Below, one piece after another: positions 1 through 64,000 of a stretch of DNA of 64,000 bases. The DNA lies in contig BDDD01000570.1 in NCBI GenBank assembly GCA_001972305.1, positions 124,001 to 188,000 of the forward strand, read 5' to 3'. Numbering within the stretch: the first letter of the stretch is position 1; each line of letters begins with the position of its first letter. The notes beneath the pieces were generated by a model. That model searched no databases. It was not told the DNA's origin and saw nothing but the letters and a program-made list of their open reading frames with translations. The stretch comes from Cephalotus follicularis. Its lineage: Eukaryota > Streptophyta > Magnoliopsida > Oxalidales > Cephalotaceae. The translations under genes were made by a program, and so were the position numbers.

Positions 1-50
1 AAACAATGCGATAAATAATGAACAATAGGGGTAGGGTTTACCGAATATGA

Positions 51-1560
51 TCATGGAGGCTCGAAATAAAGAGGCTCAGGCAGGTCCATGGCCTCTTCCA
101 TCCGTGCAGCCGTAAACTTGAGAAATTTCTTCAACCTCTGCCCGTTCACTTTGAAAGCATCATCAGTACCTGGCTTGCAAATCTCAAAAACACCATTTGA
201 GTAAACAGTTTTAACAATATAGAGACCGTCCCAACGGGATCTCAGTTTACCAAGAAACGTGTGTAAACGAGAGTTATACAAAAGCACTTTGTCTCCTGCT
301 TCGAAATTTTCCCTTAAAATACGCGTATCATGAAAGGCGTTGGTCTTTTCTTTTGAGATCTTAGCGTTGTCATATACATCATTTCGGATCTCTTCCAACT
401 CAGATAGTTTGATAGCACGATGACTTCCCGCAATGGAACGATCAAAATTAAATTACTTACCGGCCCAAAAGGCCCTATGTTCCAATTCCACCAGAAGATG
501 ACAAGCTTTGCCGTACACAAGCCGGTAAGGAGATTGACCAAGGTCAGCCTTGAAGGCTATCTGATAAGCCCACAAAGCATCCAGTGGTCGAGTGGACCAA
601 TCCTTTCTGCTGGGGTGGACTGTTTTTTCAAGTATTTGCTTAATTTGGCCATTGGATACCTCAACTTGCCCATTAGTTTCAGGATGGTATGGTGTAGCGA
701 GTTTGTGAGTGATCCCATACCTTTTCACGAGGGCTTCAAAAGAACGATTGCAAAAATGAGTACCCCTATAACTAATGATGGCACGTGGGGTGCCAAACCG
801 CGAAAAGATATGTTCCTTGAGGAACTTGACAACCACAGAGTTTTCATTAGTTCGACAAGGAATCGCCTCTATCCACTTCGGAACATAGTCAACAACCAAC
901 AAGATGTATAAATTCCCAAACGAGCTGGGAAACGAACCCATGAAATCGATGACCCAAACATCAAAGATCTCCATTGCCAAAATCGGAGTTCACGGCATCA
1001 TATTCCTCCTAATCACACGGCCTAACGATTGACAAGAAGCACAAGCCCGACAGTACTGAAAAGCATCTTTGAAAAGAGTTGGCCAATAAAATCCACACTG
1101 TAAAACCTTAGCCGCTGTCTTAGTTGGGCCAAAATGGCCACAACAAGCCTGATCATGACAAAAAGAAAGGATAAAATGACACTCCTGATCAGGAACACGC
1201 ATCCGCATAATTTGGTCAGGACATGCTTTAAAAAGGTAAGAATAATCCCAGAAAAAATGTTTGACTTGTGAGAGAAACCGACACATTTCGTGAGCTGGCC
1301 ATTTGGATGGTACGATCCCCGTAACTAGATAGTTACCTATATCCATATACCATGGTTCACTCTCGACACGCCTACGTTGCTCATCTGGAAAATTTTCATT
1401 AATCGGACCCTTCACCTCTAGCGTATTGGGGAGACGGGATAGGTGGTCGGGCAAAAGATTCTCAGTTCCTTTCTTGTCTCTTATTTCCACGTCAAACTCT
1501 TGAAGTAGCAAAACCCAACGGATGAGATGCGCTTTTGCATCCCTTTTGCCCACAAGACAC
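51..1560 (-). pseudogene. Athila integrase and end of RNase H (fossil)
   Basis: At the high-coordinate end the minus strand reads the end of RNase H ([26 protein letters not shown] region near 1430-1540). The integrase zinc-binding module follows ([20 protein letters not shown], then CRACASCQ near 1020-1140), then the DDE core ([48 protein letters not shown] between about 690 and 960). A C-terminal domain lies at about 51-398 (ENFEAGDKVLLYNSRL). This enzyme joins element cDNA to host DNA in the nucleus. The order matches Ty3/gypsy pol. The copy is broken. Confidence 0.87.
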
Positions 1561-1752
1561 CGAATCGTTGTATGATCAGTATAAAGAATGACGTGTGGTC
1601 CTAAAATATACTATCGAAATTTTCAAGTGCAAATACCACAGCTAAAAATTCCTTCTCAGTGGTCGTGTAATTTAATTGCGCATCGGAAAGGGTCCTACTT
1701 GCATAGTAAATGACGTGAGGCAATTTATTCATCCTTTGCCCGAGAACAACTC

Positions 1753-2655
1753 CTATTGCACTGTCTGACGCATCACACATAATCTCAAAAGGCTCAGTCC
1801 AAATGGGTGCGGAATGATAGGAGCCGAGGTGAGCTCCTTCTTTAAGCGGTTAAAAGCTTCGAGGGACTCGTCAGAGAAAACAAATTCTTGATCTTTCGCT
1901 AAGAGCGATGTCAAGGGTCGTGCCATCTTGTTAAAATCCTTGATGAACCTTCGATAAAAACCAGCTTGTCCGGGGAATGCTTGGATGTCTTTCACATTTC
2001 TTGGTGGAGGTAAATGTTGGATGACTTCAATTTTAGATTTGTCGACTTGAATTCCCTCCTTTGACACTACAAGTCCGAGAACGATCCCCTTCTTCACCAT
2101 GAAATTGCACTTCTCCCAATTAAGCACCAAATTCTTCTCCCTACTTTTTCCAAGTACTAATTTTATATGATGAAGGCTTTCAGAGAAAGTGGAACCATGC
2201 ATAGAGAAGTCATCCATAAACACCTCAAGAAAGTCCTCCGCCATATCAGAGAAAATACTCATCATGCACCTCTGGAAAGTTGTGGGGACGTTGTAAAGGC
2301 CAAATAGCATGCGCCGATACGCAAATCTACCAAACGGGCATGCGAAGGTAGTCTTCTCTTGATCTCTGGGGGTGATGGGAATTTGATTATATCCAGAGCA
2401 CCCATCAAGAAAGCAGTAGTAATAATGGTCAGCCAACCTATCCAACATTTGATCAATAAAAGGAAGAGGAAAATGATACTTCCAGGTGGCTGTATTCAAC
2501 TTGCGATAGTTGATGCACTCCCTCCATCCAATTTGAATCTTAGTAGGAATTAAGTCATTGGTGGAGGATTGCACTATCGTCACTCTGGATTTCTTTGGAA
2601 CTACGTGGATTGGACTCACCCACTGGACTGTCCGAGATGGGATAAATGATCCCAT
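1753..2655 (-). pseudogene. Athila reverse transcriptase (fossil)
   Basis: The minus strand encodes a recognisable Ty3/gypsy RT core: the WVSPIHVVPKK start, the fingers-palm region RECINYRKLNTATWKYHFPL, the catalytic-site block FLEVFMDDFSMHG, and the thumb or connection segment GFYRRFIKDFNKMARPLTSL. FMDDFS instead of the YxDD of many gypsy RTs is typical of Athila and Tat lineages. RT copies element RNA into cDNA inside the virus-like particle. RNase H follows toward lower coordinates. The 2.66-3.24 kb segment upstream is the protease-RT linker, ending in a conserved EAMQKEILKWLDNGIIYPI block. Confidence 0.9.
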
Positions 2656-3299
2656 TGTCTAGCCACTTCAGAATTTCTTTTTGCATGGCTTCTTTCATCA
2701 CAGGATTTGCCCTTCTTAGAGGTTCTCTAGAAGGTTTGGATCCTTCTGTGAGATGTACATGATGCTCACAAATAGAAGGGCTGATTCTATTGATGTCAGC
2801 CATAGTCCAACCAATTGCCTCTTTGTTTTCTTTGAGTACGCGAAGAACCTCCTCTTCTTGACGGGGAGTAAGATACGATGAAAGAATAACATGAAGAGTT
2901 TTGTTTTCCACTAAGTATTTGTATTTCAGCGTAGAGGGTAATTCTTTTAGTTCAAGATTCGAAGGCTCTTCCATTGGTGGCTTAGGTATAGAGGTTGACA
3001 AGAGGCCCACTGGTTTCAAAGGTTGCATACTAAATACATCAAAGAAATCACCTCCTTCAACATCCTCTAAGTCCCAAATAAACTCACTGAAATTTCCATC
3101 AAAATCAATGTCAAGGACTGTATCAATGTGGTCAGGAATTGAATGGATGATGTTTACTTCATCAAAGTCAGCTGTACGCTTTCCCAAATGGAAGACATTA
3201 AAATCCACTGACGTGTTTCCGAAACTCAACTTCATCAGACCATTTCAGCAATTTATCAAAGCATTGCTTGTGGCCAAGAATGATCTACCAAGGATAACT

Positions 3300-3870
3300 G
3301 GGATTTAACCATGGATGTTCGCAACAGGATGGGTATCTAAAATGACGAAGTCGATAGGAAAGAAAAGCTCACCAACCTTGATTAAAACATCCTCAATTTT
3401 TGCTCTCAGGACTTTCATAAACCTATCTGCTAATTACAAAGTCATCGTGGTCGGGCACAACTCTCCTAAACCAAGATTTTCGTAAACCGACGATAGCAAC
3501 AAATTCACACTAGCTCCTAAGTTGAAAAGAGCATGTTCAATTTTGGTGTTGCCGATGACACAAGAGGTTGTCCGACAGCCAAGGTCTTTATAATTTTGTA
3601 CCGTGGGTTGCGAAAACATCGCACAGATATTGGCTTCCAAGAAAGCCTTTTTCGGAGTCTGAAGGATCCTCTTTTTAGTGCACAAGTCTTTTAGGACTTT
3701 TGCATAATATGGTACCTGAGCAATTGCTTCCAACAATGGAATGTTGATTTGGAATTGCTTAAATGTTTCAATGATCTTTTCCATTGCTGGGGATTTCTTA
3801 TTTTGTGATCTCTTTGTGAAAGGAACTGGGGGATCATATGAACGCTCAGATATCACTGCTTGTTGTTCCT
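3300..3870 (-). pseudogene. Athila protease region (fossil)
   Basis: The minus strand encodes the Athila protease neighbourhood: a basic linker (FTKRSQNKKSPAMEKIIETF), the stretch IPLLEAIAQVPYYAKVLKDL that is conserved upstream of the Athila protease, then the active-site area IEHALFNLGASVNLL. Athila proteases normally show DLGAS(V/I)NLMP in this position. The enzyme would cleave the Gag-Pol polyprotein. It lies between gag and RT as expected. This copy is decayed. Confidence 0.8.
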
Positions 3871-4029
3871 TCTTCTCTTCCTCTTACTCTTCCTTAGATT
3901 ATTCTTGTTCGCTTCAATTTGTTGGTTGCACAGAGGAGTCAACCAACTATTGCTTAAATTGCTCGTGTCCACAGAGGATTCATCCAAAGGGTCATTTTGC
4001 TTGCCCGTTTGATCCGCTGGTTGGTATTC

Positions 4030-5530
4030 ATTTCCACCACTCAGGACAAAAACTTTTTTGATGGGCCTTGGAGGAGGAAGAGGAGCCTTGTGGATTAGAT
4101 GTTGGTTGGATGTGAGCGGGCTGGTTCATGGTATTCCTCAGATTCAGTTTAGGCTGAGAAGGCATCTTGCTGTTCTCTCTTTCTTGTAGAGCAGAAGCGA
4201 GCTGGGAGATTTGCTTCTCCATGTTATGCTGACTAGTCATTACAGTGCTCATAAGAAGCTCCATGCTCTTTTCTAGCAAGGAAATCCTAGACGTGTCTTC
4301 CCTTTGGTTCACCAATCCAGGTGATTATTGATTTTGAAACTTGGTTTGGTGGTGGGAAGGATTGTCAGACATTATTTGAAGTCGGGGGAAACCTTTGAAA
4401 GGTCTGCTGAGGTGCAGACTGGCTAGAGAAGCTCGAAGGTTGCCCCAAAAAATGTGAATTGTGTCCCAAAAAGTTTGAGGGTCCTCTCGGGTTTTGCCTT
4501 TGACTCCATGAGAAGTTTGGATGATTTCTCTAACCCATATTCTAAGTGTTACTGTAAGGGTTGTATTGATTCATTGCGGACACATTCTCAAGAGAATACT
4601 GATTTTCAAAATAGTTTGGGCATTCTTCAAAGACATGACTTAGTGACTGGCACCAAGAACACATAGGGGTGCTTTGATCGATGTGATTTACATGCACGGA
4701 ACACCAAACTATCGACTCCAATCTCATGAGGAGGCTGTCTAACTGTGCCTCATTAGCCACAGCTCCTTCTATGATGTACCCCTTACTCGGCAAAGCTCTC
4801 TCCAAAACATGAGTGTACTCCCACTCCCTAGTTTGCTCCCCCAAATCTAGTAGGAAATTCTAAGCCTCGTTTTAATCCATTACCAGGCGAACCCATCAAG
4901 ACACATCGACTCAACCAATTGCTTGGTCTGGTGGTCGATGCCTTCATAGATGAATTGGCATAAATGCCAAGTATTTAGGCCGTGATGAGGACACTTGAAG
5001 ATGAGGTCTTTAAAACGTTCCATACATCTAGAAAATGATTTATTGGGTCACTGGCGAAACTGGAGAATGTCGTTCCTAAGCTTATTGGTTTTATGGAGAG
5101 GAAATAATTTCTTTAGGAATGAAACAGTGAAATGATCCCATGTAGGGATGAAACCATTGGGCAGACTATAGAGCCACTTCTTGGCTCCTTCCTTAAGAGA
5201 AAAGTTTATGAAACGCAATTTGATAGCATCATCGGATAATTGCTGGAGTTTCATGATGGCACATACCTCCTCAAACTCACGAAGAAAGAGATATGCATCC
5301 TCATTGGGTAACCCATGAAAGTAAGGGAGCATGCTAATGAACTTGGATTTCAACTCGAAGTTGTTACCCTGAGGTGCAGGTAACTGGATAGATGATAGTT
5401 GTGCTGTCCTTGCACGTAGAACCTATCGCCCAGGGTTTGGATGGGTCGTTCATCCGCCATGCTTGCTTGTTGATTAATTCGGTCAAGACGATTATTTGGA
5501 CCACGCACCCACTCAGTCATAAACTAAATC
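4030..5530 (-). pseudogene. Athila gag region (fossil)
   Basis: A Retrotrans_gag segment lies at about 5048-5353 (MLPYFHGLPNEDAYLFLREF, GAKKWLYSLPNGFIPTWDHF). A single CCHC zinc knuckle lies at 4620-4661 (CSWCQSLSHVFEEC, spacing C-x2-C-x4-H-x4-C). A Gln/Ser-rich tail with a short heptad-like segment (LLEKSMELLMSTV) lies near 4028-4315. Gag forms the virus-like particle and its knuckle binds element RNA. The N-terminus near 5520 (MTEWVRGPNNRLDRINQQAS) suits Athila. The region is broken in several places. Confidence 0.85.
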
Positions 5531-5706
5531 AAACTAGTGAGGAAGAGAACTAACAAAGTCAGGTCACTAATGCAGACAACCCAAGCGTTAAAGCAGAGAA
5601 TCCAACCCGAGAACGTAAATTAAACTTTTTTTAAGGCTTATGCAGAAAACCTAATTAAACTAAATATGACGAATCGGCTGAATAAAGTAAAAATAATCTA
5701 AAACTT

Positions 5707-5727
5707 GTTTCCCCATAAACAACGCCA
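5707..5727 (-). promoter_or_regulatory. Athila primer-binding site (tRNA-Asp type)
   Basis: Read on the minus strand the site begins TGGCGTTGTTTATGGGGA. From memory the plant tRNA-Asp 3' end predicts TGGCGCCGTTGCCGGGGA, and 13 of 18 positions agree. It lies between gag and the LTR, where minus-strand cDNA synthesis is primed. tRNA-Asp priming is usual for Athila. Confidence 0.75.
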
Positions 5728-6148
5728 AAAACTTTTTCACCAATTTTTAATGTATTAAATATATACCGGAAGTGAACGGTTGTGCAGTAACAAGTCGAAC
5801 GCTAGGAAACAAGCTAAATCAATTTTAATCTATCCAACCAGCAAAGTATAAAAAATTGAGGTGAATTATTAATTCCTACTCCTAAATATGCAAAATAAAT
5901 TAATTAACTAAACTACTAAAACAGGAAACAAAAACGGGGACGCTATGTCAAGACGTTGATGGTTATACACACTGGATTGAAAACTAACAGATTTTAAAGA
6001 ATGCAAACTATGAATTATCAAAGCAGTAAATAAAGCTCAATAAAATATGCAAATTAAAGTTGGTTTTAGGGTATAGAAACTCACCATAGATTGTGTTGAA
6101 AAACTCACTCACTTGAATGATCAAACATTGGTAAGCAACGGTAGCTAG

Positions 6149-6296
6149 GTCGATACAGAGTGCGATTGTGACGACAAATCGAATGAGTAGTCATGCTATG
6201 TCTATACGGAGTGTGGCAGGGATAACAAATCATATGAGTAGTCATGCTATGTCTATATGGAGTGAGTTCGGAGTGACAAACCATATGAGTAGACTT
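6149..6296. repeat. 51-bp tandem repeat in the Athila LTR
   Basis: Two full units (6176-6226 and 6227-6277) follow a partial unit (6149-6175) and precede another partial unit (6278-6296). Each contains ATGAGTAGTCATGCTATGTC. The units differ by only a few bases, so the expansion is fairly recent relative to the element's coding decay. Translated peptides of this stretch are artefacts of the repeat. Confidence 0.8.
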
Positions 6297-6585
6297 CCAT
6301 TAATTTCATTAAAAGCACCATTTATCCAACAACTTTCTTCTTCACAGACAAAGTGTATGTGGATTTTAATCAGACATACGAAGTCTGGGTGTGTCAGAAA
6401 ATTGAAGAACAAATCAACAATTCAAGGATTTTATTAATGGAGTTGTATCAATACATCTAATGGCTTTGCCCTAACCCTAAAAACCTTGAAAGTTTAGCTA
6501 CAAAACATTGTAATAAAAACTGGTAACGAGAAAAGAAAGGAGGCGGCTGGCAGAGCTTAGACATTGAGTTGTAACCTTGCCTCTT

Positions 6586-6597
6586 CCTTTTATACTT
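6586..6597 (-). promoter_or_regulatory. TATA box of the Athila LTR
   Basis: The minus strand reads AAGTATAAAAGG, a strong plant TATA match. Transcription would run toward lower coordinates with a start near 6555-6565, which gives a transcribed leader of about 0.8 kb before the primer site. Confidence 0.6.
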
Positions 6598-6847
6598 ATG
6601 ACAATGCGTAAAACCCGAAATAAAGTTTTAACCTAATTACAATATGTTTAAAATCTGAAACTTTCCAATTTTTTGCTGCCTAAAGTGTCTGTTGGCCTTT
6701 GCCACCCCGTTAATTGTATTAACATATGTTATTTTGATGATTAACAAACATATAACACTTGTATGCATAATTCTCTGAGCTACAACTTCATATACTCACT
6801 TGATCTTGTGTCCAAAATGTGCAAAAGGCTGTTTCTGCAGGTACAGG

Positions 6848-7345
6848 GCAATCCAGCCGATTGCCATGGATGAGTAGTCGACTTCCATGGGTTGAGTAGC
6901 CGACTGGTTCTTCAAACAACTCCAGAAACTGCAGGAACACATGATCCAGTCGACTGCCACAGGGGAGCAGTCGACTGCCAGACCAAGACAGCCGACTGCC
7001 GCAGGGGTCCAGTCGACTGCCATGGGTGCACAATTCAGGCAGTAGCTTCTGTATCATTTTCACACCTCATCCAGCCGACTGAAGCAGGGCACCAGTCAAC
7101 TGCGAGGGGGTCCAGTCGACTGCCAAGTAATCCAGCCGACTGTCACCAAATGTGCAATATCAGGCAGTAGCTTTTGTAAGTCCAATTTTAGCTCAACCAA
7201 CCGACTGGAACAGAGCACCGGCCGACTGCCAGGCTCCACCAGCCGACTTCCCAGAGGAAGCAGCTGACTGCCTCCATGTAACGGCTATATTTGAAATACG
7301 CGCCATCTAATCTAGCTGACTGCCCAAGGAATCCAGCCGACTGGA
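6848..7345. repeat. Array of TCGA-centred motifs with 21-bp period (SIRE LTR)
   Basis: At least 14 copies of CAGTCGACTGCC or a one- to two-base variant (CAGCCGACTGCC, CAGTCAACTGC). Core starts at 6950, 6971, 6992 and 7013 are exactly 21 bp apart. The bases between cores are not conserved. The array lies upstream of the TATA box, in U3. Confidence 0.9.
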
Positions 7346-7385
7346 TTATAACAGAACTTCAAAAATAGATCCGTTGGAGCACAAG

Positions 7386-7392
7386 TATAAAT
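7386..7392 (+). promoter_or_regulatory. TATA box of the SIRE-type LTR
   Basis: AAGTATAAATGCC on the plus strand, about 40 bp after the last palindromic motif. The downstream CATTC/TCATC-rich stretch to 7530 would be the start of the transcript. This suits the Sirevirus layout of a palindrome cluster just upstream of TATA. Confidence 0.6.
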
Positions 7393-7835
7393 GCCAAAGT
7401 GGATCATTCTTTGGTGCATCTCTTGCAATCAAAGTGAACATTCATTCTAGCTAACTCAAGTACAATTCCAAACATTCAAAGCATCAAAGAGATCACATCA
7501 AAGCAAATCACACTCACTAAAAAGCCTTTACATTTTACATTTCCTATCACTAAGAGCTTCGTGAGAAATGAGCGAAATTGTAAACAAATTCATTGTGAAT
7601 TTTTAATCTTCAAACACTTTATTTCACACATAAACAAGAGAGGTTGTCTCTTGTATTGCTCGGTTGGAGCAAATTTGTATTCGCTTGGTTGGAGCGAAGG
7701 GAGTTGAAGCTCGGTTGGAGTTTCAAGCCCGGATTGGGGCATACATAGTGAAATACTCAAGGGGAGGCCTTGGGGAGTGGACGTAGGCGGTTTGCCGAAC
7801 CACTATACATCTGTTTGCAATCTCTCTTCTAGACT

Positions 7836-8401
7836 TCCTACGGTGTCAAATGTGTCGACGTTTATGTTGAAAGCGTCGTCGGTTTGTTGTTTGGCGTTGA
7901 CGCTTTGATACATTGAAGATGAACTTGTTCGACGCTTTAGTTGTAAAGCGTCGACGGGAATGAGCAAGGCGTCGACGGTTTAGTACAGGTAGTTGTGGGA
8001 ATTGCTCTACGCATCTATGCGTCAGCGATAAAGTGTAAGGTGTCAATGCTTTGTAATTTTTGAGCTGAGCGTCGACGCTAACATGCAAGGCATCGACGCT
8101 TAAAGTGTGTCAAATAATTATTATCTCCTCTGTACCAAAGCGCTACAATTTTGCTCTGAACTGCAGGCGTTTTGTATGTAAGCGTCAACGGTTTCTTTGA
8201 AGGCGTCGACATTTTTCCCTGTTTTCTGCAAAAAATTGTCAATTCTTCGAGCTTTGATCTTCTTGTCCTCAATTCGAACAAATTTGACTAGTATTAATGC
8301 ATTTTGATCTTTTTAGCCGTTTACCTGAAAATCAAATAAGAGCAACCAAAGTAGTCTATTCAAAGCATAAAAACATCACAAACAGATCCTTAAAATTAAC
8401 A
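7836..8401 (-). repeat. LTR-like fragment with TCGA motif array
   Basis: On the minus strand the segment starts TGTTAATTTTAAGGATCTG at 8401, where it abuts the end of a truncated gypsy RT, and ends near the SIRE LTR. After about 180 bp comes TTTTTTGCAG and then a motif array (7855-8215) of GCGTCGACGCTTT-type units, many 21-22 bp apart. The order (LTR-like start, about 180 bp, TGCAG, array) resembles the neighbouring SIRE LTR, so a second truncated copia LTR is possible. I cannot assign it further. Confidence 0.5.
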
Positions 8402-8439
8402 CATTTTTATGCTAAACAACTGGAATTGACATGACCCGG

Positions 8440-9200
8440 CAAAGCCACCTCCGATAACCAAAACTCATATTTGCTGAACTTGGCATATAACCGGTGATCT
8501 CTCAGAGTCTGCAATGCCAAGCGCAAATGTTCCCCATGCTCCTCTATACTCCTGGAATATACCAAGATATCATCAATGAAGACCATGATAAATTGGTCAA
8601 GATAAGGGCTGAACACCTTGTTCATTAAGCTCATGAATGCGGCAGGGGCATTGGTCACCCTAAACGGCATTACCACGGACTCATAGTGCCCATACCTTGA
8701 AATGAAAGCTGTCTTTGGAATGTCTTCGACTCTAACCCTGAGCTGATGATATCCTGATCTCAAATCCAATTTAGAGAACACTAAAGCACCTTTCAACTGA
8801 TCAAATAACTCATCGATATGCGGCAACGGATACTTATTCTTTATTGTAACCCTCGGCCGGATGAAACCTCTATCGAGCAACTCTTGTAACTAAATTTCAA
8901 CTCAGGAGGGGCCATACGATAAGGAGCTCTCGATATCGGCGTCGTCCCCTTAGCAAATCAATCAAAAACTACATATCCCTCTCAGGCGGTAAGATGTCAA
9001 CTCATCCGAAAATACATCTGGATATTCACAAACAACAGGAACATCCTCTAACCACAGTATCCATTTCATGCTATCCGTCACATATGCCAGGAAACTACTG
9101 CATCCCTCTCTCATCAGCCTGTCAGCATGAAGAGCTGATATCATCTGAACTGATTGGTGCTCTAAGGTCCCAATGAACTGGAACTAAGGCTATCTTGGCA
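8440..9200 (-). pseudogene. E2 reverse transcriptase and protease-RT linker (fossil)
   Basis: The minus strand encodes RT blocks [40 protein letters not shown] and the catalytic area [15 protein letters not shown], then [20 protein letters not shown] at the low-coordinate end. Upstream, near 8960-9140, lies the linker VVCEYPDVFSDEL, which in chromoviruses sits between protease and RT. Only the amino-proximal part of pol remains. Confidence 0.87.
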
Positions 9201-9239
9201 TACTGAAGGTCATGACCTTCCCGTTGAAATCCACATGGG

Positions 9240-9610
9240 CATAATGTGTTGATAACCAATCCATCTCAAGGATCACATCTAGCTCACCTATCCCAACACT
9301 ATAAGGTCTGGTAGGAAAACACTTCCGGCAATCTCCAAAACACAAGACCTACATACCCATTCTGAAATAAAAGACTGCCCCACCAGGGTACTAACCTCCA
9401 TCATAAAAGGCAAAGGCTCAGGCTCCACACTAACATGGCATATAAAATGTGATGCAATGTATGAATGGGACGAGCCTGGATCTATAAGAACCTGTGCCAT
9501 ATGCTGAGAGATACAAATAGTACCTCCAATCACTGATGTAAATCCTCCCTCAACACTCTCATCCATACCATATACCCTACCTTGCACGGTAGGAGTCGAT
9601 CCCATGCGCT
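9240..9610 (-). pseudogene. E2 aspartic protease (fossil)
   Basis: The minus strand reads GGTICISQHMAQVLIDPGSSHSYIAS... with the chromovirus active-site form DPGSSHS (the usual D-S/T-G is DPG in this lineage), followed by the flap region and FLPDLIVLG. Such proteases process Gag-Pol. It lies between gag and RT as expected. To respect the fossil status no further detail of its damage is given. Confidence 0.82.
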
Positions 9611-9699
9611 TCTTCCCATGATCTCTCCCTACCCCAGAAGGCGAGCTGGTGCTAGGACGGCCCTGATACTGCTGTCTAGAACCACTGCCTTACTGATAA

Positions 9700-10857
9700 C
9701 CAATACTCTGGTTCTGCTGAGAACCTCCCTAAGATCGGCCTGAACTCCGCTCTTGCTGACTCTCTGAACTATATCTATCATGAAGGCACTCCCTAACTAT
9801 GTGATCAGAAGCTCGACATACTATGCATTTACCAGCTCTCCACCAACAATCATCCTATGTGTGGTTCGTGCATCCACAGTTCCCGCACGGATAAAAGGGA
9901 GCCTGACTTCCACCACTGGAAATTCTAGAGAGGTCTCCCTACATCCCCTGACTCCATTGCTGAGAATCCTGCCATCTACACCTCTGTCGGGAACTTTGGC
10001 TTCTACCCCTCTACTGTGACCCTTTGGACTGACCTCTTTGAACGAAAAAACCGGGCGAACTACCAAATACTCTGAGCCGAGTCACCCTGATCAGGACTGC
10101 AATTCCTAGATCTGAAGGACTTGTTACTACTCCCAGAACTCCTCCCTGCCTGCCATCCAAAAGAAGCAGATCTGTTACTATAAGTCTGAATCTGCAATCT
10201 ATGCAACTCCTCCGCTAATGCCTCACTATCTCTGGCTATGCTAGCCAACTCCACGACAGATCTCAATCTGAGAGGTACTGGACTCTGTCTAATATCTGGT
10301 CTGAGACCACAAAGAAATCACTTTGCCTTTCTTGTTTCTGTGCCATTCACATGCAGAGCTATCCTTGAAAATTCAACAAATTTGGCTTCATATAGCGCTA
10401 CCGTCATACTGCCTTGAGTTAAGGCAATAAATTCAGCCTCCCTCTTATCAACCTCAGCCTCTAGATAATACTGCTCATTGAACTCTATTCTGAACATATC
10501 CCCCGAATTCGATATCCCATTTTCCTCCCAAGATATAGCAACCATGTTCCACCAATGTTCTGCTTCGCCCTGTAGCATATATGTGGCGAAGACAACTTTC
10601 TCAGAATCTGAACCTCTCAAGACTCGAAAGATCTTTTCCATATGCATCCGCCATCTCTCAGTGGTAACTGCATCAGAATCCCCTGTGAAGGACGGAGGAT
10701 TCAATCTCAAAAACCTGATTAAAGGATCCTCCCTTGGTGCAGGTAGGCCAACTGATCTCTTTGCTATTTCGGCACGCTTGGCGGGTCTTACAACTGGAGT
10801 CTGCCCTGTTGCCTCTGTTGCACGCCTAACCGGTCTTACAGCCGAGGTTTTGCTCAT
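9700..10857 (-). pseudogene. E2 gag region (fossil)
   Basis: A Retrotrans_gag core is clear at about 10330-10700 (FLRLNPPSFTGDSDAVTTER, MLQGEAEHWWNMVAISW, AEFIALTQGSMTVALYEAKF). The region downstream (9780-10260) is Gly/Ser/Arg-rich with a remnant CCHC knuckle near 9800-9870. The basic N-terminal stretch (RPVRRATEATGQTPVVRPAKR) follows the start near 10857. Gag builds the particle. Between gag and the primer site (10858-11250) lies a leader of about 390 bp with no other feature. Confidence 0.83.
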
Positions 10858-11250
10858 CTATATCCGCTTGCCGCTGTATAAACTCATTCATCCGATTTAT
10901 CATATATTATACATCTTTCTCATGAAACCTCTGGGTTCCCTTTGGCCAGGAGCGTCAAAATCTGCTTCTGGACTCACATTATGTTCCTCTGGTTCTTCAA
11001 CATCGCTATTGGCTCGGGTACGTCTGGTCGATGGCCTTGCCTTAGCCTTTCCTTTAGCTCCTCTTCAACCTTCCATATCTACCTTGTATAAGAGACAAAA
11101 GTCACCTATCCAATTCATAACCATAATTCCAAAACAAATATAGCAGCGAACAACATATCAATATCACTCAATTCTAATAACAACAATCTTATCCGTATTA
11201 CTTAATCCCCACAGCCAAGGATCCTAACCTGGCATAGCCAACAAAACATG

Positions 11251-11262
11251 GCTTGGATACCA
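11251..11262 (-). promoter_or_regulatory. E2 primer-binding site (tRNA-iMet type)
   Basis: The minus strand reads TGGTATCCAAGC, two differences from the plant initiator-Met complement TGGTATCAGAGC. It starts three bases inside the LTR edge (TGTCACGTC on the plus strand at 11266). Confidence 0.8.
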
Positions 11263-12670
11263 AACTGTCACGTCTCAAGCCGCGGGGGAACCCCACGACC
11301 CGATGCGTGATAACCTTCGATACAATCCAGTTTCATATCATATAAACCATACTGCAAAAGTCCTATAAATTTAAAACTTTAAATACCATGTGCAAGCGGA
11401 AGATAAACATCAATACATATATCTTAAGCGTTGCCACAAGCCAGCAGGTCAAAAGCTGAAATACAAATGTCTCTTATACATCGAATCTTCTACTCGAGGT
11501 AGATAATAAAATCAAAACTGCTGACCAAGATCTATCTGGAAACCCCGATCCACCTCGAGCTGCTTCACTGCGATGCACCACCGAGACTTGAACCTGACCC
11601 ATTACAAGAATGGGTCAGCAACCCATGGCTGTGTAGGCTACACTATATGGTATGCATACGATAGATATAACAGATTAATATGCATGACATGTTATATGCA
11701 TGAATGCTAATTGTGGACAGCGTCAGTATATCAACCCTCCCTAAGCGGTGGTATACTTGGTTATTCCTAATCGCATCAAAGGCCATAGGCCTACAGACAC
11801 TCCATAACACAATCTATAACCATCCATGGGGACAATCAATCAATAGGGTCAAGTACTTCTCTGCCGCTCAGGCCCAAGATAGTACCCCCATCGTCTATAC
11901 GCTCTATGTGCCATAGCCAAATTGAGCATAGGGTTACACCGGCCACATAATCCATACCATACCATAATGCCAGTCCTGAGGGTACTAGCCCATACCATAA
12001 TAGAGATCTCTGTGAGCTAAGACATGTCTGTAAGCATACCATACCATATCAATCCACAATGCGGTGATTGATGAAGTCACCCAAAAAGGGAGGATTCCAT
12101 AACCATAATATGTGGCCTACATCAATAATTCTTCATGACGTAAATGAAGATTATGAATGGGTTACCCCGTAAAGCCTTAACCATAACAATCCATCAATCA
12201 TAGTCATACCACATCCATACCCCATAACCATGATTCCATTGAAAGGATAGGGACCTACCATAAAGGATCACATAGGATCCATCCGCCAAAACCATTTAAA
12301 ATTGATTTCCATAACCATATCTCCAGGACCACATTTCCATGACCATATTTTCAAAACCAATTTCCATTTGCTGGTCCCTATCGGAATTATAAAAAAATGG
12401 AGAGGAGGTCTGACTAGGATATCAGCGTCCAGACATCCAAATTGAGCTATCCTAACCATTCTTGAAAACAATTTGTATAAAACACTTTTGTTGAAACTTT
12501 TCTTTAAAGAATCGCTTGAAAGTTGATTTGGAGATTAATAAGTGGTAAAAGAGGATTTCCATTGGCTACAACGCCTTAGGGAGGCTTCCTATTCAATCCA
12601 TTTGAAGAGAAAACCATTTGGGATTGAAAAACAGTTGAAACCAATGTAGTTTAGCTGAAACAGGGCACTG

Positions 12671-12925
12671 AGCATCGACTGCTTCATCCAAAGCATCGAT
12701 GATTAGCGCCAAAGCGCCGACCCTTTGTGCTAGGCGCCGACGATTAAGGCGTTTTGCCTTAAACGTCGACGAGTGCAGTAAGCTTCAACCATTTTGTAAC
12801 ATATAAAGTGCCGACGCTTTAACTGAAATCGCCGACAGTTAAAGCCTAAGGATCAACCATTACATGCAAGAGTCTACGATTAGAGCGGGCAAAGTGGCGA
12901 CGCCTATAGTCCAAGCGTCGATGGT
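12671..12925. repeat. TCGA/CCGA motif array in E2 LTR
   Basis: Cores begin at 12675, 12696, 12717 and 12737 (steps 21, 21, 20), followed by further copies at 12766 and beyond, of the type AAGCGCCGACG or AAACGTCGACG. Many have lost a CpG by transition. The units match the arrays of the other families in spacing but not in linker sequence. Confidence 0.87.
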
Positions 12926-13457
12926 TTGACAGTAACGACAGTTCGTCAAATCCACTGTAAAATCGATTTTAAAACCATTTAAATCCATTTAAAATCCAAT
13001 CCAAAGGTAGCTATAAGCCCCTAAGGTCGATAGCAAGTTAAAAACAACCTTAACCCTTCAGATCCATACTCATAACCCATAAATCTAGACAGAAAAGGAA
13101 TTAGGCCTATAAACCTAAACTCTCAATTCTCCCTTTGATTTCCATTTCAATCTATTTTAAACCATAACAGATACCCTAGTCCATCCATCTAGCATGAATA
13201 GAGCTATCCATAACCATAATATCATGTAAATCCATCAAAATATTCGAATCAAAGCATATGTAGAACCTACCTCAAATTAGATGAGAACAGAGAATATGTT
13301 GCTTGGATCCTCAAACTGTTTCTCCCTTCATGTTCTACACACAACCACAATCCCAAAGACACCTTCCATGCTCGATTTCACCCACTTTCTCTATCTAGAT
13401 CACTCTATTTGTCTCCCTCTCTCTAAATTGGAATGAGAAATGAAAGAGCTGAGCCGC

Positions 13458-13467
13458 CTATATATAG
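13458..13467 (-). promoter_or_regulatory. TATA box of E2 LTR
   Basis: The minus strand reads TTTCTATATATAGGCGG, an excellent plant TATA box. Transcription would run toward lower coordinates from about 13425. A CT-rich stretch (13380-13425) just downstream on the plus strand appears as a GA-rich leader on the transcribed strand. Confidence 0.62.
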
Positions 13468-13716
13468 AAATACGCTCCCTTTAGGAGAAAATCATATAAG
13501 CTATAACCAGGTTCTACTGAACCTCCACTACCCATAAACAAACATATGAATGAAAAATAGTATATATGATATACAGTCCATGCAATCCATCAATACAATA
13601 TTGTACAATACCATATATAAACACATACAATTCTGTACATATAAAAAAATTGGGGCTTAGATTAGAAACTTAAAATCGAAATAAAAGAATTAAACCTGGT
13701 TTTAATTCTTTGTTAC

Positions 13717-14247
13717 ACGTGATTGATAATCAATTAATATTGGTTATCCTAATGATCAACATCGACATCTAGCAATGCATATTGACCCCTAGGTAATATG
13801 AATATAACCTTAAACTTCGAACTACAGTTACGTATACGTATAATCCCTTTACCGACAATACTTGAATTAAACCTAGGGCAAGGAACATGTCGGGCCCTAA
13901 TATTTCATTCTTTAATATTATATCCAAGGCAATTAACTATCGGGATCAAATTAGAAACTCTTTCTAATTAACTGATCTCTAATATTGGAATCAACATTCC
14001 AATACATTTTCATCATAGCTAGGAAATCTTATAGGTAATAACCCAAAGCATAAACTCCCTTTACTAGGAGCGGTAGATTTCATATTGCTCACTCACATAT
14101 CTCCATGCATAATCAACCCACCCAACTAATGCCTGTATACTCCTCGTGGTTAGAAGATGTACTTAAGTATCATCAAAGTATGCTATCATATACACTAGAC
14201 ATCTAATGGTTGCTCATGTCTAAGGACCACCCACACTACTGCAATAC
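13717..14247 (-). repeat. Copia H 3' LTR, left part
   Basis: AT-rich non-coding sequence that continues across the G insertion at 24616, since the 5-bp duplication AATAC flanks G on both sides. The left limit against the E2 LTR is uncertain (13640-13720). Confidence 0.6.
14243..14247. repeat. Target-site duplication of copia G, left
   Basis: AATAC directly before the LTR start TGTTGG at 14248. The identical AATAC at 24616-24620 follows the other LTR. Confidence 0.92.
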
Positions 14248-14687
14248 TGTTGGAAACCCGGGTGGTCTCCCGGTCAATTTTGGGTCTAGGATGCTAGTGT
14301 GTATAATTTTAATTTTACAAAAGACACCAAGACGGCAAGTCAAGGTTTACACTAACATCTTGCTACCAAAATCAATATGCCTAGGATCTCCGTTTGATGT
14401 TCAATCGAACAATTACGAAATCAAGCATGCACGCAAAACCATAAAGTTTAAGCACAGAGGAAAACATAAAAACATAAGTGAAGCAACCATACCAACGTTG
14501 GAGGCTCCACCATTTTGCCGCTACGCACTTGCAGCAGCAACTGTCGGTCACCGGTAACACCGTCGAATTTCGAACAGTTCACGTTAGGTCCGATCTTGAC
14601 ACCACCGGACTCCAAAAATTCTGCTCTACCCGAATCTGGAGGAGACACACCCGGAACCGCGCCAGAACACGGCTGCCAGAGGCAGCG

Positions 14688-14713
14688 ACTCACTGAGTTC
14701 AAACTCAGTGAGT
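14688..14713. repeat. Perfect inverted repeat in copia G LTR
   Basis: ACTCACTGAGTT (14688-14699) and AACTCAGTGAGT (14702-14713) are exact reverse complements with a 2-bp gap. The 5' LTR copy near 22420-22445 keeps 11-bp arms. It sits at the edge of the GC-rich GACTC block. Confidence 0.9.
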
Positions 14714-14769
14714 CTCGATCAACTCATCATTGACCGGCCTTGACATATGTGGACGCTAACACCACGATG

Positions 14770-15000
14770 AACGCGCCGGTGGCCAAGACTCGGCGAGACT
14801 CGTCCAGGAACGCCATGAACGACCGGTGGCGAGTCACGAGGTTGACTCGCCGTTCGTCACCAGCGGCCACCAAGCCACCAAACGGCTCAGCGACACCAGC
14901 CCGACACACCCCAACCCAAGACTCGCCGTGACTCAGCGCAGAACGCCAAGTCATAACAGCCCGACACGTCAACTCGCCCAGTTGACTCACCAACGGAAAA
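14770..15000. repeat. GACTC/GAGTC motif cluster in copia G LTR
   Basis: Many copies of GACTCGCC or GGCGAGTC and relatives occur within about 230 bp. They include GGCGAGTC and GACTCGCC facing each other across 8 bp near 14827-14850. The matching cluster in the other LTR is at about 22500-22735. Unlike the TCGA arrays, no single spacing dominates. Confidence 0.75.
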
Positions 15001-16928
15001 CGGCCAGAAAACAACCGGAAAACGCCTAAACTAAGGTCAAGATAGGTAGAGCCAAAGGTTGGCTCCACCTACCAGTGACGATCGGGGGCAGAAAGGGACG
15101 CAAGAGCAGGGGGGCGGCAGAAACGCGATCTACCTCCACAGAGAGAAAGAGGGAAAAAGAAAGGAGAAATCGGGAGAGAGAAGAGAGAAGGCTTACCAGG
15201 GATGGTCGCTCGCCTTTTCACGGCCTCCGGCGCGAAGCGCCGGTCTCTCCTCCGGCCAGAACGCGACCCTGCGCGCCTGACGCCTTCTGAGTCTCATTCC
15301 TGCCCAAAACGCACGAGTCGTACGTTACAATAAGAAGCAATGGGAGAGATGGGAGAGAGTGTGAGAGAGATTAAGAGAGTGATATTTTAAAAAACTCTTT
15401 TTTAAAATGCATTTTTGACTTAAATAAAATTAAGTCTCTCTCCCTCTCTCTCTCATTTTTCTTTTCCCTTTTCTCCTTTCAAAAAATATCTTTCAATTTA
15501 AATTAAATTTCTCTTTCAAAATTAATTTGTTTCTCCCACATGTTTAATAATTCTTTTAATTAATTAAACATGTTTCTCTCTTTTATGATTCAATTAAGAT
15601 CTCTCGTTTTAAATAATTAAAGACTCTCTCTTTAATTAATTTAATTAAAATTAAATCATGCTCTGGCTTTAAAGTCTCTTTATATATCAAGATGACTATT
15701 AGTGGAACGAAAAACAAACCACTAATGTCAAAATAATATATAGTAGTTAAAAAACTAGATTTACCACCAAGCGAGCATGTGTGCAGCATGCATCACTTTT
15801 CCAATAATAGGGCGGGACCCGAAAGCCTGGTGGATTTCTGGTACGATGATAAATTTCCCAGAAGATCCCTAAGTTCTGGTACGACTATCCAGCTGATAGC
15901 CCCGGTGTGATTCCCATCACCCCTCGGATCCGTGTAAACCACGTCTATCATTCGTTAGCCGGTTCCCCAGTACTTTATCAGTGTCATCGGTTTGCGTGCA
16001 GCGTATCCTTCATCATCTTGGCTCCGACCGTGGACTAGGGTTTGGATAAATGTCACCCCTTGGTAAAACAGCGATAACTATAATTCTATGAAGGCACTGA
16101 GACTATAGGAGATATCCCCAGAAAACTCTCGTTCCCAATCTCCCAGTACACGGCCGGGAATTTTAAGTCTTCAACGATAACAGATGTTATGGAGCCTACA
16201 ACCCTCAACACGGGTATGACGATCCCATCTTGCAAACTCGCCCATACATCTCATTGCAGCTCCCACAAGGCCCAAAGACAACCCTTTTGCCAGCATGTGG
16301 CTAGTGTTGGGGAAGGCAGAAATCAAAGCCAGGCAGTTACTACACAACGTATGCCTGCCGCTCAGGTCTAACAATACAACGTAAATAATGTATGATCTAC
16401 TAGTCATCTTTGACTAAACACTACCACGACAATAGGAACTGTATTGACAGAGGTGTTGAATCTCCAAATAGATAACCTATAGTGGGTCGGTTCAGTGTCG
16501 TGCCTCTACACGCACCCCGCATCAGCTTTAGGGTAAAACCCAAATGGGAATGAGATAATCCATCCTCCCTAACATCGGGAGCAAGCATAACATGAAAAGT
16601 CTTTGCGGTTCATCAATTGCCCTAAGAAAGTGAACCTATGACTTGTAACTTTTGTCACAAGGGAGTAAGGATCTCATTCTCATAACCTCTCAGGCACGAG
16701 ATCCAACCCTTTACGGACAGGACGCTATATGTTTATTCAGTTGACATGGTGATCAACTGATCCGTTGAGACGGTTTGGGGTAAAACATATAGCTAGATGC
16801 CAATCTTTATTAAATATGCACAATAAAACACTAATTGAACTAAGAATGTACAATTCAAGAGTGTGTCATATGCTGAGAACATATGTTTGCAGCCTCCACG
16901 TGGCTTGCAAGGACACCCTAATCTAACA

Positions 16929-16941
16929 ATCTCCCACTTGG
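16929..16941 (-). promoter_or_regulatory. Copia G polypurine tract
   Basis: The minus strand reads CCAAGTGGGAGAT directly before the 3' LTR (TGTTAGATT). This is where plus-strand cDNA synthesis would be primed. Confidence 0.75.
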
Positions 16942-19440
16942 CCCTCCAGCCACGAAGACCTACAGCCTAAGCATATCGCACTCTAGCACTGCTCATGGCC
17001 TTGGTCAGTGGGTCTGCTAAGTTCGCTTCCCGCGCGACTCTCTCTGATCGTGACACCTTCTCTCATGATGTCTCCTTTATTTCCTCAATAACATCTCTTT
17101 CGAAACGTTACATTCATCTATGATCTCCATGATCAAATGATACCATTGTTGTATATGTTTGGGCGGTAATGAGACCCGGGTTCCTTAGTTTGTACAAAGC
17201 CCCATCGTCGTCCCTATGCTGCACAACTGGACAACAACAGATAGAACCACATAAAGTTCCGCAATGAACTTCCGCTACAAAACCAGCTACCATAACTGGC
17301 ATCACAGGTTGCACATACTTTTATTCTCTGGTGAAGTCTGCAGTCCTTGACTCTCACAAACTCCTCCTACTCACACGACACTTCCATTCAAGATCAACAC
17401 ATATCCTGAAATGGATTTGTGATCATCCGGATCACAATTGAAACTAGAGATAAACTAACTCTTACGTCTCAATTTAATATATTCTCCATGTGTCAAGAAA
17501 TAATCCTGAGTCTTTCACAGGCATTATATCCTCTTGACTATGTCCCTATGTCTCTTACAGGGAATGTACTGAAATCGACTAGCCAAACCCTTAGGCATAT
17601 CGACATCAGGCTCAGTACAAAGTATGGCATACATGATGGAACCTATTGACAAAGAATAAGGTTGTCTATTCATGCGTGTCCTCTCCTTAGAAGTCATGGA
17701 AGACTTTCTCTTGAAAAGGTGAATTCCTTGGCTAATTCGCAGTAAGCCATATATGGAATTCGTTTCCATACTATTTCAGCAACCCGCTGATGTACTGGCT
17801 TTGGGAAAGTCCAAGCAATCTACTTGATCTACTCTTTACACCTTCATTCTCTAAAACGTAGAAAGCCTCTCCTAAATCCTTTATGGAGAAGTTCTTGCTT
17901 AACTGTACTTCAATATACCTATACCATTCTCTATGTGTAGTATGTCTTCTACATACAGTGCCAAGAAATTGATTACTGGGTTATCCTATTTCTGATAGAC
18001 ATTAGGCTTATCCATATATTTGACGAAGTCAAAATGGATATTTCAGCTACGGGATGCTTGCTTAAGGTGGTAGACCTTTGGAGCTTGCACCTTTTGTGCT
18101 TATGCCCTTTGGATGTAAACCGCTTGGGTTTAGGACATAAAGATGTGCTCTTCAAGATAGTCAATCTTGCAGACTGTCTTGACATCCATTTTCCATAGCT
18201 CATTAACATAATGAGTGGCAATTGCAAGCATTATCCGAATGGACTAAAGCACTACAACTTGTGAGAAAGTTCTCAGTATACAGACCTCTTGTCTTAGTGT
18301 ATATCCTTTCGCGACCAATTGAGCTTTAAAGGTTTGAACCTTTACTGTTAACGCCAATCTTCCTCTTGAAGATTTACTTGCATCTGATAGGATTTTAATC
18401 CTTTGGGTGCGTATACCAAGTCCCTCACTTGGTAGGCGTATATGGAGTCCTTTTGGGATTTCATGATCTCTTATCATGTTCTGGAATTAGTGCTCTTCAC
18501 TACTCCCTTGTAGCTGACAAGCTCGTCATCACGCTGACGTTAGGTTCGTCAGTGTCTTAATGAGAAAACCTTAATTCTCAGGCGTCGACAAAAACCTTTG
18601 CCTGATCTCCTCGCTAGAGGATTGCCTTACCGAGACTCTCTCTCAGATTGGAATCATTTCCCAATTATGTCTTTAGAAGAATAAACTTCGAGTTCCTTAT
18701 CATCCTGTGGGTTTCTACCTGGTGGAAACTCTCTTTGTTTCACCTAACTCCCACTGCTTCTTGCAATCAGGTATTCCTCTCTAGGAATTTTGTACTATGC
18801 GAAACAAAACCATATTTGCTCGCTGGGATGGTAGAAGTAATATCCTAAGCATCTCTTAGGACATTCCACAAACCGGCAACGTCTCGATCGTGCCTCCAGT
18901 TTAGAAGGTTTCCACCTTCTTAAATAAACTGGATAGCCTTTAACCCTCTTGGTTTAGACTGGGTTTCCTCCATTTGAATATCTCACTAAATATGGAGGGG
19001 ACGAATTTCAAAGGAATCCGGATTAGGATATGCTCTGCCAACTGCAGTGCAACCCCAGAAAAAGATTTGGAAGATATCTAAAAGACATAATGGACCTTAC
19101 CATTATCTACTTCTTATCATAAATCCATGACTCTTTCGTAGGATTTTAGACTTGTGTTCCTCCTGAAACACTTACCCAAAATCATGATAAAACACCGATG
19201 ATGGTATTGAAGTATTGAAAATCTCCATTTGCATTAACCGATATTGGTTCACTACCATCGGTGTAGACTTAACCTAATATGTCCACTATCCTTTCTCCTC
19301 GCACGGAGAAGGGAGATTTGGTCATTACACCAATCACACATGGTGCACACATTGGAGAGGACCACACGTCCTGGATGTCCTCATAGATCATCCTTAACAA
19401 TTGTGTTTTCCTAGCATCTCTAGGATGACCTAATCAACAA
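16942..19440 (-). pseudogene. Copia G pol region (RNase H, RT, integrase; fossil)
   Basis: Minus-strand translations show, from low to high coordinates, the RNase H end (16950-17020), RT (17500-18480: RISQGIHLFKRKSSMTSK and IGSIMYAILCTEPDVDMPKG in the 17.5-17.8 kb part, then FKAQLVAKGYTLRQEV near 18300) and, in the 19320-19440 stretch, the GAG-pre-integrase/zinc block HPRDARKTQLLRMIYEDIQD. The order integrase-RT-RNase H is the copia order. IGSIMYA and LVAKGYTQ are standard Ty1/copia RT and connection motifs. It is strongly decayed, with dozens of breaks. Confidence 0.82.
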
Positions 19441-21960
19441 TGCAATAATAATGAAGGATTTATATCTTTTATTAATTTGTTCCTTTGAATTGTTAATATA
19501 ATGTTATGGTAATTGTATAAGACATAGATCTGTTATGTCCACGTGCCTCTTGCACTAACTAGAACATTGAAATGTATAAGACTAAGAATTTATACAAAAA
19601 TTTGAGCTTCAGCTCATCTTATACATATATCACATAGAAACAAAATTCCATACAATGTTCTTTATATACAGAGATCAAATATTTATTACATAACCATTTA
19701 CAAAAATATACAATTCATAAACGCCAACTACATAGGTGTGAATCCTCGATGCATCACCATGGCGCCAGTCCATAGCTTTACCAGCTCTCTCAACAGTCTA
19801 GTGTCTCTCAGCCACCTGCAAAGAGTTACAAATGTTAGTCTCACAATCTGAGCCAACTACTCGAATTGAACTTACATTCTAAACTAGATAAAACATGAAA
19901 GTACCTAGCCATAAGGTATTTTCGTGCTTTGGACTATAGGAACAGATTATATCTCTTCAAATTGCCTTAGCTTCCCACAATAGAAGTAGGCAACCTCCAT
20001 ATAAAACTTTTAGATCCTATCTAGAATGGAATCCCCTTGCACTAATTGCCTCTTCCTTGGGTTTTCACCCTTGGAACTTAGATTCACTTGATCTATCTCC
20101 CCTTGAGTTTATTCAAGTAGGAAATCGAGACATCACAAACGATCATGACCTCTCTTGGTCAAAATCTACCTTTACAATCCTCGATTGGGTGCCATACAAC
20201 TCCTCGAGTTGTGTAAGCATGACACACAAGGATTGTGAGTGCATAACCCGATCATAAGGAAATGTGGCAATATGCCAACAATTGATAGGGTACGAGCTAG
20301 ATAATCGTCGTTCCACCATTTAGCCCAACTGGTCTTGTGATGGTTGGATACATCGTTCACTAGCTCGGGGTAATCTCAGTCTTGACATGAGTGACTCTCA
20401 TGCTCATGAGAATGTTGCGTTAAACATGTTTCCATTCAGTGAAAGACAGATGTTCAAGTTTTGGAGTTTTAAACGTGTTTGAAAATTGTTTGTGCTGTTT
20501 GCCAATTTGAGTACATTATCAAGTATGTAAAAAACTAGCAACCTATATGAGGAAAAAGAAAGAGAATATTAACAGATCATTCCATTTATGTTATTACCAT
20601 AATCCTTGGTCTTTTGTAATTATGACTCCTCCCACTATTCTAATCGTATCCCACTCCTCCATGTGGAATTCGAGAAACCTCTTGGTTCCTAGTGGGGATC
20701 AGAATCTATCCCGCCCTATCATGGTCTTAGCGGTGCGCATGACAAACCACAATACCGAATAGTTAGGCTTAAAGCATCATATTTTCATTAGGGCCTCTTG
20801 CCCAAAATACAAGATCCGATACAAGTTCCGGCCTCACGACCCATATAATCCACAACATTGGGCTGTGCCAATAATATGAACTCGGTATAAGTCCGAACCC
20901 ACAATCCTCAAAGAAATGAACATGTTTTGTTACCCACAAGGGAGCTTGTCAGAGTTTCAAAACATGGTTATTTCCTTCTAGTGCACCTCACACTGAAATT
21001 GAATGGAAATGGTCATACGGGGGACCTCTGCGGTGGGCAGTGCTATCCCCAATATGTCCACACCATTCAACGAAAATTGTGGAAGGCCAACGACGGGACA
21101 GCCTTATGTCCCACCGCTTATGGACTTATTATATCACAAGTTGGAGGAATTTGGTCTCATCAAATATTATATATTACCAAAAATCCGTTTTAGATAATTT
21201 TAATTATCTTCCAATCCATTTGGACGACTTAGCTTGCTTGACGTGTTTGGATTTGTTTGCAAAAACAAAACATCCATCTCATGCAACCTATTTCCCTCTT
21301 AGAAATAAATATGGTCTGGCCAGGGATTAAATCTATGAGAGATCACACGAGCGTATGTGATCCCTCGGTCTCCTAGGTGAACTATTCCATATTGCTTTAT
21401 TACAAAATGCACCATGCATACATGGCCTTCACTTGGTCTTGTAACGTCCTTGATCTTCCTCTTCAAGCTCCTTTGTAATTCTTATTTGTTTACAAAATGA
21501 AATTACCAAAATACATTTAAAAATAAACAATAGAAAACAAAATGGAGGGAGAGAGAAATAAAACAAATAAGGAAATAAAAGGTGCTCGCAGGCAACCTTA
21601 TTACAGGTCAAATAAAGTACATGATAATAAAGCGAATTAAGCCATCCACAAAAGAAACCAAAAAGCTAGGTTCAATCCCATAGCCTACCATCATGCATAA
21701 GACATTTAAAATCTACATCTACTATAGACTTTAAATAAACACTAGCAATTTCAATTTCCGATGGCCAATCGAAACAATTCCACAAGTTTGCCGACATTCC
21801 ATTAAACCTCCCACTAGATTATTTAAAACCTAGTTTCCCGAAAAATATATTTTATTTTATAAAACCAACCATGGGAAGAGAATTAAACAAGAATTTCAGG
21901 TACTTTAATTATTTCAAAATAGCCACCAAAACCGAAATTATAGTCCAATTGAAATTAAAC
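19441..21960 (-). other. Copia G gag and leader region, unresolved
   Basis: This is the interval expected to hold gag and the 5' leader. It is AT-rich, with short frames only and no zinc knuckle or gag motif that I can recognise. Parts such as 19450-19720 and 21430-21640 look non-coding. Whether gag has decayed beyond recognition or was never present cannot be told from the sequence alone. Confidence 0.5.
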
Positions 21961-21977
21961 GGATCTCTTTGATACCA
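21961..21977 (-). promoter_or_regulatory. Copia G primer-binding site (tRNA-iMet type)
   Basis: The minus strand reads TGGTATCAAAGAGATCC two bases inside the 5' LTR. The first eight bases match the initiator-Met complement, and the TGGTATCA form is typical of copia. Confidence 0.8.
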
Positions 21978-21979
21978 CT

Positions 21980-24615
21980 TGTTGGAAACCCGAGGGGTCT
22001 CCCGGTCAATTTTGGGTCTGGGATGCTAGTGTGTATAATTTTAATTTTACAAAAGATACCAAGACAGCAAGTCAAGGTTCACACTGACATCTTGCTACCA
22101 AAATCAATATGCCTAGGATCTCCGTTTGATGTTCAATCGAACAATTACGAAATCAAGCATGCACGCAAAACCATAAAGTTTAAGCACAGCAGAAAACATA
22201 AAAACATAAGTGAAGCAACCATACCAACGTTCGAGGCTGCACCACTTTGCCGTTACGCGCTTGCAGCAGCAACTGCCGGTCATTGGTTACACCGCCGGAT
22301 TTCGGACAGTTCACGTTAGGTCCGATCTTGACACCACCGCACTCCAAAAATTCTGCTCTATCCGAATCTGGAGGAGACACGCCCAGAACCGTGCCGGAAC
22401 ACGGCGGCCAGAGTCGGCGACTCACTGAGTTCAGACTCAGTGAGTCTCGATCAACTCGTCATTGACCGACCTTGACATATGTGGACGCTAACACCACGAC
22501 GAATGCACCGGTGGCCAAGACTCGGCGAGACTCGGCCAGGAACACCATGAACGACCGGCGGTGAGTCACGAGGTTGACTCGTTGTTCGTCACCAGTGGCC
22601 GCCAAGCCACCAAAAGGCTCAGCGACACCAGCCCGACACACCCCAACCCAAGATTCGTCGTGACTCCGCGAGGAACGCCAAGACACAGCAGCCCGACGCG
22701 TTAACTCACCCGGTTGACTCACCAACGCAAAACGGCCAGAAAATGACCGGAAAATGCCTACACTAAGGTCAAGATAGGTAGAGCCAAAGGTTGGCTCCAC
22801 CTACCAGTGACGATTGGGGGCGGAAAGGGACGCCAGAGCAGGGAGGCGGCAGAAACACGATCTGCCACCACAGAGAGAAAGAGGGAAAGGAGAAATCGGG
22901 AGAGAGAAGAGAGACGGCTTACCAGGGATGGTCGCTCGCCTTCTCACGGCCTCCGGCGCGAAGCGCAGGTCTCTCCTCCAGCCAGAACGCGCCCCTGCGC
23001 ACCTGATGCCTTCTGCGTCTCACTCTTGTCCAAAACGCACAAGTCGTGCATTACAAGAAGAAGCAATGGGAGATATGGGAGAGAGTGAGAGAGAGATTAA
23101 GAGAGAGATATTTTAAAAAACTCTTTTTTAAAATGCATTCGTGACTTAAACAAATTAAGTCTCTCTCTCTCTCTCTCTCTCATTTTTCTTTTCTCTTTTC
23201 TCCTTTCAAAAAATTTCTTTCAATTTAAATTAAATTTCTCTTTCAAAATTAATTTGTTTCTCCCACATGTTTAATAATTCTCGTAATTAATTAAACATGT
23301 TTCTCTCTATTATGATTCAGTTAAGATCTCTCACTTTAAATAATTAAAGACTCTCTCTTTAATTAATTTAATTAAAATTAAATCATGCTCTGGCTTTAAA
23401 GTCTCTTGATATATCAAGATGACTATTAGTGGAACGAAAAACAAACCACTAATGTCAAAATAATATATACAAGTTAAAAAACTAGATTTACCACCGAGCG
23501 AGCATGTGTGCAGCATGCGTCACTTTTCCAATAATCAGGCGGGACCCGAAAGCCCGGTGGATTTCCGGTACTATGATAAATTTCCCAGAACATCCCTAAG
23601 TTCTGGTATGACTATCCAGCTGATAGCAACCTGTATATCATTCGTTAGCTGGTCCCCCAGTACTTTATCACTGTCATCGGTTTGCGTGCCGCGTATCCTT
23701 CATCATCTTGGCTCCGACCGCGGACTAGGGTATGGATAAATGTCACCCCTAGGTAAAACCGCGATAACTATAATTCTATGAACGCACTGAGACTATAGGA
23801 GATATCCCCGGAAACCTCTCGTTCCCAATCTCCCAGTACCCGGCCGTGAATTTTAAGTCTTCAATTGTCACAGATGTTATAGAGCCTATAACCCTCAACA
23901 CGGGTGTGACGATCCCATCTTGCGAACTTGCCCATACATCTCAATGCATCTCCCACAAGGCCCAAAGACAACCCTTATGCTAGCACGTGGCTAGTGCTGG
24001 GGAAGGCGGAAATCAAAGCCAGACAGTTACTACACAACGTATGCCAGCCGCTCAGGTCTAACGATACAACGTAAATCACGTATGATCTACTACACCTCTT
24101 TGACTAAACACTACCGTGACAATAGGAACTCTATTGACAGAGGTGTTGACTCTCCAAATAGATAACCTATAGTGGGTCGGTTGAGTGTCATGCCTCTGCA
24201 CGTACCCCGCATTGGCTTTAGGGTAAAACCCAAATTGTAATGAGATAATCCATCCTCCCTAACATCGGGAGCAAGCATAACATGACAAGTCTTTGCGGTT
24301 CATCAACTTCCCTAAGAGAGTGAACCTATGACTTCGAACTTTTGTCACAAGGGAGTAAGGATCTCATTCTCATAACCTCTCAGGCGAGATCCAACCCTTT
24401 ACAGATAGGGCGCTATAGGCGTATTCAGTTGACATGGTGATCAACTGATCCGTTGAGACGGTTTGGGATAAAACATATAGCCAGATGCCAATATTTATTA
24501 AATATGCATAATAAAACACGAATGGAACTAAGAATGTATGATTCAATAGTGTGTCATATGCGAGAACATATGTTTGCAGCCTCCTCGTGGCTTGCAGAGA
24601 CACCCTAATCTAACA
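21980..24615 (-). repeat. Copia G 5' LTR
   Basis: It runs from TGTTGGAAACCC at 21980 to CTAACA at 24615, collinear with the 3' LTR (14248-16928) including the GC-rich block, the CT run at 23161-23182 and the inverted repeat. It is about 45 bp shorter overall than its partner. The duplication AATAC follows at 24616. Confidence 0.92.
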
Positions 24616-25066
24616 AATACATGAAGCGTGTCTGACATATAAGTAAAACTCCATACATGGCTTCTTACAATGAGTCGCTCCAATGAACTCATAAAATAAT
24701 GAGCGCCCACATCTATGCCATATAGTCCGTACATGTTGACCTACGAGGACAGTCAAGCTCTTCAATGACCTGACATACAATACAGTAGTCTATCTGGATA
24801 ACACATGTCCAAGTGCGTTATCCTACGACTAGGAAGGTTCAAGAATACAGTTCATCGATGTGCTATGTCTCACTTCATGATCTTATCATGGTCTTATTCA
24901 TCAAACTTTATTCCATGTACATTCAATGATTAAACATACATATAAACATATATTAATGAATAGTTATCATTGATAATAATAAAGAACATCCTTTATTGAG
25001 CTATAATGTTTAAAACAAACTATTGTTATTACAAGAGACCCTGGCTTGTAGGACAAATCCCTAACA
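24616..25066 (-). repeat. Copia H 3' LTR, right part
   Basis: It continues the LTR interrupted by G. On the minus strand it opens TGTTAGGGATTTGTCC at 25066, preceded by the polypurine tract CTTTTGGGAGAT (25067-25078). Both are typical of a common plant copia group. Confidence 0.82.
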
Positions 25067-25363
25067 ATCTCCCAAAAGTACTAAAACTAGTTACCCATGT
25101 GTCTCACACATAGCCTAGAAAATTGTTTGAGGAGGATGCTCTTCGATAACGCTTTGGTGTGACCAGGGTTTCGTGGCCTATGCAATAGCCCTATTGTTGT
25201 CACAATATAAAGATATTTGATCATCAAAGGTAGAAAATACACCAAATCTGTGATGAACTTCTTAATCCACTCACCTTCCTTCGTAGCTTCTGATGTTGCA
25301 ATGTATTCAGCCTCGGTGACTGAATCTATAGTCGTTTATTGCTTGAAACTCTTCCAGCTCACC
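25067..25363 (-). pseudogene. Copia H RNase H end (fossil)
   Basis: The minus strand translates in pieces to the copia RNase H C-terminal region (TIDSVTEAEYIATSEATKEG, then EWIKKFI), followed by the polypurine tract and LTR. DSVTEAEYIA is the standard copia RNase H block. It ends at the insertion point of element A at 25364. It is broken. Confidence 0.8.
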
Positions 25364-27751
25364 TGTAACACCCGGTATTTTTCGTTTTGTAATATTTTGT
25401 CCTAAGATGTAATCTTATGTTGAATTAATAAAAGTTGGAGTTTTCGTCTCAATAATGTTTTCCAAACCCTAAATATTACTTTGGGAGAAAGGAATGTGTA
25501 TGTTAAACCAAAAATGGCGCAGTTTTGGTATAAACGCATCGATGTCTTTGGAAAGACGTCGACGCCTATGGGAGCAAAGGCGTACGTGAATGCATGTACA
25601 TGCACGTCGATGTAGGCAAAGACATAGACCCCCTCCTGTAAAAAGGGAAAAGGCATCGACGTCTATGGAAGACGTCGATGTCTTTGAAAAGAATATCAGT
25701 CACATTATGAACTGACAGAATAACATGCAATGGGCAACTTTTGAGGCACGAGAAAGAGACGTGTTGATCATGCATAATGGCCTCCTGACCTGCATGACTG
25801 AGGAAGGAGGACGAACATGACAAGTGTGGGTGTGCATGCAACCTGCAGAGAACTTGAGAAGGAAACAAAATGAAATGCATAATTTCACTGGGAAAGAGGG
25901 AGAGAACACGAGAGTGTTCATTGAATGCAGGCAGAAAGAGGGAGAGGGAGTCATCTGCATAAGAACAACCCCCTCCCCACCTCTCTCTCTCATTTAAAAC
26001 ACCAAAGGAAAGGAAGAGGAGGAAACCAGTGAGTGGGAGAAAGAGAGAACCACCATTGTTGAACTTGGATGGAGCTTGGAACTTGGAACTGGTGGCTTGC
26101 AGCAACGGGAAGGACCTAGAGGCTGCTGTAACCAGTTTGGAACGAAAAGAGGTGGACCTTCTAGTTCCTAACTTGAAACAACAAGGTAGGGGAAAGTGAT
26201 GATTCTTATACATGCATTTTGAGTTTTAAGATAATGAATGCCATTGATGAATTGCAAGTTAATGGGTGAATTGTAATCTCTGGACTTCTGTGATGACTAC
26301 TGTGATATACGCAGTAACCATGCATGTGTGATTACATGAATATTTGAACTAGTTGTGTAAAGGATGGATTTGATAATGGCTTGGTGTGTTAAAACTGTGG
26401 AGAAAACGTTCTGGGTTGGATAGACGTCGACGCCTACATAAAAACGTCGATGCCTTCGTGTGTAAATGTGAAATACATCGATGCCTGAGTAAAGAAATCG
26501 ATGCCTTTTCTGGGCATTGTAGAAAAATAATGTTACGCCTTCGTGTGTGAATGCGAAAGACATCGATGTCTTTGGGAAGACATCGACGCCTTTTCTGGGT
26601 ATTGCAAAACAGTAGTGTTTACTGTTGTTGGTGAACTGCCTTTGGTGATTGCATGTTTTATTCATGAAATGATGTTCTTGTTACATTCCCTGTTAGCCAG
26701 TAGCATGCCTTACACTTGAGAGAGTGAGATTTGTTTATATGAAGGATTAAAGGGTCGGATTCTACCCTCTAGAATCAAGATTCGCGAACTGATACGTCCT
26801 GGTATCATAAAGACATCGACGTCTTTGGAACGACATCGATGTCTTTGGTCCAAAAACGCCTGGGAATAACTGCATGAGTTGTTGGCGCCTTAGGGTAAAG
26901 ACATCGATGCCTTTGGGATAAACATCAACGCCTATCCCTCTGGTTGGAAGAGTTTCACTGGAATGGGACCCGTTAGACCCGAAATGACTCTAGAAACGAC
27001 CCTAAATGCATTCTAAGCATATGTTTGCATTATTACTGTACTGTGGATTGTATTGTGGTTGATTGTTAAAAAGTGTTAACCATTTCGAAAAGCTTACATG
27101 CTTATTAAAATGTATATTTGCCAAATACTTATATATTTTTTCAAAATGACTAGGGAAAGTATTTTCCAAAGACGGAGAAATGTTTAAAGGATTGGCTATA
27201 CAATCAAATTGTATTGTTTTAAGTTTATAACTTATTACAACCTATATATATATATATATTGTACTGCATCATAAGGCATTCATTGATGATACTCATTATC
27301 ATATACCTCGAACTATATTTATGACTTTATTCACTTAGCTGAGTGAGGACAAAGGCTAACCCCTACTGTAACAGATTGATGGAGTGGATATGATATGGAG
27401 CATGCAAGGAGACTTAAGGAGAATACTGAGTTGTTCTCTTTTTTTTTTTATGTACTGGTTTACTGAACAATGATCATGATAATTGGATTATTGTAACGTG
27501 GTTATTTCTTTCGTACTGTATTATCACACTCCGTTTATGGGCGATTGACTATGTTGTTGAGCTTTATACAAACTTGTTGGGTATCACGTAGTATGGGATG
27601 CATGATACATATTTAAATTTCAGCTCATTTCATGTTTTGCTTCCGCTATTGAAAGGTTTTTGTTTTTTCGTAATATCGCATAAGCTGAATTATGTTGTGT
27701 TGATTGCCTTACCGCTCTAATGTTGCCTTCATGGAAAATGGGGGCGTGACA
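25364..27751 (+). repeat. Chromovirus A 5' LTR
   Basis: It runs from TGTAACACCCGG to GGGCGTGACA, 2388 bp. It contains three clusters of TCGA-centred palindromes (25540-25690, 26415-26600, 26805-26940), a TGCATGTACATGCA palindrome at 25591-25604, a CT/GA-rich stretch near 25970-26040, a (TA) run at 27243-27259 and a conserved block GAGTGAGGACAAAGGCTAAC near the 3' end. Minus-strand frames of up to 215 codons across it are not kept open in the 3' LTR and are judged fortuitous. Confidence 0.93.
25540..26940. repeat. Paired TCGA palindromes, 20-bp spacing (A 5' LTR)
   Basis: About 16 motifs occur in eight pairs. Within a pair the TCGA cores are usually 20 bp apart (for example 26563 and 26583). 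The unit approaches the 18-bp palindrome AAAGACATCGATGTCTTT, which is perfect at 26556-26573 and at 33632-33649 in the 3' LTR. Variants such as GACGTCGACGCC alternate with it. Confidence 0.9.
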
Positions 27752-27754
27752 ACG

Positions 27755-27766
27755 TGGTATCAGAGC
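27755..27766 (+). promoter_or_regulatory. Chromovirus A primer-binding site
   Basis: TGGTATCAGAGC, an exact match to the plant initiator-Met tRNA complement, three bases after the 5' LTR end. Confidence 0.92.
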
Positions 27767-27863
27767 ATATTCCATATATGCTTAGCTAGGATACTTTCCT
27801 TGGCAATCAATAATATGTTTTTCCTAAAGTCGTGACTAACCGTCATCCTTCTTATAGGAACAA

Positions 27864-28990
27864 ATGGACCGAAGGAGAACACGTCTAGGGCTAGAGCTGT
27901 TGGAGCCAATGCCCCTGAGGAAGCGAATATGCTGCAAGGAGTGAATGCCCCCCAAGATGATAGGGACCCGATGACCCGGATTGCGGATTATTTCCAGCAA
28001 CAGATGGCCTTTAATTTGGCTAACACGGAGGAGATGCGCCAATACTACGTGCAAGCTCGGCCGCAACATAGAGCTCCCGATCACTGCCCGAGAGAGGATA
28101 GTAACCAGTTTGGGAGGGACATTGAAAGGTTTATGAGACAGAATCCACCCAGTTTCCGGGGAGAACTTGATGCTACTGTGGCTGAGAGATGGCTGCAGGA
28201 CTTGGAGAAAATCTTTGAAGTAATGGGCTGTACTGAAACTCAGAAACTAAAATTTGCTGTATACCGCCTATGGGGTGAGGCCACTCATTGGTGGGATATG
28301 GTCAAGGAGAAATGGGAATCTCAAAGGCCTGACAGTACTTGGGGAAGATTCCAGGTAGAATTCTTGGAGACATATGTTCCTCGGTTGGAACAAGAGCGCC
28401 GGGAGACAGAGCTCTTGGAGCTGGGACAAGGGGAAATGATGGTGACCGAGTATCAAGCAAGGTTCATGGAGCTAGCCAGACACTCAGCTTATCTGGTAGC
28501 TGATGAAGTGAAGAAGATACGGAGATTTTTGAGGGGTCTGCGACCAGATCATCGGTCAAGGATCAGAGCTATGGAGTTGGGAACTTTTGTGGAGGTTGCT
28601 CAGAAGGCGAGATTGCTGGAGAGCATATCCAATGAAGACCGAGCAGAGAGGGCTCGAGCACAACAAAATAAACAGAGCCCGACGAGACCGGCTTCTTCAA
28701 AATTGCAAGGCAGTGGTTCTCCAACGAAGTCATCGAAGAACAAAACTGCACAGACTGTCACCCAGGGTACTCCTAGCCAAGGGAGTAATGCCAAAACTGG
28801 AGCTTGTTATCACTGTGGTCATAAAGGCCACTTACAGAAAGATTGCTGGAGGATGAATGGGTTGTGTTTGAGGTGCGGGGCATCTGGTCATTCCATGAGA
28901 GATTGCCCGAAGAGTCAGGCTACAGCACCTACTGGACCAGCTACTAGCAGCGGGGCCTTCAGGGCGAAGGGACACCGGCAAGGGCATTAC
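27864..28990 (+). pseudogene. Chromovirus A gag (fossil)
   Basis: The start at 27864 opens MDRRRTRLGLELLEPMPLRK in the first frame; the gag frame proper is recognisable from about 27930. The Retrotrans_gag core (WLQDLEKIFEVMGCTETQKL, LWGEATHWWDMVKEKW) lies at about 28100-28560. Two CCHC knuckles, CYHCGHKGHLQKDC (28804-28846) and [14 protein letters not shown] (28865-28906), are a Tekay/Del trait. Gag packages element RNA in the particle. It is followed by protease in the same element. Confidence 0.9.
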
Positions 28991-29029
28991 GAAAGGTAGA
29001 GTTTTTACCCTTTCACAGACAGAGGTTCC

Positions 29030-29480
29030 GGAGTCTACCTCAGTCATTGGAGGTATACTGTATATTTATGGTTTTTCTGCTAGAGTGTTGATGGACCCTG
29101 GAGCATCACATTCTTTTATTTCTTCACAATTTGCATCATACTTAGATGTAACACCCGACTGTATGCCATACACCTTGGATGTGAGCACACCTGCTAGAGC
29201 TTCCATGTATACAGATACCGTATATAGGAGTTGTGAGATGTCTATGTCAGGCATTTCCTTGTATGCAGATTTGATAGTATTGCCCATCCGTGACTTCGAT
29301 GTTATTTTGGGGATGGATTGGCTGTCAGCATATCATGCTTACATGGACTGCTACAACAAGACGGTTGATTTTTGTCTGTCCGATGGTACTATTTTCCAGT
29401 TTAAGGGAGATAAGGGGTTTTCTACACCAATTATATCCTTTATCCGTGCGTCGAGGTATCTCGAGAAAGGGTGCGAAGGA
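29030..29480 (+). pseudogene. Chromovirus A aspartic protease (fossil)
   Basis: The plus strand encodes [20 protein letters not shown] (active site DPGAS) near 29080, then [20 protein letters not shown] and the Tekay block [15 protein letters not shown]. It would release Gag and Pol proteins from the precursor. It leads into the linker [20 protein letters not shown] before RT. Confidence 0.9.
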
Positions 29481-29689
29481 TATCTTGCTCATGTAATTGA
29501 TCGAAGGAAGGAGAAAGGCTTGAGCTTGGAGGAAATCCCAGTTGTCTGTGAATTTCCAGATGTGTTTCCTGATGACTTGGGATCTTTGCCACCGAAGAGG
29601 AATATGGAGTTTGTTATCGATCTTATACCAGGTACAGCTCCTATTTCTAAAGCACCATACAGAATGGGTCCTACAGAATTGAGGGAACT

Positions 29690-30430
29690 AAAATTGCAGT
29701 TACAGGATCTGATCGATAAGGGTTTTATTCGACCCAGTGTTTCTCCGTGGGGTGCACCTATACTGTTTGTCAAGAAAAAGGATGGGTCGATGAGGCTCTG
29801 CATCGACTATAGAATGTTAAACAAGGCAACTATAGAGAACAAGTATACTTTACCTCACATCAAGGATTTGTTCGACCAGCTACAAGGGGCGAGAGTATTC
29901 TCGAATCTTGATTTGAGGTCAGGTTATCACCAGTTGAGGGTGAGGGAGGGAGATATTGAGAAGACTGCTTTCCAGACAAGGTACGGTCACTACGAGTTCG
30001 TTGTGATGCCTTTTGGTGTTACCAATGCACCGGCTGCGTTCATATCATTGATGAACGATGTGTTTCGACCGTACCTGGACCAGTTTGTCGTGGTGTTTAT
30101 TGACGACGTACTAGTGTACTCAAGGAGTGAGGAGGAGCATGCTTGCCATCTGAGGTTGGTTTTGCAGATTCTTCGAGAGCAGCAGCTGTATGCCAAATTC
30201 AGTAAGTGTGAATTTTGGCTTGACCGTGTGACCTTTCTTGGTCACATTGTATCTGGAGAAGGTTTGGCGGTGGATCCGTCCAAGACAGAGGTGGTACGAG
30301 ATTGGCCACAGCCGAAGAACGTGACAGAGGTACGCAGTTTTCTTGGCTTGGCAGGGTATTACAGAAGGTTTATCCAGAACTTTTCAAGGATAGCCGAGCC
30401 CTTGACTAGACTGACCCAGAAGAAGACCTT
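29690..30430 (+). pseudogene. Chromovirus A reverse transcriptase (fossil)
   Basis: The RT domain shows all core blocks: [78 protein letters not shown] and the catalytic block [14 protein letters not shown], then [19 protein letters not shown] and the thumb. FIDD is the usual form of the YxDD site in plant chromoviruses. It copies element RNA into cDNA in the particle. Confidence 0.95.
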
Positions 30431-30890
30431 GTTTATCTGGTATGAAGATTGTGAAGCTAGTTTCCATGAACTGAAGGATCGATTGGTTTCTGCTCCTATC
30501 TTGGCATTACCCGAGGGTAATGAGGGCTTTGCAGTCTATAGTGATGCATCGGGTAAGGGCTTGGGTTGCATGTTGATGCAATGAGGTAGAGTGATCGCTT
30601 ATGCTTCACGGAAGCTAAAGCCATACGAAGAGAATTACCCGACTCATGATCTTGAACTGGCAGCTATTATCTTTGCTCTTCAGAAATGGAGACACTACTT
30701 ATATGGAGCACAGTTTGAGATTTTTACTGATCACAAGAGTCTGAGGTACCTATTTTGTAAGGACACACTGAACATGAGACAACGCAGGTGGGTAGAATTC
30801 TTTAATGATTATGACTGCAGTATCCAGTACCACCCGGGGAAAGCGAATGTAGTCGCTGATGCCTTGAGACGCAAGGCTATGGTTTCCAGT
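30430..30890 (+). pseudogene. Chromovirus A RNase H (fossil)
   Basis: The domain contains [51 protein letters not shown] and the end [20 protein letters not shown]. The acidic residues of SDAS, HDLEL and TDHKSL are the expected catalytic positions. It would degrade the RNA strand of the RNA-DNA hybrid. Confidence 0.92.
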
Positions 30891-30929
30891 ACGATGGTGT
30901 CGCAATGGAAGATGTTATAAGACTTCCAA

Positions 30930-32395
30930 GAGTTGTCTCCGTTTAATCAGGCACCGGGGATTTTTGTGGCCGAAATGCGGGTCCAACCAGTGTTACTGGA
31001 TCACATCAGGGATGCACAACCGCACGATCCGGAGTTGCAACAAATTCGGGAGAACCTGGACTCCGAATCTGATTTTTTAGTACATGCTGATGGTCTTCAG
31101 AGATATCGGGGACGTGTGTGTCTCCCAGATGAACCAGGGTTGAAGAATGAGTTGCTTCGCGGGGCTCATAAATCTTTGTACAGTATTCATCCTGGTAGCA
31201 CCAAAATGTACCAAGATATGAATAAGACTTACTGGTGGCCTGGCATGAAGCGCGAAATTGCAGGATATGTCACAAAGTGTTTGACTTGCCAGAGGGTCAA
31301 GGCTGAACACCAGAGATCGGCAGGACTGTTGCAGTCATTACCAGTGTCAGAGGGATGGACTTTGTTTCTGGATTTCCACGGACTAGGCATCGTTATAATG
31401 CAGTGTGGGTTATTGTTGATAGACTCACCAAATCAGCACACTTTTTGCCTACACACGTCACTGATTCAGTGAGCAAGTTGGCTTGATTCTCTGTGAAGGA
31501 GATTGTGAGACTACACGGTGTTCCGGTGAGCATCATTTATGATAGGGATTCGATCTTCACTTCCAACTTCTGGAAGAGATTTCAGACAGCATTCGAAACG
31601 AGATTGAATCTCAGTACTGCTTTTCACCCTCAAACAGATGGACAGTCAGAGCGTACCATCCAAACCTTGGAGGATATGCTTCGAGCTTGTCTGATCAATT
31701 TTTCTGGGACATGGGAAGACCATATTCCTCTCATAGAGTTTTCTTATAATAACAGCTATCATTCCAGCATCAGCATGGCACCGTTTGAAGCGCTGTATGG
31801 GAGGAAGTGTAGATCTCCTGTGTGTTGGGATGAGGTTGGTCAACGACCATTGCTTGGGTCGGATTTGGTGGAGGAGACTTTGGAGAAAGTCAAGTTCATC
31901 AAAGAGAAGTTGCTAGCAGCACAGAGTCGGCAGAAGAGCTATGCCGATAGTGTGAAGAGAAGGCCTTTAACCTTCAATGTTGGAGATTACGTGTTTTTGA
32001 AGGTATCTCCATGGAAAGGAGTGCAAAGATTCGGAAAGAAGGGCAAGTTAGCACCACGCTATATTGGTCCTTTAGAGATTCTAGAGAGGATTGGGGAGGT
32101 AGCTTATCAGCTAGCCTTGCCTCCTACTTTGTCGGGCGTACATGATGTCTTCCATGTATCGATGCTACGAGGTTATATCGGAGATCCATCACATGTCCTG
32201 GATTACGACTCGGTTACTGTGAGGGATGATCTTTCCTGCGAGGAGTCACCGGTGAGAATCTTGGGTTGGAAGACACAAGTATTGAGGAACCAAACTATTC
32301 CTATGGTAAAGGTCCAGTGGCAATTTCACCGGCCGCATGAAGCGACTTGGGAACGTGAGGATGATATTCGAGAACGTTACCCGCATTTGTTTTAG
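30930..32395 (+). pseudogene. Chromovirus A integrase with chromodomain (fossil)
   Basis: An HHCC zinc module ([20 protein letters not shown] ... [13 protein letters not shown]) is at about 31180-31315. A DDE core ([40 protein letters not shown]) lies at about 31370-31780. A basic linker ([20 protein letters not shown]) precedes the C-terminal chromodomain at about 32249-32392 ([20 protein letters not shown] ... ATWEREDD). Chromodomains in this lineage are thought to steer integration to heterochromatin. The region is broken. It ends just before the polypurine tract. Confidence 0.92.
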
Positions 32396-32426
32396 TATTG
32401 TGTTAATTTCGAGGACGCAATTTCTT

Positions 32427-32440
32427 GAAGGAGGGGTGGA
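32427..32440 (+). promoter_or_regulatory. Chromovirus A polypurine tract
   Basis: GAAGGAGGGGTGGA directly before the 3' LTR start TGTAACGCCCGG at 32441. Elements B (GAACGAGGGGTCGA) and D (minus strand) have the same arrangement. Confidence 0.85.
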
Positions 32441-34497
32441 TGTAACGCCCGGTATTTTTCGTTTTGTAATATTTCATCCTAAGATGTAATCTTATGTTGA
32501 ATTAACAAAAGTTGGAGTTTTCGTCTCAATAATGTTTTCCAAACCCTAAATATTACTTTGGGAGAAAGGAATGTGTATGTTAAACCAAAAACAGTGCAGT
32601 TTTGGTATAAACGCGTCGATGTCTTTGGAAAGACGTCGACGCCTATGGGAGCAAAGGCGTACGTGAATGCATGTACATGCACGTTGATGTAGGCAAAGAC
32701 ATCGACCCCCTCATGTAAAAAGGGAAAAGGCATCGACGCCTATGGAAGACGTCGACATCTTTGAAAAGAATATCAGTCACATTATGAACTGACAGAATAA
32801 CATGCAATGGGGCAACTTTTGAGGCACGGGAAGGAGACGTGTTGATCATGCATAATGGCCTCCTAACCTGCGTGACTGAGGAAGGAGGAAGAACATGACA
32901 AGTGTGGGTGTGCATGAAACCTGCAGAGAACTTGAGAAGGAAACAAAATGAAATGCAAAATTTCACTGGGAAAGAGGGACAGAACACGAGAGTGTTCATT
33001 GAATGCAGGGAGAAAGAGGGAGAGGGTGCCATCTGCATAAGAACAACCCCCTCCCCACCTCTCTCTCTCATTTAAAACACCAAAGGAAAGGAAGAGGAGG
33101 AAACTACTGAGTGGGAGGAAGAGAGAACCACCATTGTTGAACTTGGTTGGAGCTTGGAACTTGGAGCTGGTGGCTTGCATCAACGGGAAGGACCTAGAGG
33201 CTACTGTAACCAGTTTGGAATGAAAAGAGGTGGACCTTCTAGTTTCTAACTTGGAACAACAAGGTAGGGGAAAGTGATGATTCTTATACATGCATTTTGA
33301 GTTTTAAGATAATGAATGCCATTGATGAATTGCATGTTAATGGGTGAATTGTAATCTCTGGACTTCTGTGATGACTACTGTGATATACGGAGTAACCATG
33401 CATGTGTGATTACATGAATAATTGAACTGGTTGTGTAAAGGATGGATTTGATAATGGCTTGGTGTTAAAACTGTGGAGAAAACGTTCTGGGTTGGATAGA
33501 CATCGACGCCTACATAAAGACGTCGATGCCTTCGTGTGTAAATGTGAAAGACATCGATGCTTGAGTAAAGACATCGATGCCTTTTCTGGGAATTGTAGAA
33601 CAGTAATGTTACGCCTTCGTGCGTGAATACGAAAGACATCGATGTCTTTGGGAAGACATCGACGCCTTTTCTGGGTATTACAAAAAAGTAGTGTTTACTG
33701 TTGTTGGTGAACTGCCTTTGGTGATTGCATGTTTTATTCATGAAATGATGTTTTGGTTGCATTCCCTGTTAGTCAGTAGCATGCCTTACACTTGAGATAG
33801 TGAGATTCGTTTATATGAAGGATTAAAGGGCCGGATTCTACCCTATAGAATCAAGATTCGCGAACTGATACCTCCTGGTATCATAAAGACATCGACGTCT
33901 TTGGAACGACATCGATGTCTTTGGTCCAAAAAAGCCTGGGAATAACTGCATGAGTTGTTGGTGCCTTAGGGTAAAGACGTCAAAGCCTTTGGGATAAACA
34001 TCGATGCCTATCCCTCTGGTTGGAAGAGTTTCACTCGAATGGGACCTGTTAGACTCGAAACGACTCTAGAAACGACCCTAAATGCATTCTGAGCATATGT
34101 TTGCATTATTACGGGACTGTGGATTGTATTGTGGTTGATTGCTAAAGAGTGTTAACCATTTCGAAAAGCTTACATGATTATGAAAATGTATATTTGCCAA
34201 ATACTTATATATATTTTCAAAATTACTGGGGAAAGTATTTTCCAAAGACGGAGAATTGTTTAAAGGATTGGCTATACAATCAAATTGTATGGTTTTAGGT
34301 TTATAAATTATTACAACCTGAGATGGAGTTTTATATTTTAAACAAATATATTTGATCAAGTAATTATATTCATTGCTTGACTTGTACTGTACGGTGTTTG
34401 TGCTATATATATATATATTGTACTGCATCATAAGGCATTCATTGATGATACTCATTATCATATACCTCGAACTATATTTATGACTTTATTCACTTAG
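32441..34497 (+). repeat. Chromovirus A 3' LTR, incomplete
   Basis: Collinear with the 5' LTR from TGTAACGCCCGG through the three motif clusters (32615-32765, 33500-33665, 33890-34010) and an internal AT-rich stretch with a (TA) run at 34403-34419. It stops at CACTTAG where LTR sequence of element B begins. Confidence 0.9.
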
Positions 34498-34674
34498 CGT
34501 AATATTTCCCATTTTCACATAACGTAATATTTCGATTCCCGATGTATCTTCATGTGTGAAATTAATAAGAATGTCAGAATTCAAACTTTGATGATGTTTT
34601 CCCATTTATAATGTTGGTATGTCAATGAAGGAATGTTAAAAGGTTACTTGGCTTAAGTATTGAAAAATTGGGCC

Positions 34675-35975
34675 AAAGCGTCGGCGCCATAAGAGAAAGC
34701 GTCGATGCCTTTACAGCCAAAACACACGTTTAATTTAATGTGTAAAACGTCAACGCAAGTGATAAGCGTCATCACCAGTAGAACAAATGCCTTAAGTGCT
34801 GACGCTTAAAGATTAGCGTCAACGCTTTGCGTCGAATATCAGACACCTATAAACACATAGAAAACATGTTGCATGGAGGTGGGGAAATACCACTCTTCAG
34901 GCACCTTCACATGCTATTTATGATGTGCTATGCATGCATTCAGATACCCTAACTTACCAGAACTGCATTGAGACAGTGAACATGCTAGGTGGTTACATGA
35001 GGCTGCTACTAAAGGGATGGAAAGACACCTAGTGTGCCATGCAACCAGGTGTGAGAGAAAAGGGGACCTGCCATACATGGAGAGAGAGAGAGAGAGAGAC
35101 AAAACTCCAATCTGCATAAAACTCTCTCCTTTCATCCCTGCAACCGAATTGTTGGAAAAAGAAAGAGAAAACACAGAAATTTAAAAATAAACAAGGAAAC
35201 CTGTGAGAGAAAGTGAGAGGAGAGAACCATTTTCCTCCATTGTTGAGCCACCATTGTTGGACCGACCTTGGACCTTGGAGTATACTCGGGTTGGAGCTGT
35301 TGGCTTGACCTGGGAGAACCCAAACCGAACCTGGGAGCTCATTTTACTGGATTTTTTGACTTAAGGAGGTGGACATTCAGTTTCTAACTTGAAACCAGAG
35401 GTAGGGGAATTTTATATATGCTGATTTGAGTTCACCACGGATGTTTTGTTCATAAGAGGAAAGCATGAATCGCATGACTGTCCTAGCCTGATTTGAACTA
35501 TCGGTTTCATGTTGTGACATGATTGATGTGTAAACTGTTCATGCAAGTTGATTTCTGAGTGTCTACTTGACTGGATTACATGTTGGTTGAGGTTGAATCC
35601 TAGTGGTTCATGTTGAATGAATGAGACGAAGTTCTAGGCTCAAAACCATCAATGCTCATGAAGTAAGCATCAACGCTTTGGACTGGAAAACATAGAATTA
35701 TTACTGAATATGCGTTAGAGGTCGACGCTAAGGTAAGGGGTCGACTCCATGGTTCTTTTGTGTGGGTATGGACGTGTTTTATGTCGATGCTTAAGGTTCC
35801 TACCTTAAAACGTCGACGCCTGGAATAAAGCACTGGCGCCAGGGTTCCATACCTTGAGCATCGATGCGTACCAGTTGAACATCGACACCTAAAGACTACT
35901 GGAAAGCGCTGACGATAAGTATTGAGTGTCAACGCTTATAGGACATAAGCGTTGGTGCCTTGAGGTTAAACGTCA
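34675..35975. repeat. TCGA motif clusters, B 5' LTR
   Basis: Two clusters (34675-34840, 35640-35975) of AAGCGTCGACGC-type motifs. They are more eroded than in the 3' LTR (48750-48910, 49685-50025), where 20-21 bp steps are still clear. Many differences are CG to TG or CA changes. Confidence 0.82.
35080..35099. repeat. (GA)n microsatellite
   Basis: About ten GA units within the 5' LTR of B. The matching 3' LTR position (near 49156) has only GAGAGAGA, so the run expanded after the LTRs parted. Confidence 0.85.
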
Positions 35976-37034
35976 ACGCGTTAACACACTGTTTTGAGTA
36001 TTTTCGCGTAAATGACGTACGATAACCACGAATTGAGCCTAGACACATTGAGCATATGTTTGTATTGCACTTGAACTGTTGGTAGTACTGTGAATTGTAA
36101 TGTGACTGATTTCTAAATGTATTTTAGAAATACATGTATAATTTTGAATAAATCATTATTTTCTACGAAAATGTATATTTGACTAAATGTATATTTTCAA
36201 ATGACTGGGGAAGAATTTTCAATGTTTGAGAACTGATTTTCTATACAAAGAAAATGCATTGTTCAAGTTTTTATGATTTTAAATGACTTGGAAAATAGAC
36301 TGTTATATATATTGAACGAATATATTTGATCAAGTGATTATTTTTATAAATTTCTTAACTTGGACTGTGATTATTACTGTTGCAGTACTAGCTGCGTGGT
36401 GGAGTTTCCATGGTTGGCTAGTGACGGGTTGACCCTAGTAACCAGGAGTTGGCTGGGGAACTCACTGTGTTTGCTTAGCCGCCGTGCTAAGTAACATGTA
36501 CTGTTGACATACTTCGAGCAGTCCAGAGCCAGGGCTGAGGTATGAGTGTGCGGCGTTGGGGCCAGGAGTTGGCGACGATCTCGTACGTACTGCTTGTATT
36601 GCCTGGTCCTTTACGGACATTACTGTTTATCGTATTGATGTAGCCCTAGCCGGGTTGCACCTATACTGTGAATATACATATAAATATCTATAGGTATATA
36701 GTGTTATCTACATTGTACTGCATCACTGTGCATATACTCATGACATTCATTTTTTTGACACTGAACTGTTTATATAAACTTCTCTACTTAGCCGAGTGAG
36801 GACAAAGGCTAACCCCCCTACAATTTCAGATTGATGCAGTGGATCGGACATGGATCAGCATGGATAAGGATCAAATTGTAATAATGCTGTTTATCGGACT
36901 TGTATTTTTCTGGATTATGTTGAGCTGTCTCTGTATTAAGTGGTTGTTGTACACTGTACTTTTGGTTTACGTGTTTTATGTTGTTAATGGATAATGTTAT
37001 GATCATGCTCCATTTTGAGGGTAGTCAACAATTA

Positions 37035-37039
37035 AGTAT
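37035..37039. repeat. Target-site duplication of solo LTR C1, left
   Basis: AGTAT before TGTAATAGCC. The identical AGTAT is at 39851-39855 after GGGTGTTACA. Confidence 0.92.
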
Positions 37040-37304
37040 TGTAATAGCCTGTTTGTTCGTATATGTGTTTTACGGACTTTTTTATATGTTTGTTTTCGGG
37101 CTTTTAATTTTGTTTTGTTATAAAGCCCGGTTGCCCTTGTTTTGGGCCTATGTGTTTTGGGCTGTCTGATATCAGCCTGAATTTTGGATATGTTGGTATT
37201 TTAATGCAATGTTGGGTTGGACTTATGTTTGTATCTTTTTAATTTTATCAAACCTTATTTTACAATTTTGAAATTTATTAAAACAATTCCTTTTATTTTA
37301 AAAT

Positions 37305-37390
37305 CCTTTTCTTTTTTTTTCTTTTCTTTTTTTTTTCTTTTCTTTTTCTTTTCCTTTTTCTTTTCCTTTTCCTTTTCTTTCTTTTTCCTC
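37305..37390 (+). repeat. T-rich/CTTTT low-complexity tract
   Basis: Runs of T broken by single C (CTTTTCTTTTC-like), inside solo LTR C1. It explains the Phe/Ser-rich frame that crosses it. Confidence 0.9.
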
Positions 37391-38204
37391 TCACTCTCCC
37401 GTAACTCTCTCTTTCACTCATCAATCCCACACGTTTTCAATCTCTTCTTTCCTTATCAATCTGATTTTGTCCCCTCTATTCCTTATATATCCCTCAATTC
37501 TCTCTTCTTTTTCCCGTTTAAGAATGCCTTTGTCATTGTGATATGTCATCCGAATTCCTCTAGCCTGTCATTGCCGAAATTGCAAGCTGAGATTGCTGTG
37601 TTCTTGTGTTGTTTCGTTCTTCATAAATATCAGGTTTGTTTGATGTCTTTTATTGTCTTATGGTTATACCTTCCTTGGCAAGCTTTGAGTTGTGTATTTT
37701 TTCTCTTCTCTTTTGTCCCTGTGTACAGCCGTTTGACATTGTTCAGTGGTATTCTTTCTGCTATTTTCTGGGTTCTTAATACAGGTTAGTGAATCCTGAT
37801 ATGATGGTTTATTTCACTTTGTTATGTTGTATTCATGCCAAATAGGTTGTTAAGGATTGTTTTGGTTTCCTGTCGATTCATGCCATGTTGTCATTGTTGT
37901 TCTACGTCAGTTGGTCAACCTTTAGACACCTCACATAAACTATAATCTGGTTTTTATAAGTAATGACAGATAACTTGACAAGAAAATCTGATTTGGACTT
38001 ATATGTATGCATATGTTTAAAGGTTCTTTCGTTCTTTTGAAGTTAAGTCACTGCTTATGTATTCCCATGTCAATTCTGTGTTTTTGTGTCATCTAAACAT
38101 CATACAATGTCATATGTATATGTGTATAAGCCTCTTGTATGATGTCATTCATGTTTAGGTAGTTTCTATATTGAAAAAATGTCAAGTTCTGCTATTCTGT
38201 CGTC

Positions 38205-38400
38205 TACAATAGTCGGCTGTTTTTATGGACAGTCGGCTGTCTTCTGTTGTGTAGTCGGCTATTCGTATGAATCAGTCGACTGCCTTGCTGTGCACAGTCG
38301 GCTGAACCTCTGTCACAATCGACTACCTGAAGTCTGTTTTGAGTAGTCGACTGGACCTTATGATTAGTCGACTGCCAAGCTTCCCCATTCGACTGGTGCT
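38205..38400. repeat. AGTCGRCTG array with 20-22 bp steps (C1)
   Basis: Core TCGG/TCGA starts at 38213, 38233, 38255, 38276, 38298 and 38319 (steps 20, 22, 21, 22, 21), then more to about 38392. The flanks (AGTCGACTGCC) are those of the SIRE-type LTR at 6848, not those of its own relative C2. Confidence 0.9.
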
Positions 38401-40051
38401 CTGTGACAGTTGTTTGTTTTGCCCAGAAAATTTCTGTTTTCAGCTGTTTTAATCCGTTTGTTCTTCGAATCAATCCGGGTCTTTTTCTAAGCACTGTAAT
38501 GAATCTGTTTTATGTCTCTAATAATTCTCAGACCCTTATATGAGTAGTTTTGGTGTCTTTTAGACTGTTGTGCTTCAAAAGGGGAGTTGATTTAACAATC
38601 TTTCCGTAAGTGCTTTTGTGAAAGCATAAGGTACAGATTTCTATCGTTCTTTGGCTATCTGGTTTTATCGAGCTAAAATCAGTTTTGTTTTATGCTATGT
38701 TCCTTCGTTTTATGAACTTGGTTATGTTTTATCGTTTTGATATGTTTCGAAAATAAAGTCGGTTTTTAAAATTTACTAATTTAAATGTTCCTGACTTTAT
38801 TCTTATGCTATGATACTTTACGATATGTGATGAAATGATCATCTCTTTATAGCGGAAAATAAATGGGTTGGTGTTTTGACTATGAAATGTATGTTATGAT
38901 ATCGTTGGTGAACGATTTTCAAATATGTTTTGAGAAAGCATATTTATGTGTTTTTAAAGTGATTGAATACTGAGTATTGTACCCACCTATGGGGTGTACC
39001 ATAGGCATGTCGTAGGCCTGGCACGGGGACATGACACTTCTGTAGCGGTGTGATTAGTCTACGACGTCTCTCAATGTTATGAATAAATCCCATGAGGTGG
39101 ATTTATGGATCCGCTATGTGTGATAGAGGCGTATGAATCGATTCTAGTATATGGATATGTGATATGAAATGATATCTGAGAATTGACTTGTGTAGTGCCG
39201 TAGACTTCAATTCTAATGGGCATGTGGAATTAGCGCCTCCCTTGCCAATATATGTTATGAAATGTGATATGTATGTGGCTTAGTATGAATCATGAAATGA
39301 TGTTTTTGAAATGTTTCATAAATGTTTCGAAACATATGAAATTGGTATTTTATGGAAATTCGAATATGATTTCAAAGAATGATTAAACTTTTTTAATTGC
39401 TTAAGATTTCTGTGACGATTTTTATTGAAATCTTACTACTTTTAAACTTATTGTTTACTGCTTTTACTTTCTTTATCCGTACTGAGGTTTGCTCAGCCGC
39501 GTTTTGTTTTCATGAGGCATGTTATCAGGAGCAGCGGGGGAATGTGTGAATGAGAGATGATCACCTTTATGTTCTGGATCCCTAGGAGTGTGATCCCATA
39601 TGTTTACTATTAGAGTTGGTCATGAACAAAAAGATACTTAATGGTTTATGTTTATTTAAGTTACTTTTGGAATATGTTTAAGTTCTCCGAAAATGTTATG
39701 TTTTAAGTTTTGAACAGTTTTTCAGTTATGCTATGATTACCACGTTTTGGCTAACAAAGTAATGTTTATGTTCAGTTAAGTTAAGTTATGCTATGTTGAT
39801 AGGTTTTGTTTTATGACCTGTGACGACTTCCGCCGTCTGGGGGTGTTACAAGTATTGTATTCGATTAAGTATCGTGGTAACATGTAGTATGGGATGCATG
39901 TTACGGTTGTTAATTCGGCTTATATTTATGCTTCCGCAAGTTATTGCTGATATTGAAAGGTTTAAATTTTATCCCAAATTACATTTGCCGGTTTCATATG
40001 TTAATTGCCACCACCATATATGTTGTTTTTTGAAATGGGGTGTGACAATAG

Positions 40052-40063
40052 TGGTATCAGAGC
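40052..40063 (+). promoter_or_regulatory. Chromovirus B primer-binding site
   Basis: TGGTATCAGAGC, an exact initiator-Met complement, four bases after the 5' LTR end. Confidence 0.92.
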
Positions 40064-40161
40064 ATATTCCATATATGCTTAGATTGGATAAGTTCCTTGA
40101 CAATTAATAAGTCATTGTTCGTAATGTTGTGACTAATCATCATCTTTCTTATAGGAGATAA

Positions 40162-41230
40162 ATGGACAGAAGAAGGACGTGTGCGAGAGCTAGAGCTGCT
40201 GAAGCTAATGTTAGGGGAGAACCAGTGAATAATGATCCCCCACAAGCTAATGAAGGAAGAGATCCGTTGGATCGTATCGTCGACTACTTTTAGCAGTAGA
40301 TGGCGGTTAACGCGGCTCATGCGGAGGAGATGCGCCAATATCATGCTCAAGGTCAGCCTCGACACATGGCTCCTAATCATTGCCCGCGTGAGGTCGGAAT
40401 TTCGTTTGGCAAAAATCAGGAGAGATTCATGAGGTAGAGTCCTCCTAGTTTTCGAGGACAGCTTGACGCTACCATTGCTGAGAGGTGGTTACAACACCTC
40501 GAAAAGATCTTTCAGGTGATGGACTGCACAGATGAGCAGAAGTTAAAGTTTACAGTGTACCGGTTATGGGGAGAGGCCACTCACTGATGGGAGATGGTCC
40601 AAGCAAAGTGGAGTCAGCTAGACTCGATAGCACATGGGAGAGGTTCCAGAGGGAGTTTCTTGATACCTATGTGCCTCGGATTGAGCAAGAGCGGAGAGAG
40701 ACCGAGCTCCTTGAGTTGAGACAAGGAGAGATGACAGTGGCGAAGTATCAAGCCAGATTCATGGAATTGGCCAGACATTCACCGTATCTGGTAGCTGATG
40801 AGGAGAAAAAGATACGGAGGTTTCTGACGGGTTTGTGACCAGGTCTTCGGTCCCGGATTAGGGCTATGGAGTAGAGTACTTTTGTGGAGGTCACCCTGAA
40901 GGCGAGACTACTGGAGAGCTTATCCAGTGAGGACCGAGCAGAGATGGCCCGTGCACAACAGAACAAGCAGAGCCCGACATAGTCTAGACCGACTTCATCA
41001 AAGTGGCAGGGTAATGGATCCCCGACAAAATCCTCAAAGAGCAGATCACAGCAGACTACTTCTCAGGGTTCTCCTAGCCAAGGGAATAATGCTAGATCTG
41101 GAGCTTGCTTCCATTGTGGCCGGGAGGGTGATCAGCAAAAAGATTGTTGGCGGATGAACGAATTGTGTTTGAGGTGTGGGGTATTTGGTCATTCCGTGAA
41201 AGATTGCAGGAAGGGTCAGGCAACGGCACC
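40162..41230 (+). pseudogene. Chromovirus B gag (fossil)
   Basis: MDRRRTCARARAAEANVRGE opens the region. The Retrotrans_gag core has the same blocks as A (AERWLQHLEKIFQVMDCTDE, LDTYVPRIEQERRETELLEL). Two knuckle regions lie near 41100-41210 (CLRCGVFGHSVKDC in the second). It is broken in several places. Confidence 0.87.
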
Positions 41231-41309
41231 TACTGGGCCTGGGAGTAGTAGTGTTATGGCAACTGGGCCATCACAGCGGAGGGATACCAACAAGGGTATC
41301 GCGAAAGGT

Positions 41310-42772
41310 AGAATTTTCACTCTCACTCAGGCAGAAGTTCCAGAGTCGACTTCTGTTGTTGGAGGTACCTTGTATGTTTATGGTTATTCTGCTAGGGTGT
41401 TAATGGATCCTGGAGGATCTCATTCATTCGTTGCTTCAGGATTTGCATCATGCTTAGATGTTACACTTGATTGCATGGCATATATGTTGGATGTGAGTAC
41501 GCCCACTGGAGGCTCCATGTGTACGGACTAGGTGTATCGGGGTTGTGAGATATCCATGGTGGGTATTTGTTTATATGCTGATCTGATTGTGTTGCCCATC
41601 CATGACTTTGATGTCATTGTGGAGATGGATTGGTTGTCAGCCCATCGTGCTCATATGGACTGCTACAACAAGACCGTGGATTTTTACCTACCTGATGGAA
41701 CTACGTTTCAGTTTGAGGGAGACAAAGGATTCTCGATGCCGATTATATCATTCATTCGTGCATCAAGGTATCTGGAGAGAGGATGTGAAGGGTTTCCGGC
41801 GTATGTGATTGATAGAAGAACAGATAAAGGTGAGAGTCTAGAGGATATTCATGTTGTGAATGAATTTCCTGATGTGTTCCCTGCAGATTTGGTGTCTTTA
41901 CCATCGAAGACGAGCATGGAGTTTGTGATTGACCTGGTACCCGGTAGGACTCCTATTTCTAAGGCACCTTACCAGATGGCTCCTGCAGAGTTGCGAGAAT
42001 TGAAGTTACAGTTGCAAGACCTAATTAATAAGGGTTTGTTCGGCCCAGTGTTTCTCTATGGGGTGCACCAGTTCTGTTTGTGAAAAAGAAGGATGGGTCG
42101 ATGAGGCTTTGAATGGACTACCGGATGTTGAATAAGGCCACCATTAAGAACAAGTATCATCTTCCGCACATTGAGGATTTGCTCGACCAGCTACAAGGGT
42201 CGAGAGTATTTTCCAAACTCGATCTGAGCTCAGGTTATCACCAGCTGAGGGTGAGGGATGGAGATGTAGAGAAGACTACCTTCCGGACGAGGTGTGGCCA
42301 CTATGAGTTCTTGGTAATGCTCTTTGGTGTCACCAATGCACCAGCAACATTCATGTCGCTGATGAATGATGTGTTCCGGCCCTACCCAGATCAGTTTGTG
42401 ATGGTATTCATTGATGACATACTGGTGTACTCGAAGAATGAGGAGGAACACGCGTACCATCTGGCACTAGTTTTGCAGGTTCTCAGTGAGAAGCAGATGT
42501 ATGCCAAGTTCGGCAACTGTGAGTTTTGGCTCTACCATGTGATCTTTCTTGGTCACATTGTATCTGGAGATGGTTTGGCGGTGGACCCATCAAAGACTGA
42601 TGTGGTCCGAGATTGGCCACAACCGAGGAACATAAACGAGGTGCGTAGCGTTCTCGTATTGGCGGATTACTATCAGAGGTTCATACAGAACTTCTCGAGG
42701 ATTGCGGTACCATTGACGAAGTTGACCTAAAAGAACACTTTGTTCATTTGGGACAGGGATTGTGAGAATAGC
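41310..42772 (+). pseudogene. Chromovirus B protease and RT (fossil)
   Basis: Protease: VLMDPGGSHSFVASGFASCL near 41400, followed by [14 protein letters not shown] and the DFYLPDGTTFQFEGDKGFS linker. [42 protein letters not shown] and [19 protein letters not shown], through to the thumb near 42650. The solo LTR C2 then interrupts the element between RT and RNase H. It is broken. Confidence 0.9.
42768..42772. repeat. Target-site duplication of solo LTR C2, left
   Basis: ATAGC before TGTAACACCCCC. The same ATAGC is at 46571-46575 after GGGATATTACA. Confidence 0.92.
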
Positions 42773-44000
42773 TGTAACACCCCCGATCTGTGGGAGTCAC
42801 CACAGGTGCATATAATGGAAACTTAACATAACATATCATATTAAAAACGTTCATCTTTATTAAAAACGTGATGGTTTAAAGCATAACCAAAAACATATCG
42901 AAACTGATCATAAACTGAAACTTATTCAAAATCCAAAAGTCATAAATCAAATTAACATATTGTTTATTAAATGGTTCCACTATGACCACATAAACATAAG
43001 GGATCAGCTACTAGACGATCCTCAGACATATGGGAGTCACTCTCATCACACATTGCCCCTTTGCTCCTGATAACCTGCTGCATGGAAACAAAAACGCGTA
43101 CTGAGCAAACCTCAGTACGGATATAGAATATAAAAGAGTAAACGATATTTTAAAGCAAGAAGATTTCAAAAGTATCTTAAAACATAAATCTTAAGCAATA
43201 AAATAATGTAAAAACATATTTTGTAAATGCCCACGACAAAACATATAAAACAAGTTCATACCTTTAAACCATAAAGTGTACCTTTCCAAAACATAGGTTC
43301 CATAACTGAGCACCGAAACCCATAACATATCAGAATCACATAATAGCAAGGGGTTCGCGACACCCACATTGCCAAATTGAATTGCAGTGTACGGCACTAC
43401 ACATACAATTCCCATATCCCAAAAACATATAACTAGGATCGATCCATACGCCTATATCACAAATCCTATCCAAGGATATCCCAGAGAGACGCCGTAAACA
43501 AATCACACCGTTACGGAAAGTGTCATGCCCCCGTGCCAGGCTCACAGCATGCCTATGGTACCCCCATATGTGGTTATAAAAGCTCAGTATTTCACCATTT
43601 TAAAAACTTGATTTCATCAAATCAATTCAAAATACATAGAAAGGTTTTCCCAAAACATAATCATAAATCGTTATCAAACGATATAGTTTCACGTATACTT
43701 TCGTAATCAAAATGCAACTCTTTTATTTTCACAATAAAGAGATGACTGCATAACATTTCGTAGACACATCAAAAACTGAATTCATAAAGTCAGAAATATT
43801 TACCTCATAAAATATCAAGTGACTTTATTTTGAAAATCCAAATATAATGGAGTTCATAAACCAAAAGGAAACATATTCATAAAACCGAATAATAACCCAA
43901 AACAAAGAATCTGTATTTATTCTCAAAACAGAACTGAATCAGTAAGAGTTTATCAAGGAACGAAAATCCGTACTTTAATCATAAAAGTAAAACGAGACAG

Positions 44001-46509
44001 TTCCAATAAAATCAGATAGCCAAAGAACAGAAAATTCGTACCTTAGCAGGTCGAAAATCTTAACAACTAGAATATCGAACAAAAGCACTCTATAAGTATC
44101 CTAAACTCTACCACTGATGATATCAATACCTAAACATATGAGTCAAAACATCACATAACATAAAAAGGACAAAACATTAAAACTGCTATAAAGCGTCGAC
44201 AGTTTGTTCTTAGGCGTCGACGGTTTCAAAGCGTCGAGCAAAGAGTCGATTGACCAAAGCACAAAACAGTACAAAGCGGCGACGCTCAGAACGAAAGCGT
44301 CGACGGTTTGCGTCAGCCACAGATTACCAATTGCAGAAAATTGCTTGCAAAACATGAGTAAATCTGATTTTTTTAAAAAAATCAATGAGCACAAACAATG
44401 ATATGCAGGTTCTGTGACATGTTATACCAATTAAAAAATGCCAGTATATACTATCTTAGTGCATGATCAAAAGTAAAACGATGGTATAGAAATCTTGAAC
44501 TAAAATTTCTGGTTTAGAATAGTAAATCCTGAAATCAGTGACATATAAATATATCTACATACGTCAATAGCATGCTTTATTTGTTTTTAAGCATCAACAT
44601 TACAAGTTATGCATAAAACCCATGAATGAACATATAAAGATAACAGCAGAATTTAGTTTCAACAGGCTTCCAAAATCATGTTCGAAATCAAGTTATAGTC
44701 AGTTTTAATACAAAATAAAGGATGATACAGAAACTACATAGTATAAACTACAACTTTCATTTAGAGATTACCTTCAGAAAACGTCGAAATCGATGTAGAA
44801 AAATGCGTTCAAGCTGCTCTGTTGGTTGTAGAAATATGCAGAAAATGGTTTTTCTTTCAAATTGATACTTGGATTTTTAAAACCAGAAAACGAGTAAAAT
44901 TAATGGTAAATCATTCATGTAATTAATTTTCCTTTCTTGCAGATTCGGTTTCAACAAACAAGGAAAAATCAAATTAACAAAATTGGCAAAAACCTCTCTT
45001 TCCCTAAACATGTCACCGTCCAAACTGATATGGAAAGCCGACTACAGCGTCGACTGTTTACTTAAAGCGTTGAGGGTTAAACGCTTAAACACAAAATGCG
45101 TCGATGTCACACGTTTAGGCGTCGACGTGCCACACAGCAGCCAAAGCGTCAGCGGTTCTAATAAGAGCGTTGGCGCTTTGTCCCCAGAAAACATAATAAA
45201 AGAAATTCAAACCAAAAATCAAAGCATTCACAAACCATACAATTCCAATAAAATCAGATAGCCAAAGAACAGAAAATTCGTACCTTAGCAGGTCAAAAAT
45301 ATAAACAACTAGAATATCGAACAAAAGGACTCTATAAGTATCCTAAACTCCACCACTAATGATATCAATACCTAAACATATGAGTCAAAACATCACATAA
45401 CATAAAAAGGACAAAACACTAAAACTGCCATAAAGCGTCGACAGTTTGTTCTTAGGCATCGACGGTTTCAAAGCATCGAGCAAAGAGTCGACTGACCAAA
45501 GCACAAAATAGTAGAAAGCGGCGACACTCAGAACGAAAGCGTCGACGGTTTGCGTAAGACACAGATTACCAATTGCAGAAAATTGCTTGCAAAACATGAG
45601 TAAATCCGATTTTTTTTTTAAAATCAATGAGCACAAACAATGATATGCAGTTTCTATGACATGTTATACCAATTCAGAAATACGAGTATATACTATCTTA
45701 GTGCATGATCAAAAGTAAAACAATGGTATAGAAATCTTGAACTAAAATTTCTGGTTTAGAATAGTTTGTAAATCATGCACCATAATCCGAATTTTTCTGT
45801 ACAAATCCTAAAATGAGTGACATATATATATATATATATATATCTACATACGTCAATAGCATGATTTCTTTGTTTTTAAGCATCAACATTACAAGTTATG
45901 CATAAAACCCATGAATGAACATATAAAGATAACAACATAATTTAGTTTCAACAGGCTTCCAAAATCATGCTCGAAATCAAGTTATAGTCGGTTTTAATAC
46001 AAAATAAAGGATGATACAGAAACTACATAGTATAAACTACAACTTTCATTTAGAGATTACCTTCAGAAAATGTCGAAATCGATGTAGAAAAATGCGTTCA
46101 AGCTGCTCTGTTGGTTGTAGAAATATGCAGAAAAATGGTTTTTCTTTCAAATTGATACTTGGATTTTTAAAACCAGAAAATGAGTAAAATTAATGGTAAA
46201 TCATGCATCTAATGAATTTTCCTTTCTTGCAGATTTGGTTTTAACAAACAAGGAAAAATCGGATTAACAAAATTGGCAAAAACCTCTCTTTCCCTAAAAA
46301 TGTCACCGTCCAAACTGATATGGAAAGCCGACTACAGCGTCGACGGTTAAATGCTTAAACACAAAACGCGTCGATGTCACACGTTTAGGCGTCGACGTGC
46401 CACACAGCAGCCAAACCGTCGACGGTTCTAATAAGAGCGTCGGCGCTTTGTGCCCAGGAAACAAAATAAAAGAAATTCAAACCAAAAATCAAAGCATTCA
46501 CAAACCATA
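44001..46509. repeat. Direct tandem duplication of about 1.24 kb inside C2
   Basis: Copy 1 (44001-about 45242) and copy 2 (45243-about 46509) both begin TTCCAATAAAATCAGATAGC and both end near CAAAGCATTCACAAACCATA. They differ by about 4-6% in compared stretches and by a (TA) run at 45822-45843 in copy 2. Each copy holds two motif clusters. Confidence 0.88.
44190..46450. repeat. GCGTCGACGG motif clusters (C2)
   Basis: Four clusters (44190-44320, 45045-45180, 45430-45550, 46335-46450), two per duplicated copy. Steps are mostly 20-21 bp, with a few shorter ones. In several paired positions a CpG is kept in one copy and lost in the other. Confidence 0.85.
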
Positions 46510-46570
46510 GCATATATCAAAAGGTATAAACTCAACATAAAACATGTAAGCATAGGAACGGGATATTACA

Positions 46571-48527
46571 ATAGCTTTCGAGAGCTAAAGTATCGGTTTA
46601 TTACTGCTCTTGTCTTGGCACTACCTGAGAGTAGTGAGGGTTTTGCGGTTTACAGTGATGCTTCGGGTAAAGGTTTGGGTTGTGTACTGATGCAATGAGG
46701 CAGAGTGATTTCATACGCTTCGAGGAAGTTGAAGCCATATGAAGAGAATTACCCGACGCACGATCTCGAACTGGCAGTGATTATATTTGCTCTCCAAAAG
46801 TGGGGGCATTATCTGTATGAGGCACAGTTTGAGATCTTCACTGATCATAAGAGCTTGAGATACATGTTCTATCAGGATGCATTGAACATGAGACAACGGA
46901 GATGAGTGGAGTTCTTTAATGATTATGATTTCAGTATCCAGTACCATCCGGGGAAAGCGAATGTGGTCGCTGATGCCTTGAGTCGCAAGGCCATGATTGC
47001 CACTACGATGGTGTCACAGTGGAAGCTGCTAGAGGACCTCCAGAGATGGACTCCATTCACACGATCACCTGGAGTGTTTATTGATAATCTTCAGGCATAA
47101 CCAGCATTGCTTGATAAGATAAAGGATGCTCAGCTATATGATCCTGAACTACAGGAGATTCGGGAGAATTTGGGACCGGAGTAAGATTTTCATATGCACT
47201 CAGACAATATACTAAAATTTTGAGGGCGGGTTTGCTTTCCTGATGGTGACGGGTTGAAAAGTGAGTTACTCTATGCGGCTCATAATCTCGGTATAGTATC
47301 CATCCTAATAGCACCAAGATGCTCCATGACATGAAGCGAAATTTCTGGTCGTCAAGTATGAAACGTGAGATTGCCGAGTATGTTGTGAAGTGTTTGACTT
47401 GCCAGAGAGTCATAGCCGAGCACCAGAGAACAACATGATTGTTGTAGTCATTGCCAGTGGCAGAGTGGAAATTGGAACACCTAACTATGTATTTTGTTTC
47501 AGGATTTCCACTGAATAGACATCATCACAATTCAGTGTGGGTTATCATGGATAGACTCACGAAGTCAGCGCATTTTCTACCTACTCAGGTCACGGATTCA
47601 GCAAGCAAGTTGGCTCGATTGTATTTTAAGGAGATTGTAAGACTGCACGGTGTTCCCGTGAGTATTGTCTGTGACAAAGATTCGATCTTCACTTCCAACT
47701 TTTGGAAGAGATTTCAGATAGCTTTTGGGACAAAGCTGAACCTGAGCACTGCCTTCCACCCACAGACTGATGCGCAGTCAGAGCGTACCATCCGGACCTT
47801 TGAGGATATGCTCTAAGCTGGCATTATTGACTTTGCTTGTACTTGGGATGATCACATTCCTCTGATAGAGTTTTCATATAACAGTAGCTATCACTCCAAT
47901 ATCGGTATGGCACCGTACAAGGCTCTGTATAGGAGGAAGTGTAGATCACCCGTCTGTCGGGATGAGGTTGGTGAGCGACCGTTGCTTGGGTCAAAATTGT
48001 TTGATCATACTTCTGAGAAAGTACGGGTCATGAAGAAGAAGTTAGTTGTAGCACAAAGTAGGCAGAAGAGTTATGTCGATAGCGTGAAGAGGAGACCGTT
48101 GAGCGTCAATGTGGGAGATCACGTGTTTCTTAAGGTGTCTCCTTGGAAGGGAATGCAAAGATTCGGGAAGAATGGCAAGTTAGCTCCACGCTATTTTGGT
48201 CCCTTCGAGATTCTAGAGAGTATCGGGGAGGTGGCATATCAGCTCACCTTGCCTCCTACACTCTTGAGTGTGGATGATGTCTTCCATGTCTCGATGTTGC
48301 GATGCTACATCCGAGATCCTACGCCCATCTTGGATCATGACCCAGTCCCTATACGAGATGATCTATCTTGCGAGGAGTTACCAGTGCGGGTTCTAGATTG
48401 GAAGATGCAGGCATTGAGGAACCGAACCATTTCCATGAAGAAGGTTCAATGGCAGTTTTACCATCCTGATGAGGCTACTTGGGAATGTGAGGATGATATC
48501 CGAGAGCGTTACCCTCATTTATTCTAG
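46571..48527 (+). pseudogene. Chromovirus B RNase H and integrase with chromodomain (fossil)
   Basis: RNase [20 protein letters not shown] and [20 protein letters not shown], near 46620-46990. Integrase: zinc module remnants near 47290-47430 and a DDE core ([55 protein letters not shown]). The C-terminal chromodomain ([20 protein letters not shown]) ends just before the polypurine tract at 48560. It is the continuation of the element after C2, with several breaks. Confidence 0.9.
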
Positions 48528-48559
48528 TAATGTTTTAATTTTGAGGACGAAATTTCTTT

Positions 48560-48573
48560 GAACGAGGGGTCGA
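48560..48573 (+). promoter_or_regulatory. Chromovirus B polypurine tract
   Basis: GAACGAGGGGTCGA directly before the 3' LTR start TGTAACGCCCGGG at 48574. Confidence 0.8.
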
Positions 48574-51260
48574 TGTAACGCCCGGGATTTTCACCTAATG
48601 TAATATTTAATTCCCGATGTAACTTCATGTGTGAAATTAATAAGAATGGTGGAATACCCGACTTTGATGATGTTTTCCCATTTATAAAGTTGGTACGTGA
48701 GTGAAGGAATGTTAAAAGGTTAATTGGCTTAAGTATTGAAAAGTTGGGCCAAAGCGTCGACGCCATAACAGAAAGCGTTGACGCCTTGACAGCCAAAACG
48801 TACATTTTATTTAATGCTTAAAACATTGACTTAAGTGATAAGTGTCGACGCCAATAGAACAAATGCCTTGACCACTGACGCTTATAGATTAGCGCGGACG
48901 CTTTGCATCGAATATCAGACACCTGTAAACAGAAAGAAAACATGTTGCATGGAGGTGGGGAAATGCCACTCTTCAGGCACCTTCACATGCAGTTTATGAC
49001 GTGCTATGCATGCATTCAAATACCCTGACTTACCAGGACTGCATTGAGACTGTGAACAGGCCAGGTGGTTACATGAGGCAGCTACTAAAGGGATGGAAAG
49101 ACACATGGAGTGCCATGCAACCAGCTGTGAGAGAAAAGGGGACCTGCCATGCATGGAGAGAGAAACAAAACTCCAATCTGCATAAAACTCTCTCATTTCA
49201 TCCCTGCAACCGAATTCCTTGAAAAAGAAAAAGAAAACACAGAGAGTTAAAGAGAAACAAAGAAACCCAAGAGAGAAAGTGAGAGGAGGGAACCATTTTT
49301 CTTCATTGTTGAGCCACCATTGTTGGACCAAGCTTGGAGCTTGGAGTATACAGGGGTTGGAGCTGTTGGCTTGAACTGGGAGCGACCAAACCAAACCTGG
49401 GAGCTCAAGTTACTGGATTTTTGGACTTAAAGAGGTGGACATTAAGTTTCTAACTTGAAACTAGAGGTAGGGGAATTTTATATATGCTTATTTGAGTTCA
49501 CCAATGATGTTTTGTTCATAAGTGGAAACCACGAATCGCAACTACCGGTTTGATGTTGTGACATGCTTGATGTGTAAACTGTTCTTGCATGTTGATTCCT
49601 TAGTGTATACTCGACTGGATTACATGTTGGTTGAGGTTGAATCCTACTGGTTCATGTTGAATGAATGAGACGAAGTACTGGGCTCAAAACCGTCGGCGCT
49701 CATGAAGTAAGCGTCGACGCTTTGGACTGAAAAACATAAAATTATTACTGAATGTGCGTTAGACGTCGACGCTAAGGTAAAGCGTTGACGCCATGGTTCT
49801 TTCGTGTGGGTATGGACATGTTGTATGTTGACGCTTAAGGTTCATACCTTAAAGCGTCGACGCCTGGAATAAAGCGTTGGCGCCAGGGTTCCATACCTTG
49901 AGCATCGACACGTACGAGTTGAACATCGATGCCTAAAGACTACTGGAAAGCGCTGACGCTAAGTGTTGAGCGTCGACGCTTAGAGGACATAAGCGTCGAA
50001 GCCTTGAGGTTAAACGTCAATTCTTTAACACACTGTTTTGCGTATTTTTACGTAAATGACATACGATAACCCTGAATTGAGCCTAGACATGCATCGCACT
50101 TGAACTGTTGGTTCTATTGTAAATTTCAATGTGACTGATTTCTAAATGTGTTTTAGAAATACATGTATGATTTTGAATAAATCATTGTTTTGTATGAAAA
50201 TGTATATTTGACTAAATGTATATTTTCGAATGACTGGGGAAGAATTTCAAATGTTTGAGAACTGATTTTCTATACAAAGAAAATGCATTGTTCTAGTGTT
50301 TATGATTTTAAACGACTTGGAAAATAGACTGTTATATATATTGAACGTATATATTTGATCAAGTGATGATTTTTATTAATTTATTGACTTGGACTGTGAT
50401 TGTTACTGTTGTCGTACTAGCTGCGTGGTGGAGTTACCATGGTTGGCTAGTGGCGGGTTGACCCTAGGAGCCAGGAGTTGGCTGGGAAACTCACTGTGTT
50501 TGCTTAGCTGCCATGCTAAGTAACCTGTACTGTTGATATATATCGAGCCGTTCGGAACCGGGGCTGAGGTATGAGTGTGCGGTGTTGGGGCCAGGTGTTG
50601 GTGACGATCTCGTACGTACTGCTTGTATTGCCTGGTCCTTTGCCGACATTACTGTTTATCGTGTTGATGTAGCCCTTGCCAGGTTGCACATGTACTATGA
50701 ATATACATATAAATATCTATAGGTATATATTGTTATCTATACTATACTGCATCATTGTGCATACACTCATGACATTCATTATTTTTACCCTGAACTGTTT
50801 ATATAAACTTCTCTACTTAGCCGAGTGAAGACAAAGGCTAACCCCCCTACACTTTCTGATTGATGCAGTGGATCGGACATGGATCAGCATGGATAAGGAT
50901 CAAATTGTTATAATGTTGTTTATCGGACTTGTATTTTTCTGGATTATGTTGAGTTGTCTCTGTATTAAGTGGTTGTTGTACACCGTACTTTTGGTTTACG
51001 TGTTTTATGTTGTTAATGGATAAGGTTATGATCATGCTACGTTTTGAGGGCAGTCAACAATGAAGTATTGTATTCAATTAAGTATTGTGGTAACATGTAG
51101 TATGTGATGCACGTTACGGTTGTTAATTCGGCTTATATTTATGCTTCCGCAAGTTATTGTCGATATTGAAAGGTTTAAATTTTATCGCAAATTATATAAG
51201 TCAGATTCATATGTTAATTGCCACCACCATATATGTTGTTTTTGGAAACGGGGTGTGACA
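48574..51260 (+). repeat. Chromovirus B 3' LTR
   Basis: 2687 bp from TGTAACGCCCGGG to GGGTGTGACA. It holds motif clusters at 48750-48910 and 49685-50025, and the conserved block GACAAAGGCTAACCCCCCTA near 50828 shared with the LTRs of A and D. Copia H sequence resumes at 51261. Confidence 0.9.
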
Positions 51261-51632
51261 ATATCTGATATAGTTGCTAGGTAACTAGTTGGAGCATCAT
51301 CTATAAGATTTCCCTCTTAGGTTCCCTCTATGAGAAAACTCCTGTAGTACCTATCGAGTTTCTTAGGTATTCTAATTCACCTTCGAGGAGGTTGTGTATC
51401 AAAAGGTTCCACTATTGCTACAGGCTCAAGTTGTTGGCCATTTATCTGTTGAGTAGATGAAATCTCATTTAGCTCAACACTACTCCCACTAGATTTTTTC
51501 AATAAAAACTCTTTCTCTAGGAAAGTGGCATGCTTTGAGACAAACACTTTGTTCTTATTGGAGTAGTAAAATTACTATCCCATAGAGTTCTTGGGATAGC
51601 CTACAAACTTGCATTTAACTGACCTAACCTCC
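51261..51632 (-). pseudogene. Copia integrase C-terminal/RT linker (fossil, part of H)
   Basis: The minus strand reads KHATFLEKEFLLKKSSGSSV, ELNEISSTQQ and the start of RT (EGNLIDDAPTSYLATISD). KCKFVGYPKNS and FVSKHATFLEKEF are standard for the end of plant copia integrase. It is the only integrase remnant of element H. Assignment to H rests on strand, order and position. Confidence 0.78.
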
Positions 51633-51920
51633 TGTTAGATAGGGGTATCCCTGCAAGCCAGGATATGGCTGCATTCTTATGTTTTATACATATGTTACAC
51701 TCCATGTTTATACATTATTAGTTCTATTTAGGTTTTAAAGCACGTATCCAGTGACAACGGCATCCGCTATATATATTATCCCAACCAAAACTATGAAATC
51801 AGCTTCATTGAAATATCAACAAAATACACATATAGCGCCCTGTCATTCGAGGGGTTGGATCTCATGCCTGGGAGGTTATGAGAATGAGATCCTTACTCCC
51901 TTCTGACAAACGTTCCAAGT
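51633..51920 (+). repeat. Fragment of a G-like copia LTR (plus strand)
   Basis: TGTTAGATAGGGGTATCC at the start and the run GGTTATGAGAATGAGATCC near 51870 match the minus-strand LTR sequence of element G in the same order, with strong divergence. Only the first 290 bp or so are present. The segment to about 52270 has no recognisable feature except being the likely leader of the LINE. Confidence 0.7.
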
Positions 51921-52272
51921 GTTGGGAAAGGACTCAAGAGGAGTAGAAAACTACAACCAATTTGGAAATTAAGGTTTATGGTCGATTAATTTTAAATTTC
52001 ATCCAATTGATTAATCTCCAAGCAATGGGATGCCCTAAGCTAAGTCCAAATTGTCCCAATGGGTGCCAAGGAACCCTAATTGAACAACCAATCAAACCGA
52101 AACCAAAAACAAAGCATAGGGTAAAATGGGTTGGAACAACAGGGTTAAGATTGCTAACCCAAAAAAAACCTCTCTCTTGTTTTCTCTCTCATGTTCTGGC
52201 GATTTTGAACTTTCAAAAAAGAAATAATTTTCAAACTTTTACCTTTGCAGGTCGTCTTCCCCGACCTGCAGC

Positions 52273-52848
52273 ATGGCCTCCCCACCGGTGACCGGTGGAG
52301 AGGCGAACAACCCGCCCTGTACCGACCCTTCTCAGCCTCCTTCCAACGTGCCTTCATATTCCACAGCGCCTATACCCCAACCCAAACTTTCCTACAAGTC
52401 AACACTAGGCTGCCCCGCGTCAGCGCCATTGATCCCTTTATCCCAACTCCCCGATGTACCAAAAATCTCCATCAACCCCAAATCACCTTCTTCCTTCAAC
52501 GGCAAACCTCTTGTGAACTTGTCCCCACCGGAAGTGAAATTAGCGTCAGAGTTCCACTCTCTCAAACTCATTGCCAAGTTCAGTCTCCTTCGACCCCCAG
52601 ATGATCTTTTTGAGCATCATGTGAACTCGACTTGGGGGTTACAACAATCGGCTACAGTAAGCTTGATTGACCCAAAACACTTTCTCATTCACCTACAATC
52701 TGAAGACGATTTTGCTAGAGCTTGGTCCAGGGAGACAAAAATCTTTGACAACCGAAGATTCCTGCTTCTTTGTTGGACTCCCGACTTTACCAAGCGGAAA
52801 GATTCAAGCTTCTCGGTCACGTGGCTTCGCCTTCTAGGCCTGCCCCTT
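52273..52848 (+). pseudogene. LINE ORF1 (DUF4283), 5' part, interrupted by element D
   Basis: The start at 52273 opens MASPPVTGGEANNPPCTDPS, a Pro/Ser-rich N-terminus. A DUF4283 domain begins at about residue 90 (FHSLKLIAKFSLLRPPDDLF, TWGLQQSATVSLIDPKHFLI, EDDFARAWSRETKIFDNRRF, LLCWTPDFTKRKDSSF). The same reading frame resumes after element D at 62974. DUF4283 with a zinc knuckle marks ORF1 of plant L1-type LINEs, an RNA-binding chaperone-like protein. No RT (ORF2) lies in the window. A host gene of the same domain family is less likely, since the frame holds stops further on. Confidence 0.78.
52844..52848. repeat. Target-site duplication of chromovirus D, left
   Basis: CCCTT before TGTCACACCCCG. 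The identical CCCTT is at 62969-62973. Confidence 0.93.
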
Positions 52849-55565
52849 TGTCACACCCCGTTTTTCCCATTTAAAGACAACATATAAAGTGGTAAGGCAA
52901 TAAACATAATATAATCCAGCTCATGCAAATTTACCAATAAATAAATTTCTCGATAGCGGAAGCATTCATGTAAAAGCTGAATTAAACATACATCACGCAT
53001 CCCATACTACGTGATGCCCAACAAGTTTATAATAAAACCCAACCTCATTGCGATCGCCCAAAAACGGAGCGTGAAAATACAATACGAGATGAAAATAAAT
53101 CATGTTACAATAATCCAATTTAACATGACCAATGTCCATTAACCCAATACATAACAATAAGAGAAACAACTTGGTCTTCTCCTTAGGTCTCCTTGCATGC
53201 TCCATATCAAACCCACTCCATCAATCTATTACAGTAGGGGGTTAGCCTTTTTCCTCACCCGGCTAAGTGAAAAACTCATAAATACAGTCCGAGTCATATG
53301 ATAATGAGTATCATGAATGAATGCATTATGATACAATATGACATGTAATTTTCACAATAATTATATCTCCGTATATACATATAAAAATATATGCATGTCC
53401 ACAATACAAGTATAACCTCATAAGTTATATCAACACAAGCGGCAAGTGTGTCCCAAAAGGAACTAGACAAGCAAGTCGTCATAACTGTCGCCACCTCCTG
53501 GCCCCAACGTCATGCACTCTTACCCCATCCCCGTTTGAGAACGACTTTGGAGCAAGTCCTCCGTATGTTGCTTAGCACGGCGGCTAAACCAACAGCAGGT
53601 TACTAGCACAGCGAGTGAGTAATCAACAAGTTATTAGCACAGTGGCTAATAATCAACAAGCACAAGCATTGCACAATACAAGTCAAGCAATAAAATATAA
53701 TTACTTGATCACATATATTTGTTTCAAATATATTACTCCGTTCACAAGTTGTGATAAGTTATAAAACCTAAAACAATACATTTGATTGTATAATCAATCT
53801 TTGAAAACATTTCTCCGTCATTGGAAAATACTTTCCCGATCATTTCGAAAATATATAAAATCATATGTTGACAAATATGCATTTTCATACAAAATGATTA
53901 TAATAATCATACAAGCTTTTCAAAATGGTTAACACTTTTTGAAATCAACCATAATGCAATTCACAGTAATAATGCAAACATATGCTCAGAATGCATCTAG
54001 GATCGTTCCTAGAGTCGTTTCGGGTCTAACGGGTCCCATTTGAGTGAAGTTCCATTAAATAGGGAGATAGGCGTCGATGTCTATCCCTAAGGCGCCGACG
54101 ACTTTACCCTAAGGCGTCGATCCTATGTTCAGTTATTCCCAGGCGTTTTTGGATCAAAGACGTCAATGCCTTTCTAAAGAGATCGATGTCTTTATGATAT
54201 CAGAAGGTATCACTTCGCGAGTCTGGATTCTGGAGGGAAGAATCCAGCCCCTAAATCCCCATATAAGCGAAACTTAACCTCTCAAGGCGTAAGAAAAGCT
54301 ACTGGTTAACAGAGTATGTAACCAGAACGTTAATTCGTAACCAACCATGTAATCACAAGTGGATAAATTGCCATCTGCAATAAACGTTACAGTTCTGTGA
54401 TTTCGCAGAAAAGGCGTCGATGCTTTTACTCAAACATCGATGTTTTTTTTTATACGAACACGAAGATATCGACGTCTTCAGGTAGACGTCGACGTTTATC
54501 CAACCCAAAACATTTTCTCCATAGTTTTAGCACAGCAGGCCATCATCCAAATCATCCCTACGTAAACCAATTCACATACTCATGTAATTTGCACATGCAT
54601 GTTCACTCCGTACATTACATTAGTCATCACAACAAGTCCAGAATCACAATTCAACCATTAACATGCAATTCATCATGTTATTCACTAACTTAAAACCCAA
54701 AATGCATGTATAAGCTTATCACTTTCCCCTACCTTGTTGTTCCACGTTAGGAACTGGAAAGTCCACCCCTTTAAGTTTCTGGCCACAGCAGCTCCAAGAT
54801 CCTCTCAGCAACTGCTACCCACGAGCTCCAAGTTCTAGCTCCAATCAAGCTCAACAATGGTGGCTCTCACACTCACTGGTTTTCTTTTCTTTCTTTCCTT
54901 TAGTGTTTTAAACGAGAGAGAGAGATAAAGGAGGAGGTGTTTTATTATGGCAGGAACCCTCCCCTTTTCTCTTTGCTTCACAGATAACCACACCCTCACA
55001 TGCCCACCCTCTTCACTCTCTGGCTTTGGCTCATTTCCCTTATCCTTTCTGCAGGTTGCAGGTGAAGATGGTGTATTCTCTTGCATGCACCAGGTGAGAG
55101 GCACGTTTTGAGCATGCCTGGCAACACACAAGCATGATGAACACGTCCCATTATGCATGTTAAGGCGTGTGGATAACGCCTCAAAGATCCCTCATTGCAT
55201 GTTACTCTGTCAGTGTATAACGTGACAGATGTTCTTTACAAAGGCGTCGACGTCTTTCCTTAGACGTCAATGTCTTTTCCTTTTTCACCAGAAGGTGTCG
55301 ATGCCTTCTCTCTATATCGACGTGCATGCCCATGCATTCACGTGTACCTCGGTTCCCATAGGCGTCGACGTCTTTCCAAAGACATCGACACATTTCTTCC
55401 AAAACTGCGCCGTTTTAAAGTTTAACTCACACATTTCTTTCCCTAATCAATATTTAGGGTTTGGAGACATCTTTTGAGTTTGAAATTTCAACATTCTCAT
55501 TAATTCAAGTTTAAGATTACATCTTAAAACGAAATATTACAATTAGGAAAATACCGAGTGTTACA
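52849..55565 (-). repeat. Chromovirus D 3' LTR
   Basis: TGTCACACCCCG to GAGTGTTACA, 2717 bp. It contains motif clusters (54065-54200, 54410-54500, 55240-55395), a 31-bp direct repeat (53600-53660) built on TAGCACAG...AATCAACAAG, and the conserved block shared with A and B near 53214-53267 (minus strand). Short frames inside carry no known domain. Confidence 0.93.
53600..53660. repeat. 31-bp direct repeat in D LTR
   Basis: Two units, each starting TTAYTAGCACAG and ending AATCAACAAG, at 53600-53630 and 53631-53660. The 5' LTR has the same pair at 61009-61069. A related single unit precedes them. Confidence 0.75.
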
Positions 55566-55579
55566 TCCACCCCTCCTTC
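55566..55579 (-). promoter_or_regulatory. Chromovirus D polypurine tract
   Basis: The minus strand reads GAAGGAGGGGTGGA, identical to element A, directly before the 3' LTR. Confidence 0.88.
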
Positions 55580-55610
55580 AAGAAATTTCGTCCTCGAAAT
55601 TAACACAATA

Positions 55611-57000
55611 CTAAAACAAACGTGGGTAACGCTCTCGGATGTCATCCTCACGTTCCCAAGTCGCTTCTTCCGACCGATGAAATTTCCACTGAACCTTTAC
55701 CATCGGAATGGTTCGGTTCCTTAATACTTGTGTCTTCCAATCCAAGATTCTCACGGGTGACTCCTCGCAGGAAAGATCATCCCTCACCGTAATCGAGTCA
55801 TAATCCAGGACATGTGATGGATCCAGGATATATCCTCGTAGCATCGATACATGGAAGATGTCATGTACACTTGACAATGTAGGAGGCAAGGCTAGCTGAT
55901 ATGCTACCTCCCCAACCCTCCCCAGAATCTCAAAAGGACCAATGTAGCGTGGCGCTAACTTGCCCTTCTTCCCGAATCTTTGCACTCCTTTCCACGGAGA
56001 TACCTTCAAAAACACGTAATCCCCAACATTGAAGGTTAAAGGCCTTCTCTTCACATTTTCGGCATAGCTCTTTTGCCGACTCTGCGCTGCAAGCAACTTT
56101 TCTCTGATGAACTTGACTTTCTCCGAAGTCTCCTCCACCAAATCTGACCCAAGCAGTGGTCGTTCACCAACCTCGTCCCAACAGACGGGTGACCTACACT
56201 TTCTCCCATACAGTGCTTCGTATGGAGCCATACCAATACTCGGGTGATAGCTGTTATTGTATGAAAACTCTATCAGAGGGATATGGTCTTCCCATGTTCC
56301 ACCAAAATCGATCACACAAGCCCGAAGCATATTTTGGATGGTACGCTCTGACTGTCCGTCTGTCTGAGGGTGGAAAGCAGTACTGAGATTCAATCTCATT
56401 CCGAAGGCTGTCTGGAATCTCTTCCAGAAGTTGGAAGGGAAGATCGAATCCCTATCGCAAACAATGCTCACCGGAACACCGTGCAGCCTCACAATCTCCT
56501 TCACATACAATCGAGCCAACTTGCTCACAGAATCAGTGACATGTGTGGGCAAGAAGTGTACTGATTTGGTGAGTCTATCAACAATAACCCACACGGCATT
56601 ATGACGATGCCTAGTCAGTGGAATTCCAGAAACAAAGTCCATCGTAATGTGTTCCCATTTCCACTCCGCCACTGGTAATGACTGTAACAGTCCCGCAGGT
56701 CTTTGGTGCTCGGCCTTGACCCTCTGGCAAGTCAAACACTTCGTGACATATTCAGCAATCTCACGCTTCATGCCGGGCCACCAGTAAGTTTTCTTCATAT
56801 CTTGGTACATCTTGGTGCTACCAGGATGAATACTGTACAGATATTTATGAGCCCCGTAGAGTAACTCATCCTTCAGTCTTGGTTCATTCGAAAGACATAC
56901 ACGTCCCCGATATCTCAGAATACCATCAGCATGTACCCGAAAATCGGATTCCGAGTCAAGGTTCTCCCGAATTCGTTGCAACTCTGGGTCATGTGGTTGT
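55611..57000 (-). pseudogene. Chromovirus D integrase with chromodomain (fossil element)
   Basis: HHCC module ([40 protein letters not shown]), DDE core ([75 protein letters not shown]), basic linker ([20 protein letters not shown]) and C-terminal chromodomain ([20 protein letters not shown]...). The chromodomain ends pol at 55611. Same layout as in A and B. Function: cDNA insertion, with likely heterochromatin targeting. Confidence 0.94.
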
Positions 57001-57009
57001 GCATCCTTG

Positions 57010-58500
57010 ATGTGATCAAGTAACACTGGCTGGACTCGCATGTCGGCTAGGAAGATCTCCGGTGACTGATTGAACGGAGACCATTCTTGGAAGTCTTCCA
57101 ACATCTTCCATTGCGACACCATTGTACTGGCAACCATATCCTTGTGGCTCAAGGCATCAACGACTACATTCGCTTTCCCCGGGTGGTACTGGATACTGCA
57201 GTCATAATCATTAAAGAACTCTACCCACCTGCGCTGTCTCATGTTCAGTGTGTCTTGACAGAACAGGTACCTCAAACTCTTATGATCGGTAAAGATCTCA
57301 AACTGCGCCCCATAGAGATAGTGTCTCCACTTCTGAAGGGCGAAAACAATAGCTGCAAGTTCAATGTCATGAGTCGGGTAGTTTTCTTCATACGGCTTCA
57401 GCTTCCGCGAAGCATAAGCGATCACCCTTCCTCGTTGCATCAACATGCAACCCAAGCCCTTACCCGATGCATCACTATAGAATGCAAAGCCCTCATTACC
57501 CTCGGGTAATGCCAAGATAAGAGCGGAAACATACCGATCCTTCAGTTCACGAAAACTAGCTTCACAGTCTTCATCCCAAACAAACAAGGTAGTCTTCTGG
57601 GTCAGTCTAGTCAAGGGCTCCGCTATCTTTGAAAAGTTCTGTATAAACCTCCGATAATAGCCTGCCAAGCCAAGAAAACTACGTACCTCTGTCACATTCT
57701 TCGGCTGTGGCCAATCTCGCACCACCTCAGTCTTTGACCGATCCACCGCCAAACCTTCTCCAGATACATTGTGACCAAGAAAGATCATATGGTCAAGCCA
57801 AAATTCGCACTTACTGAATTTTGCATACAACTGGTGCTCTCGGAGTATCTGCAAAGCCAACCTCAGGTGGCAAGCATGCTCTTCCTCACTCCTTGAGTAT
57901 ACAAGTACGTCGTCAATAAACACAACGATAAACTGGTCCAGGTACGGTCGAAACACATCGTCCATCAATGACATGAAAGCAGTTGGTGCATTGGTAACAC
58001 CAAAAGGCATCACTAGGAACTCGTAGTGACCGTATCTTGTCTGGAAAGCAGTCTTCTCAATATCTCCTTCCCTCACCCTCAACTGGTGATATCCCGATCT
58101 CAAATCAAGTTTCGAGAACACTCTCGCCCCTTGCAACTGGTCGAACAAATCCTCAATGTGAGGTAAAGGATACTTGTTCTTGATAGTTGCCTTGTTCGAC
58201 ATCCTGTAATCGATGCAGAGCCTCATCGACCCATCCTTTTTCTTGACAAATAGTACAGGTGCACCCCACGGTGAAACACTGGGTCGAATGAAACCCTTAT
58301 CGATCAGGTCCTGTAACTGTAATTTAAGCTCTCTCCATTCTGCAGGAGCCATTCTATACGGTGCTTTAGAAATAGGAGCTGTACCTGGTATGAGATCGAT
58401 AACAAACTCCATATTCCTTCTCAGTGGCAAAGATCCCAAGTCATCAAGAAATACATCTGGAAATTCACACACCACTGGGATCTCCTCCAGGCTCAAGCCC
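57010..58500 (-). pseudogene. Chromovirus D RT and RNase H (fossil element)
   Basis: [82 protein letters not shown]. RNase [61 protein letters not shown]. The pol protein of this element (RT through chromodomain) is 961 residues, about the usual Tekay length without the protease. It shares nearly all core blocks with A. Confidence 0.95.
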
Positions 58501-58589
58501 TTCTCATTCCTCCGATCAATTACATAAGCAAGATACCCTTCACATCCTTTCTCTAGATACTTCGATGCACGGATGAAGGATACAATCGG

Positions 58590-59030
58590 CGTAGAAAACC
58601 CCTTGTCTCCCTTAAACTAGAAAGTAGTACCATCGGGCAGACGAAAATCAACCGTCTTGCTGTAGCAGTCCATGTAAGCATGATGTGCTGACAGCCAATC
58701 CATTCCCAAAATAATATCGAAGTCACGGATAGGCAACGCTATAAAATCCGCATACAAGGAAATGCCCGCCATAGACACCTCACAACCCCTATATACAGTA
58801 TCTGTATACATGGAAACTCCGGCAGGTGTGCTCACATCCAAGGTATGTGGCATACAGTCTGGCGTTACATCTAAACATGATGCAAAATGTGATGATATGA
58901 AAGAATGTGATGCTCCAGGGTCCATCAATACTCTAGCAGCAAAACCATAAATGTACAGTGTACCTCCAAAGACTGAGGTAGACTCCGGAACCTCTGTCTG
59001 TGAAAGAGTAAAAATTCTACCTTTCGCAAC
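58590..59030 (-). pseudogene. Chromovirus D aspartic protease (fossil element)
   Basis: The minus strand gives [20 protein letters not shown] with the active-site form DPGAS, then [20 protein letters not shown] and HAYMDCYSKTVDFRLPDGTT. The same region in A is nearly identical. It lies between gag and RT. Confidence 0.9.
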
Positions 59031-59039
59031 GCCCTTGCC

Positions 59040-60146
59040 GGTGTCCCTTCGCTGTGAAGGCCCCGCTGCGGCCCCGCTGCTACTAACTGGTCCAGTAGGT
59101 GCTATAGACAGACTGTTCGGGCAATCTCTCACGGAATGGCCAGATTCCCCATACCTCAAACACAGTCCATTCATCCTCCAGCAATCCTTCTGTAAGTGGC
59201 CCTTACGACCACAACGATAGCAAGCTCCAGTTCCCGCATTACTCCCCTGACTAGGAGTACCTTGTGTGGCAGTCTGTCCAGATCTGTTCTTCGATGATTT
59301 AGTCGGAGAACCACTGCCTTCCCATTTCGAAGATGCTGGTCTCATCGGGCTCTGTTTATTTTGTTGCGCTCGGGCCCTCAATGCTTGGTCCTCACTGGAT
59401 ATGCTTTCCAGCAGCCTCGCTTTTTGAGCGACCTCCAAAGAAGTACCCAGCTCCATACCCCTGATCCTCGACCGAAGATCCGGTCATAAACCCTTCAGAA
59501 ATCTCCGTATCTTTTTCACATCATCGGCTACCATATAAGGTGAATGTCTGGCTAGCTCCATAAACCTGGCCGGGTACTCGGCTACAGTCATCTCCCCTTC
59601 ACGTAACTCAAGAAGCTCTATCTCCCTCCGTTCTTGCTCAATCAGGGGTACATAGGAGTCGAGGAACTCTGTTTGGAACCTCTCCCATGTAGCATCGAGT
59701 CCAACTGACTCCCACATCACCTTGACCATCTCCTACCAGTGAGTGGCCTCTCCCCATAGATGGTACACAGCAAACTTCAGCTTCTAAGTATCGGTACAGT
59801 CCATTACTTCAAAAATCTTCTCCATGTCTTGAAGCCATCTTTCAGCAATCGTAGCATCAAGTTCTCCAAGGAAACTAGGTGGATTCTGTCTCATAAACCT
59901 TTCGATGTCCCTTCCAAACTGACTACCATCCTCCCCCGGGCAGTGATCGGGAGCTCTATGTTGCGGTCGAGCTTGCGCGTAGTACTGGCGCATCTCCTCC
60001 GCATTGGCCATATTAAAGGCCATCTGTTGCTGGAAGTAGTCCGCAATCCGGGCCATCGGGTCCCTATCATCTTGGAGGACATTCACTCCCTCGGGGACAT
60101 TGGCTCCAATAGCTCTAGCCCTTCCACGTGTTCTCCTTCGGTACAT
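59040..60146 (-). pseudogene. Chromovirus D gag (fossil element)
   Basis: The start at 60146 opens MYRRRTRGRARAIGANVPEG. Retrotrans_gag blocks FMRQNPPSFLGELDATIAER and WLQDMEKIFEVMDC are followed by FLDSYVPLIEQERREIELLE and the two-knuckle region (first knuckle CYRCGRKGHLQKDC near 59180-59222). It matches A gag closely. It is broken. Confidence 0.88.
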
Positions 60147-60242
60147 TTGTTCCTATAAGAAGAATGACGGTTAGTCACGTCTTTAGGAAAACAATTTATT
60201 GATTGCCAAGGGAAGTATCCTAGCTAAGCATATATGGAATAT

Positions 60243-60254
60243 GCTCTGATACCA
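60243..60254 (-). promoter_or_regulatory. Chromovirus D primer-binding site
   Basis: The minus strand reads TGGTATCAGAGC, an exact initiator-Met complement, three bases inside the 5' LTR. Confidence 0.92.
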
Positions 60255-60257
60255 CGT

Positions 60258-62968
60258 TGTCACACCCCGTTTTTCCCATTTAAAGACAACATATAAAGTG
60301 GTAAGGCAATCAACATAATATAATCCAGCTCATGCAAATTTACCAATAAATAAATTTCTCGATAGCGGAAGCATTCATGTAAAAGCTGAATTAAACATAC
60401 ATCATGCATCCCATACTACATGATGCCCAACAAGTTTATAATAAAACCCAACCTCATTGTCGATCGCCCAAAAACGGAGCGTGAAAATACAATATGAGAT
60501 GAAAATAAATCATGTTACAATAATCCAATTTAACATGACCAATGTCCATTAAACCAATACATAAAAATAAGAGAAACAACTTGGTCTTCTCCTTAGGTCT
60601 CCTTGCATGCTCCATATCAAAACCACTCCATCAATCTGTTACAGTAGGGGGTTAGCCTTTGTCCTCACTCGGCTAAGTGAAAAACTCATAAATACAATTC
60701 GAGTCATATGATAATGAGTATCATGAATGAATGCATTATGATGCAATCTGACATGTAATTTTCACAATAATTATATCTCCGTATATACATATAAAAATAT
60801 ATGCATGTCACAATACAAGTATAACCTCATAAGTTATATCAACACAAGCAGCAAGTGTGTCCCAAAAGGAACCAGACAAGCAAGTCCTCATAACCATCGC
60901 CACCTTCTGGACCCAACGTCATGCACTCTTACCTCATCCCCGTTTGAGAACGGCTTTGGAGCAAGTCCTCCATATGTTGCTTAGCACGGCGGCTAAACCA
61001 ACAGCAGGTTACTAGCACAGCGGCTGAGTAATCAACAAGTTATTAGCACAGCGCCTAATAATCAACAAGCACAAGCATTGCACAATACAAGTCAAGCAAT
61101 AAAATATAATTACTTGATCACATATATTTTTTTAAAATATATTACTCACTTCACAAGTTGTGATAAGTTATAAAACTTAAAACAATACATTTGATTGTAT
61201 AATCAATCTTTTAAAACATTTCTCCGTCATTGGAAAATACTTTCCCGATCATTTCGAAAATATATAAAATCATATGTTGACAAATATACATTTTCGTACA
61301 AAATGATTATAATAATCATACAAGCTTTTCAAAATGGTTAACACTTTTTGAAATCAACCGTAATGCAATTCATAGTAATAATGCAAACATATGCTCAGAA
61401 TGCATCTAGGATCGTTCCTAGAGTCGTTTTGGGTCTAGCGGGTCCCATTCGAGTTCCATTAAACAGGGAGATAGGCGTGTATGTCTATCCCTAAGGCGTC
61501 GACGTCTTTACCCTAAGGCATCGATCCTATGTACAGTTATTCCTAAGCGTTTTGGGATCAAAGACATCGATGCCTTTCTAAAGACATCGATGTCTTTATG
61601 ATATCAGAAGGTATCAGTTCGCGAGTCTGGATTCTGGAGGGAAGAATCCAGCCCCAAAATCCTCATATAAGCGAAACTTAACCTCTCAAGGCGTAAGAAA
61701 AGCTACTGGTTAACAGAGTATGCAACCAGAACGTTAATTCGTAACCAACCATGTAATCACAAGTGGCTAAATTGCCATCTGCAATAAACGTTATAGTTCT
61801 GTGATTTCCCAGAAAAGGCGTCGATGCTTTTACTCAAACATCGATGCCTTTTTTTATACGAACACGACGACATCGACGTCTTTAGGTAGACGTCGACGTT
61901 TATCCAACCCAGAAAATTTTCTCCCTAGTTTTAGCACAGCTGGCCATCATCCAAATCATCCATACGTAAACCAATTCACATACTCATGTAATTTGCACAT
62001 GCATGTTCACTCCGTACATTACATTAGTCATCACAACAAGTCCAGAATCACAATTCAACCATCAACATGCAATTCATCATGTTATTCATTAACTTAAAAC
62101 CCAAAATGCATGTATAAGCTTATCACTTTCCCCTACCTTGTTGTTCCACGTTAGGAACTGGAAAGTCCACCCCTTTAAGTTTCTGGCCACAGCAGCTCCA
62201 AGATCATCTCAGCAACTGCTACCCACGAGCTCCAAGTTCTAGCTCCAATCAAGCTCAACAATGGTGGCTCTCACACTCACTGGTTTTCTTTTCTTTCTTT
62301 CCTTTAGTGTTTTAAACGAGATAGAGAGATGAAGGAGGAGGTGTTTTATTATGGCAGGAACCCTCCCCTTTTCTCTTTGCTTCACAGATAACCACACCCT
62401 CACGTGCCCACCCTCTTCACTCTCTGGTTTTGGCTCATTTCCCTTCTCCTTTCTGCAGGTGGCAGGTGAAGATGGTATATTCTCTTGCATGCACTAGGTG
62501 AGAGGCACGTTTTGAGCACGCTGGCAACACACCAGCATGATCAACACGTCCTATTGTGCATGTTAAGGTGTCTGGATAATGCCTCAAAGATCCCCCATTG
62601 CATGTTACTCTGTCAGTGTATAACGTGACAAATGTTCTTTACAAAGGTGTCGACGTCTTTCCTTAGACGTTGATGTCTTTTCCTTTTTCACCAGAAGGTG
62701 TCGATGCCTTCTCTCTATATCGACGTGCATGCCCATGCATTCACGTGTACCTCGGTTCCCATAGGCGTCGATGTCTTTCAAAAGGCATCAACGCGCTTCT
62801 TCCAAAACTGCGCCGTTTTCAAGTTTAACTCACACATTTCTTTCCCTAATCAATATTTAGGGTTTGGAGACATCTTTTGAGTTTGAAATTTCAACATTCT
62901 CATTAATTCAAGTTTAAGATTACATCTTAAAACGAAATATTACAATTAGGAAAATACCGGGTGTTACA
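60258..62968 (-). repeat. Chromovirus D 5' LTR
   Basis: TGTCACACCCCG to GGGTGTTACA, 2711 bp, about 98% like the 3' LTR in the compared part. Motif clusters are at 61470-61600, 61815-61900 and 62645-62795. A perfect 20-bp palindrome lies at 61579-61598. Confidence 0.94.
61470..62795. repeat. TCGA palindrome clusters (D 5' LTR)
   Basis: Paired cores 20 bp apart, as in A: for example the pairs at 61565-61590, 61818-61850, 61870-61895 and 62648-62672. The best unit is TAAAGACATCGATGTCTTTA (61579-61598), a perfect palindrome. Confidence 0.9.
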
Positions 62969-62973
62969 CCCTT

Positions 62974-64000
62974 CCTTGCCAAAATCCAGCTATACTTGAA
63001 GTCATAGGCAACTCATTTGGCAGATTTCTGAGGTTGGATGAACGGACGAATAAAATGAAACATCCTTTGGCGCCCCGTATGTGTGTGGAGATGAACCTCG
63101 CATTCAAGCTCCCGGACGTGGTCGTTATAGCAATAGGGTCTGAAGAACCACTTCACCAAAAGATCAAATACGACTTATGGATTGGCTTCTGCAATTTTTG
63201 TCATCTTTAAGGACACCAAGAACCAAGCTGCAGAAAAAAGCAAGCCCAGGCCACTCACTTTCAAGCTGTGCCGTCCACCTTTTCTGAACAAGGTAATGCA
63301 TCTATCTTAACCTCAAATGCAGCTGTGGTGAATGTCGTTCTTCCTGCAGGTGTCCACAGGCCTCGGGCCGGGTACCCCACCAAAGCCCCTGTTGCCAATC
63401 CCTCTGACCTTAATGCGCACCCACCTGCTGCTTGTGTTAATGCCTCAACCAGTTTGAGCCTTCGACCTTGCAGCCAATTACCTCTCAATTCCCATCTTTC
63501 CAGCCAAGTTACCCCTTCTACTCTGCCTACGGATGACCCTCAAGCTTCCCATCCTGCCCTATCTCCCTACAGCACTCCCTCAAAACCTCTTAGCTCTCAC
63601 ATTGATACTGCCCTGCCTCAAGCCGACCTCTCTGCCCAAATTCTTGAAAGTGGTAGTGACCACCAACCTCTTGTCCTCTCCCAATCTCAAACTCAATTCT
63701 CCACCCCTGTTCAATCTCAAGACAGCGGAAGCGAAACTCAGCCCATTGTTATCCATAACCAATTCGCTCTTCTAATGGATGACAGTGTGCCCTCTAGTGA
63801 GCCTGTTTTGGGCGCACCGAGTTTCCCTCCTACCCTAAATGCTCCACCCAATCTGCAATCCTTAGTCCCTCCCACCATGCCTTATGATTCTCAACCCCTG
63901 CTCCCTCCTCCCATTTTGCAGGTTTAGGATAATGCCCCACCTGTGATTGCCTGCTCTCGGGCTGCCCAATCTTTTCTAGCCAGTGCAGCCTGCCAAACCT
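62974..64000 (+). pseudogene. LINE ORF1, 3' part, beyond element D (runs off window)
   Basis: The frame resumes with PCQNPAILEVIGNSFGRFLR, the end of DUF4283, and then has a zinc knuckle C-x2-C-x4-H-x4-C at about 63189-63235 (CNFCH...GH...C). An in-frame TAA lies inside the knuckle (63208-63210) and a TAG at 63925-63927. Between them is a long Ser/Pro/Thr-rich linker (QLPLNSHLSSQVTPSTLPTD region) typical of plant LINE ORF1 C-terminal halves. The frame is open again from 63928 to the window end. The copy is therefore a LINE pseudogene. ORF2 would lie beyond 64000. Confidence 0.75.

Follow-up and report, generated by a model that had tools for sequence, protein, structure and literature searches.

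HTLV-1 offers one parallel to the arrays described here: its LTR has repeated 21 bp control units in U3, which differ from ours in their CRE-type core and in belonging to a virus with its own transactivator. The closest described system is that of the Sireviruses, for which the available text of Bousios et al. (2010) reports 8-32 copies per element of an element-specific palindrome (RM), sited in the LTR's upper half ahead of the TATA box and repeated directly upstream of the ENV gene where an element carries one (PMC2829016). In the same partial text 12 of the 13 elements have CGG-CCG as their RM core, TCGA-centred motifs are given for Vitis (CGGTCGACCG) and Tnd-1 (ACAATCGATTGT), the motif is termed Sirevirus-specific and no spacing is stated (PMC2829016).

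The observation that TCGA-centred palindromes are phased in the LTRs of a 64,000-nucleotide stretch of Cephalotus follicularis DNA (the window, Table 1) holds up and extends across the whole genome. The cores first noted at 6950/6971/6992/7013, 12675-12737 and 38213-38319 are all present, but instead of the one loose palindrome of the initial annotation we found two motifs, M1, CAG(T/C)CG(A/G)CTG (CAGYCGRCTG), and M2, AAAGRCRTCGAYGYCTTT, both with a TCGA core, as in the Vitis and Tnd-1 RMs, and both with a 20-22 bp step. The M1 arrays are similar to the palindromic repeats described for Sireviruses in 2010: the copia LTR of the window carries many copies of one palindrome (14 M1 sites), and the array lies shortly before a TATA box, at 49 bp in this LTR and at 50 bp in the related L029. 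Unlike the RMs, the core here is M1 or M2 and not CGG-CCG, the step is strict, and M1 also occurs in Ty3/gypsy elements, namely in both LTRs of the L022 element and, in L009, 5' of a gypsy gag, with gypsy LTRs carrying both classes. Neither the strict phase nor the presence in gypsy LTRs nor the change of class figures in the 2010 description as far as its text is available (PMC2829016), and a literature text search with the M1 decamer gave no transposon paper by title among the 20 listed of 29 matches.

Table 1. Elements, LTRs and palindrome sites located in the window
Feature	Coordinates	Strand	Details
LTR, Ty1/copia family (SIRE-type)	6687-7826	+	by similarity to seven other copies; start common to 7/7 copies, end to 4/7
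M1 array of the copia LTR	6857-7340	+	14 sites (9 CCGA, 4 TCGA, 1 TCAA); steps mostly 20-21 bp
TATAAAT	7386-7392	+	49 bp past last M1 site of copia LTR
Weak M2-like cluster	12675-12814		cores 12675, 12696, 12717, 12737, also 12766, 12811
LTR pair	14248-16929 / 21980-24616		neither M1 nor M2 site found
Chromovirus A 5' LTR	25364-27243	+
M2 sites of A 5' LTR	25539/25559, 25656/25675, 26427/26447, 26478/26498, 26563/26583, 26816/26836, 26904/26925
Chromovirus A gag-pol frames	27836-32395	+	gag, protease, RT, integrase zinc domain, SH3_Tf2-1, weak Chromo
Chromovirus A 3' LTR	32441-34319	+	15 M2 sites, matching places
Chromovirus B 5' LTR	34511-37043	+	M2 at 34702, 35813 only
M1 array C1	38213-38392		7 sites by matrix: 3 TCGG, 4 TCGA
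F, two abutting direct LTR-like copies	43990-46509		43990-45239, 45232-46509
Chromovirus B 3' LTR	48587-51072	+	M2 at 48757, 48778, 49714, 49766, 49857, 49926, 49996
Chromovirus D 3' LTR	52848-55568	-	13 M2 sites, mostly paired
Chromovirus D gag-pol frames	55611-59483	-	RVP_2, RVT_1, RNase H, integrase, SH3_Tf2-1, weak Chromo
Chromovirus D 5' LTR	60257-62971	-	11 M2 sites

Within the window, LTRs hold 68 of the 72 M2 sites and 15 of the 23 M1 sites, and seven of the eight M1 sites outside them belong to the C1 array, whose flanks are 74% like the L022 gypsy-element LTR over 351 bp. The F copies have three M2 sites apiece, the second also one relaxed M1 site. The attribution of the palindromes to seven unrelated families was too wide, as the window contains many related LTRs: its M2 sites lie mostly in related chromovirus LTRs, M1 occurs in one copia family and in gypsy elements, and the 48 arrays of the window and a genome sample reduce to 11 homology clusters, some of whose joins are mere flank overlap. 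The true 3' end of the chromovirus A 5' LTR may lie near 27752, the limit of its similarity to the D LTR.

Counts of TCGA pairs by distance gave 17 at 20 bp and 12 at 21 bp in the window, where other distances (25-60, minus 39-45) average about 2.4, and 21, 33, 35 and 17 at 19, 20, 21 and 22 bp in a 200 kb genome sample (20 stretches of 10 kb), against a baseline of about 5 per distance. Window and sample together (264 kb) contained 143 pairs at 19-22 bp, compared with 26 (15-18 bp) and 13 (23-26 bp); for the best 10 of the 15 other palindromic tetramers the sole further marked peak was that of ACGT (33 pairs vs 6 and 7), probably because GACGTC occurs within M2 sites, and AATT gave 122 pairs vs 101 and 95. 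The excess survived de-duplication, since with one array per homology cluster (11) and TCGA positions jittered by +-25 bp as a local-density control, 30 pairs were observed at 19-22 bp, a number reached in 0 of 1000 jitters (5.1 +- 2.2), with no observed pair at either 15-18 or 23-26 bp. After these spacing, jitter and tetramer controls, chance or local CpG density was put lower as the source of the phase.

At the scale of the whole genome, in totals that contain many copies of the same families, exact M1 pairs numbered 61,181 at 12-42 bp (reversed-pattern control, 202), with 38,192 at 19-22 bp (control, 136) and 236 at 23-26 bp (control, 1), the latter steps being about 160 times rarer; likewise, 118,261 of the 175,216 M2 pairs at 12-42 bp fell at 19-22 bp, and the reversed M2 pattern gave 285 and 436 pairs at 19-22 and 12-42 bp. 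The common phase near two helical turns that had been proposed for copia and gypsy LTRs is supported. The further proposal that every core faces the same side of the DNA agrees with the 20-22 bp steps but not with the 27-28 bp step of M1 arrays (7,682 pairs; control, 13), because this corresponds to about 2.6 helical turns; it leaves room for one more site, often with the sequence CGTG. M2 sites form chiefly pairs or stand singly (69 runs of two and 80 single sites, besides 4 runs of three and 2 of four).

The sites are preserved across families but not after insertion. The A and D LTRs differ at 38 of 234 site columns vs 383 of 1524 other columns, while in comparisons of an element's own two LTRs the sites differ more, 36/505 vs 154/4087 elsewhere (p = 0.0008 for the contrast), where locating the A/D site columns via the motif may favour conserved columns but biases the within-element comparison equally. 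Classified by the core of the left site, M1 pairs with TCGA (38,192) far outnumber those with TTGA (1,518), so that the CpG is kept; a single T-to-C change is tolerated (CCGA, 17,548; TCGG, 11,402), whereas the double change is rare (CCGG, 538 vs about 5,240 expected with independent halves). M1 sites retain the CpG plus at least one intact half, a pattern that is far from neutral decay.

The copia host of M1 was identified by gag_pre-integrs, Pol_BBD and SH3_retrovirus domains between two copies of the window LTR (contig C2437); no RT was seen in locus L033. Among gypsy LTRs with alignable flanks some carry M1 and others M2, and one array (L031) is a mixed lattice of M1, M1, weak M2, M2 and four M1 sites with steps of 21, 22, 20, 51, 21, 19 and 21 bp; the palindrome class therefore acts like a module. 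Because the array LTRs of L013 and L010 could not be linked to a neighbouring coding domain, coding-domain trees were not used to date the class change. A TATA box lies about 200 bp beyond the last M2 site in the A LTR and 108 bp past the array in L022, there in the opposite orientation to the coding frames, and most of the 15 M1 arrays listed showed no clearly fitting position. Palindromes precede a PF20167-related frame in three loci, with M1 in L033, M1 and M2 in L031 and M2 in L018, the frames of L031 and L018 being identified by tblastn. From its position we infer that PF20167 is the ENV-like gene; the L033 protein gave a best E of 0.045 against the PDB. Scans of viral contigs gave 0 matches either to a phased M1 pair or to a longer pattern of M2 pairs.

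Judged from the sequence, these arrays are probably U3 enhancers for dyad-symmetric host factors, with a two-turn spacing set by cooperative binding. At each palindrome a dyad-symmetric regulatory protein, most likely the host's, would bind, and proteins two helical turns apart would touch one another or a common co-activator and bind cooperatively; the 20-22 bp spacing would be held because of this contact and cooperation, and the 27-28 bp step of M1 arrays may accommodate a further functional site. Such a binder, already suggested in the initial annotation, appears the likeliest cause given that sites are kept between families and that the CpG and a half-site are retained. A role as enhancers would fit the arrays seen upstream of a TATA box in the copia LTR, L029 and, more distantly, the A LTR, and the palindromes before PF20167-related frames suggest that this gene is probably under the same control.

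CBF/DREB (CRT/DRE) sites have the core RYCGAC. M1 shares GYCGAC with them and adds, by its definition here, symmetric CAG/CTG flanks; GYCGAC is present on at least one strand, and changes that remove it from both are rare. Since M1 fits this rule, an AP2/ERF protein of the CBF/DREB group is the first candidate to bind it. M2 does not fit, ACATCGATGT being common among the matches listed and ATCGAT cores being common as well. DREB1 motifs predict LTRs, and DREB/CBF motifs occur in stress-activated TEs, according to the available part of one study (PMC11656987).

Other explanations fare less well. It is unlikely that the palindromes are silencing or anti-silencing targets, at which an element-encoded VANC-like or host factor sets methylation and the class shifts with its specificity, even though class varies among gypsy LTRs with alignable flanks, PF20167-related frames lie downstream of palindromes and VANC targets are, in the text available, family-specific short motifs within tandem repeats of non-coding VANDAL DNA whose specificity shifts between relatives (PMC5735166). 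VANDAL elements differ from ours in their motif (YAGTATTAY) and their own VANC gene, and the same available text describes no two-turn phase for them, a term search finding no mention of palindromes or spacing (PMC5735166); A and D encode gag-pol, the frames tested revealed no further Pfam-recognised gene of theirs, and there was no Pfam match for four frames in the A and B LTRs.

We find it more doubtful still that the palindromes work as RNA, with neighbouring copies forming hairpins in the 3' U3 transcript that feed or evade small-RNA silencing, a role put forward for maize Sireviruses. In maize Sireviruses small RNAs map to palindrome clusters, according to the accessible text of a study citing Bousios 2016 (PMC10760457), and predicted folding of four array stretches gave z = -2.64, -0.79, -2.66 and -4.92 vs -0.34 for one control stretch. 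RNA structure, however, requires no 19-22 bp step, tandem palindromes of any sort fold, and in sense M2 sites of six window LTRs, which are related and whose sites are non-independent, unpaired A-C outnumbers G.U-compatible combinations 18 vs 8 (-1/+1) and 26 vs 7 (-3/+3). On these counts and the folding scores, RNA pairing was ranked lower as the main constraint.

Common descent or LTR exchange alone, by which one ancestral array moved between copia and gypsy with its decay still to come, seems improbable. Many arrays do group by flanks, and linkers containing CAGGG are found in the copia LTR, in L029 (72% like the copia LTR) in gypsy L022 and in L024 (which clusters with L009), but linkers have diverged while step and palindrome are unchanged, and the copia and L022 LTRs have in common no more than short stretches (52 bp at most), almost all of them within the array, and fall into separate clusters once sites are masked. 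Least credible of all is a mechanical origin, in which a 21 bp unit underwent replication slippage or unequal exchange that gave and kept a functionless period: linkers are somewhat more alike within an array than between arrays (0.45, 55 pairs, vs 0.30, 722 pairs) and the A LTRs have an extra pair, in an 88-column stretch absent from D, that resembles a copy of its neighbour, yet directly adjacent linkers are little alike (0.34, 13 pairs), the comparison on which slippage was ranked lower, steps range over 19-22 bp while those of 23-26 bp are nearly absent, M2 forms pairs or singles rather than runs, and CpG and half-site retention require selection.

Returning to enhancers bound by host factors, it is quite possible, if somewhat short of probable, that copia and gypsy elements share one enhancer grammar, in which a lattice of two helical turns holds palindromes of two interchangeable classes, switching in alignable LTRs and mixing within a single array, and unrelated elements thereby respond to shared host factors. 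If so, the switching-on of many retrotransposons in a plant would follow a countable, testable code of which protein binds and at what spacing, and the joint activity of families with no common LTR sequence beyond the array would be explained. The change of class between related LTRs would then mean that the regulatory specificity of transposons is altered in modules.

LTR retrotransposons fill the window, which belongs to a genome of 1.58 Gb (a plant's, to judge by its elements), and their LTR pairs, like the abutting copies F, were defined by self-comparison of the window. Ty3/gypsy domains were found in frames of elements A, B and D, together with SH3_Tf2-1 and weak Chromo matches; a DUF4283 match lies in a frame adjoining element D (52228-52887). 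The SIRE-type copia LTR at 6687-7826 has many copies in the genome (5,637 first-look candidates, 40 of them scored); contig C2437 carries two of these, with Ty1/copia domains in the interval that separates them.

LTR pairs of the window, and PF20167-related frames in three other stretches of the genome (L-handles) with the palindromes on their 5' side
Feature	Position	Basis	Remarks
LTR pair A	25364-27243 / 32441-34319	self-comparison	
LTR pair B	34511-37043 / 48587-51072	self-comparison	
LTR pair D	52848-55568 / 60257-62971	self-comparison	minus strand
LTR pair E	14248-16929 / 21980-24616	self-comparison	2.7 kb
F	43990-46509		two LTR-like copies, head to tail, abutting; within element B, without internal region
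PF20167 'Transposase_32' frame	L033:2-718		two M1 sites (787, 808; 21 bp apart)
PF20167-related frame	L031:1667-2332	tblastn, 65% identical to L033 frame	six M1 and two M2 sites
PF20167-related distant frame	L018:7253-6813	tblastn, 25% identity	six M2 sites (7709-7912)

Two palindrome classes were defined in a 270 kb sample consisting of the window, 20 stretches of 10 kb and the further stretches L029 and L031. Cores among the 100 CAG...CTG sites included TCGA (37), CCGA (17), TCGG (10), TCAA (2) and CCGG (1), giving the consensus CAGYCGRCTG (M1); among 773 RCR...YGY sites the core was TCGA in 177, TCAA in 29 and TTGA in 23, and flank extension of those with TCGA gave M2, AAAGRCRTCGAYGYCTTT. 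Relaxed matrices found 108 M1 and 238 M2 sites, against 21 and 0 in reversed sequence, and the nearest neighbour lay 18-22 bp away for 87 and 158 of them, respectively. Local M1 pairs up to 60 bp apart fell at 19-22, 27-28, 40-43 and 48-50 bp, with one at 52 and none at 5-18, 23-26 or 29-39 bp; M2 pairs fell chiefly at 19-22 bp, with fewer at 25, 28-34 and 37 bp and groups near 42, 45, 51 and 71 bp. Genome-wide, exact M1 pairs numbered 38,192 at 19-22 bp, 236 at 23-26 bp and 7,682 at 27-28 bp (reversed control 136, 1 and 13), and 61,181 over the whole 12-42 bp range (control 202); exact M2 pairs numbered 118,261 at 19-22 bp (control 285) and 175,216 at 12-42 bp (control 436). From composition alone, the expectation is some 835 decamers of the M1 type and 0.01 pairs.

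Inside the listed window LTRs lie 68 of 72 M2 and 15 of 23 M1 sites; seven of the other eight M1 sites form the C1 array (38213-38392) and one is at 29155. The E LTRs, with neither M1 nor M2 sites, are a natural negative family within the window. A TATA box stands 49 bp past the last M1 site in the copia LTR and 50 bp past it in the related L029; of the 13 further M1 arrays listed, most lack a clear one. The A LTR has its final M2 site at offset 1561 and a TATA at 1765.

The phased arrays are not one family. When 48 arrays (15 M1, 33 M2) were clustered by their flanks with the sites masked, 11 clusters resulted, some joins being due to flank overlap (e.g. 6857 with 7972). With one array per cluster, the 19-22 bp step was present in all 6 M1-bearing and in 6 of 7 M2-bearing clusters and the 23-26 bp step in none; TCGA pairs at 19-22 bp numbered 30, against 5.1 ± 2.2 after ±25 bp jitter (0 of 1000 jitters reached 30).

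The initial annotation had proposed that copia and gypsy LTRs share core and phase, and M1 bears this out. A 1.9 kb repeat pair in another stretch, L022 (1673-3542 and 8104-10000, the stretch end; 96% alike), carries an M1 array in each copy and flanks minus-strand matches to gypsy integrase, RNase H, RT and gag. A further stretch, L009, has a gypsy gag (1036-422) with two groups of M1 sites 5' of it, at 2887-2948 and 4100-4149; a signature resembling an LTR end stands at 1465, between gag and these groups, and there is a short similarity to the D LTR end (68% over 180 bp). The C1 flanks match the L022 LTR at 74% over 351 bp; the copia LTR matches it only in pieces of at most 52 bp, nearly all within the array. 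Thus an identical decamer with an identical 21 bp step occurs in both superfamilies.

The class of palindrome can also differ between related LTRs. Outside the array, the M1 LTRs of two other stretches, L011 and L013, resemble the M2-bearing B LTR (blastn pieces of 69-82% and 70-74%); the post-array part is collinear in all three, whereas within the array L011 and L013 have M1 and B has M2. Counted across the whole alignment with its arrays, identical columns were only 214/440 for L011-B3 and 317/640 for L013-B3, against 406/499 for L011-L013. Since the gypsy gag adjoining the L013 LTR is oppositely oriented, L013 was assigned by LTR similarity only, and RT and gag trees were therefore left out of this argument. 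L031:1369-1547 holds both classes on one 19-22 bp lattice, in the order M1, M1, weak M2, full M2 and four M1 (steps 21, 22, 20, 51, 21, 19, 21).

Palindromes also precede the PF20167 frames. Because Bousios et al. 2010 (PMC2829016) place palindrome copies upstream of the ENV gene in Sireviruses, we infer that the PF20167 frame may be an ENV-position gene; a gypsy element comes after the L018 frame, which makes that case less certain. The L033 protein had no convincing relative in a PDB comparison. Palindromic motifs of Sireviruses are already described in that source, as in a later maize paper (PMC10760457); the parts of the Sirevirus-motif literature consulted mention neither a phase of 20-22 bp nor gypsy LTRs that carry the motif, and Bousios 2016 may bear on this.

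That the palindromes act through RNA pairing is argued against by M2 sites in sense orientation from six LTRs of the window, in which A-C exceeds G-T at -1/+1 (18 vs 8) and at -3/+3 (26 vs 7); in 3 of 4 array stretches predicted folding exceeded that of shuffled sequence by 2.6 sd or more, but tandem palindromes would be expected to fold strongly in any case.

Among the matches listed, CAGGG occurs in 7 of 44 distinct linkers of M1 19-22 bp pairs (shuffled mean 0.6) and CGTG in 27 of 40 of 27-28 bp pairs (shuffled mean 4.4), the latter sharing a further motif near TCTGATGCGTGTTGTGGA; the seven 27-28 bp linkers of the local sample are of mixed kind. With TCGA as right core at the 19-22 bp step (forward strand, genome-wide), the left M1 core was TCGA in 38,192 pairs, CCGA in 17,548, TCGG in 11,402, TTGA in 1,518 and CCGG in 538, against about 5,240 CCGG expected with independent halves (17,548 x 11,402 / 38,192). 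The core CpG is retained, whereas deamination decay would favour TTGA. On these counts the M1 rule is GYCGAC on at least one strand, which M2 sites do not obey. GYCGAC as in M1 is the core for CBF/DREB proteins. DREB1 sites are reported to be LTR predictors in one machine-learning study of plant LTRs (PMC11656987).

At about 26530-26615 the A LTR has 88 alignment columns that are missing in D and resemble a duplicate of the M2 pair next to them, which looks like the gain of a whole M2 pair by segmental duplication. Between the A and D LTRs, 196 of 234 site columns and 1141 of 1524 others were identical, site columns being the union of motif matches in all four copies, so that some ascertainment bias remains. 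Within A and within D, the element's own LTRs agreed at 255/270 and 214/235 site columns and at 1538/1608 and 2395/2479 of the rest. Sites thus diverge more than the rest after insertion and less between families (contrast p = 0.0008), a pattern that points to selection on the sites in transposing lines.
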